Source of the DNA: Mycobacterium saskatchewanense
GTDB lineage: Bacteria; Actinomycetota; Actinomycetes; Mycobacteriales; Mycobacteriaceae
Length of the DNA: 64,000 nucleotides
Assembly: GCF_010729105.1 (NCBI RefSeq)
Contig: NZ_AP022573.1
Span: forward strand, 4,588,001-4,652,000
Direction of reading: 5' to 3'
Position 1 is the stretch's first letter; each line of letters begins with the position of its first letter. Below, piece by piece: positions 1 to 64,000 of the stretch. The notes under the pieces were generated by a model. It was not told the DNA's origin, did no database searches, and saw only the letters and a program-made list of their open reading frames with translations. Made by a program: the position numbers and the translations under genes.

Positions 1-1036
1 CAGCGGGCATGAGTTGCCAGCCGGTGATCTCGGTCTTATCGGGCGCCAGGGGGAACATCGTTCGGACCTGGATTCCGAAGTTGAGGTCGATCAGCGCCAT
101 GTTCGGGAAGATGATGGCGTTACGTGTGGTGTTGAGCATGCGTTTGGTGTGCGGTTCCCCGAGGCGTTGCACGGTTTCAGCACGCCGAGCCACCGTGGCA
201 TCCCGGATCTCTTCAGACATCAATGGCATTCCGAGCTCGGGGCTTTCGACCACGGCATGTCCATTACCCAAATCGCAACCCAGTCCATTGCCCTGCTGGG
301 CGACGAGCCCCGGGGTGACTCCGAGATTCAACATCATCTCGAAGTAGGTTTGATGCACGGTGAAGCCGTGGTAGCCATCGCAACTGTTCTCCATCAGCAG
401 CTTCCAGTTCGCCCGCATCGAATAGTTGTGCGTTCCCTGCACAATCTGCATGCCGCTGGAAGACTGATCGGCCACGAGATCGATCACGTGCTTGGCGTCA
501 CCGAGGTACTCGGGCAGCGGCGGAGCATCCGTTGAGTATGTCAAATACGTGAAACCGCCGTAGGTTTCGGTGCGAGGTTTGAACAGTCCGTGGTCGGCGC
601 GCGAGAAGTGCTCACTGTAGCGCTGCCCGTCGGGGACATTGATCAGAGCACCTTGGTTGTCATAGGCCCAGCCATGGTAGAAGCAGACGAAGTTCTTACG
701 GTTGCCCCGCCGCTCCCGGCATACTTCCGCTCCGCGGTGGCGACAGGTATTGAGCATCACCTGGATTCCACCGTCGCGGTCGCGTGCGTAGATGACGGTA
801 CGGCCACCCACCCGCCGAGTTTGAAAGTCGTTGGGCCGTGGAATTTCCGACTCATGGCCGACGTAGAGCCAACACTTGGCGAAGATTTCCTCTTGCTCGC
901 GCCGGAAGATCTCCTCGGAGGTGAAAGCCGATCGGTGCACACGGAAGAGGTTCTTCTCGCGGTCGTCGACGACCAGCGATCGTGATTGCGCATGGATCAT
1001 GCTGTTGCCTTTCGTCATTTCCGAGTCACCGTTCAT
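1..1036 (-). CDS. Rieske aromatic ring-hydroxylating oxygenase, alpha subunit (3' end cut by window edge)
   Basis: This is the large subunit of a Rieske non-haem iron oxygenase that would hydroxylate an aromatic ring using electrons from a reductase/ferredoxin chain. About 345 residues are visible; the C-terminus lies left of the window. The Rieske cluster ligands are C98-x-H100 and C118-x2-H121. The catalytic-domain motif N217-x2-D220-x2-H223-x4-H228 supplies the bridging Asp and two iron ligands; the third ligand would lie beyond the edge. The chosen ATG at 1036 overlaps the stop of the upstream extradiol dioxygenase gene as ATGA, suggesting translational coupling; an in-frame ATG at 1018 is the alternative. 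No beta subunit or ferredoxin gene is visible and either could lie to the left. The overall class is clear; the substrate is not. Confidence 0.9.
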   Translation of the reverse strand, partial: MNGDSEMTKGNSMIHAQSRSLVVDDREKNLFRVHRSAFTSEEIFRREQEEIFAKCWLYVGHESEIPRPNDFQTRRVGGRTVIYARDRDGGIQVMLNTCRHRGAEVCRERRGNRKNFVCFYHGWAYDNQGALINVPDGQRYSEHFSRADHGLFKPRTETYGGFTYLTYSTDAPPLPEYLGDAKHVIDLVADQSSSGMQIVQGTHNYSMRANWKLLMENSCDGYHGFTVHQTYFEMMLNLGVTPGLVAQQGNGLGCDLGNGHAVVESPELGMPLMSEEIRDATVARRAETVQRLGEPHTKRMLNTTRNAIIFPNMALIDLNFGIQVRTMFPLAPDKTEITGWQLMPA

Positions 1037-1977
1037 GAGCTCGCCGGTAACAGGGGAGCGCCCGGGGTCGGGCTCACCGCGGCCGTGGCCGCCGGGTCGG
1101 CCACGGTGAGTACCCGCGTCGAGGGTTCGATTGCGATCTCGGGCAGCGGCGATAACCAGATATCGGTGGTCTCGGCCGACATTGGCAGGACCCGAGTTCG
1201 GTGGGTGGCATCGTCGACCTGAGGATGCCCAGTACAGAACTCGACCGCGAATCCGCGCTCCTCGTCTTTCATGTATACGCCGATCGACCCCGACGGGGCG
1301 TGGCGCAGCAGGTCGTCGCGCAGCTTGACTCCGTGGCGTAGTGCGTTGTTGCGGAAGCGCATGACATCGTCGATTGACTCGACCTGAATGCAGAAATGGT
1401 TGAACGCCGAGCGTGGAGCGCGAATGAGGACTAGTGAGTGATGGTAGCGGTCACCGGCGCGCATGAAGACCACGTTGTCGGCGATCCAGTCGGAAGGTTT
1501 GAAGGCGAGCACCTCCTGATGGAAGCGCGCCGCGTGATCGAATTCGGCCGTGGCCCATCCGGCGTGCAGGAACTTTTCCATGGTCACACCGGTGTTGACC
1601 GGCGCAACGCCGCGTTCGTGCATCCCTGAGTAGACTTCGATGTCCGTGCCACCTGGGTCGGTGAAGCGCAGCCAGTGCGACACCCGATCCGACCGGGGGT
1701 CGCCGCCTTCGGTGAATTCGATGCCCCAGTTCGTGAGACCGTCGCGGATGGCCGGGTACGACTCCTCGCCCGTGACCTCATACCCGATGCGTTTAACGCC
1801 TTGCCTCGTGCCCTCTTCGAGTCGGATCCAGTGATGGTCGCGTCCGCCCGTCATGAAAGCGGTGCGCCCGACGACTTCGGTCAGGTCCAGTCGTGCAAAG
1901 CGCGAATAGAACGCGGTGGCTTCAGCAAGATTGTTGACACCGATAACCAGGTAGCCGAACTTGTGGATGAGATCCAT
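1033..1977 (-). CDS. Extradiol ring-cleavage dioxygenase (two-domain VOC / catechol 2,3-dioxygenase type)
   Basis: The 314-residue protein has two vicinal-oxygen-chelate repeats (about residues 5-117 and 134-255). Type I extradiol dioxygenases bind Fe(II) with His-His-Glu, and the expected residues are present as H138, H194 and E246. Such enzymes open a catechol ring next to the hydroxyls and give a yellow meta-cleavage product. A tail of about 60 Pro/Ala/Thr-rich residues after the second domain is longer than usual. The gene is first in a leftward operon with the Rieske oxygenase (4-nt ATGA overlap) and is divergent from the IclR gene. The domain call is firm; ring cleavage is inferred from the ligand triad and the neighbouring downstream-pathway genes. 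Confidence 0.88.
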   Translation of the reverse strand: MDLIHKFGYLVIGVNNLAEATAFYSRFARLDLTEVVGRTAFMTGGRDHHWIRLEEGTRQGVKRIGYEVTGEESYPAIRDGLTNWGIEFTEGGDPRSDRVSHWLRFTDPGGTDIEVYSGMHERGVAPVNTGVTMEKFLHAGWATAEFDHAARFHQEVLAFKPSDWIADNVVFMRAGDRYHHSLVLIRAPRSAFNHFCIQVESIDDVMRFRNNALRHGVKLRDDLLRHAPSGSIGVYMKDEERGFAVEFCTGHPQVDDATHRTRVLPMSAETTDIWLSPLPEIAIEPSTRVLTVADPAATAAVSPTPGAPLLPASS

Positions 1978-2186
1978 GACTGTCCTCTCGGATGGTGAGC
2001 CTGGTGCTCAAGCGGCACGCGCCTTGGCTGTGTGGCCGTTTAGTTGACTGTGGATCGTGTTCGCACGCCGCACCAATTTGATCGTTCCATCACGCGGTCG
2101 CCAGATCATCGACCGATTCCGGACGGGCACACGCATTGCTTCGCGCACCTGACCGACACCCAGCATGGCTCTTGCCGTCTAAAATT

Positions 2187-2228
2187 TCAACGCTAACGTT
2201 GACGAATGACGACCGCGGAGCGTAGTGT
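2187..2228 (+). promoter_or_regulatory. Candidate promoter of the IclR gene with an overlapping palindromic operator
   Basis: A palindrome with arms CAACG and CGTTG around a 4-nt centre (2188-2201; 2187-2202 also pairs) overlaps a -35-like TTGACG (2199-2204). An 18-nt spacer leads to a -10-like TAGTGT (2223-2228). It lies in the 314-bp gap between the divergent extradiol dioxygenase and IclR genes, where IclR regulators commonly bind. Binding by this IclR protein is inference. The rest of the gap (1978-2186) shows no gene. Confidence 0.45.
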
Positions 2229-2291
2229 AACCCGTGTCACAGACCGCGCCAGCCGGTCGTTCACACGTCATTCCGCAGATGGGGAGCGCAG

Positions 2292-3119
2292 ATGGCCTTA
2301 GCAGCGCCGAGTCCGGCACATCCAGTTGAGCCATCAGGCGGCGCGGCGGTTATGGATGAGCAGTCGCGCAACAACGGGATTGGTCTGGCCACCAGCGTGG
2401 GTAAGGCATTAGCTGTTCTGGACAGTTTCCGTGGCGGGGGGGCACGGTTGGGTGTTTCGCAAATCGCGGCGCGTGCCCAGATCCCGAAGAGCACAGCCCA
2501 CCGACTGCTGAACGTCCTCGTCGACCACGGGTACGTCGATCGCCTGGATGCGCGCTACCAGCTTGGCCGCGCCGCATTCGAACTGGGCAATTCTGTCGCT
2601 GAATGCCGTCCCCGCAGCCTACGGGCCGTAGCGATTCCGTTCATGATTGACCTGCACCGCAGCTTCGGCGCGACTGTGCATTTGGCGGTGCTGGACGGGA
2701 TGGACGTTCTCTACGTCGAGAAGATCTATGGCCACAACGGTGTTGACGTTCCCAGCCAGGTGGGCGGGCGGGTTCCAGCGCTGTGCACTGCGCTCGGGAA
2801 GGCGATTGCGGCGCGGTCCGACGAGGTGACCGTGGCGCGCATCCTCGGCGCCGGGGTACCGCGCCTCACGCCGAAGACCATCACACATACTGCGCTGGTG
2901 AAGATGGCATTAGATCGGGCACGGCAGAGCGGTGTGGCCCACGACTTGGAAGGTTCTGCCCCAGGAGCGCGTTGTGTGGCCGCGCCCATTATTCGTCGCG
3001 GTTCCTATGAGGTACTCGGAGCGATTTCGCTGAGTTTCGCGATCAGTGAGAAGCTTCCGACCACGGTCGAGGTCCGGTTGATTCAGGCGGCCACCGCAAT
3101 CGGCGTTCGCTGCCCATAG
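2292..3119 (+). CDS. IclR-family transcriptional regulator
   Basis: The 275-residue protein has a winged helix-turn-helix at about residues 33-95 (the segment IPKSTAHRLLNVLVDHGYVD is the recognition region), followed by the IclR effector-binding domain to the C-terminus (a GGRVPALCTALGKAIAA-like motif around 158-174). IclR proteins often control aromatic catabolic operons. The ATG at 2292 is chosen because GGGGAG (2281-2286) precedes it at good spacing; ATG 2352 is a weaker alternative. It sits between the ring-cleavage genes (divergent) and the ferredoxin reductase gene (same strand, 94 bp downstream), so it probably controls the aromatic cluster. The inducer is unknown. Confidence 0.92.
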   Translation: MALAAPSPAHPVEPSGGAAVMDEQSRNNGIGLATSVGKALAVLDSFRGGGARLGVSQIAARAQIPKSTAHRLLNVLVDHGYVDRLDARYQLGRAAFELGNSVAECRPRSLRAVAIPFMIDLHRSFGATVHLAVLDGMDVLYVEKIYGHNGVDVPSQVGGRVPALCTALGKAIAARSDEVTVARILGAGVPRLTPKTITHTALVKMALDRARQSGVAHDLEGSAPGARCVAAPIIRRGSYEVLGAISLSFAISEKLPTTVEVRLIQAATAIGVRCP

Positions 3120-3213
3120 AGATAGGCCGCAGCGGTCCGTCAGGCGTGATCCGTTTCCACTGAGCGGTATTGCGACTGGCGCTGATGTGCGGCTCGCGTC
3201 CGACACTAAAGCG

Positions 3214-4401
3214 ATGAATGTGGTTATAGCAGGTGCGTCGCTGGCCGGCTTGCGAACGGCAGAGGCGCTGCGGTCACGCGGATACCAGGGTTCGATTGCC
3301 CTCGTCGGCGCGGAGGCCGAGTTACCCTACGACCGGCCGCCGCTATCAAAAGACTTTCTTGGCGAGGCACATTCGGACCAAGCGCCATTGCTGCGGTCGG
3401 CGGACACCCTAGACGTACTGGAGCTTGATCTGCGTCTTGAGACGAGAGTGGAATCGCTGGATGCGGCGCGTCGGGTGGTAAGACTGTCAGACGGCGATCA
3501 ATTGCCTTTCGACTCTTTGGTTATCGCGACCGGTGCTGATGCACGGACATTGCCGGTTGCGCAGGGACTCGAAGGTGTACATGTCCTGAGGACTCTCGCC
3601 GATGCCCGCGAGCTACGTGCGGCGCTGGACAGAAGCAGCCATCTGCTGGTCGTCGGCGGTGGATTCATCGGAGCCGAGGTGGCGGCCGCGGCGCGCCTAC
3701 GCGGGATTGATGTTGACTTGATCGAAGTTTTACCCGCGCCGATGTCTGCCGTCCTGGGCGCAACGGCGGGCAATCTGCTCGGTCAGCTGCACCGTGCCGA
3801 GGGGGTGAGGCTGCATTGCGGGACGACGGTGACCGCTGTCAAGGGCAGTGGGCGCGTTGAGCGCGTGGAGTTGTCTGATGGGTCGGCCATCGATGTCGAC
3901 TTGATGGTCCTAGGCCTCGGAGTAACACCGGCGACCGGCTGGCTGCGGGGAAGCGGTCTGGACATCGTCGACGGTGTGAAGTGCGATGCCCGGTTGCGCG
4001 CCGTCGGGTGGCCCAACATCTACGCCGCCGGCGACGTTGCACGATGGGACCACCCTTTGTTCGGCGAGTCTGTGCGGGTGGAGCATTGGACGAACGCCAA
4101 TGAGCATGCTGACGTCGTCGCAGCGTCGATCCTCGGCGTAGACAAGGACGCGCGAAGCGTGCCGTACGTCTGGTCGGACCAGTACGCGCATCGGATACAG
4201 ATCGTCGGGAGGCCGGGCTGCGCAGACGACGTGATCGTCCGGGCTGACCCCGGGCAACGACGCCATGTGGTGGCCTATCAACGACGCGCGCGTCTTGTCG
4301 GCGTGCTCACGGTGAATGCGCCGCGTGTCATGCTGAAAGGCCGGAAGGCCATTTTGAGCGGCAGCTCAGCCGAGGAGCTGCTCACCGGCCCGCCAGCCTG
4401 A
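3214..4401 (+). CDS. FAD-dependent ferredoxin reductase (oxygenase-coupled NAD(P)H reductase)
   Basis: The 395-residue protein matches the flavoprotein reductases that feed Rieske oxygenases and P450s. An N-terminal FAD-binding beta-alpha-beta is at about residues 3-30 (a GASLAG variant of the GxGxxG loop), an ATG motif is at 105-107, the NAD(P)-binding loop GGGFIGAEV is at 148-156, and the second FAD motif YAAGDVA lies near residue 275. The segment PYDRPPLSKDFL (38-49) is typical of the family. ATG 3214 starts directly at the first beta strand; GTG 3187 is an alternative. It follows the IclR gene. It is the natural electron donor for the Rieske oxygenase or the P450 here, but no ferredoxin gene is visible in the window. 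Confidence 0.9.
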   Translation: MNVVIAGASLAGLRTAEALRSRGYQGSIALVGAEAELPYDRPPLSKDFLGEAHSDQAPLLRSADTLDVLELDLRLETRVESLDAARRVVRLSDGDQLPFDSLVIATGADARTLPVAQGLEGVHVLRTLADARELRAALDRSSHLLVVGGGFIGAEVAAAARLRGIDVDLIEVLPAPMSAVLGATAGNLLGQLHRAEGVRLHCGTTVTAVKGSGRVERVELSDGSAIDVDLMVLGLGVTPATGWLRGSGLDIVDGVKCDARLRAVGWPNIYAAGDVARWDHPLFGESVRVEHWTNANEHADVVAASILGVDKDARSVPYVWSDQYAHRIQIVGRPGCADDVIVRADPGQRRHVVAYQRRARLVGVLTVNAPRVMLKGRKAILSGSSAEELLTGPPA

Positions 4402-4686
4402 TCCGGGACGTCGTGTCCTGCCGGGGGGCACGCCGTCGCCGTCCTGCGCATCGGTCACATCGCCGGGCAGAACCTGAGGGCCCCGGTTGAGTACCGCCGT
4501 CGTGGCCTGTCCTCGAACGAACCATACGTCGGCGTTGTCGTCGGGCTGCAGGGGCTCGATCTCGACCGATGTGTACGGTTGACCGTCAGCGTCGTGCAAT
4601 CCGATCGTAATGTGGATGGCGCACCCGTCGGTCTGGATGCGCAGCAATTTGTCCGCGCCACCCGCGTGGTGCTCGACGATCCGCAT
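4366..4686 (-). CDS. Small hypothetical protein
   Basis: I do not recognise this 106-residue protein. Its first 65 residues look like a folded domain of alternating beta strands (for example LLRIQTDGCAIHITIGL), while the C-terminal 40 residues are Gly/Arg/Pro-rich and the last 36 bp run antisense to the end of the ferredoxin reductase gene. A GTGAGG precedes the ATG. The gene lies just downstream of the hydrolase gene (4726-5697) on the same strand, so it may be co-transcribed with it. The unusual tail could mean the true protein is shorter or that the frame is partly spurious. Confidence 0.5.
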   Translation of the reverse strand: MRIVEHHAGGADKLLRIQTDGCAIHITIGLHDADGQPYTSVEIEPLQPDDNADVWFVRGQATTAVLNRGPQVLPGDVTDAQDGDGVPPGRTRRPGSGWRAGEQLLG

Positions 4687-4725
4687 GTTGCCTCACGCAC
4701 ATCCCGCTGAAATTGCCGGATTTGG

Positions 4726-5697
4726 CTAGACGGTCGCCGGACGGCGTGCCTCGACCAGAGCGGGATTCTCCGGCCGCCGCGTTGAAACCCCCGCCGCCCG
4801 AGCGGTTTCACGGCTGACTATGCCGTCGCGGAAGAACTCGACGAAAACACGGGCGAACAGCTCCGGCTGGTCTGTTTGTCCCTGGTGTCCGCAATCGTCG
4901 GGGTAAAAGAATTGAACTTTCGGCAGTGCGTCCTCCACGCGATATCCCAGTTCCTCGACCGGGAGGATGACGTCGTTCCGTCCGTACAGGCACAGGCCGG
5001 GGATCTCGAGCTTGTCCAGCCTGTCCTTCGTGGACATGCACGTGGCGACATCGGCCGGAATTTCGCCGTGCAGAGTGGCTTTCTGCCAGGCAATCCAGGA
5101 CTGTTCGTGCACGTCGGCCGACCGCATCCGCATCTCCAACAAGTCGTCGGTGATGGCCTCGCGATGATGGATGATCGAGTTCATCATCTTGATCATTGTG
5201 TCCCGTGTGCCGTCCCAGCCCACCTCTTTGCGTAAGTCCTGCTGCCCGAACGGCACGAGGTCGCCGACAGGTCCAGCGATGAGGACGAACCGCTTCACCC
5301 GATGAGGAAATCGAACCAGGTAATGAGCCGTGTTGATGCAACCCATCGAGTTGCCCGACAGAAAGAACTCGTCGAGGCACAGTGCTTCGACAAACCGTTC
5401 GAGAAAGTTCGCATGTGAATAGGGCCCGTGGATCGGCCAGTATTCGGGCCGAGGATCGGATAGTCCGAACCCGGGTTGATCGGGACAGTAGACGCGAAAT
5501 CCCGCTTGAGCAATCAACGGAGCCAGTATCCGCCAGCCGGCCAGCCCTGATGAGCCGGGGATGCCCCCATGCAGGAGGACCACGGCTGGGCCGGTCTCTC
5601 CGGAGGTCATGTAGTGAGCTCGCTCGCCGTTCGCGAGTCGAACCCAGCGGCTGAGCATGCCCGGTACCTCGATCAACCCTTCATCGGTCAGCGCCAC
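4726..5697 (-). CDS. Alpha/beta-hydrolase, probable meta-cleavage-product hydrolase
   Basis: The 323-residue alpha/beta-hydrolase resembles MhpC/BphD/HsaD enzymes that split the C-C bond of the ring-fission product. The oxyanion motif is HGG (43-45), the nucleophile is S117 in GNSMG, the acid is D242 in YGRNDVILP, and the base is H271 in DDCGHQGQ. The start GTG 5697 is chosen because AAGGAG lies 7 nt upstream; an in-frame ATG at 5757 has no such site. Genes for the preceding step (extradiol dioxygenase) and the following ones (hydratase, aldolase, acetaldehyde dehydrogenase) are all in the window. The fold and triad are certain; C-C hydrolase activity is inferred from context. Confidence 0.82.
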   Translation of the reverse strand: MALTDEGLIEVPGMLSRWVRLANGERAHYMTSGETGPAVVLLHGGIPGSSGLAGWRILAPLIAQAGFRVYCPDQPGFGLSDPRPEYWPIHGPYSHANFLERFVEALCLDEFFLSGNSMGCINTAHYLVRFPHRVKRFVLIAGPVGDLVPFGQQDLRKEVGWDGTRDTMIKMMNSIIHHREAITDDLLEMRMRSADVHEQSWIAWQKATLHGEIPADVATCMSTKDRLDKLEIPGLCLYGRNDVILPVEELGYRVEDALPKVQFFYPDDCGHQGQTDQPELFARVFVEFFRDGIVSRETARAAGVSTRRPENPALVEARRPATV

Positions 5698-5791
5698 TGC
5701 GCTTCTCCTTTCCATGCCCGACAACTGCGCCAGCAATGTGGTGCCAGCGCCTTGCATGGTTGTCCGCGAGGGCGGTCACGACAAGCCCGTG

Positions 5792-5877
5792 ATTTCGACA
5801 TACGGAACGCATTATGCCGCCAGGCATTTGGCTTGCGTTCCGCGTGGACGGCGCCGACGTTTCGGTGTACGGAACGC
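5792..5877. promoter_or_regulatory. Cluster of repeated GGAACGC-type motifs between divergent operons
   Basis: The 278-bp gap between the hydrolase gene (leftward) and the membrane operon (rightward) contains two near-identical 19-mers, at 5792-5810 and 5859-5877 (15 of 19 identical, sharing TACGGAACGC). An inverted GCGTTCC (5835-5841) pairs with GGAACGC (5804-5810), and ATGCC/GGCAT (5814-5818, 5823-5827) is nested inside. A further CGACATACG lies near 5900. Repeated sites of this kind usually bind a regulator controlling both directions; the IclR protein is the only catabolic regulator nearby. This is inferred from sequence alone. Confidence 0.45.
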
Positions 5878-5975
5878 GCCGGTCGGCGATCGGTGCGCGA
5901 CATACGTAGCGTTCTGGTTGCGCCGACGTTCGCCCGCCCCAGTGCTGCGTCGAAGACGCGGCCAATGGAGGTGCT

Positions 5976-6752
5976 ATGGATACCACTTCGGCCTCCGTCA
6001 TTGGGGTCAACGAGGCGCAGACCATCAAACTCGGTGGTTGGTCGGTGTTCCTGTTCTTGATGCTGTTCGGAATCGGATGGGGCATCTTGGGGCGCAACAT
6101 CCCCCCGTACAGTCCCTCGCTGACCGCCGCGGAGATTTCTGCGGTGTTCCGCGACCACGCTGGCCCGATGCGGATAGGGCTGGCGCTGGGGGCATTCTCG
6201 ACGACCTTCCTCATGACCTGGGCGGTCGCTCTGTTCCGGCTGTTAATTCACATCGAGCGTGGCGGCAAGATTCTGTCTTACCTGCAGCTGATGGGTGGAA
6301 GCCTGACCGCCATGGTGCCGCTGTTCGCGTGCATTACCTGGTTAACGGCGGCATTCCGGCCCGAGCAGGATCCAAACGTCGTACGCATGCTCTACGACTT
6401 GGGTTGGCTGATAATGGATATCGGCTTCGGGATAACCATTGTGCAGTACGTCGCACTTGGGATCATCGCCATTCGAGATCAGCGCGACGTCATCATTTTT
6501 CCCAAATGGCTTGGCTGGCTTGGCATCTGGATAGGCACCGAGTTTGCAGTTGAGCTGGTGATGCCCAGCTTCCGCGCGGGGCCATTTGCATGGGACGGAT
6601 TGTTCGCCTACTGGATCCCCTTCTTCGTACCCTTTGCGTGGATGGTGATGGTCGCGGTTTGCATGATCCGTGGCACCGACAGACTGGCGACGCCGGCAGT
6701 GCCGCCATTCGAGCGATTGGGCCCCGAGATAACGAGAGACCAAAATGCGTAA
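5976..6752 (+). CDS. Polytopic membrane protein of unknown function
   Basis: The 258-residue protein has about six hydrophobic segments (roughly 22-40, 68-88, 100-122, 140-165, 176-196, 212-236). I recognise no family. A clear ribosome site (GGAGG) lies just before ATG 5976. The end overlaps the oxidase subunit III-like gene by 8 bp, and a subunit IV-like gene follows, so these three form one operon. It may be a partner of those oxidase-like subunits or a membrane carrier for the catabolic pathway; neither can be shown from sequence. Confidence 0.85.
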   Translation: MDTTSASVIGVNEAQTIKLGGWSVFLFLMLFGIGWGILGRNIPPYSPSLTAAEISAVFRDHAGPMRIGLALGAFSTTFLMTWAVALFRLLIHIERGGKILSYLQLMGGSLTAMVPLFACITWLTAAFRPEQDPNVVRMLYDLGWLIMDIGFGITIVQYVALGIIAIRDQRDVIIFPKWLGWLGIWIGTEFAVELVMPSFRAGPFAWDGLFAYWIPFFVPFAWMVMVAVCMIRGTDRLATPAVPPFERLGPEITRDQNA

Positions 6753-7365
6753 ACCGCTGGATTATCGGCCGCCGTGGGACGGTGCGACCATGCCGGATGT
6801 GGCGGCGAAGCTTCCGGCGCTTCCCGGGGATTCGGGCCTTTGGGCGTTCATCGCTTTTGACGCCAGCCTCTTCGCACTTCTATTCGGCCAGTTTTCATGG
6901 GATCGACTACAGCATGTGGCCGTGTTCAACGCGGCGCAAAACCAACTGATTCGGCAACCGGCGGTGCTCAACACCGTGGTCCTTGTCAGCGGTTCGCTGA
7001 CCATGGCGTTCGCGGTGCGCTGCGCTCATTCGCGTGATCGCAGCGGGTCGCAGAAATGGATCACGGCGACCGCCGCTCTTGGCCTGATGTTCATTCTCAT
7101 CAAGGTGGTGGAATATCTTCTCGAGTCTATCGGTGGTCACACGCTGGCGGGCGGTGGATTCTTCACGTACTACTACATGCTCACCGGCTTTCACCTCACT
7201 CACGTGGTCGCCGGGGTCGCGGCGCTGCTGGTGGTTGCCGCGCGTCAGCGGCGTGGTCGACCGCCCCGGCGGGACGGACTACTAGTCGAATCCGTTGCCG
7301 CTTACTGGCATTTCGTGGATCTTGTGTGGATGTTCATTTTCCCTCTGATATATCTGGCTCGCTGA
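6745..7365 (+). CDS. Cytochrome c oxidase subunit III-like (NorE-type) membrane protein
   Basis: The 206-residue protein has about five membrane segments and the subunit III signatures FHLTHVVAG (about 153-161) and YWHFVDLVWMF (about 187-197). It is shorter than a respiratory CtaE and lacks its first two helices, as in NorE-type proteins. No catalytic subunit I or copper subunit II gene is present in the window, so it is an orphan accessory subunit. ATG 6745 overlaps the preceding membrane gene, and the NorF-like gene starts 3 nt after its stop. Family membership is strong; function outside a complete oxidase is unknown. Confidence 0.85.
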   Translation: MRKPLDYRPPWDGATMPDVAAKLPALPGDSGLWAFIAFDASLFALLFGQFSWDRLQHVAVFNAAQNQLIRQPAVLNTVVLVSGSLTMAFAVRCAHSRDRSGSQKWITATAALGLMFILIKVVEYLLESIGGHTLAGGGFFTYYYMLTGFHLTHVVAGVAALLVVAARQRRGRPPRRDGLLVESVAAYWHFVDLVWMFIFPLIYLAR

Positions 7366-7368
7366 CCT

Positions 7369-7632
7369 ATGGCCGCCTCAAAGCGTGTGTTGGTGGCCGC
7401 GTGGATAGCACTGGTCCTGCTGACGCTGTCCTCGGTAGCGGTCGGCGAACTCTCCGTCCTCGATGGGACGACGGTCACCCTCCTTGTCATGGCCATCGCC
7501 GCCATCAAAGGAAGCGTCATCCTGGACTGCTACATGGGGGGCCGGTCGTTTCCGCTCGCGTGGAAGCTCTTCTTTGCGGTGTGGCTGATCGGCAGCACTT
7601 CCACCATCGTCGTACTACACCTATCGATTTGA
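7369..7632 (+). CDS. Cytochrome c oxidase subunit IV / NorF-like small membrane protein
   Basis: The 87-residue protein has three predicted helices (about 5-25, 33-52, 62-84), with the conserved Lys-bearing middle helix ending KGSVILDCYMGGR. This matches the prokaryotic subunit IV/NorF family, which pairs with subunit III/NorE proteins. It lies 3 nt downstream of the subunit III-like gene and ends the three-gene membrane operon. It probably assembles with its neighbour in the inner membrane. What catalytic core they serve is unknown. Confidence 0.8.
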   Translation: MAASKRVLVAAWIALVLLTLSSVAVGELSVLDGTTVTLLVMAIAAIKGSVILDCYMGGRSFPLAWKLFFAVWLIGSTSTIVVLHLSI

Positions 7633-7696
7633 GTGCCAATCATGTTGCACGACACCATTAGTCGATCAACCACGCAGGAAAGGAGCGTCAACCGAA

Positions 7697-9316
7697 GTGA
7701 TGCAGGTGACGCAGGAGGGAATCGATAATCGGAGCTTTGATGTGGTCGTTATCGGTGGGGGTCACAACGGGCTGACCGCGGCGTGCTATCTCGCCCGCCG
7801 CGGACTCGCCGTCTGTGTCCTGGAGGCGGCGGGGGGTATCGGGGGGATGACCGCTTCGGGCACACCGATCGAGCGGGCCCCCGACCACGTCGTGAACTAC
7901 TGCTCGGCAGATCTTCTGTTCTGGCTGTCCAGTCCGGTCGAGCGTGAACTCGAGCTTCATCGATACGGCTTGAGCACGATTGTTGTGGACCCGTGCTATG
8001 CCTACCTGCACCCTGACGGTGCCTCAGTAGCGGTGTGGAAGGATCCATGTCGCACCGCCGACGAGATCCGCCACTTCTCCAGGCCGGATGCCGAGTCTTA
8101 TTTGGAGTACGTGCGATTCCTCGATGCTCTTTTCGACATCGCTTTCCCGTTCATGCTCAGCAACCCGGCAAGGCCGGGACGGTCATCGTTGACGGCGATG
8201 GTCAGAGCGGCATTCAAGCATCGCCGCCTGTTGAGGCGGTTCGGCGAGTTCCTCGTGGCGTCCGGAGAGGAGACGATCGAACAACGCTTCACCCATCCGG
8301 TGACCAAGTCGCTGCTGTATTGCCTTGGGGCAGGAGCCAATCCAATCGATATGCACGGGACTTCCGTGACCCATCTATTCCTTGGGTTCCTGCACCGCAG
8401 CGGCACCGCGCGCCCGGTCGGCGGCATGCAGGCCATTCCGGCGGCGTTAGCGCGGCGACTGATCAGCACGGGCGGGACCATTCACACCGACGCTGAGGTC
8501 GCAGAGATCATCGTGCGGGGCGGCAAGGCGGTCGGAGTACGGCTCACCGACGAGCGACAGTTCCACGCACGGACGGCGATCCTCGCCACACCTGACCCGC
8601 GCACCACGCTGGGTCGGCTACTTCCGCCCGGAACGTTGTCTCACGAACTCGAGACCCGGGTGCGGCACATTCCCGCCAATAGCCGTGGTGCGGGGGCGAT
8701 GAAGACGGACCTGGCATTGGCCGGGCGGGTCACCCTGGATCGCCACCAGAGGTGGCGAAGGGATGAGGTAGACCTACGTAAGCCGGCGATCTTGATCGGC
8801 ACAAGCGATCAGATTCGCCGCGGTTGGGCGCGGGCAGCAGCGGGTATCGTGCCTGACGCTGACGATATCGCGCTGTGGCCGGTGCTGCTCACCGGCGCGG
8901 ACCCCTCCCAGGCCCCCGACGGCCAGGATTCGCTGTATCTCTTCGCCACCAACATGCCCCTGCATCCTGATGGCGGCTGGGAGAAATGGCAGCATCATGC
9001 CGCCGAAAGAATCGTCGAGCGTGCGGGTCAATTCTATGACGGATTGGCGGAACTCGAGATTGGACGTTGGGTGGAATCCCCCGAGCTGGCCCAACAACGC
9101 ACGCGTGCCACCAACGGCGCCGCGATGCACGTCGACCACCTTCTGTTCAGCCAGGGGCCGATGCGGCCGGCACTTGGGCTGGGCGGACGGAAGCTGCCGG
9201 TGGATCGGCTCGTGTTGGGCGGCGCGGGCGCTCATCCGGGTGGCGGTGTATCGGGGCTTCCCGGCAGGAGAGCTGCACGAAATATCCTCCTGGCCAGAGG
9301 CATCCGCGAGCTATAG
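7697..9316 (+). CDS. CrtI/phytoene dehydrogenase-like FAD oxidoreductase
   Basis: The 539-residue protein has an N-terminal FAD dinucleotide-binding motif, DVVVIGGGHNGL (about residues 15-26), and the C-terminal CrtI-like segment GGAGAHPGGGVSGLPG near residue 515, which closes the FAD site. The middle motif GGMQAIPAALARRL is also typical. Enzymes of this superfamily desaturate or isomerise hydrophobic substrates. GTG 7697 follows AAAGGAG (7679-7685); ATG 7700 is next. There is no carotenoid synthase nearby, so a role on the catabolic substrate or an intermediate is more likely than carotenoid synthesis. The gene lies 64 bp after the oxidase-like operon. The exact reaction is unknown. Confidence 0.85.
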   Translation: MMQVTQEGIDNRSFDVVVIGGGHNGLTAACYLARRGLAVCVLEAAGGIGGMTASGTPIERAPDHVVNYCSADLLFWLSSPVERELELHRYGLSTIVVDPCYAYLHPDGASVAVWKDPCRTADEIRHFSRPDAESYLEYVRFLDALFDIAFPFMLSNPARPGRSSLTAMVRAAFKHRRLLRRFGEFLVASGEETIEQRFTHPVTKSLLYCLGAGANPIDMHGTSVTHLFLGFLHRSGTARPVGGMQAIPAALARRLISTGGTIHTDAEVAEIIVRGGKAVGVRLTDERQFHARTAILATPDPRTTLGRLLPPGTLSHELETRVRHIPANSRGAGAMKTDLALAGRVTLDRHQRWRRDEVDLRKPAILIGTSDQIRRGWARAAAGIVPDADDIALWPVLLTGADPSQAPDGQDSLYLFATNMPLHPDGGWEKWQHHAAERIVERAGQFYDGLAELEIGRWVESPELAQQRTRATNGAAMHVDHLLFSQGPMRPALGLGGRKLPVDRLVLGGAGAHPGGGVSGLPGRRAARNILLARGIREL

Positions 9317-9518
9317 TGCCTGCGTGATGTGTTGGCCCGCACCGTCGGGCACGCGTGATTCTTATCAGCCCGGCGGCGCCGTTGGGCGTTCGGCGGGAGG
9401 CCATGCGCAGGCCCGTGCTTGCTTGACTGTGGCCGTGTGAAGGCTTTCGGAGGCTGCATTTGTGCGTAGGGCCGCAGCGTCCCCGGTTCTGGTGGACGGA
9501 ACCGGTCGGTGCCCACAG

Positions 9519-9545
9519 TGAGCCGTCCCGGTGAGTCCGGAGACT
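9519..9545. repeat. Left terminal inverted repeat of the IS3-family element
   Basis: This 27-bp end matches the right end in inverted orientation at 24 positions; the differences lie at positions 14, 16 and 17. It is preceded by the target duplication CAG (9516-9518). Confidence 0.93.
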
Positions 9546-9557
9546 GCATTCGTTGAA

Positions 9558-10560
9558 TCACCCTGCCTTTGGTGGGGTGCGTTTGTGATCGTAGTAGAGC
9601 GTCTCGACGGCCTCGGGAGTGAAGTCGTCGAGGTACTCGTGGGGGCGTTCGGTGTTGAACCAGACCACCCATTCAGCGGTCGCCAGCTCGACCTGGTTGA
9701 CGTCGCGCCACGGGCCTTGCCGGCGGATAAGTTCGTTCTTGAACGAGCCGACGGTGGTCTCGGCCAGCGCATTGTCCAGCGCATCGCCAACCGAGCCGAC
9801 GGAGGGATCCACGCCCTCATCGATGAGCCGCTGGGTGAAGGCCACCGAGGTGTATTGACTGCCCGCGTCGCTGTGCGCAATCAGCCCGTGCAGACTGGTG
9901 GTGCCGTCCTGGGCGCGAGTGAAGAACGCATGCTCGATAGCGTCGAGGACCAGATCGGTGGTCATGGATCTGGCGGCCCGCCAGCCTAGGATCCGGCGGC
10001 TGTAGGCGTCGATGACGAATGCGACGTAGACGAATCCCATCCAGGTCGACACATACGTAAAGTCGGCCACCCACAACCGATTTGGCGCCGCGGCATAAAA
10101 GCGGCGGTCCACCAGATCCGGGTATCGCCGATGAGTGTCGTCGGCGATGGTGGTCTTGTGCTTGGATCCGTACCGCGCGCCCTCCCAACCGTTCTCGCGC
10201 ATGATCCGCTCCACCGTGCACCGGGCGACATCGTGACCCTGGCTGCGTAGCCAGATCCACAACTTGCGTGACCCCAGCGTCTGGACGAACTTGCCCTTTT
10301 TCTTGTCTTCCCGCGCCGCGGTGATGATCTCGACCAGCTCGGCGTCATGGATCTGCCGTCGTGTCGGGGTCTTGTTGATCCACTCGTAGTAGGTCGACGG
10401 GCTGATCGGCACGCCATGCTCAGACAGCACCGCACACATGGGCTCGACACCCCAGCGCAGCCCGGCCCCGCCGTTGGGGCCGGCCACCTGGTGGTCCTTG
10501 TGTTCGGCGATGAACCGGATCACCGTCTCCCGGGCCGGTCGAGCTCGGCCCCGAAGAAAA
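9558..10560 (-). CDS. IS3-family transposase OrfB (DDE integrase part, reached by -1 frameshift)
   Basis: This frame encodes the rve/DDE catalytic domain. The three acidic residues appear in the contexts VADFTYVSTWMG (first D), AHSDAGSQYTS (second D) and DNALAETTVGSFKNEL (E), with the expected D-D-35-E spacing pattern. OrfB has no good start of its own. It lies in the -1 frame relative to OrfA and is joined at a T-rich slip site (TTTTC, 10560-10556), which gives an OrfAB fusion transposase. The boundary at 10560 is the inferred slip point, not a start codon. The C-terminal RPHEYLDDFTPEAV is the usual IS3 ending. Confidence 0.9.
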
Positions 10561-10843
10561 TCGCCGCTGCTTTCAAGATCTCGTTGGCCCGGCGCAGCTC
10601 GGCAATCTCCTTGCGCAGCGCCTTGTTCTCCTCGGCCATCGCGGAGGTCACACCCGGCCGCTGGCCGGTATCGACCTCCGAGCGGCGGATCCAGGTCCGC
10701 AACGTCTCCGGTGTGCCGATCCCCAACATGCCCGTGACCGCCGTGATCGCCGCCCACTGCGACGGGTACTGCGGGCGCACCTCAGCGACCATGCGCACCG
10801 CACGTTCACGAAGCTCGTCGGGGTACTTGCTGACACGTCCCAT
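10520..10843 (-). CDS. IS3-family transposase OrfA (helix-turn-helix protein)
   Basis: The 107-residue protein has an N-terminal helix-turn-helix that binds the terminal repeats (RYPDEL-type start, then WAAITAVTGMLGIGTPETLR) and a leucine-zipper-like coiled coil (about 65-95, NKALRKEIAELRRANEILK), ending FFGAELDRPGRR. This layout matches IS6110-type OrfA. It overlaps OrfB by about 40 bp, as expected for programmed frameshifting. The start lies 51 bp inside the right end of the element. Confidence 0.93.
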   Translation of the reverse strand: MGRVSKYPDELRERAVRMVAEVRPQYPSQWAAITAVTGMLGIGTPETLRTWIRRSEVDTGQRPGVTSAMAEENKALRKEIAELRRANEILKAAAIFFGAELDRPGRR

Positions 10844-10867
10844 AACCCAGATCCTCCCAAGATCGGG

Positions 10868-10894
10868 AGTCTCCGGAAACGCCGGGACGGCTCA
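10868..10894. repeat. Right terminal inverted repeat of the IS3-family element
   Basis: This is the inverted partner of 9519-9545 with 24 of 27 positions identical. It is followed by the CAG target duplication (10895-10897). Confidence 0.93.
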
Positions 10895-10900
10895 CAGGGA

Positions 10901-10919
10901 CAGTGTCGGGCTGACACTG
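10901..10919. promoter_or_regulatory. Perfect inverted repeat directly upstream of the P450 start
   Basis: CAGTGTC (10901-10907) and GACACTG (10913-10919) are perfect inverted arms around a 5-nt centre, ending 5 nt before the P450 ATG and starting 6 nt after the IS end. It could be a regulator operator or an mRNA hairpin over the ribosome site. The insertion sequence now separates it from any original upstream promoter. Confidence 0.45.
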
Positions 10920-10924
10920 GGGTC

Positions 10925-12109
10925 ATGACCAAAAGTGAGCAACGCGTCAGCGATTGGAGCCCATTGGCGCCGGACGAAGACATGACATACGCGCGCACCT
11001 TCACTGAGTTGCGCCAGAAGTGTCCGGTGGCGTGGAGCGAGGACTTCGGGGGTTTCTGGTCGCTGCTCAAACACAGCGACATCGCCATGGCATGCAAAAA
11101 GCCCGCCATCTTCTCGTCTGCTCCACAGTTCACCGTGCCGCATTTGGACCTGGGATTCCCATGGCTGCCTTTGCAGAGCGATCCACCCGACCACCAGAAT
11201 TACCGCGGACCACTGCAACCGTTCCTCTCCAAGGGTGCGGTCGCCGAGTTGGTTCCTCGGTTGCGTGAACTAGCGCTCAACCTCCTGGAACCGCTGCGGT
11301 CCAAGGATCGATTCGACGCCTCGGTCGAGTTCGCGCAGCCCTTCGCGGGTGAGGCCCTATGTCTGGCCCTGCGCATTCCCGAGGACACCTGGGCGGAGTT
11401 CCGCCAATGGACGTCATCGATCGTGCGGGCGTTCTCTGAGGGCAATTTGGAGCTGATCCTCAGTGTGTCGGACTCCATCGCCGAGTACGTCAAGAGGGAG
11501 GCTGCCCTGCGTCGTGAGAATCCCGGTGACGACCTCATGAGTGCGTTGCTGACGGCTCGCGTGAACGGACGGCAACTCAATGACACCGAGTTGCACGGTT
11601 ACTACATGCTGCTGACCTCGGCGGGCCATGACACCTCGGCGAACTCTTTGGGCCACGCACTGATTCACCTTGCGGAAAATCCGGAGCACCGGGTTCGGCT
11701 GCTCGCCGACCCGGGCTTGACCGCGGGTGCCGTCGACGAGATCGTACGCTTCTACGGTCCTTTGATCGGTCTTGGCCGGTGCGCCACCCAGGATGTGGAG
11801 GTCGGCAACCGGACCATTCGCGCTGGCGAGCAAGTGGCACTGGTCTGGGCTTCGGCTGCGCGTGACGAGGACCAGTTTGAGCGCGCCAACGAATTCATCC
11901 TGGACCGCAAACCGACCCGCAACGTCAGCTTTGGCTTCGGGACACATTACTGCGTGGGTGCCGACCTTGGGCGCATGCAGATACGCGTGGCCATCGACGA
12001 ATTTCTCAAGGCGTTTCCCGACTTTTACGTCGACGGCGGCATCACCCGCACGCTGTGGCCGACACAAGGGATCCGCTCGATCCCGTTAGCCGTCGGCGCG
12101 ACGGAGTAG
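10925..12109 (+). CDS. Cytochrome P450 monooxygenase
   Basis: The 394-residue bacterial class I P450 has the oxygen-binding I-helix motif AGHDT (233-237), the E272-x2-R275 pair of the K helix, and the haem loop FGFGTHYCVGADLG with thiolate ligand C343. It would hydroxylate a small hydrophobic substrate using a ferredoxin and reductase; the FAD reductase at 3214-4401 is a possible donor. The gene begins 30 bp after the IS right end, so its native promoter may have been displaced. Its subfamily cannot be assigned by eye. Its place in an aromatic island suggests an early oxidation step. Confidence 0.93.
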   Translation: MTKSEQRVSDWSPLAPDEDMTYARTFTELRQKCPVAWSEDFGGFWSLLKHSDIAMACKKPAIFSSAPQFTVPHLDLGFPWLPLQSDPPDHQNYRGPLQPFLSKGAVAELVPRLRELALNLLEPLRSKDRFDASVEFAQPFAGEALCLALRIPEDTWAEFRQWTSSIVRAFSEGNLELILSVSDSIAEYVKREAALRRENPGDDLMSALLTARVNGRQLNDTELHGYYMLLTSAGHDTSANSLGHALIHLAENPEHRVRLLADPGLTAGAVDEIVRFYGPLIGLGRCATQDVEVGNRTIRAGEQVALVWASAARDEDQFERANEFILDRKPTRNVSFGFGTHYCVGADLGRMQIRVAIDEFLKAFPDFYVDGGITRTLWPTQGIRSIPLAVGATE

Positions 12110-12407
12110 GAGCGCGCAGCTAGAAGGTCCACATGAGCACGCAGCTGTGCCTCGACACCGTAGCGAGGATCCTGTACCACGGGGTGCGGAGAGCAGTGCT
12201 CGTGCCCTGGCCGATATCGCCGGTAAGGCTCGGCGGAAGATGCGGCAGCCATCCTCACGTGATTCGATGCGAACGGCGCGGCGGTAGAGTCCGCAGTCAG
12301 CGCACCAAGATAAGGCCATCGCTTCGCGCTGGATCAAGCAGCTGCGACTTCCACTATCGGAGCGGCACAGTACTTGGCGGACGCGTGTCTCAGCAAGGAA
12401 CCGGGGG
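12110..12407. other. Stretch with no recognisable gene
   Basis: These 298 bp between the P450 and the next hypothetical gene have open frames on both strands. None has convincing codon use, a ribosome site or a recognisable product, and I see no repeat or tRNA. It may be decayed coding sequence within the island. Confidence 0.5.
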
Positions 12408-12716
12408 TCACCCGAGGCGACGAGGTCGGCATGTTCGTTCCACCAGCCACGACAACCGCACCTCGTCTGGGGTATCGGAATAACCGCGTAGCCACAGGCG
12501 CAAGGCATCGGTGAGGTCGGCTGGAAGGACGTCGTGGTCGTCCGCGACGAGCTGCAACATCGCCTCGATCGCAACCAGGTCATCGCCGGCGCCAAGTTGC
12601 ATGTAGATAGCGTCTCTCTGCTGACGCGGCACCTCGTCGAGCAGAAATTCTGCGAGGCGCCAACATAACTGCGCGCTTACAGCTGACTTTCTTCCCGCTC
12701 GCCGGGTCGCTCTCAC
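12408..12716 (-). CDS. Hypothetical protein
   Basis: I do not recognise this 102-residue protein. It looks like real coding sequence: after a basic N-terminus it is mostly acidic helix (for example RLAEFLLDEVPRQQRDAIYM and DLVAIEAMLQLVADDHDVL), with a Trp-rich end (LRLWLRGYSD, LSWLVERT). It lies in a gene-poor stretch between the rightward P450 and hydratase genes and is transcribed against both. It may be a small regulator or a leftover of an older locus; the sequence does not decide. Confidence 0.5.
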   Translation of the reverse strand: MRATRRAGRKSAVSAQLCWRLAEFLLDEVPRQQRDAIYMQLGAGDDLVAIEAMLQLVADDHDVLPADLTDALRLWLRGYSDTPDEVRLSWLVERTCRPRRLG

Positions 12717-12924
12717 GGCTCGAATTCAACCGCTGCTCGCTGCCGCCAAAAACGTCTCGTTCTGTTTGGCAAGACGCGAATCCCAGACGGTGGCGACCGG
12801 TGTCGTGTCCGATGCCGCCGGCTGAACAGCGCAGTGGGAGCACGCGGTCTCCGTAGCCCGTCCGGGTTCCGCCTGGGGGAACGGCGAGGCTGACGAATGA
12901 GTGTAGTCGCGCGAGGCTTGGCCG

Positions 12925-13719
12925 ATGAGCGAAGGCGAATCCGGTCCGGCCATACGCTCGGCCGCGTCACGACTCCTTCAAGCGCGAGCGTCGCGCCAGC
13001 CGTGCGCACCGGTGCGCGACCTCATCGGATCCTCCGATATCGGTCTGGCATACCGTGTTCAGCACCGGGTGAACGAGGACCGCATCGCCAACGGCGCGGC
13101 CGTTGTCGGACACAAGATCGGTCTGACGTCGCCTGCGGTGCAAAAGCAGCTCGGTGTCAACCAACCCGATCTTGGCGTTCTTTTCTCGGACATGTGCTAC
13201 AGCGAAGGCGATAAAGTGCCCATCGACGAGCTCCTGCAGCCGAAAGTAGAAGCGGAGATTGCCTTCGTGCTCGGCGCGGACCTCGACGAGGAACATGTCG
13301 ACGCGCACCGATTCCGGGGAGCGGTTGATCACGCGGTGGTGGCTCTGGAGGTGGTCGACAGCCGAATCGCAAACTGGGACATCACCATCACCGACACGAT
13401 CGCCGATAACGCCTCCTGCGGGCTGTTCGTCCTCGGCGAGAAAACGCTGTCGATCGAGGACTTTGAACCCGCCAATGTATCGATGACGTTGGCCATGGAC
13501 GGTGAGATCGTATCCGTGGGCGACGGCAAGGCCTGCCTGGGCGACCCTCTGGCGGCGTGTGCATGGCTCGCCACCACCGGCCGCCGCTTCGGTTCGCCAT
13601 TACGTGCGGGCGACATCGTCTTGTCTGGTGCGTTGGGCCCCATGGTCGGTGTCTGCGCCGGTAGTCGCATCAGCGCTGAGATCAGTGCGCTGGGAAGGGT
13701 TTCTGCGACCTTCGCTTAA
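12925..13719 (+). CDS. 2-hydroxypenta-2,4-dienoate hydratase (MhpD/HsaE family)
   Basis: The 264-residue enzyme of the fumarylacetoacetate hydrolase fold adds water to the dienoate left after meta-cleavage-product hydrolysis, giving 4-hydroxy-2-oxo acid. Signature segments are [19 protein letters not shown] (about 59-77), the metal-binding [13 protein letters not shown] (about 103-115, Glu ligands) and [21 protein letters not shown] (about 143-162). GAGG precedes the ATG. It starts a tight four-gene rightward operon: hydratase, acylating aldehyde dehydrogenase (11 nt gap), aldolase, aldehyde dehydrogenase. It is homologous to HsaE of steroid degradation and to MhpD/BphH; which substrate class it serves is not clear from sequence. 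Confidence 0.92.
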
Positions 13720-13730
13720 GGAGAGCACAC

Positions 13731-14669
13731 ATGGACCGGACAAAAGTTGCCATCATCGGTTCCGGCAATATCGGCACGGATCTGATGATGAAGGTCGAGC
13801 GATCACCGCTGCTTGAGGTGACAGCGATGGTGGGCGTCGATCCGCGGTCCGACGGGCTCGCGCGGGCCCGCGACCATAACGTTGCCGTTACCGCCGACGG
13901 AATTGACGGGTTTTTGCAGTTGCCGTGTTTCGAGGAGGTCGCGATCGTGTTCGATGCGACTTCCGCGCAGGCGCACCCACGCAATGCGGCCGCGCTGTCG
14001 CAGTCCGGCAAGCGCATCATCGACCTGACGCCCGCGGCACTCGGTCCGTACGTGGTTCCTGCGGTGAACTTAGAGGATCACCTCGAGGAGCCGAACATGA
14101 ACATGGTGACCTGCGGTGGGCAGGCGACCATCCCGATCGTCGCGGCTATCTCGGCCATCGCCCCAGTCGCGTACGCGGAGATTGTGGCGTCGATCGCCTC
14201 GAAATCAGCCGGACCAGGGACCCGGGCGAACATAGACGAGTTCACTGAAACCACCACGCATGCCATCAAATCGGTAGGCAACGCCCGGCAGGGAAAGGCG
14301 ATCATCATCCTCAACCCCGCCGAACCGCCTCTCATCATGCGCGATACGGTCATGTGTCTGATCGGCGAGGCCGATCACGATCGCGTACGTGGCTCTGTCG
14401 ACGCGATGGTCGCGACGGTAGCTAACTACGTACCCGGCTACCGACTCAAGCAGCCGCTCCAATTCAGCGCCGTAGGGGTTCACGACCCGGCGCACACATT
14501 GCTCACCGCGCCGTCGCCGCAGCCCAAGTGGAAGGTGGCGGCGTTCCTGGAGGTTGAGGGCGCTGCCGACTATCTGCCCGCGTACGCCGGCAACCTCGAC
14601 ATCATGACTTCAGCCGCGGTGCAGGTGGCAGCCCGGCTATCCCAGCACTCCCTGGCCGAGACCATCTGA
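13731..14669 (+). CDS. Acetaldehyde dehydrogenase (acylating) (MhpF/BphJ/HsaG family)
   Basis: The 312-residue enzyme converts the aldehyde released by the aldolase into acyl-CoA with NAD+ and CoA. It has the NAD-binding loop GSGNIGTDL (10-18), the catalytic cysteine C128 in [11 protein letters not shown], and the conserved segment [20 protein letters not shown] lies just upstream of the ATG. It is followed directly by the aldolase gene (1-nt TGATG overlap); in this family the two proteins form a channelling complex, so the gene order supports the call. Confidence 0.94.
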
Positions 14670-15703
14670 TGAACGGGTCAACTGTGTACATCCAAGACGT
14701 GACGCTCCGAGACGGAATGCACGCCGTGCGGCACCGCATGAGTCCCGAGCACATCGTCACGCTGGTCACCGCCCTCGACCGGGCGGGTGTCGACGCGATC
14801 GAAGTCGCGCACGGCGACGGCCTTGGGGGTTCCAGCCTCACCTACGGGCCCGGCAGCAACACAGACTGGGAGTGGATCGAAGCGGCCGCGTCACACATCA
14901 ATTCGGCTGTGCTGACCACGTTGCTGATACCTGGAATCGGCAGCATCTCGGCGTTGAAACATGCCGCCTCGCTGGGCGTAAGGTCGGTTCGGATAGCAAC
15001 GCACTGCACCGAAGCCGATATCGCTGCTCAACACATTCACACGGCACGTAACCTCGGAATGGACGTATCCGGCTTCTTGATGATGAGTCACATGGCTCCG
15101 CCCGTCGAGCTGGCCCAACAAGCCAAGCTGATGGAATCCTACGGGGCCAACTGCGTATACGTGACGGACTCCGGCGGCAGGCTGACGATGGGTGGCGTGG
15201 CCGAGCGCGTTCGCGCCTACCGAGACATCCTCGACTTGGGAACGCAGGTCGGTATACACGCACACCAGAACCTGTCACTAGCGGTAGCCAACTCCGTTGT
15301 CGCCGTCGAGGAGGGCGCAACGCGGGTGGATGCCTCGCTGGCCGGCCACGGCGCTGGAGCCGGAAACTGCCCGATCGAACCTTTTGTTGCGGTCGCCAAC
15401 CTCTTGGGTTGGACACACCGCTGCGACCTCTTCGCGCTCGAAGACGCCGCCGACGACCTGCTGCGGCCATTGCAGGATCGCCCGGTCCAAGTGGACCGCG
15501 AAACGCTGACTCTCGGGTACGCCGGCGTGTACTCGAGCTTCCTTCGCCACGCCGAGGCTGCGTCGGCCGCCTACGGCGTCGACGTACGCTCGATCCTGAT
15601 CGAGGCCGGACGCCGTTCGCTCGTCGGGGGCCAGGAAGACATGATCGCGGACGTCGCGCTCGATCTGGTCTCCCGGCGCGTTGAGACCGCAGGGCAGAAT
15701 TGA
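14669..15703 (+). CDS. 4-hydroxy-2-oxovalerate aldolase (MhpE/BphI/HsaF family)
   Basis: The 344-residue TIM-barrel aldolase splits 4-hydroxy-2-oxo acid into pyruvate and an aldehyde. It has the N-terminal catalytic R14-D15 in VTLRDGMHA, the metal ligands H197 and H199 in GIHAHQN, and the C-terminal DmpG-type communication domain. Start and stop both overlap neighbours by 1 nt (TGATG), showing a tightly coupled operon. It would channel aldehyde to the acylating dehydrogenase upstream. Length and motifs match the family exactly. Confidence 0.94.
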
Positions 15704-17334
15704 TGCTGCGCCAACGTGGAGACTCGCCCGAACGCATTGCTTCCCGGCAAGTTGCGCCGCTGGCGCAGCGGGGCGCCGGCGTGGCCGAAGCGTCCGATAC
15801 GGACCTTCACCCGGACGTGGCGCCGGAACTTGTGGCGGCCGCTCAAGCTGAGACGGCGCGGGTCGTGGAGCTGTTCGAGGCGCAACGGCGCGTCCACCTG
15901 ACCTCGAGGCCACCGGATGAAGCGGTTCGCCGCGACCGGCTGGACCGCCTGGCCGCAGCGCTGGGAGAGCATGCCGACACCATCGTGGGAGCGATCAGCG
16001 CCGATTTTGGAAATAGGCCACTGGCGGGAGCGTTGGCCGGTGAAGTGCTTCTCCAACTCGAGGAAATCCGGACCACCAAAAGATCGCTGCGCAGATGGAT
16101 GGCGCCGTTTCGGCCGCAGCCGCGTTACCTGCGCTTCGCGGGGATTAAGGCATGGGTGGAGCCCACTCCACTGGGTGTGGTAGGCGTCATATCGCCGTGG
16201 AATTTCCCTGTCGCGCTGGCGATCCAGCCAACCATCGCGGCGATCGCGGCGGGCAACACGGTGATGATCAAGATGTCCGATCTGGCTCCACGCGCTGGTG
16301 CGGCAGTGGCTGAGGCGGTGGCTCAACGGTTTGACGCCGAGGAGTTGGCTGTGGTCTGCGGCGGACTTGAGGTCGCTACCGCGTTCAGCGCACTGCCCTT
16401 CGACCATCTTTTCTTCACCGGTTCCGCCGCAGTGGCCAAGCACGTGCAGCGCGCCGCCGCCGACAATCTCACTCCGCTCACCTTGGAACTGGGGGGAAAG
16501 AACCCGACCGTTGTGGCAACCGACGCCGACTTGCGCACCGCAGCCAGGCGTATCGTCGCTGCGCGGCTGGCGAACAGCGGCCAAGTGTGTCTCAGTCCAG
16601 ACTATGTCTTCGTGCCAAACCCCTCGCTGGCGGAATTCGTCGACGCCGCCATGGATGCGGGTCATCGCGCATTACCAACGGTGTTGGACAATCCGGATTA
16701 CTGCACCATCGTCAACGACTCTCACTACGAACGGATCTGTGCGCTGGTCCAGGACGCCCACGATCGTGGCGCCACCGTTCGTGAAGTGGTGCCAGCGGGA
16801 GAGTCTTTGCCCTCACGCCAAGCTCGACGTATCCCTTTTACGTTGATCAGCGACGTGAGCGCCGGCATGGCCGTCCTCGACGAAGAGATCTTCGGTCCGG
16901 TTCTTCCCGTGCTCGGCTATGACGACGTGAGCGAAGTCATCGATTTCGTCAACGCACGACCGACACCCCTGGCCGCGTATTGGTTCGGCCCGGATTCCGC
17001 GGACTTTCGTCATTTCACCGCCAGAACACGCAGCGGTGGGGTGACACGGAACGACTTCGCCCTGCACGCCAGCCTGCAGGGCCTCCCGTTTGGCGGAGTG
17101 GGCAGCAGCGGTACCGGCTACTACCACGGCAAATATGGCTTCGACACCTTCAGCCATATGCGGGCATTCGCGGTGTCGCCCAAGCACTTCAGTCCGGTCA
17201 GCCTGCTCAGTCCGCCGTTTGATCACCGCCTGGAAAGGGGGTTGGGCTTTGTGATCAGCGCTTGGAGCCGGCGGTTTACTAAACGGGTGAACCCCCGACG
17301 CCCGTCGCAGGCGTCGCCCGAGGTGGGTCCGTAG
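15703..17334 (+). CDS. Aldehyde dehydrogenase family protein
   Basis: The 543-residue NAD(P)-dependent aldehyde dehydrogenase has the motif GVISPWNFP (161-169), the general base E262 in LELGGKNP and the catalytic C296 in SGQVCLSPDY, then the C-terminal PFGGVGSSGTGYYHGKYG typical of class 3 / coniferyl aldehyde dehydrogenase-like members. It carries about 40 extra N-terminal residues, so the true start may lie further in. ATG 15703 overlaps the aldolase stop by 1 nt, which supports it. Being last in the lower-pathway operon, it may oxidise an aldehyde intermediate of the aromatic substrate or its side chain. Confidence 0.9.
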   Translation: MLRQRGDSPERIASRQVAPLAQRGAGVAEASDTDLHPDVAPELVAAAQAETARVVELFEAQRRVHLTSRPPDEAVRRDRLDRLAAALGEHADTIVGAISADFGNRPLAGALAGEVLLQLEEIRTTKRSLRRWMAPFRPQPRYLRFAGIKAWVEPTPLGVVGVISPWNFPVALAIQPTIAAIAAGNTVMIKMSDLAPRAGAAVAEAVAQRFDAEELAVVCGGLEVATAFSALPFDHLFFTGSAAVAKHVQRAAADNLTPLTLELGGKNPTVVATDADLRTAARRIVAARLANSGQVCLSPDYVFVPNPSLAEFVDAAMDAGHRALPTVLDNPDYCTIVNDSHYERICALVQDAHDRGATVREVVPAGESLPSRQARRIPFTLISDVSAGMAVLDEEIFGPVLPVLGYDDVSEVIDFVNARPTPLAAYWFGPDSADFRHFTARTRSGGVTRNDFALHASLQGLPFGGVGSSGTGYYHGKYGFDTFSHMRAFAVSPKHFSPVSLLSPPFDHRLERGLGFVISAWSRRFTKRVNPRRPSQASPEVGP

Positions 17335-17347
17335 GTCCGATTCGCGC

Positions 17348-17385
17348 AGCCGGGCGACCGACCGAAGTTCCGCCGGCTTTGTTTG
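17348..17385 (+). terminator. Weak candidate terminator after the lower-pathway operon
   Basis: AGCCGG (17348-17353) can pair with CCGGCT (17373-17378), followed by TTGTTTG. The stem is only 6 bp with a 19-nt loop, so it is weak. Its place between convergent genes is what suggests it. Confidence 0.25.
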
Positions 17386-17433
17386 TGCCCGTGGCCCCTG
17401 TCTGGCTGCGCACCCCGTGTTGCCCCGGCTGGC

Positions 17434-18462
17434 TCAGCCCAATTCGGAGCGCACCAGTGGGGCGACCTGAGTGCCTAAGAGCTCGATAGCATCCAGAACC
17501 TGACGATGCGGCAGGGTCCCGACGCTGAGCTGCAGAAGCGTTCGGTCGTGCCCGAACAACCGATGCTGGTAAAGGATCTTTTCGGCAACCTGTTCGGGTG
17601 TGCCGGCGATCAGGGCTCCGTTCTTTTCCGACTCGCGCGCGTATCGCTCCCGACTGGGCAACAGATGACGTGGCGTCCCGGTGAACGTGTGCATGCCTTC
17701 GAGGAAGGCTGGGTAGGTGTCGTCAACGGCACGCTGCATCGAGGTGGCCACATATCCATGTGAGTTGATGCTGATGCGCGCGGATTGCGAGTTGCCGCTG
17801 TGGGCGGCCACACGGCGGTACAGTTCGGCGAGCGCGATAAACCGGCGGATGTCGCCGGCAATGATGCCGATCGCCATCGGCAGCCCCAACGACCCAGCAC
17901 GCTGCGCAGATTCAAGCGTGCCGCCAACGGCGAGCCACACCGGCAGCGGTTGTTGCACGGGCGGCGGGAAGACGGTTTGTTCGCTCAGCGCGGGCCGGAA
18001 TTTTCCCGACCACGTGATTGGTCCACCGTTTCGCAGCTGCAGCAACAGATCGAGTTTTTCACGAAAAACCGCATCATAGTCCTCCAGCCGATAGCCGAAG
18101 AGCGGGAACGACTCTGTGAAAGCTCCTCTGCCGGCCATGATTTCAGCACGGCCTCCGGAGACAAGGTCGAGGGTCGCAAACTCTTGAAAGACCCGAACGG
18201 GGTCGTCCGAGCTGATGATCGTGGCTGCGCTAGTGAGTCGGATGCGGTGGGTGCGCGCGGCGGCGGCTGCCAGGACGACGGCGGGGTTTGAGACAGCGAA
18301 GTCCCTGCGGTGATGCTCGCCCAGGCCGTAGACGTCGAGCCCAACCTGGTCGGCCAGCTCGATCTCTTCGATAATCTCGCTCACTCGCTTTTCGGGCGGA
18401 ATAGGCCGGCCGCCATCGGGATAGCGAGTCATCTCCGCGAAGGAGTACACACCGAGTTCCAC
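17434..18462 (-). CDS. LLM-class flavin-dependent monooxygenase (luciferase-like)
   Basis: The 342-residue luciferase-like TIM-barrel protein has the bacterial-luciferase segments LGEHHRRDFAVSNPAV (about 47-62) and ATLDLVSGGRAEIMAGRG (about 96-113), which bind FMN or F420. Such enzymes oxidise or reduce small molecules in catabolism. It lies convergent to the aldehyde dehydrogenase gene and divergent from mmpS, sharing a promoter region with a palindrome. It may belong either to the catabolic island or to the MmpS/MmpL unit. The substrate is unknown. Confidence 0.88.
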   Translation of the reverse strand: MELGVYSFAEMTRYPDGGRPIPPEKRVSEIIEEIELADQVGLDVYGLGEHHRRDFAVSNPAVVLAAAAARTHRIRLTSAATIISSDDPVRVFQEFATLDLVSGGRAEIMAGRGAFTESFPLFGYRLEDYDAVFREKLDLLLQLRNGGPITWSGKFRPALSEQTVFPPPVQQPLPVWLAVGGTLESAQRAGSLGLPMAIGIIAGDIRRFIALAELYRRVAAHSGNSQSARISINSHGYVATSMQRAVDDTYPAFLEGMHTFTGTPRHLLPSRERYARESEKNGALIAGTPEQVAEKILYQHRLFGHDRTLLQLSVGTLPHRQVLDAIELLGTQVAPLVRSELG

Positions 18463-18583
18463 TCGAACACCTCGTGAGGATTTTGGGAACAGCTCCAGGG
18501 CGGCGCGGGAGACGATCGATCGACTGGTTGGGCCAGATTCATCACGCCGCGCGTGTGACCAGCTTGCTCGCCACCATACCTAA

Positions 18584-18625
18584 TGTCAACATATGTGTTG
18601 ACCATCTCCTTCGGGGTCGTATGTG
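18584..18625. promoter_or_regulatory. Divergent promoter region with a palindromic TetR-type operator candidate
   Basis: The 355-bp gap between the flavin monooxygenase and mmpS genes holds GTCAACA (18585-18591) and TGTTGAC (18596-18602) around TATG. The right arm contains a -35-like TTGACC (18598-18603), followed after 16 nt by TATGTG (18620-18625). The left arm gives TTGACA on the opposite strand (18589-18584). A repressor bound here could block both directions. The TetR gene at the end of the mmpS-mmpL operon is the obvious candidate. I see no gene in the rest of the gap. Confidence 0.5.
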
Positions 18626-18817
18626 GCCGGCTTCAACCCGCCGCCAACCCGCCGACTGGTGCCGCAATGCTGTACAGTTCAGCGCAACCGGACAACGGAA
18701 CTCGAGTTCCGTCCGGGCGTCCGGGCGTTCCGGACGCGTACGCCGCGCCGTTTTCGAGGATTGCCCGGCCCGGCCCGCACCGCCGGCAGCGGTCGAAAGA
18801 TGAAGGGGAGACCGGGA

Positions 18818-19258
18818 ATGCTGCTCCGCGCATTGAGACAGGCATGGATGGCGCTGCTGCTTGTAGTGGTGATCTCAATCGGCGGGTATGCGGTCATGCG
18901 GATACGGGACACCTTCGGGGCGCACGGCGGCGCAACGAACGGCGAGGGCAATGGCGGCAACACCAAACCGTTCAATCCCAAACACATCACCTATGAAATA
19001 ACCGGAGCGCCAAACGGCATCGTCAGCGTCAACTACCTCGATGAAAACGGTCAGCCCCACCTGGTCGGTGCCGCCCCGCTCCCGTGGTCGTTCACGATTG
19101 TCACGACGCTACCGTCGATGTCGGCCAACGTTGTCGCCCAAGGTGGCGCGGAGGTGGACGCCCTGCGGTGCCGGGTGATCGTGGACGGCCAAGTGCGGGA
19201 TGACCGCAGGGCCGATGAATACCAACCATTCATCTACTGCTTGGTGAAATCCGTATGA
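18818..19258 (+). CDS. MmpS-family membrane/periplasmic accessory protein
   Basis: The 146-residue protein has one N-terminal membrane anchor (about residues 10-27) and a periplasmic MmpS domain with the typical run HITYEITG and VNYLDENGQ. MmpS proteins work with an MmpL transporter in exporting lipids, siderophores or drugs. ATG 18818 is preceded by GGGGAG; longer upstream starts lack this. The stop overlaps the MmpL start as ATGA, so the two are translationally coupled. Confidence 0.92.
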   Translation: MLLRALRQAWMALLLVVVISIGGYAVMRIRDTFGAHGGATNGEGNGGNTKPFNPKHITYEITGAPNGIVSVNYLDENGQPHLVGAAPLPWSFTIVTTLPSMSANVVAQGGAEVDALRCRVIVDGQVRDDRRADEYQPFIYCLVKSV

Positions 19259-22122
19259 GTAATACGCATTTTCCGCCTCGGCGCTCGACCGTGCCCCGGC
19301 TCATTCGCATCCTGTCGGCACCGGTCGCGCTGGGTTGGCTGTTTATCGCGATCGCCCTGGGTGTGTTCTCGCCATCCCTTGACGACGTTGCGACCCAGCA
19401 CTCGGTGCCGATGACTCCCAAAGACGCCCCGGCGTTCAAAGCGATGATGCACATCGGCCAAGAGTTCAAGGAATTCGATACCGACTCGACGGCGATGGTG
19501 GTGCTGGAGGGGCAGGACAAGCTCGGCGACAGCGCGCACGACTTCTACAACCACATTGTCAGCAAACTCAAGAACGATCGCACGCACGTGCAGAACGTGC
19601 AGGACTTCTGGAGCGACCCGCTGACCGCCGCCGGATCGCAAAGCCCGGATGGCAAGGCCGCCTACGTCCAGGTTTTCCTCGACGGTGCCCAGGGCACGAC
19701 CCCCAGCCACGAGTCGGTCGCCGCCGTGCGCAAGATCGTCGCCGACACACCTGCGCCACCGGGCGTGAAGGCTTATGTGGCGGGGAATACCGTCCTCAAC
19801 GCCGACACCAGCGTCGTCGGGCACAAGAGTATGGCGACGATGGCGCTGGTCTCGATCGGTGTCATCTTCGTGATGCTTCTGCTGGTCTACCGGTCAATCG
19901 TCACAACCGTCCTGTGCCTGGTGGTGATCGGCATCGAGCTGTTTGCCGCGCAAGGCATTACCGCCACCGCGGGCAACCTCAACATCATCGGCCTCACGCC
20001 GTACGCCGTCAGCATGATCACGATGCTCAGCATCGCCGCGGGGACCGACTACGTCATCTTCCTGCTGGGCCGCTATCACGAAGCGCGATCTTTGGGCCAA
20101 GAGCGGGAGGAGGCTTTCTACACGGCCTATCACGGCGTGTCGCACGTCATCCTCGGGTCGGGTTTGACCATCGCAGGTGCCTGTCTGTGCCTCACGGCGG
20201 CCCGGCTGCCGTATTTCCAGACCATGGGGTTACCGTGCGCGATCGCTCTGCTGGTCATCGTCTTTGCGGCGCTGACGCTGGCACCGGCGGTACTCGCCAT
20301 CGGCTCGCGATTCGGATTGTTTGATCCCAAACGCGCGGTTTCAATGCGTGGTTGGCGCAAGGTGGGCACGGCCGTGGTGCGCTGGCCCAAACCGATCATC
20401 GTCGTGACCGTGGGCATCGCCGTCATCGGGTTCATCAGTCTGTTGACCTACGTGCCGAACTACGATGACCAGAAGTTCACACCCGAGGGCATGCCGGCCA
20501 ACGCCGCGATGACCGCAGCCGAACGGCACTTCTCGCAAGCGCGGATGAATCCGGAACTGTTGATGGTCGAAGCCGATCATGACCTGCGGGATCCGGCGGA
20601 CATGCTGGTAATAGACCGCATCGCCAAGAGCGTCTTTCACCTGCACGGCATCGAGCGGGTGCAGACCATCACCAGGCCGCTCGGCGCACCAATCGAGCAC
20701 AGCTCGATCCCGTTTCAGATCGCGATGCAGAATTCGGCCACGTTGCAGACCGCGAAATTCATGAATGACTCCATGGCTCAAATGCTCGAGCAGGCCGACG
20801 AGCTGGGCAAAACCATCGCCGTCATGGAGCACATGTACGGCGTCATGAAAGAACTCACGGCAACGACTCACAGCATGGTCGGCAAGACCCACGACATGGT
20901 TGACACCACCAACCAATTGCGGGACCGCATTGCGGATTTCGATGATTTCTTCAGGCCAATTCGCAGCTACTTTTATTGGGAGCGGCACTGTTTCGACATT
21001 CCCGTCTGCTGGTCGCTGCGGTCCATCTTCGATGCCCTGGACGGTATCGACGAGATTTCGGAGCAACTGACCGGTCTCACAGGCGATCTCGACCGGCTGG
21101 ACCGGTTGATGCCGCAATTGGTGGCCGATTTTCCGCGGACCATCGATTCGATGAAGACCATGCGTGACTTCATGCTGTCGACCCACAGCACGATGGCCGG
21201 CATTCAGGCCCATACGCAGGAGGGGGCGGAGGGCTCGACCCTGATGGGCCAATACTTCGACGAGGCCAAGAACGACGACTCGTTTTACTTGCCACCCGAA
21301 GTCTTCAAGAACCCCGATTTCCAGCGCGGTCTGAAGATGTTTGTGTCGCCGGACGGTAAAGCCGTCCGGTTCATCATCACTCACCAGGGTGATCCCGCTT
21401 CCGTAGCGGGAATCAAGCACGTCGCGGGAGTGAAGGACGCGGTCGCCGACGCCATCAAGGGAACTCCGCTGGAATCGGCGAGCGTGTACCTGGCCGGGAC
21501 CGCTTCAATGTATTCCGACATGCAACAGGGCGTCATCATCGACCTGCTGGTTGCCGGTATCTCTTCGCTAATCCTGATTTTCGCGATCATGCTGCTGATC
21601 ACTCGCAGCCTCGTCGCGGCGGTCGTGATTGTGGGCACAGTGGCCGCGTCATTGGGCACCGCTTGTGGCTTGTCGGTCCTGTTGTGGCAGGACCTGATCG
21701 GGCTTGGGGTGCAGTGGATCGTGCTGCCGCTGTCGGTTGTGATCCTGCTTGCGGTGGGATCGGACTACAACCTGCTCCTCGTATCCCGACTGAAGGAAGA
21801 AATCCACGCCGGCCTCAATACCGGAATCATCCGCGGCATGGGCGCTTCGGGACGCGTGGTCACGGCGGCGGGTTTGGTCTTTGCCTTCACGATGATGTCG
21901 ATGATTGTCAGTCAGTTGAGGGTGATCGGAGAACTCGGCACCACGATCGGGTTAGGCCTCCTCGTCGACACCCTGATCGTGCGTTCGTTCATGACGCCGT
22001 CGATCGCCGCCGCACTCGGACATTGGTTTTGGTGGCCCATCAACACGTTCCGTATCAATCGATCCACTCCCGCGTCCGTCGACGCGCACACAGTGTCCGC
22101 GTCACACCTGCCGGGAGTGTGA
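19255..22122 (+). CDS. MmpL-family RND transporter
   Basis: The 955-residue protein has the MmpL layout: one N-terminal helix, a periplasmic domain (about 45-180), five helices (about 190-370), a second, longer periplasmic domain (about 400-750) with helical, Met-rich segments, and a C-terminal helix bundle. The segment SIAAGTDYVIFLLGRYHE holds the conserved Asp-Tyr proton-relay pair, mirrored by AVGSDYNLLLVSRLKEE in the second half. It would export a lipid or drug with MmpS across the inner membrane. It is coupled to mmpS upstream and tetR downstream. Its cargo cannot be named. Confidence 0.95.
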   Translation: MSNTHFPPRRSTVPRLIRILSAPVALGWLFIAIALGVFSPSLDDVATQHSVPMTPKDAPAFKAMMHIGQEFKEFDTDSTAMVVLEGQDKLGDSAHDFYNHIVSKLKNDRTHVQNVQDFWSDPLTAAGSQSPDGKAAYVQVFLDGAQGTTPSHESVAAVRKIVADTPAPPGVKAYVAGNTVLNADTSVVGHKSMATMALVSIGVIFVMLLLVYRSIVTTVLCLVVIGIELFAAQGITATAGNLNIIGLTPYAVSMITMLSIAAGTDYVIFLLGRYHEARSLGQEREEAFYTAYHGVSHVILGSGLTIAGACLCLTAARLPYFQTMGLPCAIALLVIVFAALTLAPAVLAIGSRFGLFDPKRAVSMRGWRKVGTAVVRWPKPIIVVTVGIAVIGFISLLTYVPNYDDQKFTPEGMPANAAMTAAERHFSQARMNPELLMVEADHDLRDPADMLVIDRIAKSVFHLHGIERVQTITRPLGAPIEHSSIPFQIAMQNSATLQTAKFMNDSMAQMLEQADELGKTIAVMEHMYGVMKELTATTHSMVGKTHDMVDTTNQLRDRIADFDDFFRPIRSYFYWERHCFDIPVCWSLRSIFDALDGIDEISEQLTGLTGDLDRLDRLMPQLVADFPRTIDSMKTMRDFMLSTHSTMAGIQAHTQEGAEGSTLMGQYFDEAKNDDSFYLPPEVFKNPDFQRGLKMFVSPDGKAVRFIITHQGDPASVAGIKHVAGVKDAVADAIKGTPLESASVYLAGTASMYSDMQQGVIIDLLVAGISSLILIFAIMLLITRSLVAAVVIVGTVAASLGTACGLSVLLWQDLIGLGVQWIVLPLSVVILLAVGSDYNLLLVSRLKEEIHAGLNTGIIRGMGASGRVVTAAGLVFAFTMMSMIVSQLRVIGELGTTIGLGLLVDTLIVRSFMTPSIAAALGHWFWWPINTFRINRSTPASVDAHTVSASHLPGV

Positions 22123-22184
22123 ACCTTGTCCGCCCGTCTGCCAAGCTGTCGATATTCACTTCGTTAGCTGACAGGCCGGAAACC

Positions 22185-22811
22185 ATGGCAGAGCCGGAAT
22201 CAAAACTGCGCCAGCGCACCGACGGGCGACTCGATCGCTCGCGCGATCCCGCGATCCTCGACGCCGCGTTGGCGGCCCTGGCGGAGCATGGGTACGACGC
22301 CACAAACATGAATGACATCGCCGCGCGGGCCGGCGTCGGTAAGGCCGCGATCTACCGACGATGGTCGTCGAAGGCCGCGTTGATGACCGACGCCCTTGTC
22401 TACTGGCGCCCTGACCTGCTCACCGATGATGCGCCTGACACCGGCAGCCTGGCCGGTGACCTTGATGCCCTTGTCGAACGTGCCAAGCGAAACGACGATT
22501 CGCTGATTACCAACGACCTTGTGCTGCGAGTCGCCCTGGAGGCCGCGCACGATCCCAACCTCGCTACAGCGCTCAATGACCTCGTTCTTTTCAAGGGCAG
22601 ACGCGTGCTCTCGGCGATTTTGGCGCGGGCTGCTGACCGTGGCGAAATAGCCAGCGCCAGCGGGTGGTCATTGGCCGCCGACGTCTTGACGGCGATGGGA
22701 TTACTGCGCGTCATCAGCGGACAGACCGTTGACGCTGACTTCGTACGGCTGGTGATCGACACACTAATCCTGCCCGCCGTACAGCCATACGATCGACCAG
22801 CAGGGCGTTGA
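22185..22811 (+). CDS. TetR-family transcriptional repressor
   Basis: The 208-residue protein has a TetR helix-turn-helix at about residues 20-66 (ATNMNDIAARAGVGKAAIYR, then RWSSKAALM) and a C-terminal ligand domain. ATG 22185 is chosen because the family start lies here. A GTG at 22119 overlaps the mmpL stop as GTGA and would add 22 residues, so coupled translation from there is possible. Being last in the mmpS-mmpL operon, it most likely represses the operon through the palindrome at 18585-18602; this is inference. Confidence 0.88.
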   Translation: MAEPESKLRQRTDGRLDRSRDPAILDAALAALAEHGYDATNMNDIAARAGVGKAAIYRRWSSKAALMTDALVYWRPDLLTDDAPDTGSLAGDLDALVERAKRNDDSLITNDLVLRVALEAAHDPNLATALNDLVLFKGRRVLSAILARAADRGEIASASGWSLAADVLTAMGLLRVISGQTVDADFVRLVIDTLILPAVQPYDRPAGR

Positions 22812-22946
22812 CAGCACGGGCGAAGCGACAAAAGTCCGGATGGCCGAGGATGCCCGGCCCTCAACACAGGTCACGGTCATCGACCGGCTGTCCGGCCCCT
22901 TCCCGCGGTCAGCACCCGGAAGTGAACGGGATGCTGGGGGCGATGG

Positions 22947-25220
22947 TCAGCCGGCCGTCGCGCGGGGCACCTTGGGAAGGTCGCGCGCGCCGAGATTCGT
23001 TGCGGTGGTGACGACGGCCCGGTCGATCTGACGCAGCGCGTGCACGGCGTAGAGGAGTCGCCGGGTTTCGGGCCGCGGTGCGGCCCGTTCGTCGAGCTGG
23101 CGGGCCAGGCTCTCGGCGCGGTCGAGCTCGTCGGTCACCGAGACGATGGTCGGTTCGTGGGTGCCGTCGATCGCTTCGACCAACGCGTCGATGTTGCGTT
23201 GGGTCTGCGCGGCGGCCGACATGAAGGCGTCCGCGAACTCCTGCGAGCCGGGCGGAATCCGGTAGCGCTCGGCGCTGCGCGCCAACGACCGCCCGAAGTG
23301 ATCGCACGCGGTGAACAACCGCAGGCCGCGCCGGATGTTGCGGCGCCCCGCGATCCCCGCCAACCCGGTCAGCAGCGGCTTGGCGCTGACCCGGAACTGC
23401 TGCAGCTTGCGGTCGAGTTCACGCGCCCGGTCGGTCGGGCTCGCCGTGTCGTCCGCGCCGAACATGGTCGCGGTGGAGACCTCGATCAACGCGGACAACG
23501 CCGTCAAGAAGGCGCGCGCGTCGGTGCGGATGGCGCTCCTGGTGTGCGTCGGCAGCACCAGGATGGCGACGGTGGCCCCGATGACGGCGCCGATCGCGGT
23601 CTCCTCGATCCGCAGCATCAGCACGCCGAACGAGAACTCGCCGAGCAGCCCGTACAGCAACGCCAGCATCGTGGTGATCCAGAACGTCATCAGGCTGTAG
23701 GTGACGGTCAGGAAATAGAAGGCGCAGAACAGGCACACGAAGATCGCCACCAGCGACGCCGTCTTGTCGCCCGAGAGCACGGTGGCCACCAGCACGCCGC
23801 AGGGCACGCCGAGCAGGGTCCCGAGCAGGCGCTGCCAGCCCTTGGTCAACGTTTCGCCCCACGAGTTGGTCCCGGCGAAGATCACGAACGCCGCGATCAC
23901 CGCCCAGTACCAGCGGGCGGGCGACACCAACTCGCCGGCGACGATGGCCAGGGACGCGGCGACGGCGACCTGGATGGCTTGGCGGGTCGTGGGCAGCAGG
24001 CCCGGGTGCTCCTCGGCGCCGGCGGCGGCCTCTTCCGGTGCGGAGCTTTCCGCCGCCGGGGCGGGTGCGACGTCCACGGCGGCGAGGTCGTCGCCGGTGG
24101 TGACTCGCTGCACCATCGCCCGCACTTCGGAGGTGGCCGTCGCGGCGTTGATGATGGCCAGGGCGAGTCGGCGGACCGCGGCGTTCCCTGGGTCGTCGGG
24201 CGCAGTGTCCGCGGCGCCGCACTGCTGGTCCAGCAGTTGCTGCGCCTGCGCCGCGGCCTGCCGGAGTCCGTCGGGTTCGGGGATGCGGATCGCCCGCGAC
24301 AGCTGGGTGAGCGCCCCGACCAGGGCGGCGCGCGTGGCGGCCGTCAGGGCGCCGGGATACTCGGAGGCGACCTCCGCCGCCCGTCGGCCGGCGGTGGCGA
24401 CCCATTCGATCGCAAGTTCGGCGTCGAAGAGCCACGGGGCCAGCCGTTCGCTGGTGACACCGGGCCACGGCGTGGCGAACTTGGCCTTGTCCTCGATCTG
24501 ACTCTGCACTTGCAGGGCGGTCTCGTTCAGCCGGAGTGTCCGCGCCCGCATCCGACGCCGCCGGCGCTGGTCGACGCGCCCGGTGCGGACGGCCTCCGCG
24601 GTGGTGTCGATGACGATCGCCATCCGGGCGCGTAACGCCCGGATGGTGTCGCGCAGCACGCTGTCGGGCCGATCCGGCAGCACGAGCGCGGTCATCACGT
24701 ACGTACACACCGTTCCCACCGCGACCGCGCCGATCATCCAGGGCAGCTCCGAGATTCGGGCCCGCAGGTACAGGGTGAAGAAGTAGGACATGAACGCGAC
24801 CATGCCGAGCGCCCGGCCGCGCGGCCCGAACCGGCGGATGTAGACGGCGGCGAAGACGATCGTCACGAAGGCGGCGTCGGCGGCCACCGGGTGCGGGGCG
24901 AGTAGCGCCGCGGTGGTGATGGCCAGGGCGGCCGGCGCGGGCAGCAGCGCCATCGTGATCCGCTGCTGCCGGGGGTCCGGCTCGTTGACCGACCGCGACG
25001 CCACCATAGTGATGACGACCCCCAGCAAAGCGACCGTCAGCGGCTCACCAGTCGCCCTGGTCAGCAGGGAGAGGATGAGCAGCGAACAGCCGAGCGCGGC
25101 CGTCGTGCGCGTCGCCATCCGCAGTCGAAGCAGCCCAGGATCGGAGCCGATCACCCAGTTGCGGGCTCGTTCGTAGAGAACAGTTATCGCCTGACCGCCT
25201 TCCTCGCGCTTACTCAACAT
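22947..25220 (-). CDS. FUSC-family (aromatic acid exporter-like) membrane protein
   Basis: The protein is about 757 residues with two blocks of membrane helices (roughly 40-180 and 420-560), separated and followed by helical cytoplasmic regions. This is the layout of FusC/ArAE-type efflux proteins. From here G+C is markedly higher than in the island to the left. ATG 25220 is chosen (GGGGTAACC just upstream); longer frames run antisense into galT. It is divergent from galT with only 46 bp between the chosen starts. The exported compound is unknown. Confidence 0.85.
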   Translation of the reverse strand: MLSKREEGGQAITVLYERARNWVIGSDPGLLRLRMATRTTAALGCSLLILSLLTRATGEPLTVALLGVVITMVASRSVNEPDPRQQRITMALLPAPAALAITTAALLAPHPVAADAAFVTIVFAAVYIRRFGPRGRALGMVAFMSYFFTLYLRARISELPWMIGAVAVGTVCTYVMTALVLPDRPDSVLRDTIRALRARMAIVIDTTAEAVRTGRVDQRRRRRMRARTLRLNETALQVQSQIEDKAKFATPWPGVTSERLAPWLFDAELAIEWVATAGRRAAEVASEYPGALTAATRAALVGALTQLSRAIRIPEPDGLRQAAAQAQQLLDQQCGAADTAPDDPGNAAVRRLALAIINAATATSEVRAMVQRVTTGDDLAAVDVAPAPAAESSAPEEAAAGAEEHPGLLPTTRQAIQVAVAASLAIVAGELVSPARWYWAVIAAFVIFAGTNSWGETLTKGWQRLLGTLLGVPCGVLVATVLSGDKTASLVAIFVCLFCAFYFLTVTYSLMTFWITTMLALLYGLLGEFSFGVLMLRIEETAIGAVIGATVAILVLPTHTRSAIRTDARAFLTALSALIEVSTATMFGADDTASPTDRARELDRKLQQFRVSAKPLLTGLAGIAGRRNIRRGLRLFTACDHFGRSLARSAERYRIPPGSQEFADAFMSAAAQTQRNIDALVEAIDGTHEPTIVSVTDELDRAESLARQLDERAAPRPETRRLLYAVHALRQIDRAVVTTATNLGARDLPKVPRATAG

Positions 25221-25252
25221 GGTTACCCCAAACCGCGGGGCGACGGCCAAGC

Positions 25253-25258
25253 TAGTCT
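25253..25258 (+). promoter_or_regulatory. Candidate -10 box for a leaderless galT mRNA
   Basis: TAGTCT ends 8 nt before the GTG at 25267, the spacing expected when transcription starts at or next to the start codon. Leaderless mRNAs are common in mycobacteria. No ribosome site is visible before this GTG. Confidence 0.35.
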
Positions 25259-25266
25259 TCGACATC

Positions 25267-26346
25267 GTGACGGGGCCGACGCGGGCGAAGCTGGCCGATG
25301 GCCGTGAAATGCTGTTCTTTTCGCTGCCCGGGCGCCGTCCTGCCCCGGTCGAGGATCGCCGCCCCCTGCCCGAGCGGAAGCCGGACCAGTCCCAGCTGCG
25401 GTTCGACCGGTCAACCGGGCAGTGGGTGATCGTCGCCGCCCTCCGCCAGGACCGCACCTACAAACCGCCCCCCGACCAGTGCCCGCTGTGCCCGGGGCCC
25501 ACCGGGTTGACCAGCGAGGTCCCCGCTCCCGACTACGACGTCGTCGTCTTCGAGAACCGGTTCCCCAGCCTGTCCGGTTCCGGCGTGGCCCCGGTCCCCG
25601 GCGGAGTGGGCTTCGTGTCCGCGCCCGGCCACGGCCACTGCGAGGTGATCTGCTTCTCCAGCGACCACACGGGCTCCTTCGCGGGACTGGCCCCGCCGCA
25701 CGCCCGGCTGGTCGTGGACGCGTGGCGGCACCGCACCGCCGAACTCATGGCCTTCCCCGGCGTCGAGCAGGTGTTCTGCTTCGAGAATCGCGGCGAGGAG
25801 ATCGGCGTGACGTTGACCCACCCGCACGGCCAGATCTACGGCTACCCGTATCTGACGCCGCGCACGGCGGCCATGCTCGAGCAGGCGCGCCGACACCGGA
25901 AAGCCCACGGGAACAACCTGTTTGCCGACATGCTGGCGCGCGAGGTCGCCGAGGGCAGCCGCATCGTCGCGCGCACCGTGTCCTTCACCGCGTTCGTGCC
26001 GTTCGCGGCGCGCTGGCCGGTGGAGGTTCATGTCTACCCAAACCGGTTCGTGCACAACCTCATCGAGCTCACCGACCACGAGTTGGACGGGTTCACGCAG
26101 ATCTACCTGGACGTGTTGGGGCGGTTCGACCGGATGTATGCGGGCCCGCTGCCCTACATCTCGGCGTTGCACCAGTACGCCGACGCTCAAGAGCAGGACG
26201 AAGGCTACTTCCACGTCGAACTGATGTCGATCCGGCGCAGCGCCACCAAGCTCAAGTACCTGGCGGCCTCCGAGTCGGCGATGGGCGCGTTCATCAGCGA
26301 CGTCACGCCCGAAAGCGTGGCCCAGCGGCTCCGGGAACTCCGATGA
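25267..26346 (+). CDS. galT: Galactose-1-phosphate uridylyltransferase
   Basis: The 359-residue Leloir-pathway enzyme transfers UMP from UDP-glucose to galactose-1-phosphate. Zinc ligands C72 and C75 are in QCPLCPG, and the active site HPHGQ (185-189) holds the nucleophilic H187, preceded by [12 protein letters not shown] 25267 fits a leaderless start; ATG 25219 would overlap the divergent FUSC start. The stop overlaps galK as ATGA, forming a galTK operon. The neighbourhood matches M. tuberculosis (Rv0618-Rv0620), where galT is split in two; here it is a single frame. Confidence 0.93.
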
Positions 26347-27434
26347 CCGTCCGCTATGGCGCGCCCGGCCGGATCAACCTGATCGGCGAGCACACCGACT
26401 ACAACCTGGGTTTCGCGCTCCCGATCGCGCTCCCGCAGCGCACCGTGGTGACGTTCACGCCCGATGGCACCGACGCGATCACCGTTCACAGCACGCGCGC
26501 ACAGGGTGCGGTGAGATTTCCGCTCGGAACCGTTCCCGGACAGGTCATCGATTGGGCCGCCTACGTGGCCGGCGTGGTGTGGGCGTTACGTCAAGCCGGG
26601 CACCCGGTGCCCGGCGGCGCGATGTCCATCACCAGCGACCTGCCGATGGGGTCGGGGCTGTCGTCGTCCGCAGCGCTGGAGTGCGCGGTGCTGGGCGCGA
26701 TCGCGCAGGCCATCGGCGTCCGGATCGACCGGAAAGAGCAGGCGCGGCTCGCCCAGCGCGCCGAGAACGACTATGTCGGTGCCCCAACCGGCTTGCTCGA
26801 TCAGCTCGCCGCGCTGTTCGGCGAACCGGCGACGGCGCTGCTGATCGACTTCCGCGACCTCACCATCTCGCCGGTGCCCTTCGACCCCGAGGCGGGCGGC
26901 GTGGCGCTGCTGCTGATCGACTCGCGGGCCCGTCACGCGCACGCGGACGGCGAGTACGCGGCGCGACGCGCGTCGTGCGAGCGGGCGGCCGCCGACCTAC
27001 AGGCGTCGTCGTTACGCGACGTCTGGGATCGCGGGCGCGCGGAGTTGGACGCGGTCCGCAACCCGATCGATGCCCGCCGCGCACGCCACGTCCTGACGGA
27101 AAACGGCAGGGTATTGGATTTCGTTGCCGCGGTGGGTAATTCGGACTTCGTCGAAGCCGGACGCCTGCTGAGCGCCTCCCAGGTGTCCATGCGCGACGAC
27201 TTCGGCATCACCACCGAATACATCGACCTGATCGCCGACACCGCGGTGCGCGCGGGCGCGTTGGGAGCACGAATGACCGGCGGCGGGTTCGGTGGCTGCG
27301 TGATCGCGCTGGTCCCGGACCGACGGGCGGACGCCGTGGCCGAGGCGGTGCGGCAAACGGTGATCAGCGCCGGTCACCCGCGCCCGGTCATCACGCCCGC
27401 CCGGGCGGCCGCGGGCGCCGGACCGGGTGGATGA
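26343..27434 (+). CDS. galK: Galactokinase
   Basis: The 363-residue GHMP kinase phosphorylates galactose with ATP. It has the galactokinase signature [13 protein letters not shown] (9-21), the ATP loop [14 protein letters not shown] (100-113) and the C-terminal [13 protein letters not shown]. The start ATG 26343 overlaps the galT stop; longer in-frame extensions run inside galT and are not real. Together with galT it gives the first two Leloir steps. Confidence 0.95.
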
Positions 27435-27482
27435 GCGGCACCTATCGGTCGTAACGCGGCCTTTAGTTGTAACGTAACGGCT

Positions 27483-27821
27483 ATGAGCGTGACCGCGTGC
27501 GTGATGTGTGGCCGGAGCTTCTCGGCCCGATCGGACGCGGTTTACTGCTCGTCGGCGTGCCGGCAGAAGGCGCATCGCGCCCGGGCCGCGCGCCGGACGG
27601 CGGTGTTGCGCGAGCGCCTCGAGCGGCACGTCGGGTCCGATCGGACCAGTTCGCTGGAGCGCTCGGTCTTGCGCTCCCTGGAAAAGTCGCGGCAGCAGGT
27701 CGATCGCTCCCGCGAATTGTGCCGGATGTCCGAGGTGCGCATCCGGCGGACGGTCGCCCTCCGCCAGCAATTCGCCAAAGAGCAGTCCGTCGCGGGGACT
27801 CGGGCGAGGGGTGCGCCATGA
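27483..27821 (+). CDS. Small zinc-ribbon, coiled-coil protein
   Basis: The 112-residue protein begins with a putative zinc site, C6-x2-C9 and C22-x3-C26, followed by a very basic stretch (HRARAARR) and a long helical, probably coiled-coil segment (about 40-105). A -10-like TAACGT (27470-27475) ends 7 nt before the ATG, so a leaderless start is likely. Its stop overlaps the PAS-ANTAR gene as ATGA, so the two are co-translated and probably work together. I know no assigned function; nucleic-acid binding would fit the composition. Confidence 0.75.
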   Translation: MSVTACVMCGRSFSARSDAVYCSSACRQKAHRARAARRTAVLRERLERHVGSDRTSSLERSVLRSLEKSRQQVDRSRELCRMSEVRIRRTVALRQQFAKEQSVAGTRARGAP

Positions 27822-28489
27822 CGTGGGATCTCAACGGTCAGACCGAAGTCGTCGAGCAGGCGCTCGCGGGCGGCGTTCCGCAGCGTGCGGGTTGGTTCCG
27901 ATTCTATTTCGCGGATCAGCGCTGGGAGTGGTCCGACGAGGTCCAGCGGATGCACGGCTACGAACCCGGAACGGTGACACCGACCACCGACCTGGTGGTC
28001 TCGCACAAGCACCCCGACGATCGGGACGAGGTGGCCGCCACCATCGACGACATGGTCGAACGCCGTGGCGCCTTCAGCACGCGGCACCGCATCGTCGACA
28101 CCGGTGGCGCCACCCACGATGTGGTGGTGGTCGGCGACCAATTCTGCGACGACAACGACGAGGTGATCGGCACCCACGGCTTCTACATCGACGTCACGGC
28201 GGAACCGGAAACGAACTCCGAGGATGTCATCACCGCGAAGGTCGCGGCGATCGCCCAGCGGCGCACCGTGATCGACCAGACCAAGGGCATGCTGATGCTG
28301 GTCTACGGCATCGACGAGTCGGCCGCTTTCGATTTGCTCAAATCGCTGTCCCAGGTGCGCAACATGAAGCTGGCGCCTCTCGCCGAGCAGATCGGCAAGG
28401 ACTTCAAGGAGTTGGGCAGGGAGGCTATCTCCTCCCGGGCGCAGTTCGACCAGCGGCTGCTGACCGCTCACCTGCGCGTGTCCGGCTGA
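27818..28489 (+). CDS. PAS and ANTAR domain RNA-binding antiterminator-like regulator
   Basis: The 223-residue protein has a PAS-like sensor fold (about 25-128, FRFYFADQRWEWSDEVQRMH onwards) and a C-terminal ANTAR domain (about 140-200, with RRTVIDQTKGMLMLVYGID). ANTAR domains bind paired RNA stem-loops and prevent termination. The PAS ligand is unknown. ATG 27818 overlaps the stop of the zinc-ribbon gene; longer frames read through that gene and are rejected. Its RNA targets are not evident here. Confidence 0.88.
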   Translation: MTWDLNGQTEVVEQALAGGVPQRAGWFRFYFADQRWEWSDEVQRMHGYEPGTVTPTTDLVVSHKHPDDRDEVAATIDDMVERRGAFSTRHRIVDTGGATHDVVVVGDQFCDDNDEVIGTHGFYIDVTAEPETNSEDVITAKVAAIAQRRTVIDQTKGMLMLVYGIDESAAFDLLKSLSQVRNMKLAPLAEQIGKDFKELGREAISSRAQFDQRLLTAHLRVSG

Positions 28490-28501
28490 ACGGCAACGCT
28501 A

Positions 28502-28993
28502 TTAGGCCGGCGTGAAGCGCACCGCCGCCAGGCCGAGCCGGTTGACCGCCTCGGCGAACTCCTCCCGCGTGGGGATGCGCTGCTCGCGGAACTTCAGCCC
28601 GATCATGCGCTGCGCGCGCCGCACGCCGTACGACTCGGCGCAACGCAGGAGGAGCTCGCTGACGGTGGCGGGATCGCGGATGAGGTCACCGCGCATCGCG
28701 ATGGTCCTGCCGCCGTACACCACGCGGGCGGGGGCGCCGTCGCGGAAGTTCTGCTTCCATGCGGCACCCGTCAGCGCATAGAGGTCGCCGTCGATCAGGT
28801 GCGCGCTCACCGGAATTGAGAACTGGCGGCCCGTCTTTCGTCCGGTGAAGCCCAGCACCATCAGCTGCTTGCCCGCGGGCCCGGCGAGCGGGGTGCGCAG
28901 CAGCACGCCCAGGATCGGATTGACCAGACGGATCACCAGCGACGGCGGGTGCCCGGCGTCAACCGCATACGGCTGTTCTGCCATGGAGTACAC
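28502..28993 (-). CDS. Ddn-like / DUF385 F420-dependent reductase-like protein
   Basis: The 163-residue protein matches the split-barrel deazaflavin-dependent nitroreductase (Ddn) superfamily of mycobacteria: a hydrophobic N-terminus (PSLVIRLVNPILGVLLRTPL), then MVLGFTGRKTGRQFSIPVS (about 46-64), DLYALTGAAWKQNFRDG and PARVVYGG. Family members use F420H2 to reduce quinones or nitro compounds. The start may be GTG 28993 or ATG 28984. It is convergent with the PAS-ANTAR gene. The cofactor is inferred from the family. Confidence 0.8.
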   Translation of the reverse strand: MYSMAEQPYAVDAGHPPSLVIRLVNPILGVLLRTPLAGPAGKQLMVLGFTGRKTGRQFSIPVSAHLIDGDLYALTGAAWKQNFRDGAPARVVYGGRTIAMRGDLIRDPATVSELLLRCAESYGVRRAQRMIGLKFREQRIPTREEFAEAVNRLGLAAVRFTPA

Positions 28994-29224
28994 GGTAAGG
29001 CCAAGGAGTCCCGCGCGACAGCCGGAGCCGGCGCCCTCCGCCAGTCGATCACCGCCACCGTGTGGTTGCCCGGGTTCGCCAAGCTAGAAGACATGTGACA
29101 AATAGCAGATCGTGCGACCCTCGGCAACGCGATCACGCCGGTTCTCCGACGCTGCACGGCGAGAAACTCGAGAAGATCCCAGCTTGGCCATGGACATCCA
29201 ATTCCCGGGCCGCGGCCAGCGCCG

Positions 29225-29332
29225 AAAGGCATCGCCGGGACGGTGCCGCTGTCGGAAGCCATCCCGGCGCTGACGGAGCTGGAACGCAACGGCACCGCGA
29301 AGCGCGGCAAGCTCATCATCGTGCCCGGATGA
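29225..29332 (+). pseudogene. C-terminal remnant of a zinc-type alcohol/quinone dehydrogenase
   Basis: The frame ending at TGA 29330-29332 reads VPLSEAIPALTELERNGT followed by a KRGKLIIVPG-like end. This is the typical C-terminus of a medium-chain dehydrogenase, but no matching domain or start lies upstream. The 408-bp gap 28994-29401 therefore looks like a decayed gene. It has no other recognisable content except the upstream region of the mannosidase. Confidence 0.5.
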
Positions 29333-29401
29333 ATCCGAATTTGCGCGCATTCATCTCGCAAACAGCCGCGCGAGTACGGGCTCATCCAGTAAGAGACAGG
29401 T

Positions 29402-32050
29402 ATGAAGTCGCGGAAGGCGCTCCTCGCGCTCGTCGCCGCGACCGCTGTCCTGGTGGCTTTCGTCGCGGCGGCCCCACCCATCTCCTACGACGGCGAGCCC
29501 GGCTTCGTCGCCAACCCCGTCGAGCACGTGGACACGCTGATCGGCACCGGGACGGGCGGCGACATCGTGGGCGAGATCAACAACTTCCCCGGCGCTTCCG
29601 TCCCGTTCGGCATGGTGCAGTATTCGCCGGACACGGTGAACGACTACGCCGGCTACAGCTACGGCAATCCCCACTCCACCGGCTTCAGCATGACCCACGC
29701 CTCGGTCGGATGCGCCGCGTTCGGCGACATCTCGATGCTGCCGACGACCACCGACATCGGCGCGCAGCCCTGGAACGCGTCGGAGAGGATCGCGCACGAC
29801 GACACCGAACAGGGTGTGCCGGGCTACTACACGGTTCGATTTCCGGACACCGGCGTGACCGCGGAGCTCACCGCCACCACCCGCACCGGAGTCGGCCGGT
29901 TCAGCTACCCGCGCAACGGGCGCCCCGCCCTGTTCCACGTGCGCTCCGGCGCCTCGCTGGCGGGAAATTCGCGCGCGGCCATGCAGATCGGCGACGACAA
30001 CACGACGATCACCGGCTGGGCCACCAGCGGCGGGTTCTGCGGCAAGAGAAACACCTACACGGTGTATTTCGCGATGAAGTTCAGCCAGCCGTTCGTCTCC
30101 TACGGCGCGTGGGACGGCTACGGGGTTTCAGCCGGTGCCCGCACCGTGGTCTCGCCCTACAGCGGGGGATACGTGTCGTTCCCGCCCGGCTCGGCGCTCG
30201 AGGTGCGGACGGCGCTGTCCTACGTCAGCCTCGACGGCGCGCGGGCCAACCTGGCTGCCGAAAGCGGGGCCACCTTCGACGGCGTGCGCGACGCAGCGGT
30301 CTCGCAGTGGAACGCCGCCCTGTCACGCATCGAGGTGGCCGGCAGGAACGCCGACAACCTGGCGACGTTTTATACCTCGCTCTACCGATCCCTGTTGCAC
30401 CCCAATACGTTCAACGACGCCGACGGCCGCTATGTCGGATTCGACGGGGTGACCCACGCCGTGGCGGCGGGCCACACCCAGTACGCCAACTTCTCCGACT
30501 GGGACACCTACCGGTGCCTGGCGGCCCTGCAGGCGCTGCTCTTTCCCGAACGGGCCGGTGACATGGCCCAATCCCTGGTCAACGACGCCGAACAGAGCGG
30601 GGCGCTGCCCCGCTGGCCGCTCGCCAACGCCGCGACCGGGGAGATGACCGGAGACAACGTCGTCCCGCTCATCGCGAATTTCCATGCCTTCGGGGCGAGG
30701 GATTTCGACGCCCGGACGGCACTGCGCTACATGGTCGACGCGGCCGAGCACGGCGGTGTCGGCCTGCACGGCTACGTCGAGCGGCCCGGCATCGACACCT
30801 ACCTGGCGCTGGGTTACGCGCCGCAGAGCGCGGCGTTCCGGACCGACGACCGCATTGCCGGCGCGTCGATCACGCTGGAGTGGTCGGTCGACGACTTCGC
30901 TATCTCCCGCTTCGCCGACTCGCTCGGCGACGCCGCGACCGCCGCGGCCTTCCAGGACCGCTCGCAGTACTGGCAGAACTTGTTCAATCCGAGCACCCAT
31001 TACATTTCGCCCCGCAACGCGACCACCGGGCTGTTTCGACCCGGCCCCGGATTTGTGCAGTCCCGCTTCGGCTTTGGGCAGGACGGCTTCGACGAGGGCA
31101 ACGCCGAGCAGTACGTCTGGTGGGTGCCGCACAACGTCGCCGGGCTGGTCACCGCGCTCGGCGGCCGCGCGGCGGTGGCCGGGCGGCTGGACCGCTTCAC
31201 CAGGAAGCTCAACGTCGGGCCCGGCGAGCCGTACCTGTGGGCCGGCAACGAGCCCGGCTTCGCGGTGCCGTGGCTGTACAACTACGTCGGGCAACCGTGG
31301 AAGACCCAGTTCACGGTGGATCGCGTGCGCGGGCTTTTCGGTCCCACACCCGACGGGGAGCCGGGCAACGACGACCTCGGCGCCCTCGCCAGCTGGTACG
31401 TGTGGGCCGCGCTCGGGCTGTATCCGAGCACTCCCGGCACGCCGATACTCTCGGTGAGCGCACCGCTTTTCGATCGCGCGGTCATCGCGCTTCCGGGCGG
31501 CAGGTCCATCCGGATGTCCGCGCCAGGGGCGTCCGGGCCGCAACACCTCCGGTACATCAGCGGCCTGAGCGTCGACGGCCGGCCCACCGATCACACGTCG
31601 CTCCCGGAGTCGATCGTCGGCACGGGCGCGGACCTGACGTTCACGCTGGCCGCCTACCCCGACAAGGTGTGGGGCACCGCCGAATCCTCCGCGCCGCCGT
31701 CATTCGGGACGGGCGGCACGGCTGTGACCGTAAACGTTTGGCGTCCGGTCGTCACCATCGCGCCCGGGAGCACCGGCACCGTCAAGGTCGACCTGCAACG
31801 GATGGTCGACGGTGCCGACGGGTACGCCATCACCGGTGCGGCCTCCGACACCGGGGTCACGGGGATCTCCGTGGCGCCCATGTCCGCCCGATTCGGCGCG
31901 GACGGATCGGCCGACCCCGCCGTCACGATCTCGGTGGCGCGATCGGTGCCCGAGGGGTACGAGCTGGTGAACCTCGACGTCACGGTCGGCCAGAGCGTGC
32001 GGCGGGCGGTGGTCCTGGCCGTGGTCATGGCCGACTCCGGCCAGGACTGA
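29402..32050 (+). CDS. Exported GH92-family alpha-mannosidase
   Basis: The 882-residue protein starts with a signal peptide (basic MKSRK, then a hydrophobic stretch to about residue 23). It then has the GH92 N-terminal beta-domain ([17 protein letters not shown], about 39-55) and the alpha/alpha-barrel with the [17 protein letters not shown] (about 561-577), WAGNEPGF (about 613-620) and [19 protein letters not shown] (about 652-670) motifs that carry the catalytic acids in this calcium-dependent family. A beta-rich domain of about 120 residues follows. It could trim mannose from secreted glycoproteins or host glycans. An M. tuberculosis GH92 protein (Rv0584) is the likely homologue. It is convergent with the next gene (8 bp apart). 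Confidence 0.92.
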
Positions 32051-32058
32051 TACGGCCG

Positions 32059-34434
32059 TCAGATCATCTCGTTCTTGGTCAGCCAGCGCATCACGGGCCA
32101 GCCGACGAACACCGGCAGCCAGCAGGTGAGGATCCGGTACAGCAGCACCGACGGCACGCCGACCGCCGCGGGCACGCCGAAGGCGGCCAGACCACCGATC
32201 AGGGCGGCTTCGACGGCCCCCACGCCGCCCGGTGTCGGGGCGGCGGAGGCCAGGGTCCCGCCGACCATGGTCACCACGGTGACGGTGACGAAGGTGGTGT
32301 CCCCGCCGAAGGCTTCGACGCTGGCCCATAGCGCCAGGGCCGCGCCCAGAGTTGTTCCGGCACAACCGATCAGGATCAGCGCCAGTCGCCTGGGCTCGCG
32401 GGCGAGCTTCAGCAGGTCGCTCGTGACCTCGGCCAGCTTCGGCCGCACCTCCGTCGCCAACCACATGCGGAGCTTGGGCACGAACAGGAACGTGCCGATG
32501 ATGCCGAGCGCCACGCCGGCGATCAGGTAGAGCATGGTAGCGCTCGGGACGAAATGTGACAGGTCGGCCGACGCGCCCGCCAGCGCGCTGAACAACACCA
32601 ACAGCGTGAGGTGGACGATCACCTGCACCGACTGTTGCAGCGCCACCGCCGCGGTGGCCCGCATGGCGGTCAGGCCGTTCTTCTGCAGGAACCGCGTGCT
32701 CAGCGCCAGGCCGCCGACGCCGGCCGGGGTGGTGGTCGCGGCGAAGGTGTTGGCGACCTGCGCGATCGAGAGCGTGAAGAAGCCCACCGTCCCGTCTGCG
32801 CACGCCCACAGCGCCGCCGCCGCCCCCACATAGGTGAGCGCCGACACCGCCAGGCCCAGCACCGCCCACCACCAGTTGGCGTGCCGCAGCTCGGAGAAGA
32901 ACGTCGGCACCGTGCTGATGAAGGGGTAGGCGACGTAGACCAGCGCGCCGAAGAGCACCAGCTGGATCACCTGGCTGCGCGTGAACCGGGTGATCGTCTC
33001 GGTCTTGATCTGGTCCGCGCCGGTTTGCCGCTTGACCTCCGCCCGGGCGGCCGCGATGACCGCGCCGGAATCGGGAACCGATTTGCGGATCCCCTTCGGC
33101 ACAGCGGTTTTCGTCAATCGTCGGGACGCCTCGAGGATCGCATCCTTGCCGAACGCGTCGATCGCCGAGGCCACCGCCTGCTTCGGGTCGTACAGCGCCG
33201 ACGCCGTCACCAGCAGCTGGGCGATGTCGGACTGGAGTTGCGCGTCGGTGGCTCCGTACTCGGCGCTAAAGAAGTCACCGAAGAGGACGGTGCCGTCGTC
33301 GACCGTGATCTCGTGGCTGCGCAGGTCGCCGTGGGAGATCTGGTGGCCGTTGAGGACGTGCAGCGACTCCCACAGTCGCGCGACGGGAGTCGTCTCCGCG
33401 CAGCGGTCGATGGGCACGCCGCGGCGTGGCTGGTGCGAGTACAGCATCCAGCCCCGGCTCAGGGGAGCCACGGCAATCGTCGAGGTGTTCGCGAGCCCCA
33501 GGTCCCCGATGGCGATCGCCATGAGAGCGCGATGCTCGACGGCGCGGCGCATGGAGGTGACCAGCGGGGCGGTCTCGGCGTCGCGCAGCCGCAGCTTGCT
33601 CCAGAGCTGACGCAGCGCGCCGCCGCTGCGTTGGTGCGGGCCGTACAACTCGATCACGGCCGAGTCGTCCGGGTGCTCGCACTCGCCGGACAACACCAGC
33701 GGTCCGCGCCCGGCCGGCCGCACCACGGTGAGCCGGGAGACGACGAAGCCGCGCTTGGCCATCGCCCGCACGGCCGCCTCCAGCGGCACTTCCAGCGCGG
33801 GCGTGCCGACGACGAGCACCACGAGGGACCCGACCAGCCACCCGACCGCCAGGCCCAGCAGTGCGCGGGCCGGCACGATGGCGCTGACCACCAGGTGGAT
33901 CGGCACGAATGCCAGCAGCAGGCCCCACCACCACCGCCGCCACCGCGCCGGCAGCCAGGGGCCCGCCACCGTCAGCACGGCCGCGAGCATCGCGATCCAG
34001 CGCGGGTCATCGAGGAACTGGGCCAGCACGGTCTGGAGGCGGTCGGACACGTCGAAGTGCCACCGGGGCGCCGAGAATCCGTTGCCGCCCAACGACAGCA
34101 GCAGCGCCGCCAGCAGCGCGGCCGCCGCGTAGGCGCCGAGCAGCTTCCATTTGCGCGCGACGATCAGCCCGATCAGGATCATGAACGGCAGGGCCAGGAT
34201 CGCGACGCCGTACGCGAGGTAGACCAGGTCGGATTGCCGGGGAGAGAGCACCCCGACGATCTGGGAGATGGATTTCTCCAGCGCCTCCCACTGGGGTCGG
34301 GTGATCAGCGAGCTCGTGATCACGGTGGCCAGCAGCACGACGCTCGCGGCGAGGCGCAGGATGTCGTTGGTTCGCCGGGCCAGCGGTTGCAGCAAGCTGC
34401 CGGAAACGCTGACCTCGCGCCCGTCGACTCGCAT
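32059..34434 (-). CDS. Large membrane protein: kinase-like domain fused to an LPG-synthase/flippase-type TM domain
   Basis: The 791-residue protein has N-terminal helices (about 15-200), a cytoplasmic domain with the kinase-like motif HGDLRSHEI near residue 363 and GDFFSAEYG near 380, and a C-terminal helix bundle (about 470-785) like the lysylphosphatidylglycerol synthase transmembrane domain (PTPGGVGAVEAALIGGLAAF). The kinase-like motif lacks the Asn that usually follows HGDLxxx, so activity is doubtful. ATG 34434 is chosen; longer frames run antisense to the methyltransferase gene. It could flip or modify a lipid. The function is unknown. Confidence 0.85.
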   Translation of the reverse strand: MRVDGREVSVSGSLLQPLARRTNDILRLAASVVLLATVITSSLITRPQWEALEKSISQIVGVLSPRQSDLVYLAYGVAILALPFMILIGLIVARKWKLLGAYAAAALLAALLLSLGGNGFSAPRWHFDVSDRLQTVLAQFLDDPRWIAMLAAVLTVAGPWLPARWRRWWWGLLLAFVPIHLVVSAIVPARALLGLAVGWLVGSLVVLVVGTPALEVPLEAAVRAMAKRGFVVSRLTVVRPAGRGPLVLSGECEHPDDSAVIELYGPHQRSGGALRQLWSKLRLRDAETAPLVTSMRRAVEHRALMAIAIGDLGLANTSTIAVAPLSRGWMLYSHQPRRGVPIDRCAETTPVARLWESLHVLNGHQISHGDLRSHEITVDDGTVLFGDFFSAEYGATDAQLQSDIAQLLVTASALYDPKQAVASAIDAFGKDAILEASRRLTKTAVPKGIRKSVPDSGAVIAAARAEVKRQTGADQIKTETITRFTRSQVIQLVLFGALVYVAYPFISTVPTFFSELRHANWWWAVLGLAVSALTYVGAAAALWACADGTVGFFTLSIAQVANTFAATTTPAGVGGLALSTRFLQKNGLTAMRATAAVALQQSVQVIVHLTLLVLFSALAGASADLSHFVPSATMLYLIAGVALGIIGTFLFVPKLRMWLATEVRPKLAEVTSDLLKLAREPRRLALILIGCAGTTLGAALALWASVEAFGGDTTFVTVTVVTMVGGTLASAAPTPGGVGAVEAALIGGLAAFGVPAAVGVPSVLLYRILTCWLPVFVGWPVMRWLTKNEMI

Positions 34435-34581
34435 CGTCCCAATATCCCTCGCGGCTCGGGCTCCGGACCGTTGGCGCCCCGACGGACAAGTTAACCGGAT
34501 ACCCGGTTGCGCGAAAGCTTGCTCGCATCCGGCGCGCGTAGGGTCGGACACATGCGCGTGCCGGCGAAGGGGAGGGTGACC

Positions 34582-35532
34582 GTGGCGAGGACGGACAACG
34601 ACACCTGGGAGATCACCGAAAGCGTGGGCGCGACGGCCCTGGGCGTCGCGGCGGCCAGGGCCGCGGAGACCGACAGTGAGAACCCGCTGATCAGGGATGA
34701 ATTCGCCCGTGTTTTCCTGCACGCCGCCGGCGAGGGGATGTGGAACTGGTTCGCGGCCCCCGACCTGCCCGCCCAGGTCGCGGAGGCCGAACCGGACCTC
34801 AAGCCGAGGATGCAGGGGATGGTCGACTACATGGCCGTCCGGACGGCGTTCTTCGACAAGTTCTTTCTCGACGCGGCCGCCGCCGGCGTGCGCCAGGTGG
34901 TGATCCTGGCGTCGGGCCTGGACTCGCGGGCGTGGCGGCTGGCGTGGCCGGACGGTGTCACGGTCTACGAACTTGACCAGCCGCAGGTCCTGCAGTGGAA
35001 GCTGGCGACGTTGCGCGACAACGGGTTCGCGCCTGCCTGCGACCTGGTCACCGTTCCCGTCGACCTGCGTCACGACTGGCCCGCCGCGTTGCGGGAGGCC
35101 GGTTTCGACCCCGGCGCGCCGAGCGCGTGGTCGGCCGAGGGGCTGCTGCCGTTCCTGCCCGCGGCGGCCCAGGAGCTGTTGTTCGAGCGGGTTCAGGCGC
35201 TCGGCGCAGCGGGCAGCCGGATCGCCGTGGAGGCGCCGGGCCCCGACTTCCTCGACGAGGACGCCATCGCCCGGCAGCGCGAGACGATGCAGCGAGTGCG
35301 CGACGTGATGGCCGAGCTGGAACCCGAGCGCGACATACCCGACGTCGCGGACCTGTGGTATTTCGAGGAGCGTGAGGACGTCGGCGATTGGCTGCACCGG
35401 CACGGCTGGGAGGTGGTGGTGACGCCCGCCGAGGAGCTGTTGGCCAGTTACGACCGCAGGCCTCCGCAGGGCGTCGAGGGTGCGATCCCGCAGACGCTCT
35501 TCGTCGCGGGCGAGCGTGCTGAGGGGAAGTGA
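34582..35532 (+). CDS. SAM-dependent methyltransferase, TIGR00027/LCM-like mycobacterial family
   Basis: The 316-residue member of the large mycobacterial family of putative methyltransferases (relatives Rv0725c and Rv0731c) starts at [20 protein letters not shown] and has the SAM-binding [18 protein letters not shown] (about 108-125), then [11 protein letters not shown] 34582 is chosen because GGGGAGG lies just upstream; the family start is at this residue. A closely similar copy follows after 7 nt. Substrate unknown for the family. Confidence 0.9.
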
Positions 35533-35539
35533 GCGTCGA

Positions 35540-36487
35540 ATGAGCACGGCCAGGTCCGACGGCGACAGCTGGGAGATCACCGAGAGCGTCGGGGCGACGG
35601 CGCTCGGGGTGGCCGCCGCACGGGCGGCGGAAACCCGCAGCGAGAACCCGTTGATCAAGGATCCGTTCGCGCAGGTCTTCCTCGACGCCGTCGGCGACGG
35701 GGTGTGGAACTGGTACTCCGCGGCCCAGCTGTCCCCGGAGGTCCTCGAGGCGGAGCCGCAGCTGCCGCTGCAGAGGCGGGCGATGGTCGGCTACATGGCT
35801 TCGCGCACCGCGTTTTTCGACCAGTTCTTCCTTGACGCCACGCATGCGGGCATCCGGCAGGTGGTGATCCTCGCGGCCGGCCTGGACTCGCGGGCGTGGC
35901 GGTTGGCGTGGCCGGACGGCATCACGGTGTACGAGCTGGACCAGCCGAGGGTGCTGGACTTCAAGCAGTCGACGCTGGCCGAGCATGGCGCGCGGCCGGC
36001 CTGTGACCGGGTCGCCGTCGCGGTGGACCTGCGCCACGACTGGCCGGAGGCGTTGCGGCAGGCCGGTTTCGACGCCTCGGCGCCGAGTGCCTGGTCCGCC
36101 GAGGGCCTGATGCCGTACCTGCCGGCGGCCGCTCAGGATCTGCTGTTCGACCGTGTTCACGGGCTCGCCGCGGTGGGTAGCCGGGTGGCCGTGGAGGCGT
36201 TGGGCCCGAAGTTTCTCGACCCCGAGTTTCGTGCGAGGCGACGCGAGCGGATGGACCGCATCCGCGAGTTGATGGCCAAGGTGGACCCGCAGCGCCAGGT
36301 GCCCCGCACCGAAGAGCTGTGGTACTTCGAGGAGCGCGAGGACGTCGGTGACTGGTTCCGTCGCCACGGCTGGAACGTGACCGTCACGCCCGCCGACGAG
36401 CTGATGGCGGGGTATGGCCGCCAGGCGGCCCAAGAGGTCGAGGACGCCGTCCCCGGCAACCTTTTCGTGGCCGCGCAGCGGGCCTGA
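35540..36487 (+). CDS. SAM-dependent methyltransferase, tandem paralogue
   Basis: This 315-residue paralogue of the preceding gene has the same start ([20 protein letters not shown]) and SAM motif ([18 protein letters not shown]). The close similarity over the full length and the 7-nt spacing point to local duplication. A ribosome site overlaps the previous stop. It is convergent with the VTT-domain gene, with only 3 bp between stops. Confidence 0.9.
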
Positions 36488-36490
36488 CGC

Positions 36491-37252
36491 CTATTGGGCG
36501 CTAGCTCCCGGTCCTTCTTGCCGAGCGTCCCCCTCGCCGCGCCCGGCGTGCGTACGCCATCGCCGGTAGCCGCGCCGGGCGGCGACGGCGCCCACGACGG
36601 CGCTGATGCACCACACCGCTATCGCCGAATATGCCAGCCACGAGGAGCGATTCGCGATCGATGCGCCGAGCGCGGTGTAGGCGAAGGCCCGGGGCACGGA
36701 GCCGATGAACGATCCGAGGGCCATCTGCCACAACGGAACTCCGAACGCCCCGAAGGCGTAGGAGGCCAGCGCATCGGAGATCCCGGGAACGAAGCGCTGA
36801 CCCACGACCGCCCACAGTCCGCGGCGCTCGATCAGCGCATCGATCCGGTCGGCGCGCATGGGCCCCAATAGCACCCGGGCGCTGTTCGCTCCGGCCCGGC
36901 GCCCGACGACGCTCGCGACGATCGCGGTGCCCACCGTCGCCCCCAGCGTCACGAAGATCCCGAGCAGGGGCCCGAAGAGGAGCCCGCTGCCCGCCGCCAG
37001 TATCGAACCCGGCACAAACAAGGCGCCCAGCGCTGCCGACGCCACCACGTAGGTCAGCGGTGCCGCGGACCCCGTCGCGGAGACGATCCGCCGCACCTCG
37101 TCGACGTCGACGACCCGCGCCACCGCGACCAGATAGAACATCGCGAGCAAAAACACCCCGAACACGGCGAGGCGCAGGATGTGGGGCCACCGGGACGCCG
37201 GGGCCGACTCGGTGCCGTCGGTCGTGGTGATCCGCTTCTTCGCTACCGCCAT
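36491..37252 (-). CDS. VTT-domain (DedA/TVP38-TMEM64 family) membrane protein
   Basis: The 253-residue protein has about five helices and the VTT core: ALFVPGSILAAGSGLLFG (about 77-94), the G/A-rich GATVGTAIVASVVGRRAGA, and the signature QRFVPGISDALASYAFGAFG (about 151-170). Members act in lipid scrambling or undecaprenyl-phosphate recycling. It resembles M. tuberculosis Rv0625c. It lies 22 nt after the SDR and is the last gene of the leftward run that starts with recC. Confidence 0.88.
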   Translation of the reverse strand: MAVAKKRITTTDGTESAPASRWPHILRLAVFGVFLLAMFYLVAVARVVDVDEVRRIVSATGSAAPLTYVVASAALGALFVPGSILAAGSGLLFGPLLGIFVTLGATVGTAIVASVVGRRAGANSARVLLGPMRADRIDALIERRGLWAVVGQRFVPGISDALASYAFGAFGVPLWQMALGSFIGSVPRAFAYTALGASIANRSSWLAYSAIAVWCISAVVGAVAARRGYRRWRTHAGRGEGDARQEGPGASAQ

Positions 37253-37274
37253 AGCCGTGCTGTGAGAACCGTTC

Positions 37275-38072
37275 TCAGCGCTTCATCATTCGTGTGACGA
37301 TAGGCCTGGCCAGCGGCGCGGGAATGAACCGCGACGATCCCAGCGTGAGCTGTACCCGCGGGCCTCCGGGCACCACGGACGCGCGCCCGCGGTCGGCGGC
37401 CTTCAACGCGTCGGCGACTACACGTTCGGCGGAGACCTGCGTGAACGTCGGTAACCGGTCGATCACGTGAACCGCGTCGTTCGTCGCCTGGAATTCCGTT
37501 GGGACCGGACCGGGGCAAACCGCGGTGACCGTCACCCCGTTACCGGCGACCTCGGCGTGTACCGCCTCGGACAGCCACAGCACGTACGCTTTGGCCGCGG
37601 CGTAGCCGGCGCCGTACGGCGCCGGCTGAAACCCCGACACCGACGACATGTTGATGATCGCGCCGCGCCCTCGCTCGACCATGCCCGGCAGGTAGCGCAG
37701 CATCAGATCGGCAACGGCCTCGACATCGACGCGCAGCACCTGCAATTCCTCGTCGCGACCGTTGGCGCCGAACTTCGTGTAGATGCCGAGACCGGCGCTG
37801 TTCACCAGCACAGCAACGTGCGCGCCCAGCTCTTCGATCCGCGCGGCGAGCCGGTCTCGGTCCTGCGGAACCGCGAGATCGGCGCCTACGGCGACAGCGT
37901 GCGTGTCACCGCCCAGCTCCGAGCACAGCTCTTTCAACCGGTCCTCCCGGCGGGCGGTGACGACCACGCGGTGGCCGCGGGCCACAAGTTGCCGGGCGAA
38001 TTCTTTACCGATGCCTGAGGACGCGCCCGTAACAAGGGCGACGGACCCGGTGGATGGCGGTGGGAGTGTCAT
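37275..38072 (-). CDS. Short-chain dehydrogenase/reductase
   Basis: The 265-residue classical SDR has the cofactor loop TGASSGIG (15-22), NSAG (91-94), the catalytic serine region MSSVSG and Y157-x3-K161. An NADP preference is suggested by the basic TARRED after strand 2. It could reduce a fatty acyl or other carbonyl. It begins 11 nt after the recD stop, so it is probably transcribed with recCBD, though a functional link is not evident. Confidence 0.92.
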   Translation of the reverse strand: MTLPPPSTGSVALVTGASSGIGKEFARQLVARGHRVVVTARREDRLKELCSELGGDTHAVAVGADLAVPQDRDRLAARIEELGAHVAVLVNSAGLGIYTKFGANGRDEELQVLRVDVEAVADLMLRYLPGMVERGRGAIINMSSVSGFQPAPYGAGYAAAKAYVLWLSEAVHAEVAGNGVTVTAVCPGPVPTEFQATNDAVHVIDRLPTFTQVSAERVVADALKAADRGRASVVPGGPRVQLTLGSSRFIPAPLARPIVTRMMKR

Positions 38073-38083
38073 GTACGGCGAGC

Positions 38084-39844
38084 CTATGCGGAGCCACCAA
38101 CGCGTTCAAATGCCGTGCCCTGCAGGCGCAGCCGCAGACCACTGGCCCGCACGGCCCGACGCTCGATCGCGGCCCGTATCGAGACCTCCGAACCGACCAC
38201 CCGGACCTTGGCCTTCGCTCGCGTCACCGCCGTGTAGAACAGCTCACGCGTGAGCAGCCGCGAATCCTCCGGCGGCAGCAGGACGGTCACCTCGTCCGCC
38301 TGGCTGCCCTGGCTCTTGTGGATCGTCATGGCGTGCATCGTCTCGACGTCGCCGAGGCGGCTCGTCGCGAAGTCCAGCGGCCCACCGGCGCCGGCGATAA
38401 CGGCTCGCAGGCCGTCCGGGCCGGCCACCGTTACGCCGTTGTCGCCGTTGTAGATTCGCAGCCCGTAGTCGTTCGCGGTCACCAGCAGCGGCCGCCCGGC
38501 ATACCACTCCGCCCACGCCGGCTGGCCCGTCTCGTCGGCCATCCATCTCTGCACTTGTGCGTTCCAGTGCGCCACGCCGAACGGCCCCCGCCGGTGCGCG
38601 CACAACAGCCGGTGCTCGTCGAGCGCCGCCAGCGCGACAGCGGTGGCGCCCAGCACGGCCGCCTCCCGCAGCCGCAAGGCATGCGACAGCAGGATTGGGC
38701 GCAGTCGCGGCGACGGGTCCTCGCCCTCCCCGAACTCGACATACTCGATGTGCTCGTCGCCGGATCGCAGCAGCGCCAGCGCCCCATCTTGATCGCCAAC
38801 GCGGATCGCATCGGCCAGCGCGCCGATCGACTCGCCGAATCGGTGCGAGGTGCGCAGCGCCGCCACCCGCACGTCGGCCCGCACCGACAGGCCGTCCACC
38901 AGGTCGGCCAGCACCGCGCCCGCTTCCACCGACGCCAACTGGTCGGCGTCGCCGGCCAGCACCAGCCGCGCGTCCGGACGCACCGCCTCCAGGAGGCGCG
39001 CCATCATGGTCAGCGACACCATGGAGGTCTCGTCGACCACGATCACGTCGTGCGGCAACCGATTCGCGCGGTCGTGCCGAAAACGCGTCGATGATCCCGG
39101 CCTGGAACCGAGTAGCCGGTGCAGCGTCACCGCCTGCAGTCGCCCCAGCCGCTCGCGGTCGGCCTGGGCAAGCGCCGAAACCTCCTGCGCCACCGCCTCC
39201 TGCAGGCGGGCAGCCGCCTTGCCCGTCGGTGCGGCCAGCGCAATCCGCGGCCGGGCCGACGCCGACGACTCAGCCTGCTCGGCGACCAACGCCAACAGCC
39301 GCGCGACCGTCGTCGTCTTCCCGGTGCCGGGGCCGCCGGTGAGCACAGTGATCCGCTGTGACAGGGCGATCTCAGCCGCCTCGCGTTGCTCTTCGAACCC
39401 GGCAGGAAAAAGCCGCTCGGCAGCGGGCAACTCGACGACTGGGCCGGGCGCGAGCAACGCCACCACGTCGTCGCGCACCTGGGTCTCCTCCAGCCAGTAC
39501 CGGTCGAGGTAGAGCAGGCGGTCGTCATAGAGACGCAGCACCGGCGGATCACCGAGCAACGCGCTGCGCCGCACCGCCGCCAGCCACGCCGCGTCACCGG
39601 GCCAGGGCAGTTCCGCGGCGCCGACGGTCCCGGCGACCGTCGACAGGTCGACGCACACCGACCCGCCCCGCAGCGCGCGCACCACCAACGCCGTCGCCAG
39701 CGCCACCCGCTCGTCGGGTTCCTTCCCGAGCGCGCACACACGCTGGGCCACCAGGACGTCCGAGAGGTCCAGCACGCCAGCCTCGTTGAACACCTTCAGC
39801 AGGCCGGTCACGGTGACGGCCACTTCCACCTCGGCGACCGTCAC
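38084..39844 (-). CDS. recD: Exodeoxyribonuclease V alpha subunit RecD
   Basis: The 586-residue SF1B (5'-3') helicase subunit of RecBCD has Walker A TGGPGTGKT (169-177), a DE-type Walker B in VIVVDETSMVSL, and the C-terminal UvrD-like IHKSQGSQADEV. GTG 39844 overlaps the recB stop as GTGA, so the subunits are coupled; an in-frame ATG further upstream is antisense-free but lies inside recB. In mycobacteria RecBCD serves mainly single-strand annealing repair. Order recC-recB-recD matches M. tuberculosis. Confidence 0.95.
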   Translation of the reverse strand: MTVAEVEVAVTVTGLLKVFNEAGVLDLSDVLVAQRVCALGKEPDERVALATALVVRALRGGSVCVDLSTVAGTVGAAELPWPGDAAWLAAVRRSALLGDPPVLRLYDDRLLYLDRYWLEETQVRDDVVALLAPGPVVELPAAERLFPAGFEEQREAAEIALSQRITVLTGGPGTGKTTTVARLLALVAEQAESSASARPRIALAAPTGKAAARLQEAVAQEVSALAQADRERLGRLQAVTLHRLLGSRPGSSTRFRHDRANRLPHDVIVVDETSMVSLTMMARLLEAVRPDARLVLAGDADQLASVEAGAVLADLVDGLSVRADVRVAALRTSHRFGESIGALADAIRVGDQDGALALLRSGDEHIEYVEFGEGEDPSPRLRPILLSHALRLREAAVLGATAVALAALDEHRLLCAHRRGPFGVAHWNAQVQRWMADETGQPAWAEWYAGRPLLVTANDYGLRIYNGDNGVTVAGPDGLRAVIAGAGGPLDFATSRLGDVETMHAMTIHKSQGSQADEVTVLLPPEDSRLLTRELFYTAVTRAKAKVRVVGSEVSIRAAIERRAVRASGLRLRLQGTAFERVGGSA

Positions 39845-42800
39845 GCCACCCGCCTCCCCTCGTCGAGGAGGTCGGAGAGCGCCACCACCAGAGTCGAGGG
39901 CGGATTCCAGCCGAACACCCCGGCCGGATGCCCGTCGTACACGGGTGTCTCGGCGCCGCACATGCCCCGCAGGAACAGATACAGCACCCCGCCCAAGTGC
40001 CGCGCCGGGTCGTACCCGGCGACCCGCCACCGCAGAAACCTGTGCAGGACAACGGTGTACAACAGCGCCTGCAGGGGATAGTCGGAGTGCAGCATCGCGT
40101 CTGACAACCGGGCGTGGCTGTACTCGGCGGCGGTGTCGCCCAGGTGGTTGGTCTTGTAATCCGCGACGAGATAGCGCTCGCCGGGGAGTCGCAGCACCAC
40201 GTCGATCGACCCGGACAGATACCCGCGCAGGGGCTGGCCACCGAGGCTGGCGGACCTGAGCCGATCAGCGTAGGACGCCAGCGGATCCCCGGCGGGCAGG
40301 TGCGCCGCCAGCAGTTCGCCGATGTCTGACACGGACACCTCCGGCGTGGCCCCGCGCAGATCGCCCCGGGCCAAGGGGATTTCGAAGTCCATCTCGCGCA
40401 TCCGATCCCGCACCCCGATGCGCCGCAGCGTCACGCCGGCCGCCAGCGGGCCGAGCGGAGTGTCGTGCATCGGCACCAACGCGGCGGCTAACTCGGCGGC
40501 GTCCGCGTCGACCGGCCACCACGCGAATTGGCGGCGCACCTCCCGCTCCAGCTCGGCCGGCAGGTCCGCCGCGCCGGGGTCGGCGGCCTCGAGCACCGCG
40601 TGCACCAGTGAACCGAACGTCGCACCGGCGGGCATGGCCGCGAGCGAGGACGCGAGATCCCGACCGGAAGCCGGTGCGGTGACGACGACCGCCTCCGCCT
40701 CGTCGTCGCGGACGCCGGCCTCCGGTTCGCTGGTCACGCCCGCCGTGGGATAGTCCCTCGCCTCCTCTGCGACCCGGACCAGCGCCGAATACGAGGTCCG
40801 CCGCCAGCCGGTGTCGATGGCCCGGTGGAAGTGGCGCACCGCCAAGGCGCCGGTCGGCGCGGGCCTTTCCGCCCGGGCGGGGGAGCCGATCACCGATTCC
40901 TCCACCGACGGCCCGCCGGCGGCCTCCCACCGCTGGAACAACGCCCAGGCGTCCTCGTCGGAGATGCGCGGCGCGCACCGGTCCGGCACCTCGGCCTCGC
41001 CCGGGCCGCGTCCGCGCATCAGCCGCGAAAGCCCGCCACTGACTTCGTCTTTCGTTGGCGCCCACCACGCCACCACCTGGCAGCGCGCCCGGGTCAGCGC
41101 GACGTAGGTCAGCCGGATGTTGTCGCGGGCGGCCTCCAGGCGGTTCAGCTCCTCGACCCCCTGCCGCTCCAGTTGGTCCGCCTTGCCGCCGATGTACAGG
41201 CAACGGGCGTCGGTCGCGTCGTGGTAGAGCACGATGTCGTCGCTGCGGACGTGGCGGTTGAACGCGAACGGCAGGTAGACGACGGGGAACTGCAGGCCCT
41301 TGGCGACGAAGACGGTCATGATCTGCACCGCGGCGGCGTCGCTGTCGAGGCGGCGGTTGCGTTCGGCCACGCCGGCGCGGGTGTCGCACTGATGCCGCAG
41401 CCAGTCGCGCATCGCCGGCAGGCCGAGGCGTTCGCGGTGCCCGGTCTCGTGGAGCAGCTGCGCGATGTGGGCGAGGTCGGTCATGTGCCGCTCCCCGCCG
41501 CGCTGACCGAGCACCCGCCGGCCCATGCCGGCGACCTGGGCCGCCTCGAACACCGCCGCCACGCCACGCAGCCGCGCATGGTTGACCCACTCCCGCAGCG
41601 TGCCCGCAACGCGGTCGGTCAGCGCGTCGCCCTCGGCCGCAAGGGTTTCCGCGGTCTCGCCGAAGAACATCGTGCAGGCGGCGGCCCGCACCAGCCCACT
41701 GCGCTGCGGCGCGTCGAAGGCCTCCAGCAGGCACAGCCAATCCTTGGCGGCCGCCGAATCGAAGACGTCCGTGTCGCCCGTGTAGACCGCCGGGATGCCG
41801 GCGGCGGCCAGCGCATCGCGGCACGCCCGCGCGTCCCTGTGCTGCTCGACGATCACGGCGATGTCGCCCGCCGCGACGCGGCGCCCCTCGTAGGTCGCCG
41901 CGCTGGCCAGCAGTTCCGCGATGTCCGCGGCGAGGTCGCCCGGAATGTGTTGGCGCACCGCGTCGATCGGGACGTTGTCGGTACCCGCGAACCCCACGGC
42001 GTGCCGCCTGACGACCCGCAGCCGAAACGGCGCGTTGCGCGGCGCGCCGGACAGGCGGTGCCCGGCGTGGTGCGCCTCGACCTCGCGGACGACGATCGAC
42101 GGGTGACCCAGGGTCGCGCCGCGCAGCACCGTCTGCAGACGGTCGACGAGCGCCTTGTCGCTGCGCCAGTTGACCGTCAGCGTAAAACGGGCGTCGGCGG
42201 TTTGGGCGGCCTTGAGGTAGGTGTGGATGTCGCCACCCCGGAACCCATAGATGGCCTGCTTCGGGTCGCCGATCAGGATCAGTGTCGACCGGCCGCTGAA
42301 CGCGCGTTCGAGCACCTGCCACTGGATGGGGTCGGTGTCCTGGAACTCGTCGACCAAAACGAGACGCCAGCGTCCCCGCATCCGTTCGCGGGCCGGCGAA
42401 TCCGGGGATTCGAGGGCTTCGGCCAGCCGCGTGAGCAGGTCGTCATAGCTGAGGATGCGCAGCCGCCGCTTGCGGCGGTCGAGCTCCGCGAGCACCCGGT
42501 TGGCGAACCGTAGCCGCACGCCGGGTTCACCGTCCGGATCCGGCTCGGCGGGACGCAACTTCGCGCATGGATCGCCGACGACGGCCTTGGCGAGGGCGAG
42601 GGCCTGCGGGTAGCTCAGCACCGGATCATCTTCCTGGCCGCCGAAGTCCGCCAGGTACAGATCGTCGACGATCTCGGTGACCAAACCGTCCAGGTCTTCC
42701 TCGAGAATGCCGCCTGTGGCGGTGTCACCGGCCACGCCAAGGGATTTCAACACAGAGCCGCAGAACTCGTGGGTGGTGGCGATGGTGGCCGCGTCGAAGT

Positions 42801-43134
42801 TCGCCAACGCGTCGCGCAGCCGCCGGCCGGCCAGCGCGCGGTCCTCGTCGCTACCGCGCGCCAGGTGCCGCAACAGGTCACTGTCGGCGGGCGCGCGGCC
42901 CTCGAGCACCGACAGCGCCGCGGAGATCTGGTCGCGCACGCGTTCGCGGAGCTCGCGGCTGGCGGCGCGGTTGAACGTGATCAGCAGCATCTGCTCGAGC
43001 GCCGCGCCGGTCTCGGCCAGGTAGCGGGTGACGAGCCCGGCGAGCGCGAACGTCTTACCGGTGCCGGCGCTGGCCTCCAGCACGGTGGTGGAGCCCTCCT
43101 TGGGTAGCGGCCCGGTCAGGTCGAAGGGATCCAT
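39841..43134 (-). CDS. recB: Exodeoxyribonuclease V beta subunit RecB
   Basis: The 1097-residue SF1A helicase-nuclease has Walker A ASAGTGKT (21-28), motif II LVDEFQDTDPIQW, motif III-type GDPKQAIYGFRGGD, and a C-terminal RecB nuclease domain with GSLVHAVLE and the Asp-x-Lys motif YLVADYKTNH near residue 990. ATG 43134 overlaps the recC stop by 1 nt and follows GAGGGGAG. It is the 3'-5' motor and nuclease of the DNA end-processing complex. Confidence 0.96.
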   Translation of the reverse strand: MDPFDLTGPLPKEGSTTVLEASAGTGKTFALAGLVTRYLAETGAALEQMLLITFNRAASRELRERVRDQISAALSVLEGRAPADSDLLRHLARGSDEDRALAGRRLRDALANFDAATIATTHEFCGSVLKSLGVAGDTATGGILEEDLDGLVTEIVDDLYLADFGGQEDDPVLSYPQALALAKAVVGDPCAKLRPAEPDPDGEPGVRLRFANRVLAELDRRKRRLRILSYDDLLTRLAEALESPDSPARERMRGRWRLVLVDEFQDTDPIQWQVLERAFSGRSTLILIGDPKQAIYGFRGGDIHTYLKAAQTADARFTLTVNWRSDKALVDRLQTVLRGATLGHPSIVVREVEAHHAGHRLSGAPRNAPFRLRVVRRHAVGFAGTDNVPIDAVRQHIPGDLAADIAELLASAATYEGRRVAAGDIAVIVEQHRDARACRDALAAAGIPAVYTGDTDVFDSAAAKDWLCLLEAFDAPQRSGLVRAAACTMFFGETAETLAAEGDALTDRVAGTLREWVNHARLRGVAAVFEAAQVAGMGRRVLGQRGGERHMTDLAHIAQLLHETGHRERLGLPAMRDWLRHQCDTRAGVAERNRRLDSDAAAVQIMTVFVAKGLQFPVVYLPFAFNRHVRSDDIVLYHDATDARCLYIGGKADQLERQGVEELNRLEAARDNIRLTYVALTRARCQVVAWWAPTKDEVSGGLSRLMRGRGPGEAEVPDRCAPRISDEDAWALFQRWEAAGGPSVEESVIGSPARAERPAPTGALAVRHFHRAIDTGWRRTSYSALVRVAEEARDYPTAGVTSEPEAGVRDDEAEAVVVTAPASGRDLASSLAAMPAGATFGSLVHAVLEAADPGAADLPAELEREVRRQFAWWPVDADAAELAAALVPMHDTPLGPLAAGVTLRRIGVRDRMREMDFEIPLARGDLRGATPEVSVSDIGELLAAHLPAGDPLASYADRLRSASLGGQPLRGYLSGSIDVVLRLPGERYLVADYKTNHLGDTAAEYSHARLSDAMLHSDYPLQALLYTVVLHRFLRWRVAGYDPARHLGGVLYLFLRGMCGAETPVYDGHPAGVFGWNPPSTLVVALSDLLDEGRRVA

Positions 43135-46100
43135 CACACGCTCCCCTCGGCGGCCAGCAGCGGCAGCCACAGGCGGGCGGCGAGCGCACCCAACCGGGTG
43201 TTCTCCCCGGGCATCTCCTCGCCCGGCCGCGGCCCGTCGAGCAGCAGGCGGTCCATCCCGCTGTTGGCACCCCAGACCCGGGCGTGCGCGCGCTCGTCGT
43301 TCTCACCGTTGTGAAACCGGGTGGACTCCCACTTCGCGCGTGCGGCCGCGTAGGGGTGGTCGCCGTCGCGGCGCGCCTCGGCCCAGGCGCATGACGTCTT
43401 CAGCGGCAGCGGTAGGGGCTCGCGCCTGCCCGCATCGTAGAGTGCCACCAGGTCCCGCGCGACCGCCACGGGCTCCGGCGGGGGCGCGAAGAGTCTCAAA
43501 CTAATCCGGTTTCGGCTATTTCCGCGGCCGATGCACAGCGCCGTCCAGTCGCGGCCGGGATGCTGCGCCGCGAGCGCAACCAGCCCGACCCAGGCCGCGA
43601 GCACGTGCTTGGGTGCGAGCCTGGAATACGTCACTGAGACCGTCCGCCCGCCGAACACCGGGGTGACCGTCCCAGTGAGAAAGCGCCCGCCGCCGAGGTC
43701 GACGCCGACGTCGTGCGCCGCGGGGCTGCCCGTCCGGTGACGCAGCGCGATCGCCGCGAGGTCACGCGCCCGGTCGCGGATCTCCTTGGCCTTGCGCACG
43801 CCGAGCCGCCCGGGCGGCAGCGTTCCGCGCCGCCACTCGGCGTGCGCGGCGACGTCGGGGTGCATGCCGCGCAGCATGTCGCGCAGCATGCGGTCGCCGA
43901 CCGTCCACTCTTGCAGCGCGTCGATCTCGACGGGCATCGCGTCCTCGATGACGTCGACGTCCCAGGGCAACGTGCAGTCGAGCGCGCGGAAGAAACCCTT
44001 CACCGGGTCCTTGAAGAAGTCGACCAGGTCGGCCACCGCGACATCGTCGGCGGCCGGAGCCGGTAGCGGACCCGAGATGAAAGGTCTTGGCGTGCGGCGC
44101 TTTCCAGCGGCAGCCGTGGCGGCGGCCAGCGCTGTTGGGTCGAACGTGAACGGCCCGCCGGGTACCAGCCGTCCGGGTTCGACGTTCTTGATGTCGAACG
44201 GCTGCAGCGGATGCCTGACGACGATGCGGTCTCGCACCGGCGTCTCGGTGGTCTGATCCAGGGCGTCGAGCAGCTCCGCGAGCGGCACCGCCGGCGGATA
44301 CGGGTGGCCGGTGTGCTCGTCGTTGCCCGTGTAGGTGATCACCAGGGTCTCGGTGGCCGCGCACACCGCGTCGAGCAGCAATTGCCGGTCCTCCGAGCGG
44401 ATGTCGCGCTCGCCGGTCATCGGGTCCCGTGCGAGCGCGTCGTCGCCGTCGGGGACGTCGAGCCGAGGAAACACCTTGTCGTCGAGCCCCACGAGGCAGA
44501 CCACCCGGTGCGGTACCGAGCGCATCGGCACCATGGTGCACACCGTCAGGGTGCCGGTGCGGAAGTTGGCCCGGGTCGGGCGCCCCGCGAGACGCGTCGA
44601 CAGCAGGGCCTGGATGTCCGGCAGTCGCAGGGCTGTGCCGGCGCGGTGTCCCGCCTGGCACACGACGTCGGCGAATTCCGAGCGTAGCTGCGCCTCGTGC
44701 CAGGCGTCAGAGGACCGGGTGAGCAGGGTCACGCCTTCGGTCAGTTTGTCCAGCCAGTCTGCCAACGTCCTTGTGCCGACTAGGCTTTCGCCGACGCGGT
44801 GCAGCCTGTCGACGTACTCGGCCAGCCGGCCGGCCAGTTCCACCTTGTCGCTGCCGACGTTGTCGAGCGGCAGGGCGGTGTCCAGCCACGCCCGTGAATC
44901 ATCGGACATCGCGACGCCGGTGAGGATGCGGTCCAACCCGAAGCGCCAGGTGTTGTGCAGGACGTGGTCCAGTCCGTACGGCGCCCGGTGCGACTTGTCG
45001 AACCCCCACCGGATGTTCGCCTCCCGGACCCACTCGGTGATCTGGTCGAGGTCGTCGTCGCTGAACCCGAAGCGGGCCCGCACGGGCGCCGCCTGCGCGA
45101 GGTTGAGCACCTGCGTGGCGGTGGCCCGGCTGCCCGCGAGGTCCAGCAGCCCGGCCGCCACCCCGAGCAGGGGATTGGTCTGGGACAGGGAGCGGTCGGC
45201 CAGCCGGACCCGCAGTTGGTGCGCGGGGTGTCCGGCGCCGGCGGTCTCCCCGAGGCCGAAGCCGGCGAGGATCAGCGGCGCGTAGGACTCGATGTCCGGG
45301 CACATCACCACGATGTCGCGGGGCTCCAGGGTCGGGTCGTCCTCCAGCAGGCCCAGCAGGACTTCGCGCAGCACGTCGATCTGCCGGGCGGCGCCGTGGC
45401 AGCTGTGCACCTGCACCGACCGGTCGCCGGCGGCAAGTGGACGGCCCGCGGGCCTGACCGCGTTCGCCGCGACGTCCGACTGTAGCCAGCCCAGCAGGGT
45501 CGCGGGATGTGTTGCGCGGTTTGAGAAGCCGAGGCATTCGTCGGTGGCGGGGGCGGCGGGCAGCGCCCGTTGCAGTTCGCGCAGGTCGCGGCCGAGGGTC
45601 CGCAGCAGCGGATGGCGCGCCGCATGCCGGCTCGCGTCGTCGGCGCGCGGCACCACCCCGTGGGTGTCGGCGAGCGCACGCCACAGGTGGTCGCTGGGGT
45701 GGGGCAGCCACAGGTGCACGTCGTGGTGGGCCGACAGCGCGTCGAGCAGCTCCACGTCGGTGCGCGCCAGCCGGGTGTGCCCGAACAGCGACAGCCGCGC
45801 GGGCAGGTCGGCGGGGCCCTCGCGCAGGCGGGCCAGCGTCTTTCGATGGCGGAGGTGCGGGGGATCGGCGGGGACGGTCGCCGCGACGGCCCGCCAGAGC
45901 TCCGGCTGCCAGGACAGGTCCGGGTCCACGCCGCCCGCGTTCCCGTCCGACCAGTCGGCCAGCAGTTCGGGACGTTGGCGGGCGTACGACGCGAACAGAC
46001 CGGCGAGCTGGCGCGCCACCGAATACCGTCGGCCGCGGCGCAATTCCGCCTCGAACCCGGTGTCGAAGTGACCCAAATGTGTTGCGAGTGTGCGGCACCA

Positions 46101-46439
46101 CGGTTGGTCCAGCGAGCAGTCGACGACCTCCAGCAGCGGCCACGCCAGCCCGTCGGGCGACCAGGGATCGTCGCCCGCCCCGGTGTTCCCGGTGATCTCG
46201 GCGATCAGGGCGCCCGGACTGCGAAACGCCACCCCGGCGCACACCCCGTCGGCCGCGCCGCTCGCCGTTCCGCGCCCGAGCACGTGCGAGAGTCGCTGGC
46301 TCAGCCAGCGTTCCACGCCGCGCGCCGGCACCAGCACCAGTTCCCCCGCGAACGGGTCGGGCGGCGGGTCGGACAACAACGCGCCGAGGCCATCGGCCAG
46401 CAGATCGGTCCGTTCGGCACGGTGGATATGAAAGGCCAT
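43134..46439 (-). CDS. recC: Exodeoxyribonuclease V gamma subunit RecC
   Basis: The 1101-residue RecC begins FHIHRAERTDLLADGLGALL and has the helicase-like but catalytically dead fold, with segments PARGVERWLSQRLSHVLG (about 39-56), VQVHSCHGAARQIDVLRE and the C-terminal nuclease-like domain. In the complex it would hold the subunits together and scan for recombination signals. It is the first gene of the leftward recCBD operon and is divergent from the nitroreductase gene with 95 bp between. Confidence 0.95.
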   Translation of the reverse strand: MAFHIHRAERTDLLADGLGALLSDPPPDPFAGELVLVPARGVERWLSQRLSHVLGRGTASGAADGVCAGVAFRSPGALIAEITGNTGAGDDPWSPDGLAWPLLEVVDCSLDQPWCRTLATHLGHFDTGFEAELRRGRRYSVARQLAGLFASYARQRPELLADWSDGNAGGVDPDLSWQPELWRAVAATVPADPPHLRHRKTLARLREGPADLPARLSLFGHTRLARTDVELLDALSAHHDVHLWLPHPSDHLWRALADTHGVVPRADDASRHAARHPLLRTLGRDLRELQRALPAAPATDECLGFSNRATHPATLLGWLQSDVAANAVRPAGRPLAAGDRSVQVHSCHGAARQIDVLREVLLGLLEDDPTLEPRDIVVMCPDIESYAPLILAGFGLGETAGAGHPAHQLRVRLADRSLSQTNPLLGVAAGLLDLAGSRATATQVLNLAQAAPVRARFGFSDDDLDQITEWVREANIRWGFDKSHRAPYGLDHVLHNTWRFGLDRILTGVAMSDDSRAWLDTALPLDNVGSDKVELAGRLAEYVDRLHRVGESLVGTRTLADWLDKLTEGVTLLTRSSDAWHEAQLRSEFADVVCQAGHRAGTALRLPDIQALLSTRLAGRPTRANFRTGTLTVCTMVPMRSVPHRVVCLVGLDDKVFPRLDVPDGDDALARDPMTGERDIRSEDRQLLLDAVCAATETLVITYTGNDEHTGHPYPPAVPLAELLDALDQTTETPVRDRIVVRHPLQPFDIKNVEPGRLVPGGPFTFDPTALAAATAAAGKRRTPRPFISGPLPAPAADDVAVADLVDFFKDPVKGFFRALDCTLPWDVDVIEDAMPVEIDALQEWTVGDRMLRDMLRGMHPDVAAHAEWRRGTLPPGRLGVRKAKEIRDRARDLAAIALRHRTGSPAAHDVGVDLGGGRFLTGTVTPVFGGRTVSVTYSRLAPKHVLAAWVGLVALAAQHPGRDWTALCIGRGNSRNRISLRLFAPPPEPVAVARDLVALYDAGRREPLPLPLKTSCAWAEARRDGDHPYAAARAKWESTRFHNGENDERAHARVWGANSGMDRLLLDGPRPGEEMPGENTRLGALAARLWLPLLAAEGSV

Positions 46440-46534
46440 CGCGGTGCCACGATAGACCGGGACACCGACAGACGGCAGCCATCTTCCGCGCCGACACGCA
46501 TAAGCTCGAGCGCGAACGATGAAGGGAGGACGAG

Positions 46535-47050
46535 ATGGAAGCCTGGGACGCGATCTGTGCCCGGCGCAACGTGCGCGAATACAAGCCGGACCCGATCTCC
46601 AAAGCCGACCTGGACCGCATCGCCGAGGCAGGGTGGCGGGCGCCGTCGGCGAAAAACCGCCAGCCGTGGGATTTCGTGATCGTCACGGATCCGGCTCAGC
46701 TGCGGGAACTGTCCACGGTGTGGCAGGGCGCCGGTCATATAGCCGGCGCCGCCGCGGCGATCGCGATCGCGGTGCCCGTCCCGCCCGACGAACGCAGGGT
46801 GATCACCGACAACTACGACGTCGGCCAGGCCACGATGGCGATGATGATCGCGGCCACCGACCTCGGGATCGGGACGGGCCATTCGTCGGTCGGGGACCAG
46901 GACAAAGCCCGCGCCATACTCGGTGTGCCCGGTGACCACCTGGTGGCCTTCCTGCTCGGCCTCGGGTATCCGGCCGACCGTCCGCTCACGCCGATCCGCA
47001 AGCCGAGTCGGCGGCCCTTCTCGGAGGTCGTCCACCACGGACGGTGGTGA
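46535..47050 (+). CDS. Nitroreductase-family FMN oxidoreductase
   Basis: The 171-residue protein has the flavin-phosphate segment ARRNVREYKPDPI (about 9-21), WRAPSAKNRQPWDFVIV (about 34-50) and the C-terminal GLGYPADRP. Such enzymes reduce nitro, quinone or halogenated compounds with NAD(P)H. A strong ribosome site (AGGGAGGA) precedes the ATG. Its end overlaps or touches the downstream acyltransferase, suggesting an operon. The substrate is unknown. Confidence 0.9.
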   Translation: MEAWDAICARRNVREYKPDPISKADLDRIAEAGWRAPSAKNRQPWDFVIVTDPAQLRELSTVWQGAGHIAGAAAAIAIAVPVPPDERRVITDNYDVGQATMAMMIAATDLGIGTGHSSVGDQDKARAILGVPGDHLVAFLLGLGYPADRPLTPIRKPSRRPFSEVVHHGRW

Positions 47051-47118
47051 CGGGACGCCCTGGGGGCTGGCGACTTAAGGCCCTGCTACCGTTCGCCCGG
47101 CTGTGCCAGGGTGAGGGC

Positions 47119-47961
47119 ATGGTCGGCGTCGCGGATGCCATTGGGTGGGCGGGCAGGCACATCGCGGAGCGGGTGCCCAAGGCGGACTTGGATCAGCGCG
47201 ACCCGGACTTCATCCGTGATCAGCTGCCCGGCACCTGGCTGCTGGCCTCGCTGTATTTCCGGGCCGACGTCCGTGGGCTCGACCGCATCCCGCCGCACGG
47301 ACCGGTGCTGCTGGTCGGCAACCACAGTGGCGGCAACGTGCCGCCCGACACGTTCGTCTTCACCCTGGCGTTCTGTTCGTACTTCGGTGTCGAGCGCCCC
47401 TTCTACCAGCTCGCGCACAACCTGGTCACGCTCTACCCCCCGCTGCGCTGGCTGCGCAAGTTCGGCACCGTGGCGGCCAGCCCCGAAAATGCCCGCCTCG
47501 CACTGGAATACGGCGCCGCGGTGCTGGTGTACCCCGGTGGGGACTACGAGGTGTTCCGCCCCTCCTGGCAGCGCCACGTCGTCGACTTCGGCGGCCGGAT
47601 GGGCTTCGTGCGGTTGGCCCGCGAGACCGGTGTGCCGATCGTGCCGGTCGCCAGCGTCGGCGGTCAGGAAACGGCGCTGTTCCTCGGGCGCGCGCAGTGG
47701 CTGGCCAAGCTGCTGCTGCTGGACAAGTTGTTCCGGCTCAAGAGCGTGCCCGTCTCGCTTGCCTTGCCCTGGGGGCTGGACGTCGGTGATCTGCTGGGGC
47801 ACATCCCGCTGCCCGCCAAGATCGTCATCGAGGTGCAGGAACCGATCCGGGTGGACGACCCGGACACGCCCGACCAGGCGCTGTACGACGCGGTGATCGC
47901 CAGCCTGCAGGCCGGGGTCGACCGGCTCGCCGCCGAACGCCGCTTCCCGGTAATCGGCTGA
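47119..47961 (+). CDS. PlsC-like acyltransferase (lysophospholipid acyltransferase family)
   Basis: The 280-residue protein has the acyltransferase core: LLVGNHSGGNVPPD (the active His, with the usual Asp spacing altered), the FPGG-equivalent VLVYPGGDYEVFRP and VPIVPVASVGG. Closest are 1-acylglycerol-phosphate acyltransferase-like or DGAT-like mycobacterial proteins of phospholipid or triacylglycerol synthesis. ATG 47119 is chosen with GGGTGAGGG before it; GTG 47047 overlaps the nitroreductase stop as GTGA and is a real alternative that adds 24 residues. Its stop overlaps the SRPBCC gene. Confidence 0.85.
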   Translation: MVGVADAIGWAGRHIAERVPKADLDQRDPDFIRDQLPGTWLLASLYFRADVRGLDRIPPHGPVLLVGNHSGGNVPPDTFVFTLAFCSYFGVERPFYQLAHNLVTLYPPLRWLRKFGTVAASPENARLALEYGAAVLVYPGGDYEVFRPSWQRHVVDFGGRMGFVRLARETGVPIVPVASVGGQETALFLGRAQWLAKLLLLDKLFRLKSVPVSLALPWGLDVGDLLGHIPLPAKIVIEVQEPIRVDDPDTPDQALYDAVIASLQAGVDRLAAERRFPVIG

Positions 47962-48416
47962 TGCGCGTCGAGCGCCGGATCGTCGTCGACGCCGATCGCG
48001 ACGCCGTGTGGAAGGTGCTCGGCGACCCGGATCGCTACCCGTCGTTCCTGGCCCACCTGGTGCATTGGGAGACGTTGACCGACGGCCGGGCCCGGGTGGG
48101 CGCCCGCTACTCCGTGTTGTGGAAGATCGGCTCGATCCCGGTGGGCGGCGTCGCCGAGGTGGTGGAGTTCCATGCCGCGCGCGACCTGGCCTGGATCAAC
48201 ATCACCGGCGTGACGCAGCGCGGGCGGTTTCGGCTGCGCGACGCGGGGCCGGGCCGGACGGCCGTGACGTTCCGGCTCGCCTACAGCTCGGAAGGCGGCC
48301 TCCTGGGCCTCGTCGCCGACCGCGTGGCTGCCTTCTGGGTAGGCCGCTCGCTCGACGAGAGCCTGCAGAACCTTCGGCGCTTGGTCGAACCCGAGTCGCG
48401 TGGCCGCGCCAAGTGA
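47961..48416 (+). CDS. SRPBCC/START-like (polyketide cyclase-type) protein
   Basis: The 151-residue protein has the helix-grip fold: start VERRIVVDADRDAVWKVLGD, middle VGARYSVLWKIGSIPVGG, and a C-terminal long helix closing the cavity. These proteins bind small hydrophobic ligands. It starts inside the acyltransferase stop (1-nt overlap), so the two are co-translated, and the link with an acyltransferase suggests a lipid ligand. No catalytic residues are assignable. Confidence 0.85.
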   Translation: MRVERRIVVDADRDAVWKVLGDPDRYPSFLAHLVHWETLTDGRARVGARYSVLWKIGSIPVGGVAEVVEFHAARDLAWINITGVTQRGRFRLRDAGPGRTAVTFRLAYSSEGGLLGLVADRVAAFWVGRSLDESLQNLRRLVEPESRGRAK

Positions 48417-48460
48417 CGGGCCGCCGTGCACATGTCACACTTGTCGCGAGGAGGCGATGG

Positions 48461-48508
48461 GAACGCGGTGGCCTGGGTGCGCTGAACCCGGCCACCGCGT
48501 TCATTTTC
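48461..48508. terminator. Strong inverted repeat between convergent genes
   Basis: GAACGCGGTGGCC (48461-48473) and GGCCACCGCGTTC (48490-48502) are perfect 13-bp arms with a 16-nt loop, followed by ATTTTC. It lies in the 94-bp gap between the SRPBCC gene (rightward) and echA3 (leftward), where a bidirectional terminator is expected. Confidence 0.65.
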
Positions 48509-48510
48509 GG

Positions 48511-49206
48511 TCACAGCCCGAACTCGGCCTCGATCCCGTCGATCCCGGCGCGGATTCCCTTGAGCGCGTCCGCGCGGGCGCGCAATTTGGTTGCGGCGTG
48601 GGCGCGTTGGTTCAGGCCGGCGAATTCGCGAGCGGCCTCCTCGGCCCGGCTGACCACGATCTCCGGCGGCACGATCTCGTCGACGAAGCCTGCGGCGAGG
48701 GCGGTTTCGCCGAAGAAGGTCTTTGCCAGTCCCGCGGCCTGCTGGTAAGCCGACCGGGTCAGCCGCAGTTTCATGATCTCCAGGGCGGCATATGGGATGG
48801 TCATGCCGATCGCGACCTCGTTGGCCTGGATGTTGTACGCGTGGGCCGCCACCCGGTGGTCTCCCGACGACAACAAGAACGCGCCCATCGCGATGGCATG
48901 GCCGGTGCAGGCCATCACCACGGGCTTGGGGTAGGACAGCAGCCGATACGCCAACTCGAAGCCGCCCCTGAGCATGTCGATCGCCGGCTTCACCTCGCCG
49001 GACGTGAGGATCTTCAGGTCGAACCCGCCGCTGAACACCCGCTCGTTGCCCGTGATCACCAGCGCGCCGACGTTATCTGCGTCCGCCCGGTCGATCGCCT
49101 CGTTCAGCGCCTGTTGCATGGTGGGGCCCAGCGCGTTGACCTTGCTGTCGTCCATTCGCAGGACGGCGATCGAGTCCTTGTGGGTATAGAAGACCGGGCC
49201 GCTCAT
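48511..49206 (-). CDS. echA3: Enoyl-CoA hydratase/isomerase family protein
   Basis: The 231-residue crotonase has oxyanion-hole segments FSGGFDLKIL (about 57-66) and GHAIAMGAFLLSSGD (about 100-114). ATG 49206 follows AAGGAG; longer frames add unlikely N-termini. The length of 231 equals M. tuberculosis EchA3 (Rv0632c), and the flanking genes match that locus. It probably acts in fatty acid beta-oxidation or an isomerase side branch. Confidence 0.9.
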   Translation of the reverse strand: MSGPVFYTHKDSIAVLRMDDSKVNALGPTMQQALNEAIDRADADNVGALVITGNERVFSGGFDLKILTSGEVKPAIDMLRGGFELAYRLLSYPKPVVMACTGHAIAMGAFLLSSGDHRVAAHAYNIQANEVAIGMTIPYAALEIMKLRLTRSAYQQAAGLAKTFFGETALAAGFVDEIVPPEIVVSRAEEAAREFAGLNQRAHAATKLRARADALKGIRAGIDGIEAEFGL

Positions 49207-49222
49207 GAGTCGCTCCTTGCGG

Positions 49223-50065
49223 TCAGACGTGCTGGCTGTGGTGCTTTCCCAGATCATTGTCGGCGGTTCCCCAGCGCAGGCTGACATCGGTGGGTGCGTC
49301 GACCTGCCTGGCGCGCCACCGGTCCTGGGTTTCCTTGACCGCGCCGTTGATCCGCTCGATCTCGCTGCGGAACACCTCGGGACGGGTCTCCTTGCTCGCG
49401 TAGTGGAAGTACGTCAGCAGGCCGCGCAGCAACTCCAGCTTCTGCTTCTCCCGCTTCGCGAGGTCATGGGTCGTCATCAGGTCGATCCGCTGCACGGGCG
49501 GCAGCTCATCCCAGTCCAGCACCACTTTCGTTTCCAGGGGGGACCGCTCGCGCCGCCAGAACCGCCAACCGCGCGGCCGGTGGGGCCGGTCGTAGTAGGT
49601 CAACGTTCCGGTGAAGCGCGACTCGATGCCGCTGCCGATCTCAGCGCGGTCGAGGGCCGAGTCCCAGACCATGCGCCATTCCTGGCCGGGCGCCAGCACC
49701 GGCAACTCGCGGGGGAGCTGCAGCTCGACGATATCGGCGTAGCCGTCGGTGGCATTTTCGTATTCGGCCACCGTCGGCGGATTGGAAAAGGCGAATTGAA
49801 TGTCGTAGGCCGCGGTCCGGCCGAAATTGCGGACCACGAGTTCGATGACGTGCCAGTCCGCGGGATGCGGTTCCATAAGCATCGCCACATGGGGGCGCGC
49901 CTGCTCCGCGGTCAGTCCTCGGTGGCGGTTGAGCTGCCGGTTCGTGAAAACCAGCGCGATGATGCCGAGCGCGATCGCCGCCCAGGCCGCCCACGCCAAC
50001 CAGGTGCTGGATCCGACATTGGTGACTCCGTGCCAGCTGTCCTGGATCCACCCCATGGAATCCAC
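49223..50065 (-). CDS. Conserved mycobacterial membrane protein (Rv0633c-like)
   Basis: The 280-residue protein has one N-terminal membrane helix (about 20-40, WLAWAAWAAIALGIIALVF) and a beta-rich cytoplasmic or extracytoplasmic domain, then a charged helical end (LAKREKQKLELLRGLLTYFH). The length and position between echA3 and the glyoxalase II gene match Rv0633c of M. tuberculosis. The start may be 50065 or ATG 50056. Function unknown. Confidence 0.85.
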   Translation of the reverse strand: MDSMGWIQDSWHGVTNVGSSTWLAWAAWAAIALGIIALVFTNRQLNRHRGLTAEQARPHVAMLMEPHPADWHVIELVVRNFGRTAAYDIQFAFSNPPTVAEYENATDGYADIVELQLPRELPVLAPGQEWRMVWDSALDRAEIGSGIESRFTGTLTYYDRPHRPRGWRFWRRERSPLETKVVLDWDELPPVQRIDLMTTHDLAKREKQKLELLRGLLTYFHYASKETRPEVFRSEIERINGAVKETQDRWRARQVDAPTDVSLRWGTADNDLGKHHSQHV

Positions 50066-50152
50066 CCTCCGCTTATATCACAGTTGCAATGGGCCGGAAA
50101 TTCTTGCAAATAGTGCGCAGATTCTTTGCCGCCAATACCTTGCGGGCGGGGG

Positions 50153-50866
50153 TCAGCCGCCCATCAGCATTCGCCACTGGTCCAGATTTGCGGCCCGGTA
50201 CACGTAGTTGGAGCGCTTGACCTCCGACAGGGATGCGCTGGGCGCGTCGGAGTACCAGTGCCCCGGAAACACCGTCGGATCGCCGGGCAGCGTGGCAAGC
50301 CGCTGCAGGCTGCGGTACATCTCGTCGGAGTCACCCCCGGGAAAGTCGGTGCGCCCGCAGCCGTCCAGAAATAGCGTGTCGCCGGCGACCAGGCGGCCGT
50401 CCAGCAGGAAACACTGGCTGCCCGGGGTGTGCCCCGGGGTGTGCAGCAGCTCGATCTCGATGTCGCCGACATTGACCTTGTCGTGGCCCTCGTGCGTGGT
50501 GAGGTCGCCGAGCCCGATCCCGGTGACGCGCGAAACCCACAGCGCCTCATGCGTGTTGACGTGCACCGGGACGGGCGCCCGTTCCAGCAGCTCCGCCAGG
50601 CCTTTCAGTTGGAAGCCCATCATCGAGCCCCCCACGTGATCGGGGTGGTGATGGGTCACCAGAACCCCGGACAGGTGCATGCCGTCGGTCTCGAGATGGT
50701 CGAGCAAGTCTCCGGCGGCGTACGCCGGGTCCACCACCACGCAGTCGCCGGTCTGCCGGTCACCGATCAGATAAGCGAAGTTGCGCATCTGCGCCGCAAC
50801 CATGTCGCCGGGGGCGAAGTCGCGGCCCGAGAGCAGCTGTCGAAAGTAGAGCCGGTCCTGTGACAC
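50153..50866 (-). CDS. Metallo-beta-lactamase fold hydrolase, glyoxalase II-like
   Basis: The 237-residue protein has the binuclear metal motif THHHPDHVGG (about 71-80), the second His in HTPGHTPGS (about 142-150), the bridging Asp in VAGDTLF and a final His in FPGHWYSD. It resembles hydroxyacylglutathione hydrolase and equals M. tuberculosis Rv0634c in length and position. Since mycobacteria use mycothiol, the thioester hydrolysed may be a mycothiol conjugate (inference). Divergent from the VapB-like gene. Confidence 0.9.
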   Translation of the reverse strand: MSQDRLYFRQLLSGRDFAPGDMVAAQMRNFAYLIGDRQTGDCVVVDPAYAAGDLLDHLETDGMHLSGVLVTHHHPDHVGGSMMGFQLKGLAELLERAPVPVHVNTHEALWVSRVTGIGLGDLTTHEGHDKVNVGDIEIELLHTPGHTPGSQCFLLDGRLVAGDTLFLDGCGRTDFPGGDSDEMYRSLQRLATLPGDPTVFPGHWYSDAPSASLSEVKRSNYVYRAANLDQWRMLMGG

Positions 50867-50962
50867 GTGACCAGACTAGGACCTGTCGCGACCACGACAA
50901 ACTTTGCCGGAGGCGGCCGGCAACCTGCGATTAGCCGTTTTCGGAGTGGGTATTGTTGGCGC

Positions 50963-51172
50963 ATGAAGAAGAGGGTCGAGGTTGAGATCGACACCGACTT
51001 GGTCGAAGAGGCGATACGTCGGTTCCATCTGGCTGACATGCGTGAGGCCGTTCACCTCGCGTTGCGGACCCTGCTGGGCGAGGCCGGCGCGGAGACCGAA
51101 CCTGACGACGAATACGACCAGTTCAGCGATCTCAGCGCCTGGGAACCCCGCCGTGGCGGCGAGGGCCGGTGA
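50963..51172 (+). CDS. VapB-like antitoxin / small ribbon-helix-helix protein (no toxin adjacent)
   Basis: The 69-residue protein resembles VapB-type antitoxins: VEVEIDTDLVEEAIRRF then REAVHLALRTLLGE, followed by an acidic tail. A -10-like TATTGT (50951-50956) lies 6 nt before the ATG, so a leaderless start is likely. No VapC PIN-domain gene follows; the next features are tRNAs. It could be an orphan antitoxin or a small regulator. Confidence 0.7.
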   Translation: MKKRVEVEIDTDLVEEAIRRFHLADMREAVHLALRTLLGEAGAETEPDDEYDQFSDLSAWEPRRGGEGR

Positions 51173-51218
51173 CATAAACCTCGCCGGCCCGTCCCCCACG
51201 CCGGGCGGGGCAGGTGGT

Positions 51219-51248
51219 TTGGTGCCGCTGCGAGGCAGGTTGTACCCT
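51219..51248 (+). promoter_or_regulatory. Candidate promoter for the tRNA-Thr/tRNA-Met/rpmG unit
   Basis: TTGGTG (51219-51224) and TACCCT (51243-51248) have an 18-nt spacer and lie about 38 nt upstream of tRNA-Thr. The match to sigma-A consensus is modest. Confidence 0.35.
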
Positions 51249-51285
51249 CTTTTAGGCCCGCGGCGAGCGCCGATTCGGGTGAACG

Positions 51286-51358
51286 GCCCCCTTAGCTCAG
51301 TCGGTAGAGCGTTTCCATGGTAAGGAAAAGGTCAACGGTTCGATTCCGTTAGGGGGCT
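51286..51358 (+). tRNA. tRNA-Thr (anticodon GGT)
   Basis: The 73-nt cloverleaf has acceptor arms GCCCCCT and AGGGGGC, D arm TTAGCTCAGTCGGTAGAGC, anticodon loop ATGGTAA with GGT, and T arm GTTCGATTC. CCA is not encoded. It matches the tRNA-Thr of the conserved mycobacterial locus upstream of rpmG. Confidence 0.97.
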
Positions 51359-51409
51359 CGGCGGGCGCCGAGCAGGCGTGGCGGCCTGACCCCAAAAGGG
51401 GTGGCCAGA

Positions 51410-51483
<74 letters not shown>

Positions 51484-51529
51484 CAACACAACAACGCGAT
51501 TTCTATAGAGAGATTCGAGAGAGACCGAT

Positions 51530-51697
51530 ATGGCTTCCAGTACCGATGTGCGGCCCAAGATCACCTTGGCGTGTGAGGTGTGCAAACACCGCAACTACAT
51601 CACCAAGAAGAACCGCCGCAACGACCCGGACCGGCTGGAGCTGAAGAAGTTCTGCCCGAACTGTGGCAAGCACCAGGCCCACCGCGAGACCCGATAG
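51530..51697 (+). CDS. rpmG: 50S ribosomal protein L33, zinc-binding (C+) form
   Basis: The 55-residue protein is too short for many ORF cutoffs but is clear: a start [17 protein letters not shown], then [20 protein letters not shown]. Two CxxC pairs (C-E-V-C and C-P-N-C) make the zinc site, so this is the zinc-dependent paralogue. It lies 46 bp after tRNA-Met and 46 bp before hadA, the same order as M. tuberculosis rpmG2 (Rv0634B). Confidence 0.94.
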
Positions 51698-51743
51698 TCA
51701 CCCACGCGCAAATTACTGAGATCGACTAGGTAGGTTCTAGACC

Positions 51744-52223
51744 GTGGGGCTGGCCGCAGACATCGTCGGGTTGCACTACCGCTATCCCGACCATTATGAG
51801 GTGGAGCGCGAGAAGGTTCGGGAGCACTCGGAAGCCGTGCAACACACGGACGCCTGCCATTTCGACGAGAAGGCGGCCGCCGAACTCGGCTATTCCGGGC
51901 TGGTGGCCCCGCTGACGTTCATCTGCGTGTTCGGTTACAAGGCCCAGTCGGCGTTCTTCGAGCACGCGGGCATCGCGGTCACCGACCAGCAGATCGTCCA
52001 GGTCGACCAGGTGCTCAAATTCATGAAGCCGATCGTGGCGGGTGACAAGCTGTATTGCGACGTCTGGGTGGACTCGATGCGTGAGTCGCACGGCACCCAG
52101 ATCATCGTGACCAAGAACATCATCACCAACGACGCCGGTGAGACTGTCCAGGAGACCTACACGACCCTGGCTGGCCGCGCCGGTGAGGGTGGAGAAGAGG
52201 GATTTGCCAATGCCATTGCGTGA
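51744..52223 (+). CDS. hadA: (3R)-hydroxyacyl-ACP dehydratase subunit HadA
   Basis: The 159-residue hotdog-fold protein begins GLAADIVGLHYRYPDHYEVE and is the non-catalytic partner in HadAB, the beta-hydroxyacyl-ACP dehydratase of FAS-II mycolic acid elongation. GTG 51744 gives the same N-terminus as M. tuberculosis Rv0635. Its end overlaps hadB by 14 nt. The activated form of thiacetazone and isoxyl target this subunit (known from the family). Confidence 0.95.
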   Translation: MGLAADIVGLHYRYPDHYEVEREKVREHSEAVQHTDACHFDEKAAAELGYSGLVAPLTFICVFGYKAQSAFFEHAGIAVTDQQIVQVDQVLKFMKPIVAGDKLYCDVWVDSMRESHGTQIIVTKNIITNDAGETVQETYTTLAGRAGEGGEEGFANAIA

Positions 52224-52638
52224 GTTCAATTCGGTGAAGGTGGGAGACCTTCTTCCGGAGAAGACCTACCCGCTGACGCGTGGGGACCTGGTGAACTACG
52301 CCGGGGTCTCGGGCGACCTGAACCCGATCCACTGGGACGACGAGATCGCCAAGGTCGTCGGGCTCGACACCGCCATCGCTCACGGCATGCTGACCATGGG
52401 CATCGGCGGCGGCTACGTCACCTCGTGGGTCGGTGACCCCGGCGCGGTCACCGAGTACAACGTGCGCTTCACCGCCGTGGTCCCCGTGCCCAACGACGGC
52501 AAGGGTGCCGAGCTCGTCTTCAACGGCCGTGTGAAGTCGGTCGACCCGGAGACCAAGTCGGTCACCATCGCCCTCACCGCGACCACGGGCGGCAAGAAGA
52601 TCTTCGGCCGGGCCATCGCGTCGGCGAAGCTGGCGTAG
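52210..52638 (+). CDS. hadB: (3R)-hydroxyacyl-ACP dehydratase catalytic subunit HadB
   Basis: The 142-residue hotdog protein carries the catalytic dyad D36 and H41 in VSGDLNPIHWDD and pairs with HadA or HadC. Its length equals M. tuberculosis Rv0636. ATG 52210 has a GAGGGA upstream; longer frames read through hadA. The stop is 3 nt before hadC. Confidence 0.96.
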   Translation: MPLREFNSVKVGDLLPEKTYPLTRGDLVNYAGVSGDLNPIHWDDEIAKVVGLDTAIAHGMLTMGIGGGYVTSWVGDPGAVTEYNVRFTAVVPVPNDGKGAELVFNGRVKSVDPETKSVTIALTATTGGKKIFGRAIASAKLA

Positions 52639-52641
52639 CTT

Positions 52642-53142
52642 ATGGCTCTGAAAACAGACATCCGCGGGATGGTCTGGCGCTACCCGGACTACTTCGTGGT
52701 GGGCCGCGAGGAGCTTCGCAGGTTCGCGCAGTCGATCAAGTGCGACCACCCGGCTTTCTACGAGGAAGAGGCGGCCGCCGAGCTCGGCTACGACGCGATC
52801 GTGGCGCCGATGACCTTCGTGACCATCCTCGCCAAACTCGTCCAGCTGGACTTCTTCCGGAACGTCGACGTCGGCATGGAGACCATGCAGATCGTCCAGG
52901 TCGACCAGCAATTCCTGTTCCACAGGCCGGTGCTGGCCGGTGACAAGCTATGGGCGCGAATGGACATCTACTCGGTGACCGAGCGCTTCGGTGCCGACAT
53001 CGTCGTCACCAAGAACGTCTGCCACAACGACGAGGGCGAGCTCGTGCTGGAGGCCTACACCACCCTGATGGGCCAGCGGGGCGACGGCTCCGCCCGGCTC
53101 AAATGGGACAAAGAGTCCGGCCAGGTCGTCAGAACTTCGTAA
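52642..53142 (+). CDS. hadC: (3R)-hydroxyacyl-ACP dehydratase subunit HadC
   Basis: The 166-residue paralogue of HadA has the same segments (YPDYFVVGREELRRFAQSIK; LGYDAIVAPMTFVTI) and no catalytic dyad. HadBC acts on long acyl chains in mycolate synthesis. Equal in length to M. tuberculosis Rv0637. Third gene of the hadABC operon, 3 nt after hadB. Confidence 0.95.
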   Translation: MALKTDIRGMVWRYPDYFVVGREELRRFAQSIKCDHPAFYEEEAAAELGYDAIVAPMTFVTILAKLVQLDFFRNVDVGMETMQIVQVDQQFLFHRPVLAGDKLWARMDIYSVTERFGADIVVTKNVCHNDEGELVLEAYTTLMGQRGDGSARLKWDKESGQVVRTS

Positions 53143-53281
53143 CCGGCATCGGAGTCCTGGGCCTCCGAAAAATCTAGTACACTCGAACCTCGGGGTTTTC
53201 CCAACATCAGCGCGCTGTCCGTCGGTTCGCGATCACCGACCGGGGGCGCGCGTGTCATGTAAGCCCCGATAGGTAAGCGCA

Positions 53282-53297
53282 GGTTGGCCTGCCAACC
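53282..53297 (+). other. Short perfect hairpin in the tRNA-Trp leader
   Basis: GGTTGGC (53282-53288) and GCCAACC (53291-53297) pair with a 2-nt loop, ending 4 nt before the tRNA-Trp 5' end. It may shape precursor processing. A -10-like TACACT (53178-53183) lies further upstream in the 159-bp gap after hadC. Confidence 0.4.
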
Positions 53298-53301
53298 GCG
53301 A

Positions 53302-53374
<73 letters not shown>

Positions 53375-53478
53375 CTGAAGGCCTGGTTAACGGCCGGGTC
53401 GTGTCATGGTGGACACTGGAAAGGGTGACCCACCGCGATGGGACGGCTCGCGGACACTAGCAAACAAAGGAGCATGCG

Positions 53479-53955
53479 GTGAGCGACGAAGGCAACGCTG
53501 CCAACGACGCCGCACGCGACAGCGGCGACAGCGACGAGGGCCGCGCCGGCGGCGGTCGAACGGCCGTGGTGACAGAGCCGGCGGCGCGGCCACAGCGCCC
53601 GACGGGCAAGCGGTCCCGGCAGCGCGTCGCCGACGCCGATCACGACGCCGCCGCGGCCCCCTCCGGCGAGGCCGAGGCCGCCAAGGAGGACAACGGGAAG
53701 AAGGGCGCGAAGGCCAAGACGGGCAAGAAGCCCGCGAAAGCCAGGAAACCCGGGGAGCGTCCCGCCAACCCCTTCGTGTTCGTCTTCAACTACCTCAAGC
53801 AGGTCGTTGCGGAGATGCGGAAGGTCATCTGGCCGAACCGCAAGCAGATGTTCACATACACCTCCGTAGTGCTGGCGTTTCTGGCCTTCATGGTGGCGGT
53901 GGTCGGCCTGGCGGACTTCGGCCTGACCAAGCTCGTGCTGCTGGTGTTCGGCTGA
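53479..53955 (+). CDS. secE: Preprotein translocase subunit SecE
   Basis: The 158-residue protein has a long charged, low-complexity N-terminal extension (about 1-95, Ala/Lys/Gly-rich), typical of mycobacterial SecE. It then has the conserved core [20 protein letters not shown] and one C-terminal helix (about 128-155). GTG 53479 follows AAAGGAG. It stabilises SecY in the translocase. nusG follows after 31 nt. Confidence 0.94.
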
Positions 53956-53971
53956 GCGTCGACAGTGATAG

Positions 53972-54712
<741 letters not shown>

Positions 54713-54714
54713 TT

Positions 54715-54752
54715 CGGCATTCAGACACAGACTCGGCATTCAGACACAGACT
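54715..54752. repeat. Perfect tandem 19-bp direct repeat in the nusG-rplK gap
   Basis: CGGCATTCAGACACAGACT occurs at 54715-54733 and again at 54734-54752 with no spacer, directly before the rplK ribosome site (AGGAAGGAAC). Such duplication in the L11-L1 leader may alter the mRNA structure. Confidence 0.9.
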
Positions 54753-54771
54753 AGGAAGGAACACCCAACCC

Positions 54772-55200
54772 ATGGCCCCGAGGAAGAAAGTCACCGGGCT
54801 GATCAAGCTGCAGATCGTGGCGGGACAGGCCAATCCGGCGCCGCCGGTCGGCCCCGCGCTCGGCCAGCACGGCGTCAACATCATGGAGTTCTGCAAGGCC
54901 TACAACGCCGCCACGGAGAACCAGCGCGGGCAGGTCATCCCGGTGGAGATCACGGTCTACGAGGACCGCAGCTTCACGTTCGCGCTGAAGACACCGCCCG
55001 CCGCCAAGCTGCTGCTGAAGGCCGCCGGTGTGAGCAAGGGCTCGGCGGAGCCGCACAAGACCAAGGTCGCCAAGGTGACCTGGGACCAGGTGCGCGAGAT
55101 CGCCGAGACCAAGAAGACCGACCTGAACGCCAACGACATCGACGCGGCCGCCAAGATCATCGCCGGGACCGCTCGGTCGATGGGCATCACGGTCGAGTAG
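54772..55200 (+). CDS. rplK: 50S ribosomal protein L11
   Basis: The 142-residue protein has the N-terminal [20 protein letters not shown] and the conserved [19 protein letters not shown] (about 23-41), plus the C-terminal rRNA-binding domain ending with the usual [11 protein letters not shown]. Strong ribosome site upstream. It forms the GTPase-associated centre and is followed by rplA after 68 bp. Confidence 0.97.
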
Positions 55201-55268
55201 CACCCAGACGTGGGAGGGTCAGCTTCGGCCCGTTCGCAACCACAACCAACCACGAGATTGGATCGAAG

Positions 55269-55976
55269 ATGAGCAAGAACAGCAAGGCATACCGCGCCGC
55301 CGCCGAGAAGGTGGACCGCGACCACCTCTACACCCCGCTGGAAGCGGCCAAGCTGGCCAAGGAGACGTCGTCGGCCAAGCAGGACGCGACCGTCGAGGTG
55401 GCTATCCGGCTCGGCGTCGACCCGCGCAAGGCGGACCAGATGGTCCGCGGCACGGTCAACCTGCCGCACGGCACCGGCAAGACCGCCCGGGTCGCGGTGT
55501 TCGCCGTGGGCGACAAGGCCGAGCAGGCCCAGGCCGCCGGCGCCGACATCGTGGGTAGCGACGACCTGATCGAGAAGATTCAGGGCGGGTTCCTGGACTT
55601 CGACGCGGCGATCGCGACGCCCGACCAGATGGCCAAGGTCGGTCGGATCGCCCGGATCCTGGGTCCCCGCGGCCTGATGCCCAACCCCAAGACCGGCACC
55701 GTGACGCCCGACGTCGCCAAGGCCGTCGCCGACATCAAGGGCGGCAAGATCAACTTCCGCGTGGACAAGCAGGCCAACCTGCACTTCGTCATCGGCAAGG
55801 CGTCCTTCGACGAGAAGAGCCTGGCAGAGAACTACGGCGCCGCCCTCGACGAGGTGTTGCGGCTCAAGCCGTCGGCGTCGAAGGGCCGGTACCTGAAGAA
55901 GATCACCGTGTCGACGACGACGGGGCCGGGCATCCCGGTCGATCCGGCCGTCACCCGCAACTTCGTCGAGGCCTGA
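55269..55976 (+). CDS. rplA: 50S ribosomal protein L1
   Basis: The 235-residue protein has the segments [37 protein letters not shown] and [18 protein letters not shown], and ends with [17 protein letters not shown] sequence. It forms the L1 stalk and in other bacteria represses its own operon. It ends before a large inverted repeat. Confidence 0.97.
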
Positions 55977-55984
55977 TATTGGAA

Positions 55985-56045
55985 GCCGAGCGTCGACTTG
56001 TGGTGCGGGTCGGCGAGTAGTCGTCGCAACAAGTCGACGCTCGGC
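55985..56045. terminator. 17-bp perfect inverted repeat between rplA and the sigma factor gene
   Basis: GCCGAGCGTCGACTTGT (55985-56001) and its exact complement (56029-56045) enclose a 27-nt loop and are followed by GGAAAAAG. It lies between convergent genes, so a bidirectional terminator is likely, although the loop is long. It could instead be a copy of a dispersed palindromic repeat. Confidence 0.5.
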
Positions 56046-56064
56046 GGAAAAAGTCAGGCGGTAA

Positions 56065-57282
56065 CTATCCGGCGCACTCCGCGATGCGGCGCCGCAGGAA
56101 GGCGCGGCTTGGCTCTGAGCCGTTGCCGTCCAGCGCTTTTCGATACCACGTGAGGGCCTCGACGGGCCGTCCGCCCCGGCGGAGCAGGTCGGCGCGAACC
56201 GTCGCGACCAGCGAAGAGCGAGCCAGCCGAGGATCGCCCGCCACCTCGTCCAGGGCGGCAAGACCGGCGTCGGGGCCGTCGCGGAACCCGACGGCGAGCG
56301 CGCGGTTGGCGCGCACGACGGGGGAGCCGGTCATCCCTACGAGTCGGTCGTAGGCCGCGCAAATGGTCACCCAGTCGGTTTGCTCCCAGGACGGCGCCGT
56401 CGCGTGCAGTGCGGCGATCACCGCCTGCGGCAGATAAGGGCCCCTCGACCCCTCCGCCAGTCGCAACCGGTCGAGCCCGCGGGCGATGCGGGCGCGGTCC
56501 CACCGGCGGCGATCCTGCTCCTCGAGCGGAACCAGCATCCCCGCGTCACCCACCCGGGTGGCCCGCCGCGAGTCGTGCAGCAGCATCAGGGCGGCCAGGG
56601 CGTGCGCCTCGAGTTCGTTCGGCATGAGCGCGCACAGCTCGCCGGCCAGCCGGACCCCTTCGTCGCACAGCTCGTCGCGGATCGCCGACGGGCCGGCGGT
56701 CGACCAGTACCCCTCGGTGAAGACGGAGTAGACGCAGCCCAGCACGTGCGGGGTGCGCTCGGACAACAGCTCGGCGGGCGGCACCCGCAGCGGGATATTG
56801 GCATGCCGGACCTTGTTCTTGGCCCGGGTGATCCGCTGCCCGACGGCGGCCTCACTCTGCAACAGCGCACGGGCGATCTCGGGAACCGTCAACCCCGACA
56901 CCAGCCGGAGCGTGAGCGCGAGCTGCGATTGCCGGTCCAGCGCCGGGTGCGCGCAGGTGAACATCATTCGCAGCTCGTCGTCGCGCACCGGATGCGGTTC
57001 GGTGCTGTCCGTACGCGCCCGGATCTCGTCGACCACCGCCGCCAATTCCTTTCCGGGACGCATGGATTCGCGGCGCAGCCGATCCCGGGCGCGGTTGCGG
57101 GCGACGGTCACCAACCACCCGCCCGGACTCTGCGGCGGCCCGTCGCGCGGCCAGCTGAGCAGCGCCTCGGCGCAGGCCTCCTGGACGGCGTCCTCCGCGA
57201 CGGTCAGGTCGCCGGACCACCGCGCGAGCGCGGCCACGGCCGGTCCCCATTCCCGCCGGAAGACGCCGTCCAGGTCGGTCAT
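56065..57282 (-). CDS. ECF42-type sigma factor with C-terminal TPR-like extension
   Basis: The 405-residue protein has sigma-2 (about 10-75, LTVAEDAVQEACAEALLSWP) and sigma-4 (about 118-175, LTVPEIARALLQSEAAVGQR) regions and about 220 extra C-terminal residues of helical repeats (LCALMPNELEAHALAALMLL, PVVRANRALAVGFRDGPDAG). This is the layout of group ECF42, which has no anti-sigma factor and typically neighbours DGPF/YCII genes; the next gene upstream on this strand is exactly that. ATG 57282 lies 8 nt after its stop; longer frames are rejected. Confidence 0.88.
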   Translation of the reverse strand: MTDLDGVFRREWGPAVAALARWSGDLTVAEDAVQEACAEALLSWPRDGPPQSPGGWLVTVARNRARDRLRRESMRPGKELAAVVDEIRARTDSTEPHPVRDDELRMMFTCAHPALDRQSQLALTLRLVSGLTVPEIARALLQSEAAVGQRITRAKNKVRHANIPLRVPPAELLSERTPHVLGCVYSVFTEGYWSTAGPSAIRDELCDEGVRLAGELCALMPNELEAHALAALMLLHDSRRATRVGDAGMLVPLEEQDRRRWDRARIARGLDRLRLAEGSRGPYLPQAVIAALHATAPSWEQTDWVTICAAYDRLVGMTGSPVVRANRALAVGFRDGPDAGLAALDEVAGDPRLARSSLVATVRADLLRRGGRPVEALTWYRKALDGNGSEPSRAFLRRRIAECAG

Positions 57283-57290
57283 TCGGGCAA

Positions 57291-57989
57291 TTAGAGTCCC
57301 GAGACCCCGGCCAGGTGGCGCAGTTCCACGGCCGAGGCGGGGATCATCGACGCGATCTTGACGGCCCCGTCGCGGTCGGCGGCGGACAGGATGTAGAAGC
57401 CGTTGGCCACCTCGGCGCCCTCCGCGTAGGGCCCGTCCGTGACCAGGACCTCGCCGTCGCGCACGCGCACGGTGGTGGCGGTCGACCGGTCGTGCAAAGC
57501 CGCGCCGCCCACGACGTGATCGCCCGCGGCCGCGGCGAACTCCGCGTGCCGGGCAGCGAGGGCGTCCCACTCGGGCGTCCCCGGTGTGTGCGCGGACTCG
57601 GGCGGTTCGAGCAACAGCGCGAGCCAGTCGTTGCCATTAGGCCGGCGGGCCGGTTCGAAGGGATGCACCGTCGGCCGCACGTCGACCGCCCCGTATTGCG
57701 CGACCGGGACCCCGCGGGCCAGGGTCAGCGCCTCGTCGAGGTTCTCGGCCTCAAAAACGTAGTAACCGCACGCGACCTCGGCACCCTCGGCGAACGGCCC
57801 GTCGGTGATGACCGGCGCGTCGGGGCCCCCCGCGATGCGGACGCTCGTCGCGGCCGGCAGCAACGCATCGCCGGCCAGGATCGCCGGACCCGCCTTGGCG
57901 TGGAAGCCCTCGAAGGCTGCCATCATCTCGGCCCGCTCGTCGGGTGTGAGGTTGGGTTCCCTGCTGATCAACAAGGCAAAGTACTGCAT
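57291..57989 (-). CDS. Tandem YCII/DGPF-domain protein
   Basis: The 232-residue protein contains two copies of the YCII-related fold, each with the signature DGPFAEGAEVACGYYV (about 63-78) and DGPYAEGAEVANGFYIL (second half). Such fused proteins are the conserved partners of ECF42 sigma factors. They may sense or bind a small molecule that controls the sigma factor. It is co-directional with and 8 nt upstream of the sigma gene. Confidence 0.88.
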   Translation of the reverse strand: MQYFALLISREPNLTPDERAEMMAAFEGFHAKAGPAILAGDALLPAATSVRIAGGPDAPVITDGPFAEGAEVACGYYVFEAENLDEALTLARGVPVAQYGAVDVRPTVHPFEPARRPNGNDWLALLLEPPESAHTPGTPEWDALAARHAEFAAAAGDHVVGGAALHDRSTATTVRVRDGEVLVTDGPYAEGAEVANGFYILSAADRDGAVKIASMIPASAVELRHLAGVSGL

Positions 57990-58096
57990 GCGTCGTCACC
58001 TCCGGTAGTGAGCGAAACCTGAGTGTTCCACTCTCTACCTGATCGACGAACGGCGCAGCCCCGATCCGACAGCGCGGCGAAGAAATTACGCCCTAA

Positions 58097-58993
58097 CTAG
58101 TTCGAGGCCCCCGGCTTGAGGTAGGTGACCAGGCGGACGTCGAGCATCTCGTCGGTGAAGTAATGCTCGCAGCCGCGCAGGTACTTCATGTAGCGGTTGT
58201 AAACCTCTTCGGAGGTGGTCTCGATGGCCTTGTCCCGGTTCGCCTCCAGGGCGTCGCCCCAGATGTGCAGCGTCTTGATGTAATGCGGCCGCAGGGAAAG
58301 GCTTTCGGGGACCACGAACCCGGCCTTCTCGCCGTGCTCGACCATCATCTCCGCGGACGGCAGACGGCCGCCGGGGAAGATCTCGGTGATGATGAACTTG
58401 ATGAAGCGCGCCGTTTCGAAGCTCAGCTTCTTACCGCGGGCGGCCATGTCGAAGGGGTGGTAGCCGACGCTGCTCTGGATGGTCATCCGGCCGTCGTCGG
58501 GCATGATCTCGTAGCACCGCTTGAAAAAGTCGTCATAGTTCTCGTGCCCGAAGTGCTCGAAGGCCTCGATCGACACGATCCGGTCGACCGGGTCGTTGAA
58601 GTCCTCCCAGCCGTGCAGCCGGATGTCGTGCGAACGACTGGTGTCGAGCGCGCCGAGCACCTGCTCGCAGCGGGCGTGCTGATTCTTGGACAGCGTCAGG
58701 CCGATCACGTTGACGTCGAAGCGTTCGATGGCGCGTTTCATGGTGCTGCCCCAGCCGCAACCGATGTCCAGCAGCGTCATGCCCGGCTTGAGGTCGAGCT
58801 TGTCCAGGTTCAGGTCGATCTTGGCGTACTGCGCCTCCTCAAGCGTCATATCGTCGCGCTCGAAGTAGGCGCAGCTGTAGATCCGAGAAGGGTCCTGGAA
58901 CAGGGCGAAGAACTCGTCGGAGACGTCGTAGTGCGCTTGGATGTCTTCGAAGCGCGTCCGCGTCTTCGTCGGGCCAGCCGGTTGATCAGCCAT
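58097..58993 (-). CDS. mmaA4: Hydroxymycolate synthase / mycolic acid methyltransferase MmaA4
   Basis: The 298-residue SAM-dependent methyltransferase of the cyclopropane synthase family has [20 protein letters not shown], the SAM motif [12 protein letters not shown] and LKPHYIKT-like C-terminal segments, and ends [11 protein letters not shown], which is the MmaA4 form as I remember it. It makes the distal hydroxy-methyl group that leads to keto and methoxy mycolates. ATG 58993 follows AGGAGAA. It is the last of the four-gene cluster. Confidence 0.9.
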
Positions 58994-59078
58994 ATTCGTC
59001 TTGTTCTCCTGGATGAAGCTCACCGCCGAAAACGCAGGGTGCGCGGCGTCGTTATCTGACGTGCAACGATACCGAAGC

Positions 59079-59960
59079 TCACTTCTCCAGCGTGAATTGG
59101 TTGCAATCGATGTAGCCCATCCGGAAGGCCTTGGCGCAACCCGTCAGATATTTCATGTACCGCTCGTAGACCTCTTCGGACTGGATGGCGACCGCCTCGT
59201 CCTTGCGGGCCTCGAGGGCGTCGGCCCAGAAGTCCAGGGTCTTGGCGAAGTCCAGCTGCAGCGACTGTCGGCGCGCCACGGTGAAGCCGACCTTGGTTGC
59301 GTGCTCCTCGACGGTCTCGATCATCGGCAGCCGACCGCCCGGGAAGATGTCGGTGACGATGAACCTGATGAACTTCGCCATCTCCATCGTCAGCGGTATC
59401 CCGCGCTCCATGACCTGCTTGACGTGCAGCCCGGTGATGGAGTGCAGGAGCATCGCACCGTCGGCGGGCAGCGCGTTATAGGTGAACTTGAAGAAGTCGT
59501 CGTAGCGGTGAAAACCGAAGTGCTCCAACGCCTCGATGACGACGATGCGGTCGACCGGCTCGGTGAACTCGGCCCAGTCGCTCAGCAGCACCCGGCGCGA
59601 GCGGTTGCTGTCGATCCCGTCGAGCACCTGCTGGCAGTACGCGTGCTGGTTCTTGGACAGCGTCAGCCCGACGACGTTGACGTCGTAGCGCTCGACGGCG
59701 CGCTTCATCACCGAGCCCCAGCCGCACCCGACGTCGAGCAGCGTCATCCCCGGCTGCAGGCCCAGCTTGTCGAGCGTCAGGTCGAGCTTGGCGAGCTGCG
59801 CCTCGTGCAGGGTCATGTCCTCGCGCGGGAAGTACGCGCAGCTGTAGGTGCGCGTCGGATCCACGAACAGAGCGAAGAACTCGTTCGACAGGTCGTAGTG
59901 CGCCTGGACATTGTCGAGGTTCGACCGCTTGAGCGTGGCCCCCACCCGATTCTCGAACAT
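59079..59960 (-). CDS. mmaA3: Methoxymycolate O-methyltransferase MmaA3
   Basis: The 293-residue paralogue is identical to remembered MmaA3 over long stretches such as [20 protein letters not shown] and [19 protein letters not shown]. MmaA3 methylates hydroxymycolate to methoxymycolate. Ribosome site GGGAGGG precedes the ATG. An intact copy suggests the organism makes methoxymycolates, which not all mycobacteria do. Confidence 0.9.
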
Positions 59961-60102
59961 GAATGCCCTCCCGACTGGACCGGCACCTTGGCTCGATGCC
60001 GTCCCCCGGCACCCTACACGGGACGCGCGGCTTCCCCTATTCCCTCAGATGGCGTGCCCCTGGGTTTCTCGGCCGCTCCCCACCATTGTGGGCGCCCCAT
60101 CG

Positions 60103-60966
60103 CTATTTCTCCAGGGTGAACTGGTTGACGTCGATGTAGCCGGTCCGGAACGCCTGGGCGCAGCCCGTCAGGTACTTCATGTACCGCGCGTAGACCTCGT
60201 CGGACTGGATCGCGACGGCCTCGTCGCGGTGCGCCTCGAGGGCCTGCGCCCACAGATCGAGCGTCCTGGCGTAGTGCGGCTGCAGCGACTGCCGGCGGGT
60301 CAGCGTGAACCCCGCCTTCGCCGAGCGCTCCGCCACCATTTCGATCGACGGCAGCCGGCCGCCCGGGAAGATCTCGGTGACAATGAATTTGATGAAACGC
60401 GCCATCTCGAACGTCAGGGGTATGCCCCGCTCGACGCATTGCGGGCCCGTCAGCCCGGTGATGGTGTGCAGCAGCATCACGCCGTCCGCCGGCAGGACCT
60501 TGTGCGCCATCTGGAAGAAGTCGTCGTAGCGCTCGTGGCCGAAGTGCTCGAACGCGCCGATCGACACGATGCGGTCGACGGGTTCGTCGAACTGCTCCCA
60601 GCCGGCCAGCAGGACGCGCCTGCTGCGCGCGCCCCCCATCGCGTCGAACGACCTCTGGACGTGGGCGGCCTGGTTCTTCGACAGCGTCAGCCCGATGACA
60701 TTGACGTCGTACTTCTCGATCGCGCGGCGCATGGTGGCGCCCCAGCCGCAGCCGACGTCGAGCAGCGTCATGCCGGGCCGCAGCCCCAGCTTTCCCAGCG
60801 CCAGGTCGATCTTGGCGAGCTGCGCCTCTTCCAGCGACATGTCCTCGCGCTCGAAGTACGCGCAACTGTAGGTCTGGGTGGGGTCGAGGAAGAGGCGAAA
60901 GAAGTCGTCCGACAGGTCGTAGTGGGCCTGAACATCGTCGAAGTGGGGCTGCAGGTCCTTGGACAC
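60103..60966 (-). CDS. mmaA2: Cyclopropane mycolic acid synthase MmaA2
   Basis: The 287-residue paralogue reads [20 protein letters not shown] and GCGWGATMRRAIEKYDVNV, with FGHERYDDFFQMAHKVLPAD. MmaA2 forms the distal cyclopropane of alpha mycolates with overlapping roles with CmaA2. GTG 60966 lies 11 nt after the mmaA1 stop, so the two share an operon; CmaA-type activity is an alternative. Confidence 0.88.
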   Translation of the reverse strand: MSKDLQPHFDDVQAHYDLSDDFFRLFLDPTQTYSCAYFEREDMSLEEAQLAKIDLALGKLGLRPGMTLLDVGCGWGATMRRAIEKYDVNVIGLTLSKNQAAHVQRSFDAMGGARSRRVLLAGWEQFDEPVDRIVSIGAFEHFGHERYDDFFQMAHKVLPADGVMLLHTITGLTGPQCVERGIPLTFEMARFIKFIVTEIFPGGRLPSIEMVAERSAKAGFTLTRRQSLQPHYARTLDLWAQALEAHRDEAVAIQSDEVYARYMKYLTGCAQAFRTGYIDVNQFTLEK

Positions 60967-60977
60967 GCCGGGTCAGC

Positions 60978-61841
<864 letters not shown>

Positions 61842-61926
61842 TTAGACATCCTCCCACCGAAACCGTACAACCCTGTGAAGCCGATGTGAAATTGACAGGC
61901 CACCCTAGAACAACCCCGGCCCAGCT

Positions 61927-62844
61927 TCAGCTGGCCTCGGCGAAGTTGCTTGTCAGCACGCTGACCAGCCGATCCCAAAGTTGCTGAGGCAGATCGTGGC
62001 CCATGCCGTCGAATAAGACTAGTCGAGCGCCGGTAATGGCGCGCGCGACCGCTCGGCCGCCGGAGGGCCGCATCAGCTTGTCCGCGCGGCCGTGGATCAC
62101 GACGGTAGGCGCGGCCGTCCGCCGGTTGTACCGCACGAGGCTGCCGGTGCTCAGCACCGCGCTGAAATGGCGAGCCACGCCCCACGGGTAATAGCTGCGG
62201 TCGTACCCTTCCGCGGCGTCGGCGCGGACCTGCTCCTCGGTCAGCTGATAGCGCGGACTGCCGGTGATCCTGGTGACTCGCACCGCGTTGTCGATGATCA
62301 CCTCGCGCGGCGAACTCGGCGGCGGCCCTTTGAGGATCGCCAGCAGCGCGCGGGGGGCGGGTGGCGGCAGGAACCGCCGATTGTTGCTGGAGAAGACGAC
62401 GGCCAGCGACCTCGTCCGCTCGGCGAAGCGGGCCGCGAAGACCTGGGCGATCATGCCGCCCATCGACGCCCCCACGATGTGGGCGCGGTCGACGCCGAGG
62501 TGGTCCAGCAGGGCGGCGGCGTCGTCGGCCATCTCTTCGAGCCCGTAGGTCGCCTGGCCCGGCAGGCCGACCCAGAAGCGCAGCAGTCGCGGAACCAGCG
62601 GCGGGCTGGACCCCGGGCGTTCGGTCTTGCTGGACAGGCCGACGTCGCGGTTGTCGTACCGGATGACGCGCAGCCCCCGATCGACGAGCTTCGCGCAGAA
62701 ACCGATGCGCCACAACAACAATTGCGCGCCCAGCCCCATGATGAGCAGCACGGCCGGGTCGTCGGGGTCGCCCATGTCTTCGTAGTAGAGCTCGACGGCG
62801 CCCTGGGGATGGTCGACGGTCGCGGTGCCGGTCCGGATCTCCAT
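61927..62844 (-). CDS. lipG: Alpha/beta-hydrolase, LipG-like esterase
   Basis: The 305-residue hydrolase has nucleophile motif GASMGG (about 124-129), acid in HGRADKLM and catalytic His in GMGHDLPQ near residue 285. It corresponds to LipG (Rv0646c), a lipolytic enzyme next to mmaA1. ATG 62844 overlaps the stop of the ABC1 kinase gene by 1 nt; longer frames read antisense into that gene. Confidence 0.9.
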   Translation of the reverse strand: MEIRTGTATVDHPQGAVELYYEDMGDPDDPAVLLIMGLGAQLLLWRIGFCAKLVDRGLRVIRYDNRDVGLSSKTERPGSSPPLVPRLLRFWVGLPGQATYGLEEMADDAAALLDHLGVDRAHIVGASMGGMIAQVFAARFAERTRSLAVVFSSNNRRFLPPPAPRALLAILKGPPPSSPREVIIDNAVRVTRITGSPRYQLTEEQVRADAAEGYDRSYYPWGVARHFSAVLSTGSLVRYNRRTAAPTVVIHGRADKLMRPSGGRAVARAITGARLVLFDGMGHDLPQQLWDRLVSVLTSNFAEAS

Positions 62845-64000
62845 CAGACTTCCACGTCGGACTGGTGCTCCCGGCTCACCTCGACCATGAAGTTGGCGAA
62901 ATACCCGGTCAGCTGCGGATCGGACATCATCTGCCACTTCGGCGCGAGCAGCTTCATGTACCGCTCGACGTAGAGGAACTGCTTGCCGATGAGCACGAGT
63001 TCGCGTGGCAGCTTGACGTCGTAGGCGTCGGCCAGCGCCGACAGCTGCCGGCCGATATCCGCGTAGGACATGTCGCCCAGGGTCTGCATGGTCAGCGGGT
63101 TGGCAAACTTCTCCAGGTCCTTGGCGGCCTCGGCCTCGGGTTTGATGGTGCCGACGGCGCCCATCAGCACGACGATCTTGCCCGCCGCGGCGTGGTCCTT
63201 CTTCACCAGCAGCGCGTACACCAGCTCGCGCAGCAGCCACCGGGTGCGCGGATCGATGCGGCCCATGATCCCGAAGTCGAAGAACACGATCCGGCCCTGC
63301 TCGTCGACGTAGAGGTTGCCCGCGTGCAGGTCGCCGTGGAACAGCCCGTGCCGCAGCCCGCCCTCGAACAGGCTGAACAACAGCGCCTTGACCAGCTCGA
63401 CCCCGTCGAACCCGGCCTTGCGGATGGCGGCGGCGTCATCGATCCGGATGCCCTGCACCCGCTCCATCGTCAGGACCCGCCCGCTGGTGAAGTCCCAGTG
63501 TACCTGCGGCACCCGGATGTTGCGGCCCAGCGGGGAGACGTGCAGGTGCGAGACCCATGCCTCCATCGACTGCGCCTCGAGGCGGAAGTCGAGCTCCTCG
63601 GCGAGGTTGTCGGCGAAGTCGGCCACCACGTCCTGGGCGGACAACCGGCGGCCCAGCTTGGCCAGTTCAACGGCCTGCGCGAAGCGCTTGAGGATCTGCA
63701 GGTCCGCGGCGACCCGGCGGCGGATCCCCGGCCGCTGGATCTTCACGACGACCTCCTCGCCGGTGTGCAGGGTCGCGTAGTGGACCTGGGCGATGGAAGC
63801 CGACGCGAACGGCGTCTCGTCCCACTTGGCGAACAGCTCCGCGGGATCGCGGCCGAGGTCCTCGACGAAGAGCTTGTGCACTTCCTTGGGGTCGGCGGGC
63901 GGGACCCGGTCGAGCAGGCCGCGAAACTCGCGGGACAGCGATTCCCCGAAGGCGCCGGGGCTGGACGCGATGATCTGGCCGAACTTGACGTAGGTGGGAC
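62844..64000 (-). CDS. ABC1/UbiB-family protein kinase-like protein (5' end beyond window)
   Basis: About 385 residues of the C-terminal part are visible. The family motifs KFGQIIASSP (the KxGQ motif), ASIAQVHYA, the kinase-like HGDLHAGNLYV and FFDFGIMG are intact. ABC1 proteins are atypical kinases or ATPases linked to quinone and lipid metabolism. It matches Rv0647c and is coupled to lipG by a TGATG overlap. The start lies to the right of the window. Confidence 0.9.
   Translation of the reverse strand, partial: PTYVKFGQIIASSPGAFGESLSREFRGLLDRVPPADPKEVHKLFVEDLGRDPAELFAKWDETPFASASIAQVHYATLHTGEEVVVKIQRPGIRRRVAADLQILKRFAQAVELAKLGRRLSAQDVVADFADNLAEELDFRLEAQSMEAWVSHLHVSPLGRNIRVPQVHWDFTSGRVLTMERVQGIRIDDAAAIRKAGFDGVELVKALLFSLFEGGLRHGLFHGDLHAGNLYVDEQGRIVFFDFGIMGRIDPRTRWLLRELVYALLVKKDHAAAGKIVVLMGAVGTIKPEAEAAKDLEKFANPLTMQTLGDMSYADIGRQLSALADAYDVKLPRELVLIGKQFLYVERYMKLLAPKWQMMSDPQLTGYFANFMVEVSREHQSDVEV

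Follow-up and report, generated by a model that had tools for sequence, protein, structure and literature searches.

Predicted aromatic-carboxylate degradation genes and an Mce operon share an inserted block in Mycobacterium saskatchewanense

A 76-kb block of inserted DNA in Mycobacterium saskatchewanense carries what on balance appears to be a full set of genes for aerobic breakdown of an aromatic carboxylate, resembling in layout the cmt (p-cumate) and opa (phthalate/2,3-dihydroxybenzoate) systems, with every reaction and the substrate deduced from the genes. The pathway is a variant of an already known kind, its activities being predicted, whereas the genes, active-site residues, gene order, insertion and an Mce operon on the island were observed directly. 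The window analysed is a stretch of 64,000 nt (NZ_AP022573.1, 4,588,001-4,652,000); coordinates marked w refer to it, negative values lying in the left flank. The original prediction of a self-contained meta-cleavage set has held up, the absent parts lying just to the left as a single run on the minus strand. Its comparison with Mhp- and Hsa-type routes gives way to a placement closest to the p-cumate/2,3-dihydroxybenzoate type, as judged from the source names of alpha subunit and extradiol relatives.

The inserted block

In a related genome (G001) both flanks of the island are kept 2.0 kb apart, and the island is absent at that site. This empty site delimits a block of about 76 kb (w -53,132 to 22,981) in place of the 17-kb island proposed earlier, although loss in G001 is also possible; attempts with G010 and G006 gave a less clear picture. 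No tRNA was found in that portion of the island which the window covers. Besides the genes in Table 1, the island encodes acyl-CoA dehydrogenase, thiolase-like and FadD proteins, a second VOC/FAH/flavin-monooxygenase set, and 2-oxoacid dehydrogenase E1- and E2-like proteins. The transposase between the CrtI-like and P450 genes is presumably of the IS3 type, and the DUF4386 membrane protein may lie outside the route, as may the CrtI-like, MmpS-type and MMPL proteins.

Table 1. Features of the island in and beside the window (w coordinates)
Feature	Position	Strand	Remarks
Mce operon	-46196 to -36576		eight genes in a row
Rieske ferredoxin	-2060 to -1722	-	left of window
Rieske beta subunit	-840 to -340	-	just left of window
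Rieske dioxygenase alpha subunit, 459 aa	1..1036	-	CmtAb/BenA-like; full span -343 to 1036
Type I extradiol dioxygenase, 314 aa	1033..1977	-	2,3-dihydroxyarylcarboxylate 3,4-dioxygenase-like
IclR-type regulator	2352..3119	+	divergent from dioxygenase genes
FAD-dependent ferredoxin reductase	3187..4401	+	HcaD/AndAa-like
Small conserved ORF, 106 aa	4366..4686	-	68% identical copy adjoins hydrolase in G008
Meta-cleavage product hydrolase, 323 aa	4726..5697	-	
DUF4386 membrane protein	5976..6752	+	
CrtI-like FAD oxidoreductase	7700..9316	+	
Two-frame transposase	9558..10843	-	integrase core domain + HTH_Tnp_1; between CrtI-like and P450 genes
Cytochrome P450	10964..12109	+	nearest solved: CYP125 ancestor, P450cin, CYP124
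2-Hydroxypenta-2,4-dienoate hydratase, 264 aa	12925..13719	+	
Acetaldehyde dehydrogenase (acylating)	13731..14669	+	TIGR03215 449.8 bits, cut-off 282.25
4-Hydroxy-2-oxovalerate aldolase	14669..15703	+	TIGR03217 531.2 bits, cut-off 286; scanned from 14684
Aldehyde dehydrogenase	15703..17334	+	nearest solved: steroid aldehyde dehydrogenase; candidate for oxidising aryl aldehyde to aryl acid
Mycobact_memb (MmpS-type) + MMPL proteins	18818..22122	+	near island's right end
Right insertion limit	22981	.	empty site in G001

Ring hydroxylation, ring cleavage and the lower pathway

The alpha gene, which the extradiol gene end overlaps, runs out of the window on the left. The left flank, where the original prediction had suggested a search, holds the beta subunit, the ferredoxin and, just outside the window, a 259-aa SDR diol dehydrogenase in one minus-strand run. 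With the reductase, alpha, beta and ferredoxin form a complete Rieske system by profile scans and residue check. A script found the predicted alpha residues C98/H100, C118/H121 and D220/H223/H228 all in place, as well as the iron ligands H138/H194/E246 of the extradiol dioxygenase, a type I enzyme, and S117/D242/H271 of the hydrolase, numbered from its start at 5697. We take D220 of alpha to be the bridging Asp; by analogy with naphthalene dioxygenase the third iron ligand is probably Asp 372 or 373.

Among the 120 matches listed for alpha, p-cumate dioxygenase is the source name of 40 of the 69 named relatives; among the 120 for the extradiol enzyme, 2,3-dihydroxy-p-cumate/2,3-dihydroxybenzoate 3,4-dioxygenase is that of 54 of 76, both sets being mostly automatic labels. 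The nearest solved relative of the hydrolase is named 2-hydroxy-6-oxo-7-methylocta-2,4-dienoate hydrolase. Alpha scored 290.1 bits with the BenA model and 182 bits with the HcaE model, and benzoate 1,2-dioxygenase (BenA) was rejected as its identity at a curated NCBIfam cut-off of 780.95. Profile and sequence scores place both extradiol enzyme and hydrolase in meta-cleavage families, where the original prediction had allowed that they might prove unrelated. Membership of the HsaC/HsaD steroid ring-cleavage type was rejected at curated NCBIfam cut-offs (68.5 vs 450 bits for HsaC, 94.1 vs 400 for HsaD), as was that of the biphenyl type (BphC 91.1 vs 366.45, BphD 84.7 vs 462.15). Since both proteins lie far under the cut-offs of the matched curated families, specificity is not transferable from them. 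The extradiol gene is rare: a threshold of 1e-60 finds it in 4 of the 198 genomes of the genus, and among 396 genomes of the phylum it occurs in 1, its own; a scan of genome contigs gave two loci, one on the same contig as G008 C285. The small ORF beside the hydrolase gene had no Pfam match.

The aldolase and the acylating dehydrogenase both exceed their curated cut-offs. For the hydratase, 12925 is the most probable start, because the match between the 235-aa frame and the model begins only at position 26; scanned with the short start, 235 of 264 aa, it scored 272.9 bits against a cut-off of 350.

The predicted route and its decarboxylase

The island Mce importer would bring in a hydrophobic substrate, of which the P450 and aldehyde dehydrogenase may turn an alkyl group into the ring carboxylate. 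The Rieske system would then form the 2,3-cis-dihydrodiol, the SDR would yield the 2,3-diol, and the extradiol enzyme is predicted to cleave it at the 3,4 position. By homology and the precedent of OpaD, the carboxyl group would be stripped by an ACMSD-like enzyme, after which the hydrolase would yield 2-hydroxypenta-2,4-dienoate together with a short acid, possibly isobutyrate; hydratase, aldolase and acylating dehydrogenase would turn the dienoate into pyruvate and acetyl-CoA. We infer that the substrate is an alkylated, perhaps isopropyl-bearing, aryl acid. In Nocardioides Root682 (L021) the extradiol gene, 62% identical, immediately follows genes for a two-part acyl-CoA mutase, a MeaB-type GTPase and a 3-hydroxyisobutyrate-dehydrogenase-like protein, neighbours that suit a branched C4 acid product.

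The ACMSD-like protein (335 aa), encoded left of the window, had not been anticipated. Its best 13 solved matches are all named ACMSD (top E 1.5e-46); in an alignment to the best solved ACMSD, DxHxH, FVHP, AHGGG and GTDYP all line up, and the metal motifs are conserved. The genome holds no second copy at E 1e-20 or better. From homology, this protein is the candidate decarboxylase of the ring-cleavage route; OpaD, also ACMSD-like, is described as decarboxylating the 3-carboxy cleavage product of 2,3-dihydroxybenzoate (PMC6362003). TetR, SDR, DUF2889 and FadD genes intervene between the ferredoxin gene and the candidate, which could belong to another route. An ACMSD-like gene is present in 27 of 45 stretches around alpha relatives, including 20 of 20 in lineage VI, and none is found in the stretches of lineage II (G187, G901), which has type I extradiol enzymes.

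Relatives and known systems

In a Mycobacterium MAG (G008) the hydrolase (84% identical), small ORF, reductase, IclR regulator and a portion of alpha are still grouped. For the extradiol relatives in G132 and L021 (60-62% identical), the surrounding stretches lack a same-family alpha match and an ACMSD-like match. Outside the genus, alpha matches in G681, G625, G747 and G829 stand in stretches without extradiol or ACMSD-like matches, and those in G615, G807 and G397 have extradiol-like matches of only 27-30%; the alpha family alone is thus no proof of ring cleavage. The stretches of G899 and G917, whose alpha is nearest (72%), contain none of these partners. Alpha was placed by the source names of its relatives; the alpha tree has no characterised CmtAb or OpaAa in it, and its root is unreliable because the outgroup paralogs have very long branches.

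Cmt and Opa were compared by the accessible parts of their published descriptions, not by characterised sequences. The p-cumate system of Pseudomonas putida F1 and Burkholderia xenovorans LB400 shares with the island a Rieske dioxygenase with separate ferredoxin, diol dehydrogenase, type I extradiol enzyme, hydrolase, hydratase, aldolase, acylating dehydrogenase and a TetR-type regulator nearby (PMC5224996). CmtC and CmtB are 312-314 and 256-259 aa, against 314 and 259 aa here, and the reaction named for the nearest solved hydrolase is that of CmtE (PMC5224996). In contrast, CmtD is a decarboxylase of 243-244 aa (PMC5224996), and the island candidate is the longer ACMSD-like protein; the island also adds an IclR regulator and the Mce operon, in a different gene order. 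The opa system of Pseudomonas sp. PTH10, for o-phthalate via 2,3-dihydroxybenzoate, shares the Rieske system, diol dehydrogenase, type I extradiol enzyme, hydrolase, hydratase, aldolase and dehydrogenase, and its decarboxylase OpaD is ACMSD-like, as is the island candidate; it lists a TRAP-type solute receptor, where the island has an Mce operon (PMC6362003). With the aldehyde dehydrogenase at 15703 set aside, we assigned none of the island genes to the OpaE/OpaF/OpaG branch.

The hsa/mce4 cholesterol system likewise ties an Mce importer to an extradiol meta-cleavage route, but the island enzymes are far below the HsaC and HsaD cut-offs. On plasmid NZ_CP025547 of Mycobacterium paragordonae an Mce operon adjoins genes for amidohydrolase, extradiol enzyme, hydrolase, Rieske alpha/beta, hydratase, dehydrogenase and aldolase; the extradiol enzyme is of another type, presumably LigB, alpha is 46% identical, and the regulator has an FCD domain. 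MmGI-1 of Mycobacterium massiliense is also a mycobacterial island with an Mce operon, a benA-like dioxygenase about 20 kb away, P450, FadD, acyl-CoA enzymes and carotene-ketolase-like proteins, but in the accessible text it is presented as lipid metabolism, and its gene table, with many hypothetical products, names no extradiol enzyme or amidohydrolase (PMC4263727).

Alternative explanations

The genes could instead serve a single extended pathway that degrades a polycyclic terpenoid or steroid-like acid and takes up the whole 76-kb island, with side-chain beta-oxidation, two P450s, two ring cleavages and the Rieske part acting on one ring. This is unlikely, though the acyl-CoA dehydrogenase, thiolase-like and FadD proteins, the second VOC/FAH/flavin-monooxygenase set, the E1-/E2-like proteins and the Mce operon would all find a place in it, and the P450 and aldehyde dehydrogenase are nearest to solved enzymes acting on steroids or terpenoids. 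However, the left half is never a block beside the Rieske part in the relatives compared, and the presence of both IclR and TetR regulators suggests separate units.

Ordinary meta-cleavage of a neutral catechol, in which the Rieske enzyme would attack an uncharged cumene-, biphenyl- or terpene-like arene and the ACMSD-like protein would belong with its FadD/SDR neighbours, is rather improbable. The solved alpha subunits nearest ours include biphenyl, benzene and cumene dioxygenases; cumene degradation also fits the nearest solved hydrolase; and the G132 and L021 stretches manage without an ACMSD-like gene. Against it stand the higher score of alpha with BenA than with HcaE and the frequency of ACMSD-like genes around alpha relatives. 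Very unlikely is a collection of unrelated cassettes that accumulated by insertion and may in part be decaying: the transposase pair inside the island, the runs of differing orientation and the stretches without clear role point to it, but those route enzymes that were checked have open frames and undamaged motifs, and part of the core gene order is kept in G008. An aromatic-carboxylate route remains our preferred reading.

Association with Mce importers

Two YrbE (MlaE) permeases and six Mce proteins make up the island operon, which lies 45 kb from alpha, a distance that speaks against its part in the route. Both permeases (MlaE) and the first two Mce proteins (MlaD) were identified by scan, and the other four were assigned by similarity to annotated Mce genes of L033 and G878. 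In ten mycobacterial genomes an Mce permease gene lies within 20 kb of 8 of 12 alpha-family dioxygenases, the own locus not being among the eight, compared to 5 of 77 other ring-hydroxylating oxygenases; the 20-kb limit was chosen after the data were seen, and the 12 loci share some common ancestry. At 10 kb the counts are 5/12 and 3/77, and at 50 kb 9/12 and 21/77. The genomes, near-complete with fewer than 10 contigs, were picked from 38 alpha carriers, the equally eligible G894 and G083 being left out, and neighbourhoods were read at 35 of 45 places. Before counting, 17 of 115 yrbE rows among the matches listed were dropped as weak matches from the same operons as rows that were counted, and 1 of 90 PF00848 rows was removed as the second fragment of a gene. 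In G008 six matching Mce genes adjoin the extradiol gene, and permease genes are absent from that contig.

Mce transporters abound in mycobacteria, but only a few, among them Mce4 for cholesterol and Mce1 for fatty acids, have a known cargo. Casali and Riley found the most Mce operons in PAH-degrading mycobacteria (PMC1810536), and M. chlorophenolicum has meta-cleavage genes and many mce homologs, with no link drawn between them in the accessible text (PMC4524478). A Mce-Rieske link is likewise unstated in the titles and abstract openings reached by our literature search, whose coverage takes in few subscription papers; the Mce operon on the island and the proximity of Mce and dioxygenase genes are new here. 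We suggest tentatively that in mycobacteria orphan Mce importers have repeatedly been paired with Rieske/extradiol aryl-acid routes, that such importers would be devoted to the uptake of hydrophobic aromatic acids or of precursors to them, and that here the extradiol product would undergo ACMSD-type decarboxylation. The recurrent tie to one family of ring-opening pathways offers a concrete, testable cargo hypothesis for the orphan ones. It also calls for caution, in that Mce genes sometimes annotated as virulence factors may serve the uptake of plant- or soil-derived aromatics.

Gene Cluster and Surrounding Island

The residues listed in the original prediction were all found in the sequence, and the enzyme families it named agree with profile matches. 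The dihydrodiol dehydrogenase and ferredoxin, which it held to be missing, are present just left of the window, where a search recovered both of them and the beta subunit of the Rieske dioxygenase, all on the minus strand. The ends of the extradiol dioxygenase, alpha and beta subunit genes overlap, and 10 bases then precede the SDR gene. The ferredoxin frame, as called, is preceded by a gap of about 90 bases. An IclR regulator and a reductase are divergently oriented.

Features of the cluster and island in window coordinates; positions to the left of the window are negative
Feature	Position	Strand	Remark
Luciferase-like monooxygenase	17434-18462		Between aldehyde dehydrogenase and MmpS/MmpL-type genes
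DUF4386, COX3-like and COX4-like membrane proteins	5976-7632		Consecutive
106-aa ORF	4366-4686	minus	No Pfam match
Beta subunit	-840 to -340	minus
SDR diol dehydrogenase	-1630 to -851	minus
Rieske ferredoxin	-2060 to -1722	minus
TetR regulator, second SDR, DUF2889 protein		minus	Beyond ferredoxin, in that order, before FadD
FadD	-6105 to -4567	minus
Amidohydro_2 protein	-7643 to -6636	minus
AceE-like E1 protein	-12622 to -10274		Below curated cut-off
VOC protein (single-domain), FAH-family hydrolase, RdmE/MhpA-like flavin monooxygenase	-20984 to -17782		Consecutive; from L009:17016
2-oxoacid dehydrogenase E2-like protein	-23069 to -21693		Below curated cut-off
Mce operon, eight genes	-46,196 to -36,576		Within island

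In this single-contig genome of 6.0 Mb, GC content in 5-kb windows is 61–66% from about -53,000 to 22,000; outside the island, over the 302 kb covered, most windows have 65–74% and one has 63.6%. Homology to the DNA of a relative, G001, stops at 22,981 and at -53,132, with just 2.0 kb between these limits in G001, and the insertion is therefore about 76 kb, unless it was lost from G001. Besides the Mce operon and the E1- and E2-like proteins of the table, the island encodes an acyl-CoA dehydrogenase, proteins resembling thiolases, a further P450, and proteins of the MmpS and MmpL types. The row of VOC, FAH and flavin monooxygenase genes is a possible second ring-cleavage set. In another genome, G163 (stretch L121), a DUF4386-like and a COX3-like gene are also found near an orthologous Mce operon.

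Pathway Type and Candidate Decarboxylase

For alpha, the extradiol protein and the hydrolase the curated cut-offs were missed: the alpha subunit reached 290 of the 781 bits required for BenA; the extradiol protein, 91 of 366 for BphC and 68.5 of 450 for HsaC; and the hydrolase, 94 of 400 for HsaD and 85 of 462 for BphD. The cluster is therefore not of the BenA, BphC/BphD or HsaC/HsaD type. Among source-named relatives, 40 of 69 for alpha (best 120 of 3531) are called p-cumate dioxygenase, and 54 of 76 for the extradiol protein (best 120 of 163) are called 2,3-dihydroxy-p-cumate/2,3-dihydroxybenzoate 3,4-dioxygenase. Read from the genes, the predicted set of steps matches that of the p-cumate (cmt) pathway and of the pathway from o-phthalate via 2,3-dihydroxybenzoate (opa).

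The Amidohydro_2 protein is a candidate for the decarboxylation. Its 13 best solved matches are all named 2-amino-3-carboxymuconate-6-semialdehyde decarboxylase (ACMSD; best E 1.5e-46), and its metal-binding motifs align with those of ACMSD, an enzyme that takes the carboxyl group off a 3-carboxy meta-cleavage product. At E 1e-20 there is no second copy elsewhere in the genome. OpaD, of the ACMSD kind, decarboxylates the 2,3-dihydroxybenzoate cleavage product (PMC6362003), and CmtD, which performs this step in the cmt route, has 243–244 aa (PMC5224996). By analogy, the ACMSD-like gene could supply the CmtD step.

An ACMSD-like gene occurs in 27 of 45 stretches around alpha relatives (27/38, and 0/7 further), including all 20 of lineage VI, one of six branches (I–VI) in the alpha family tree. 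The stretches that lack it include those of G187 and G901, where the extradiol enzymes are of type I, and those of the four lineage IV loci, with FAH-type genes in its place. It is likewise absent from the fetched stretches around the extradiol relatives in G132 and L021. It is thus a usual, not universal, partner of the family. Within the genus, the full-length relatives closest to alpha (72%) are those of G899 (L080) and G917 (L079); no extradiol or hydrolase match accompanies them, and alpha can therefore occur outside a ring-cleavage cluster. Two Rieske/meta-cleavage clusters share the Pseudonocardia plasmid NZ_CP012185 (L034, L032): in one, which also has a TRAP transporter, the extradiol gene is of the VOC type, and in the other it is of another type.

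The closest solved hydrolase takes its name from 2-hydroxy-6-oxo-7-methylocta-2,4-dienoate, with other solved meta-cleavage hydrolases scoring almost equally; this compound is the CmtE substrate, which yields isobutyrate (PMC5224996). In Nocardioides Root682 (L021:6165-10936), a two-part acyl-CoA mutase, a MeaB-type GTPase and a 3-hydroxyisobutyrate-dehydrogenase-like gene directly precede an extradiol gene (62% identical), neighbors that would suit a branched four-carbon acid. A 74% identical mutase is encoded in M. saskatchewanense, distant from the island. From the closest hydrolase and the Nocardioides neighborhood, an isopropyl-bearing aryl acid is a reasonable guess for the substrate. 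The P450 and the aldehyde dehydrogenase, candidate members of the route, could convert an alkyl arene to the acid.

Association With Mce Operons

In the Mycobacterium MAG G008, six Mce genes (61–77% identical to those of the island) adjoin an extradiol gene (69%), with no permease (yrbE) gene on that contig. A separate G008 contig keeps the order hydrolase (84%), adjoining small ORF (68%), reductase (59%), IclR (69%) and partial alpha (77%). G159 has an orthologous eight-gene Mce operon (64–83%) with another Rieske-like gene set nearby; in its stretches L119/L120 (G159:C51) there come after the operon a Rieske-like alpha of a different kind, an SDR and a gene that its sequence marks as a likely beta subunit.

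At E<=1e-90 the alpha family was found in 38 of 396 genus genomes, at 45 places. In ten near-complete genomes, yrbE lay within 20 kb of 8/12 alpha-family loci vs. 5/77 other PF00848 loci (Fisher p 7e-6, shared descent not corrected for). The counts were 5/12 vs. 3/77 within 10 kb and 9/12 vs. 21/77 within 50 kb; the M. saskatchewanense locus, 45 kb from Mce, enters only the last tally.

By lineage, Mce genes are near alpha in 15 of 20 members of VI (within 20 kb), with 2 farther and no yrbE on the contig of the remaining 3 among the matches listed; in three of four of IV; and in neither of two of V. They are nearby in lineage II (G187, G901), though of a distant Mce type, and in G156 of lineage III, and 76 kb off in G178; none is listed in the Rhodococcus and Pseudonocardia stretches of III. 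Lineage I comprises our locus, G899 and G917, and no Mce gene is labelled within the fetched stretches of the latter two.

The mycobacterial island MmGI-1 carries an Mce operon and a benzoate-dioxygenase-like gene, and its authors interpreted it as lipid metabolism (PMC4263727). Casali and Riley remark that Mce operons are most numerous in PAH degraders; no word beginning with “oxygenase” occurs in their text (PMC1810536). No statement of an Mce–Rieske link was found in the literature surveyed by titles and beginnings of abstracts. The pathway logic is already known; the Mce association is the part worth testing.
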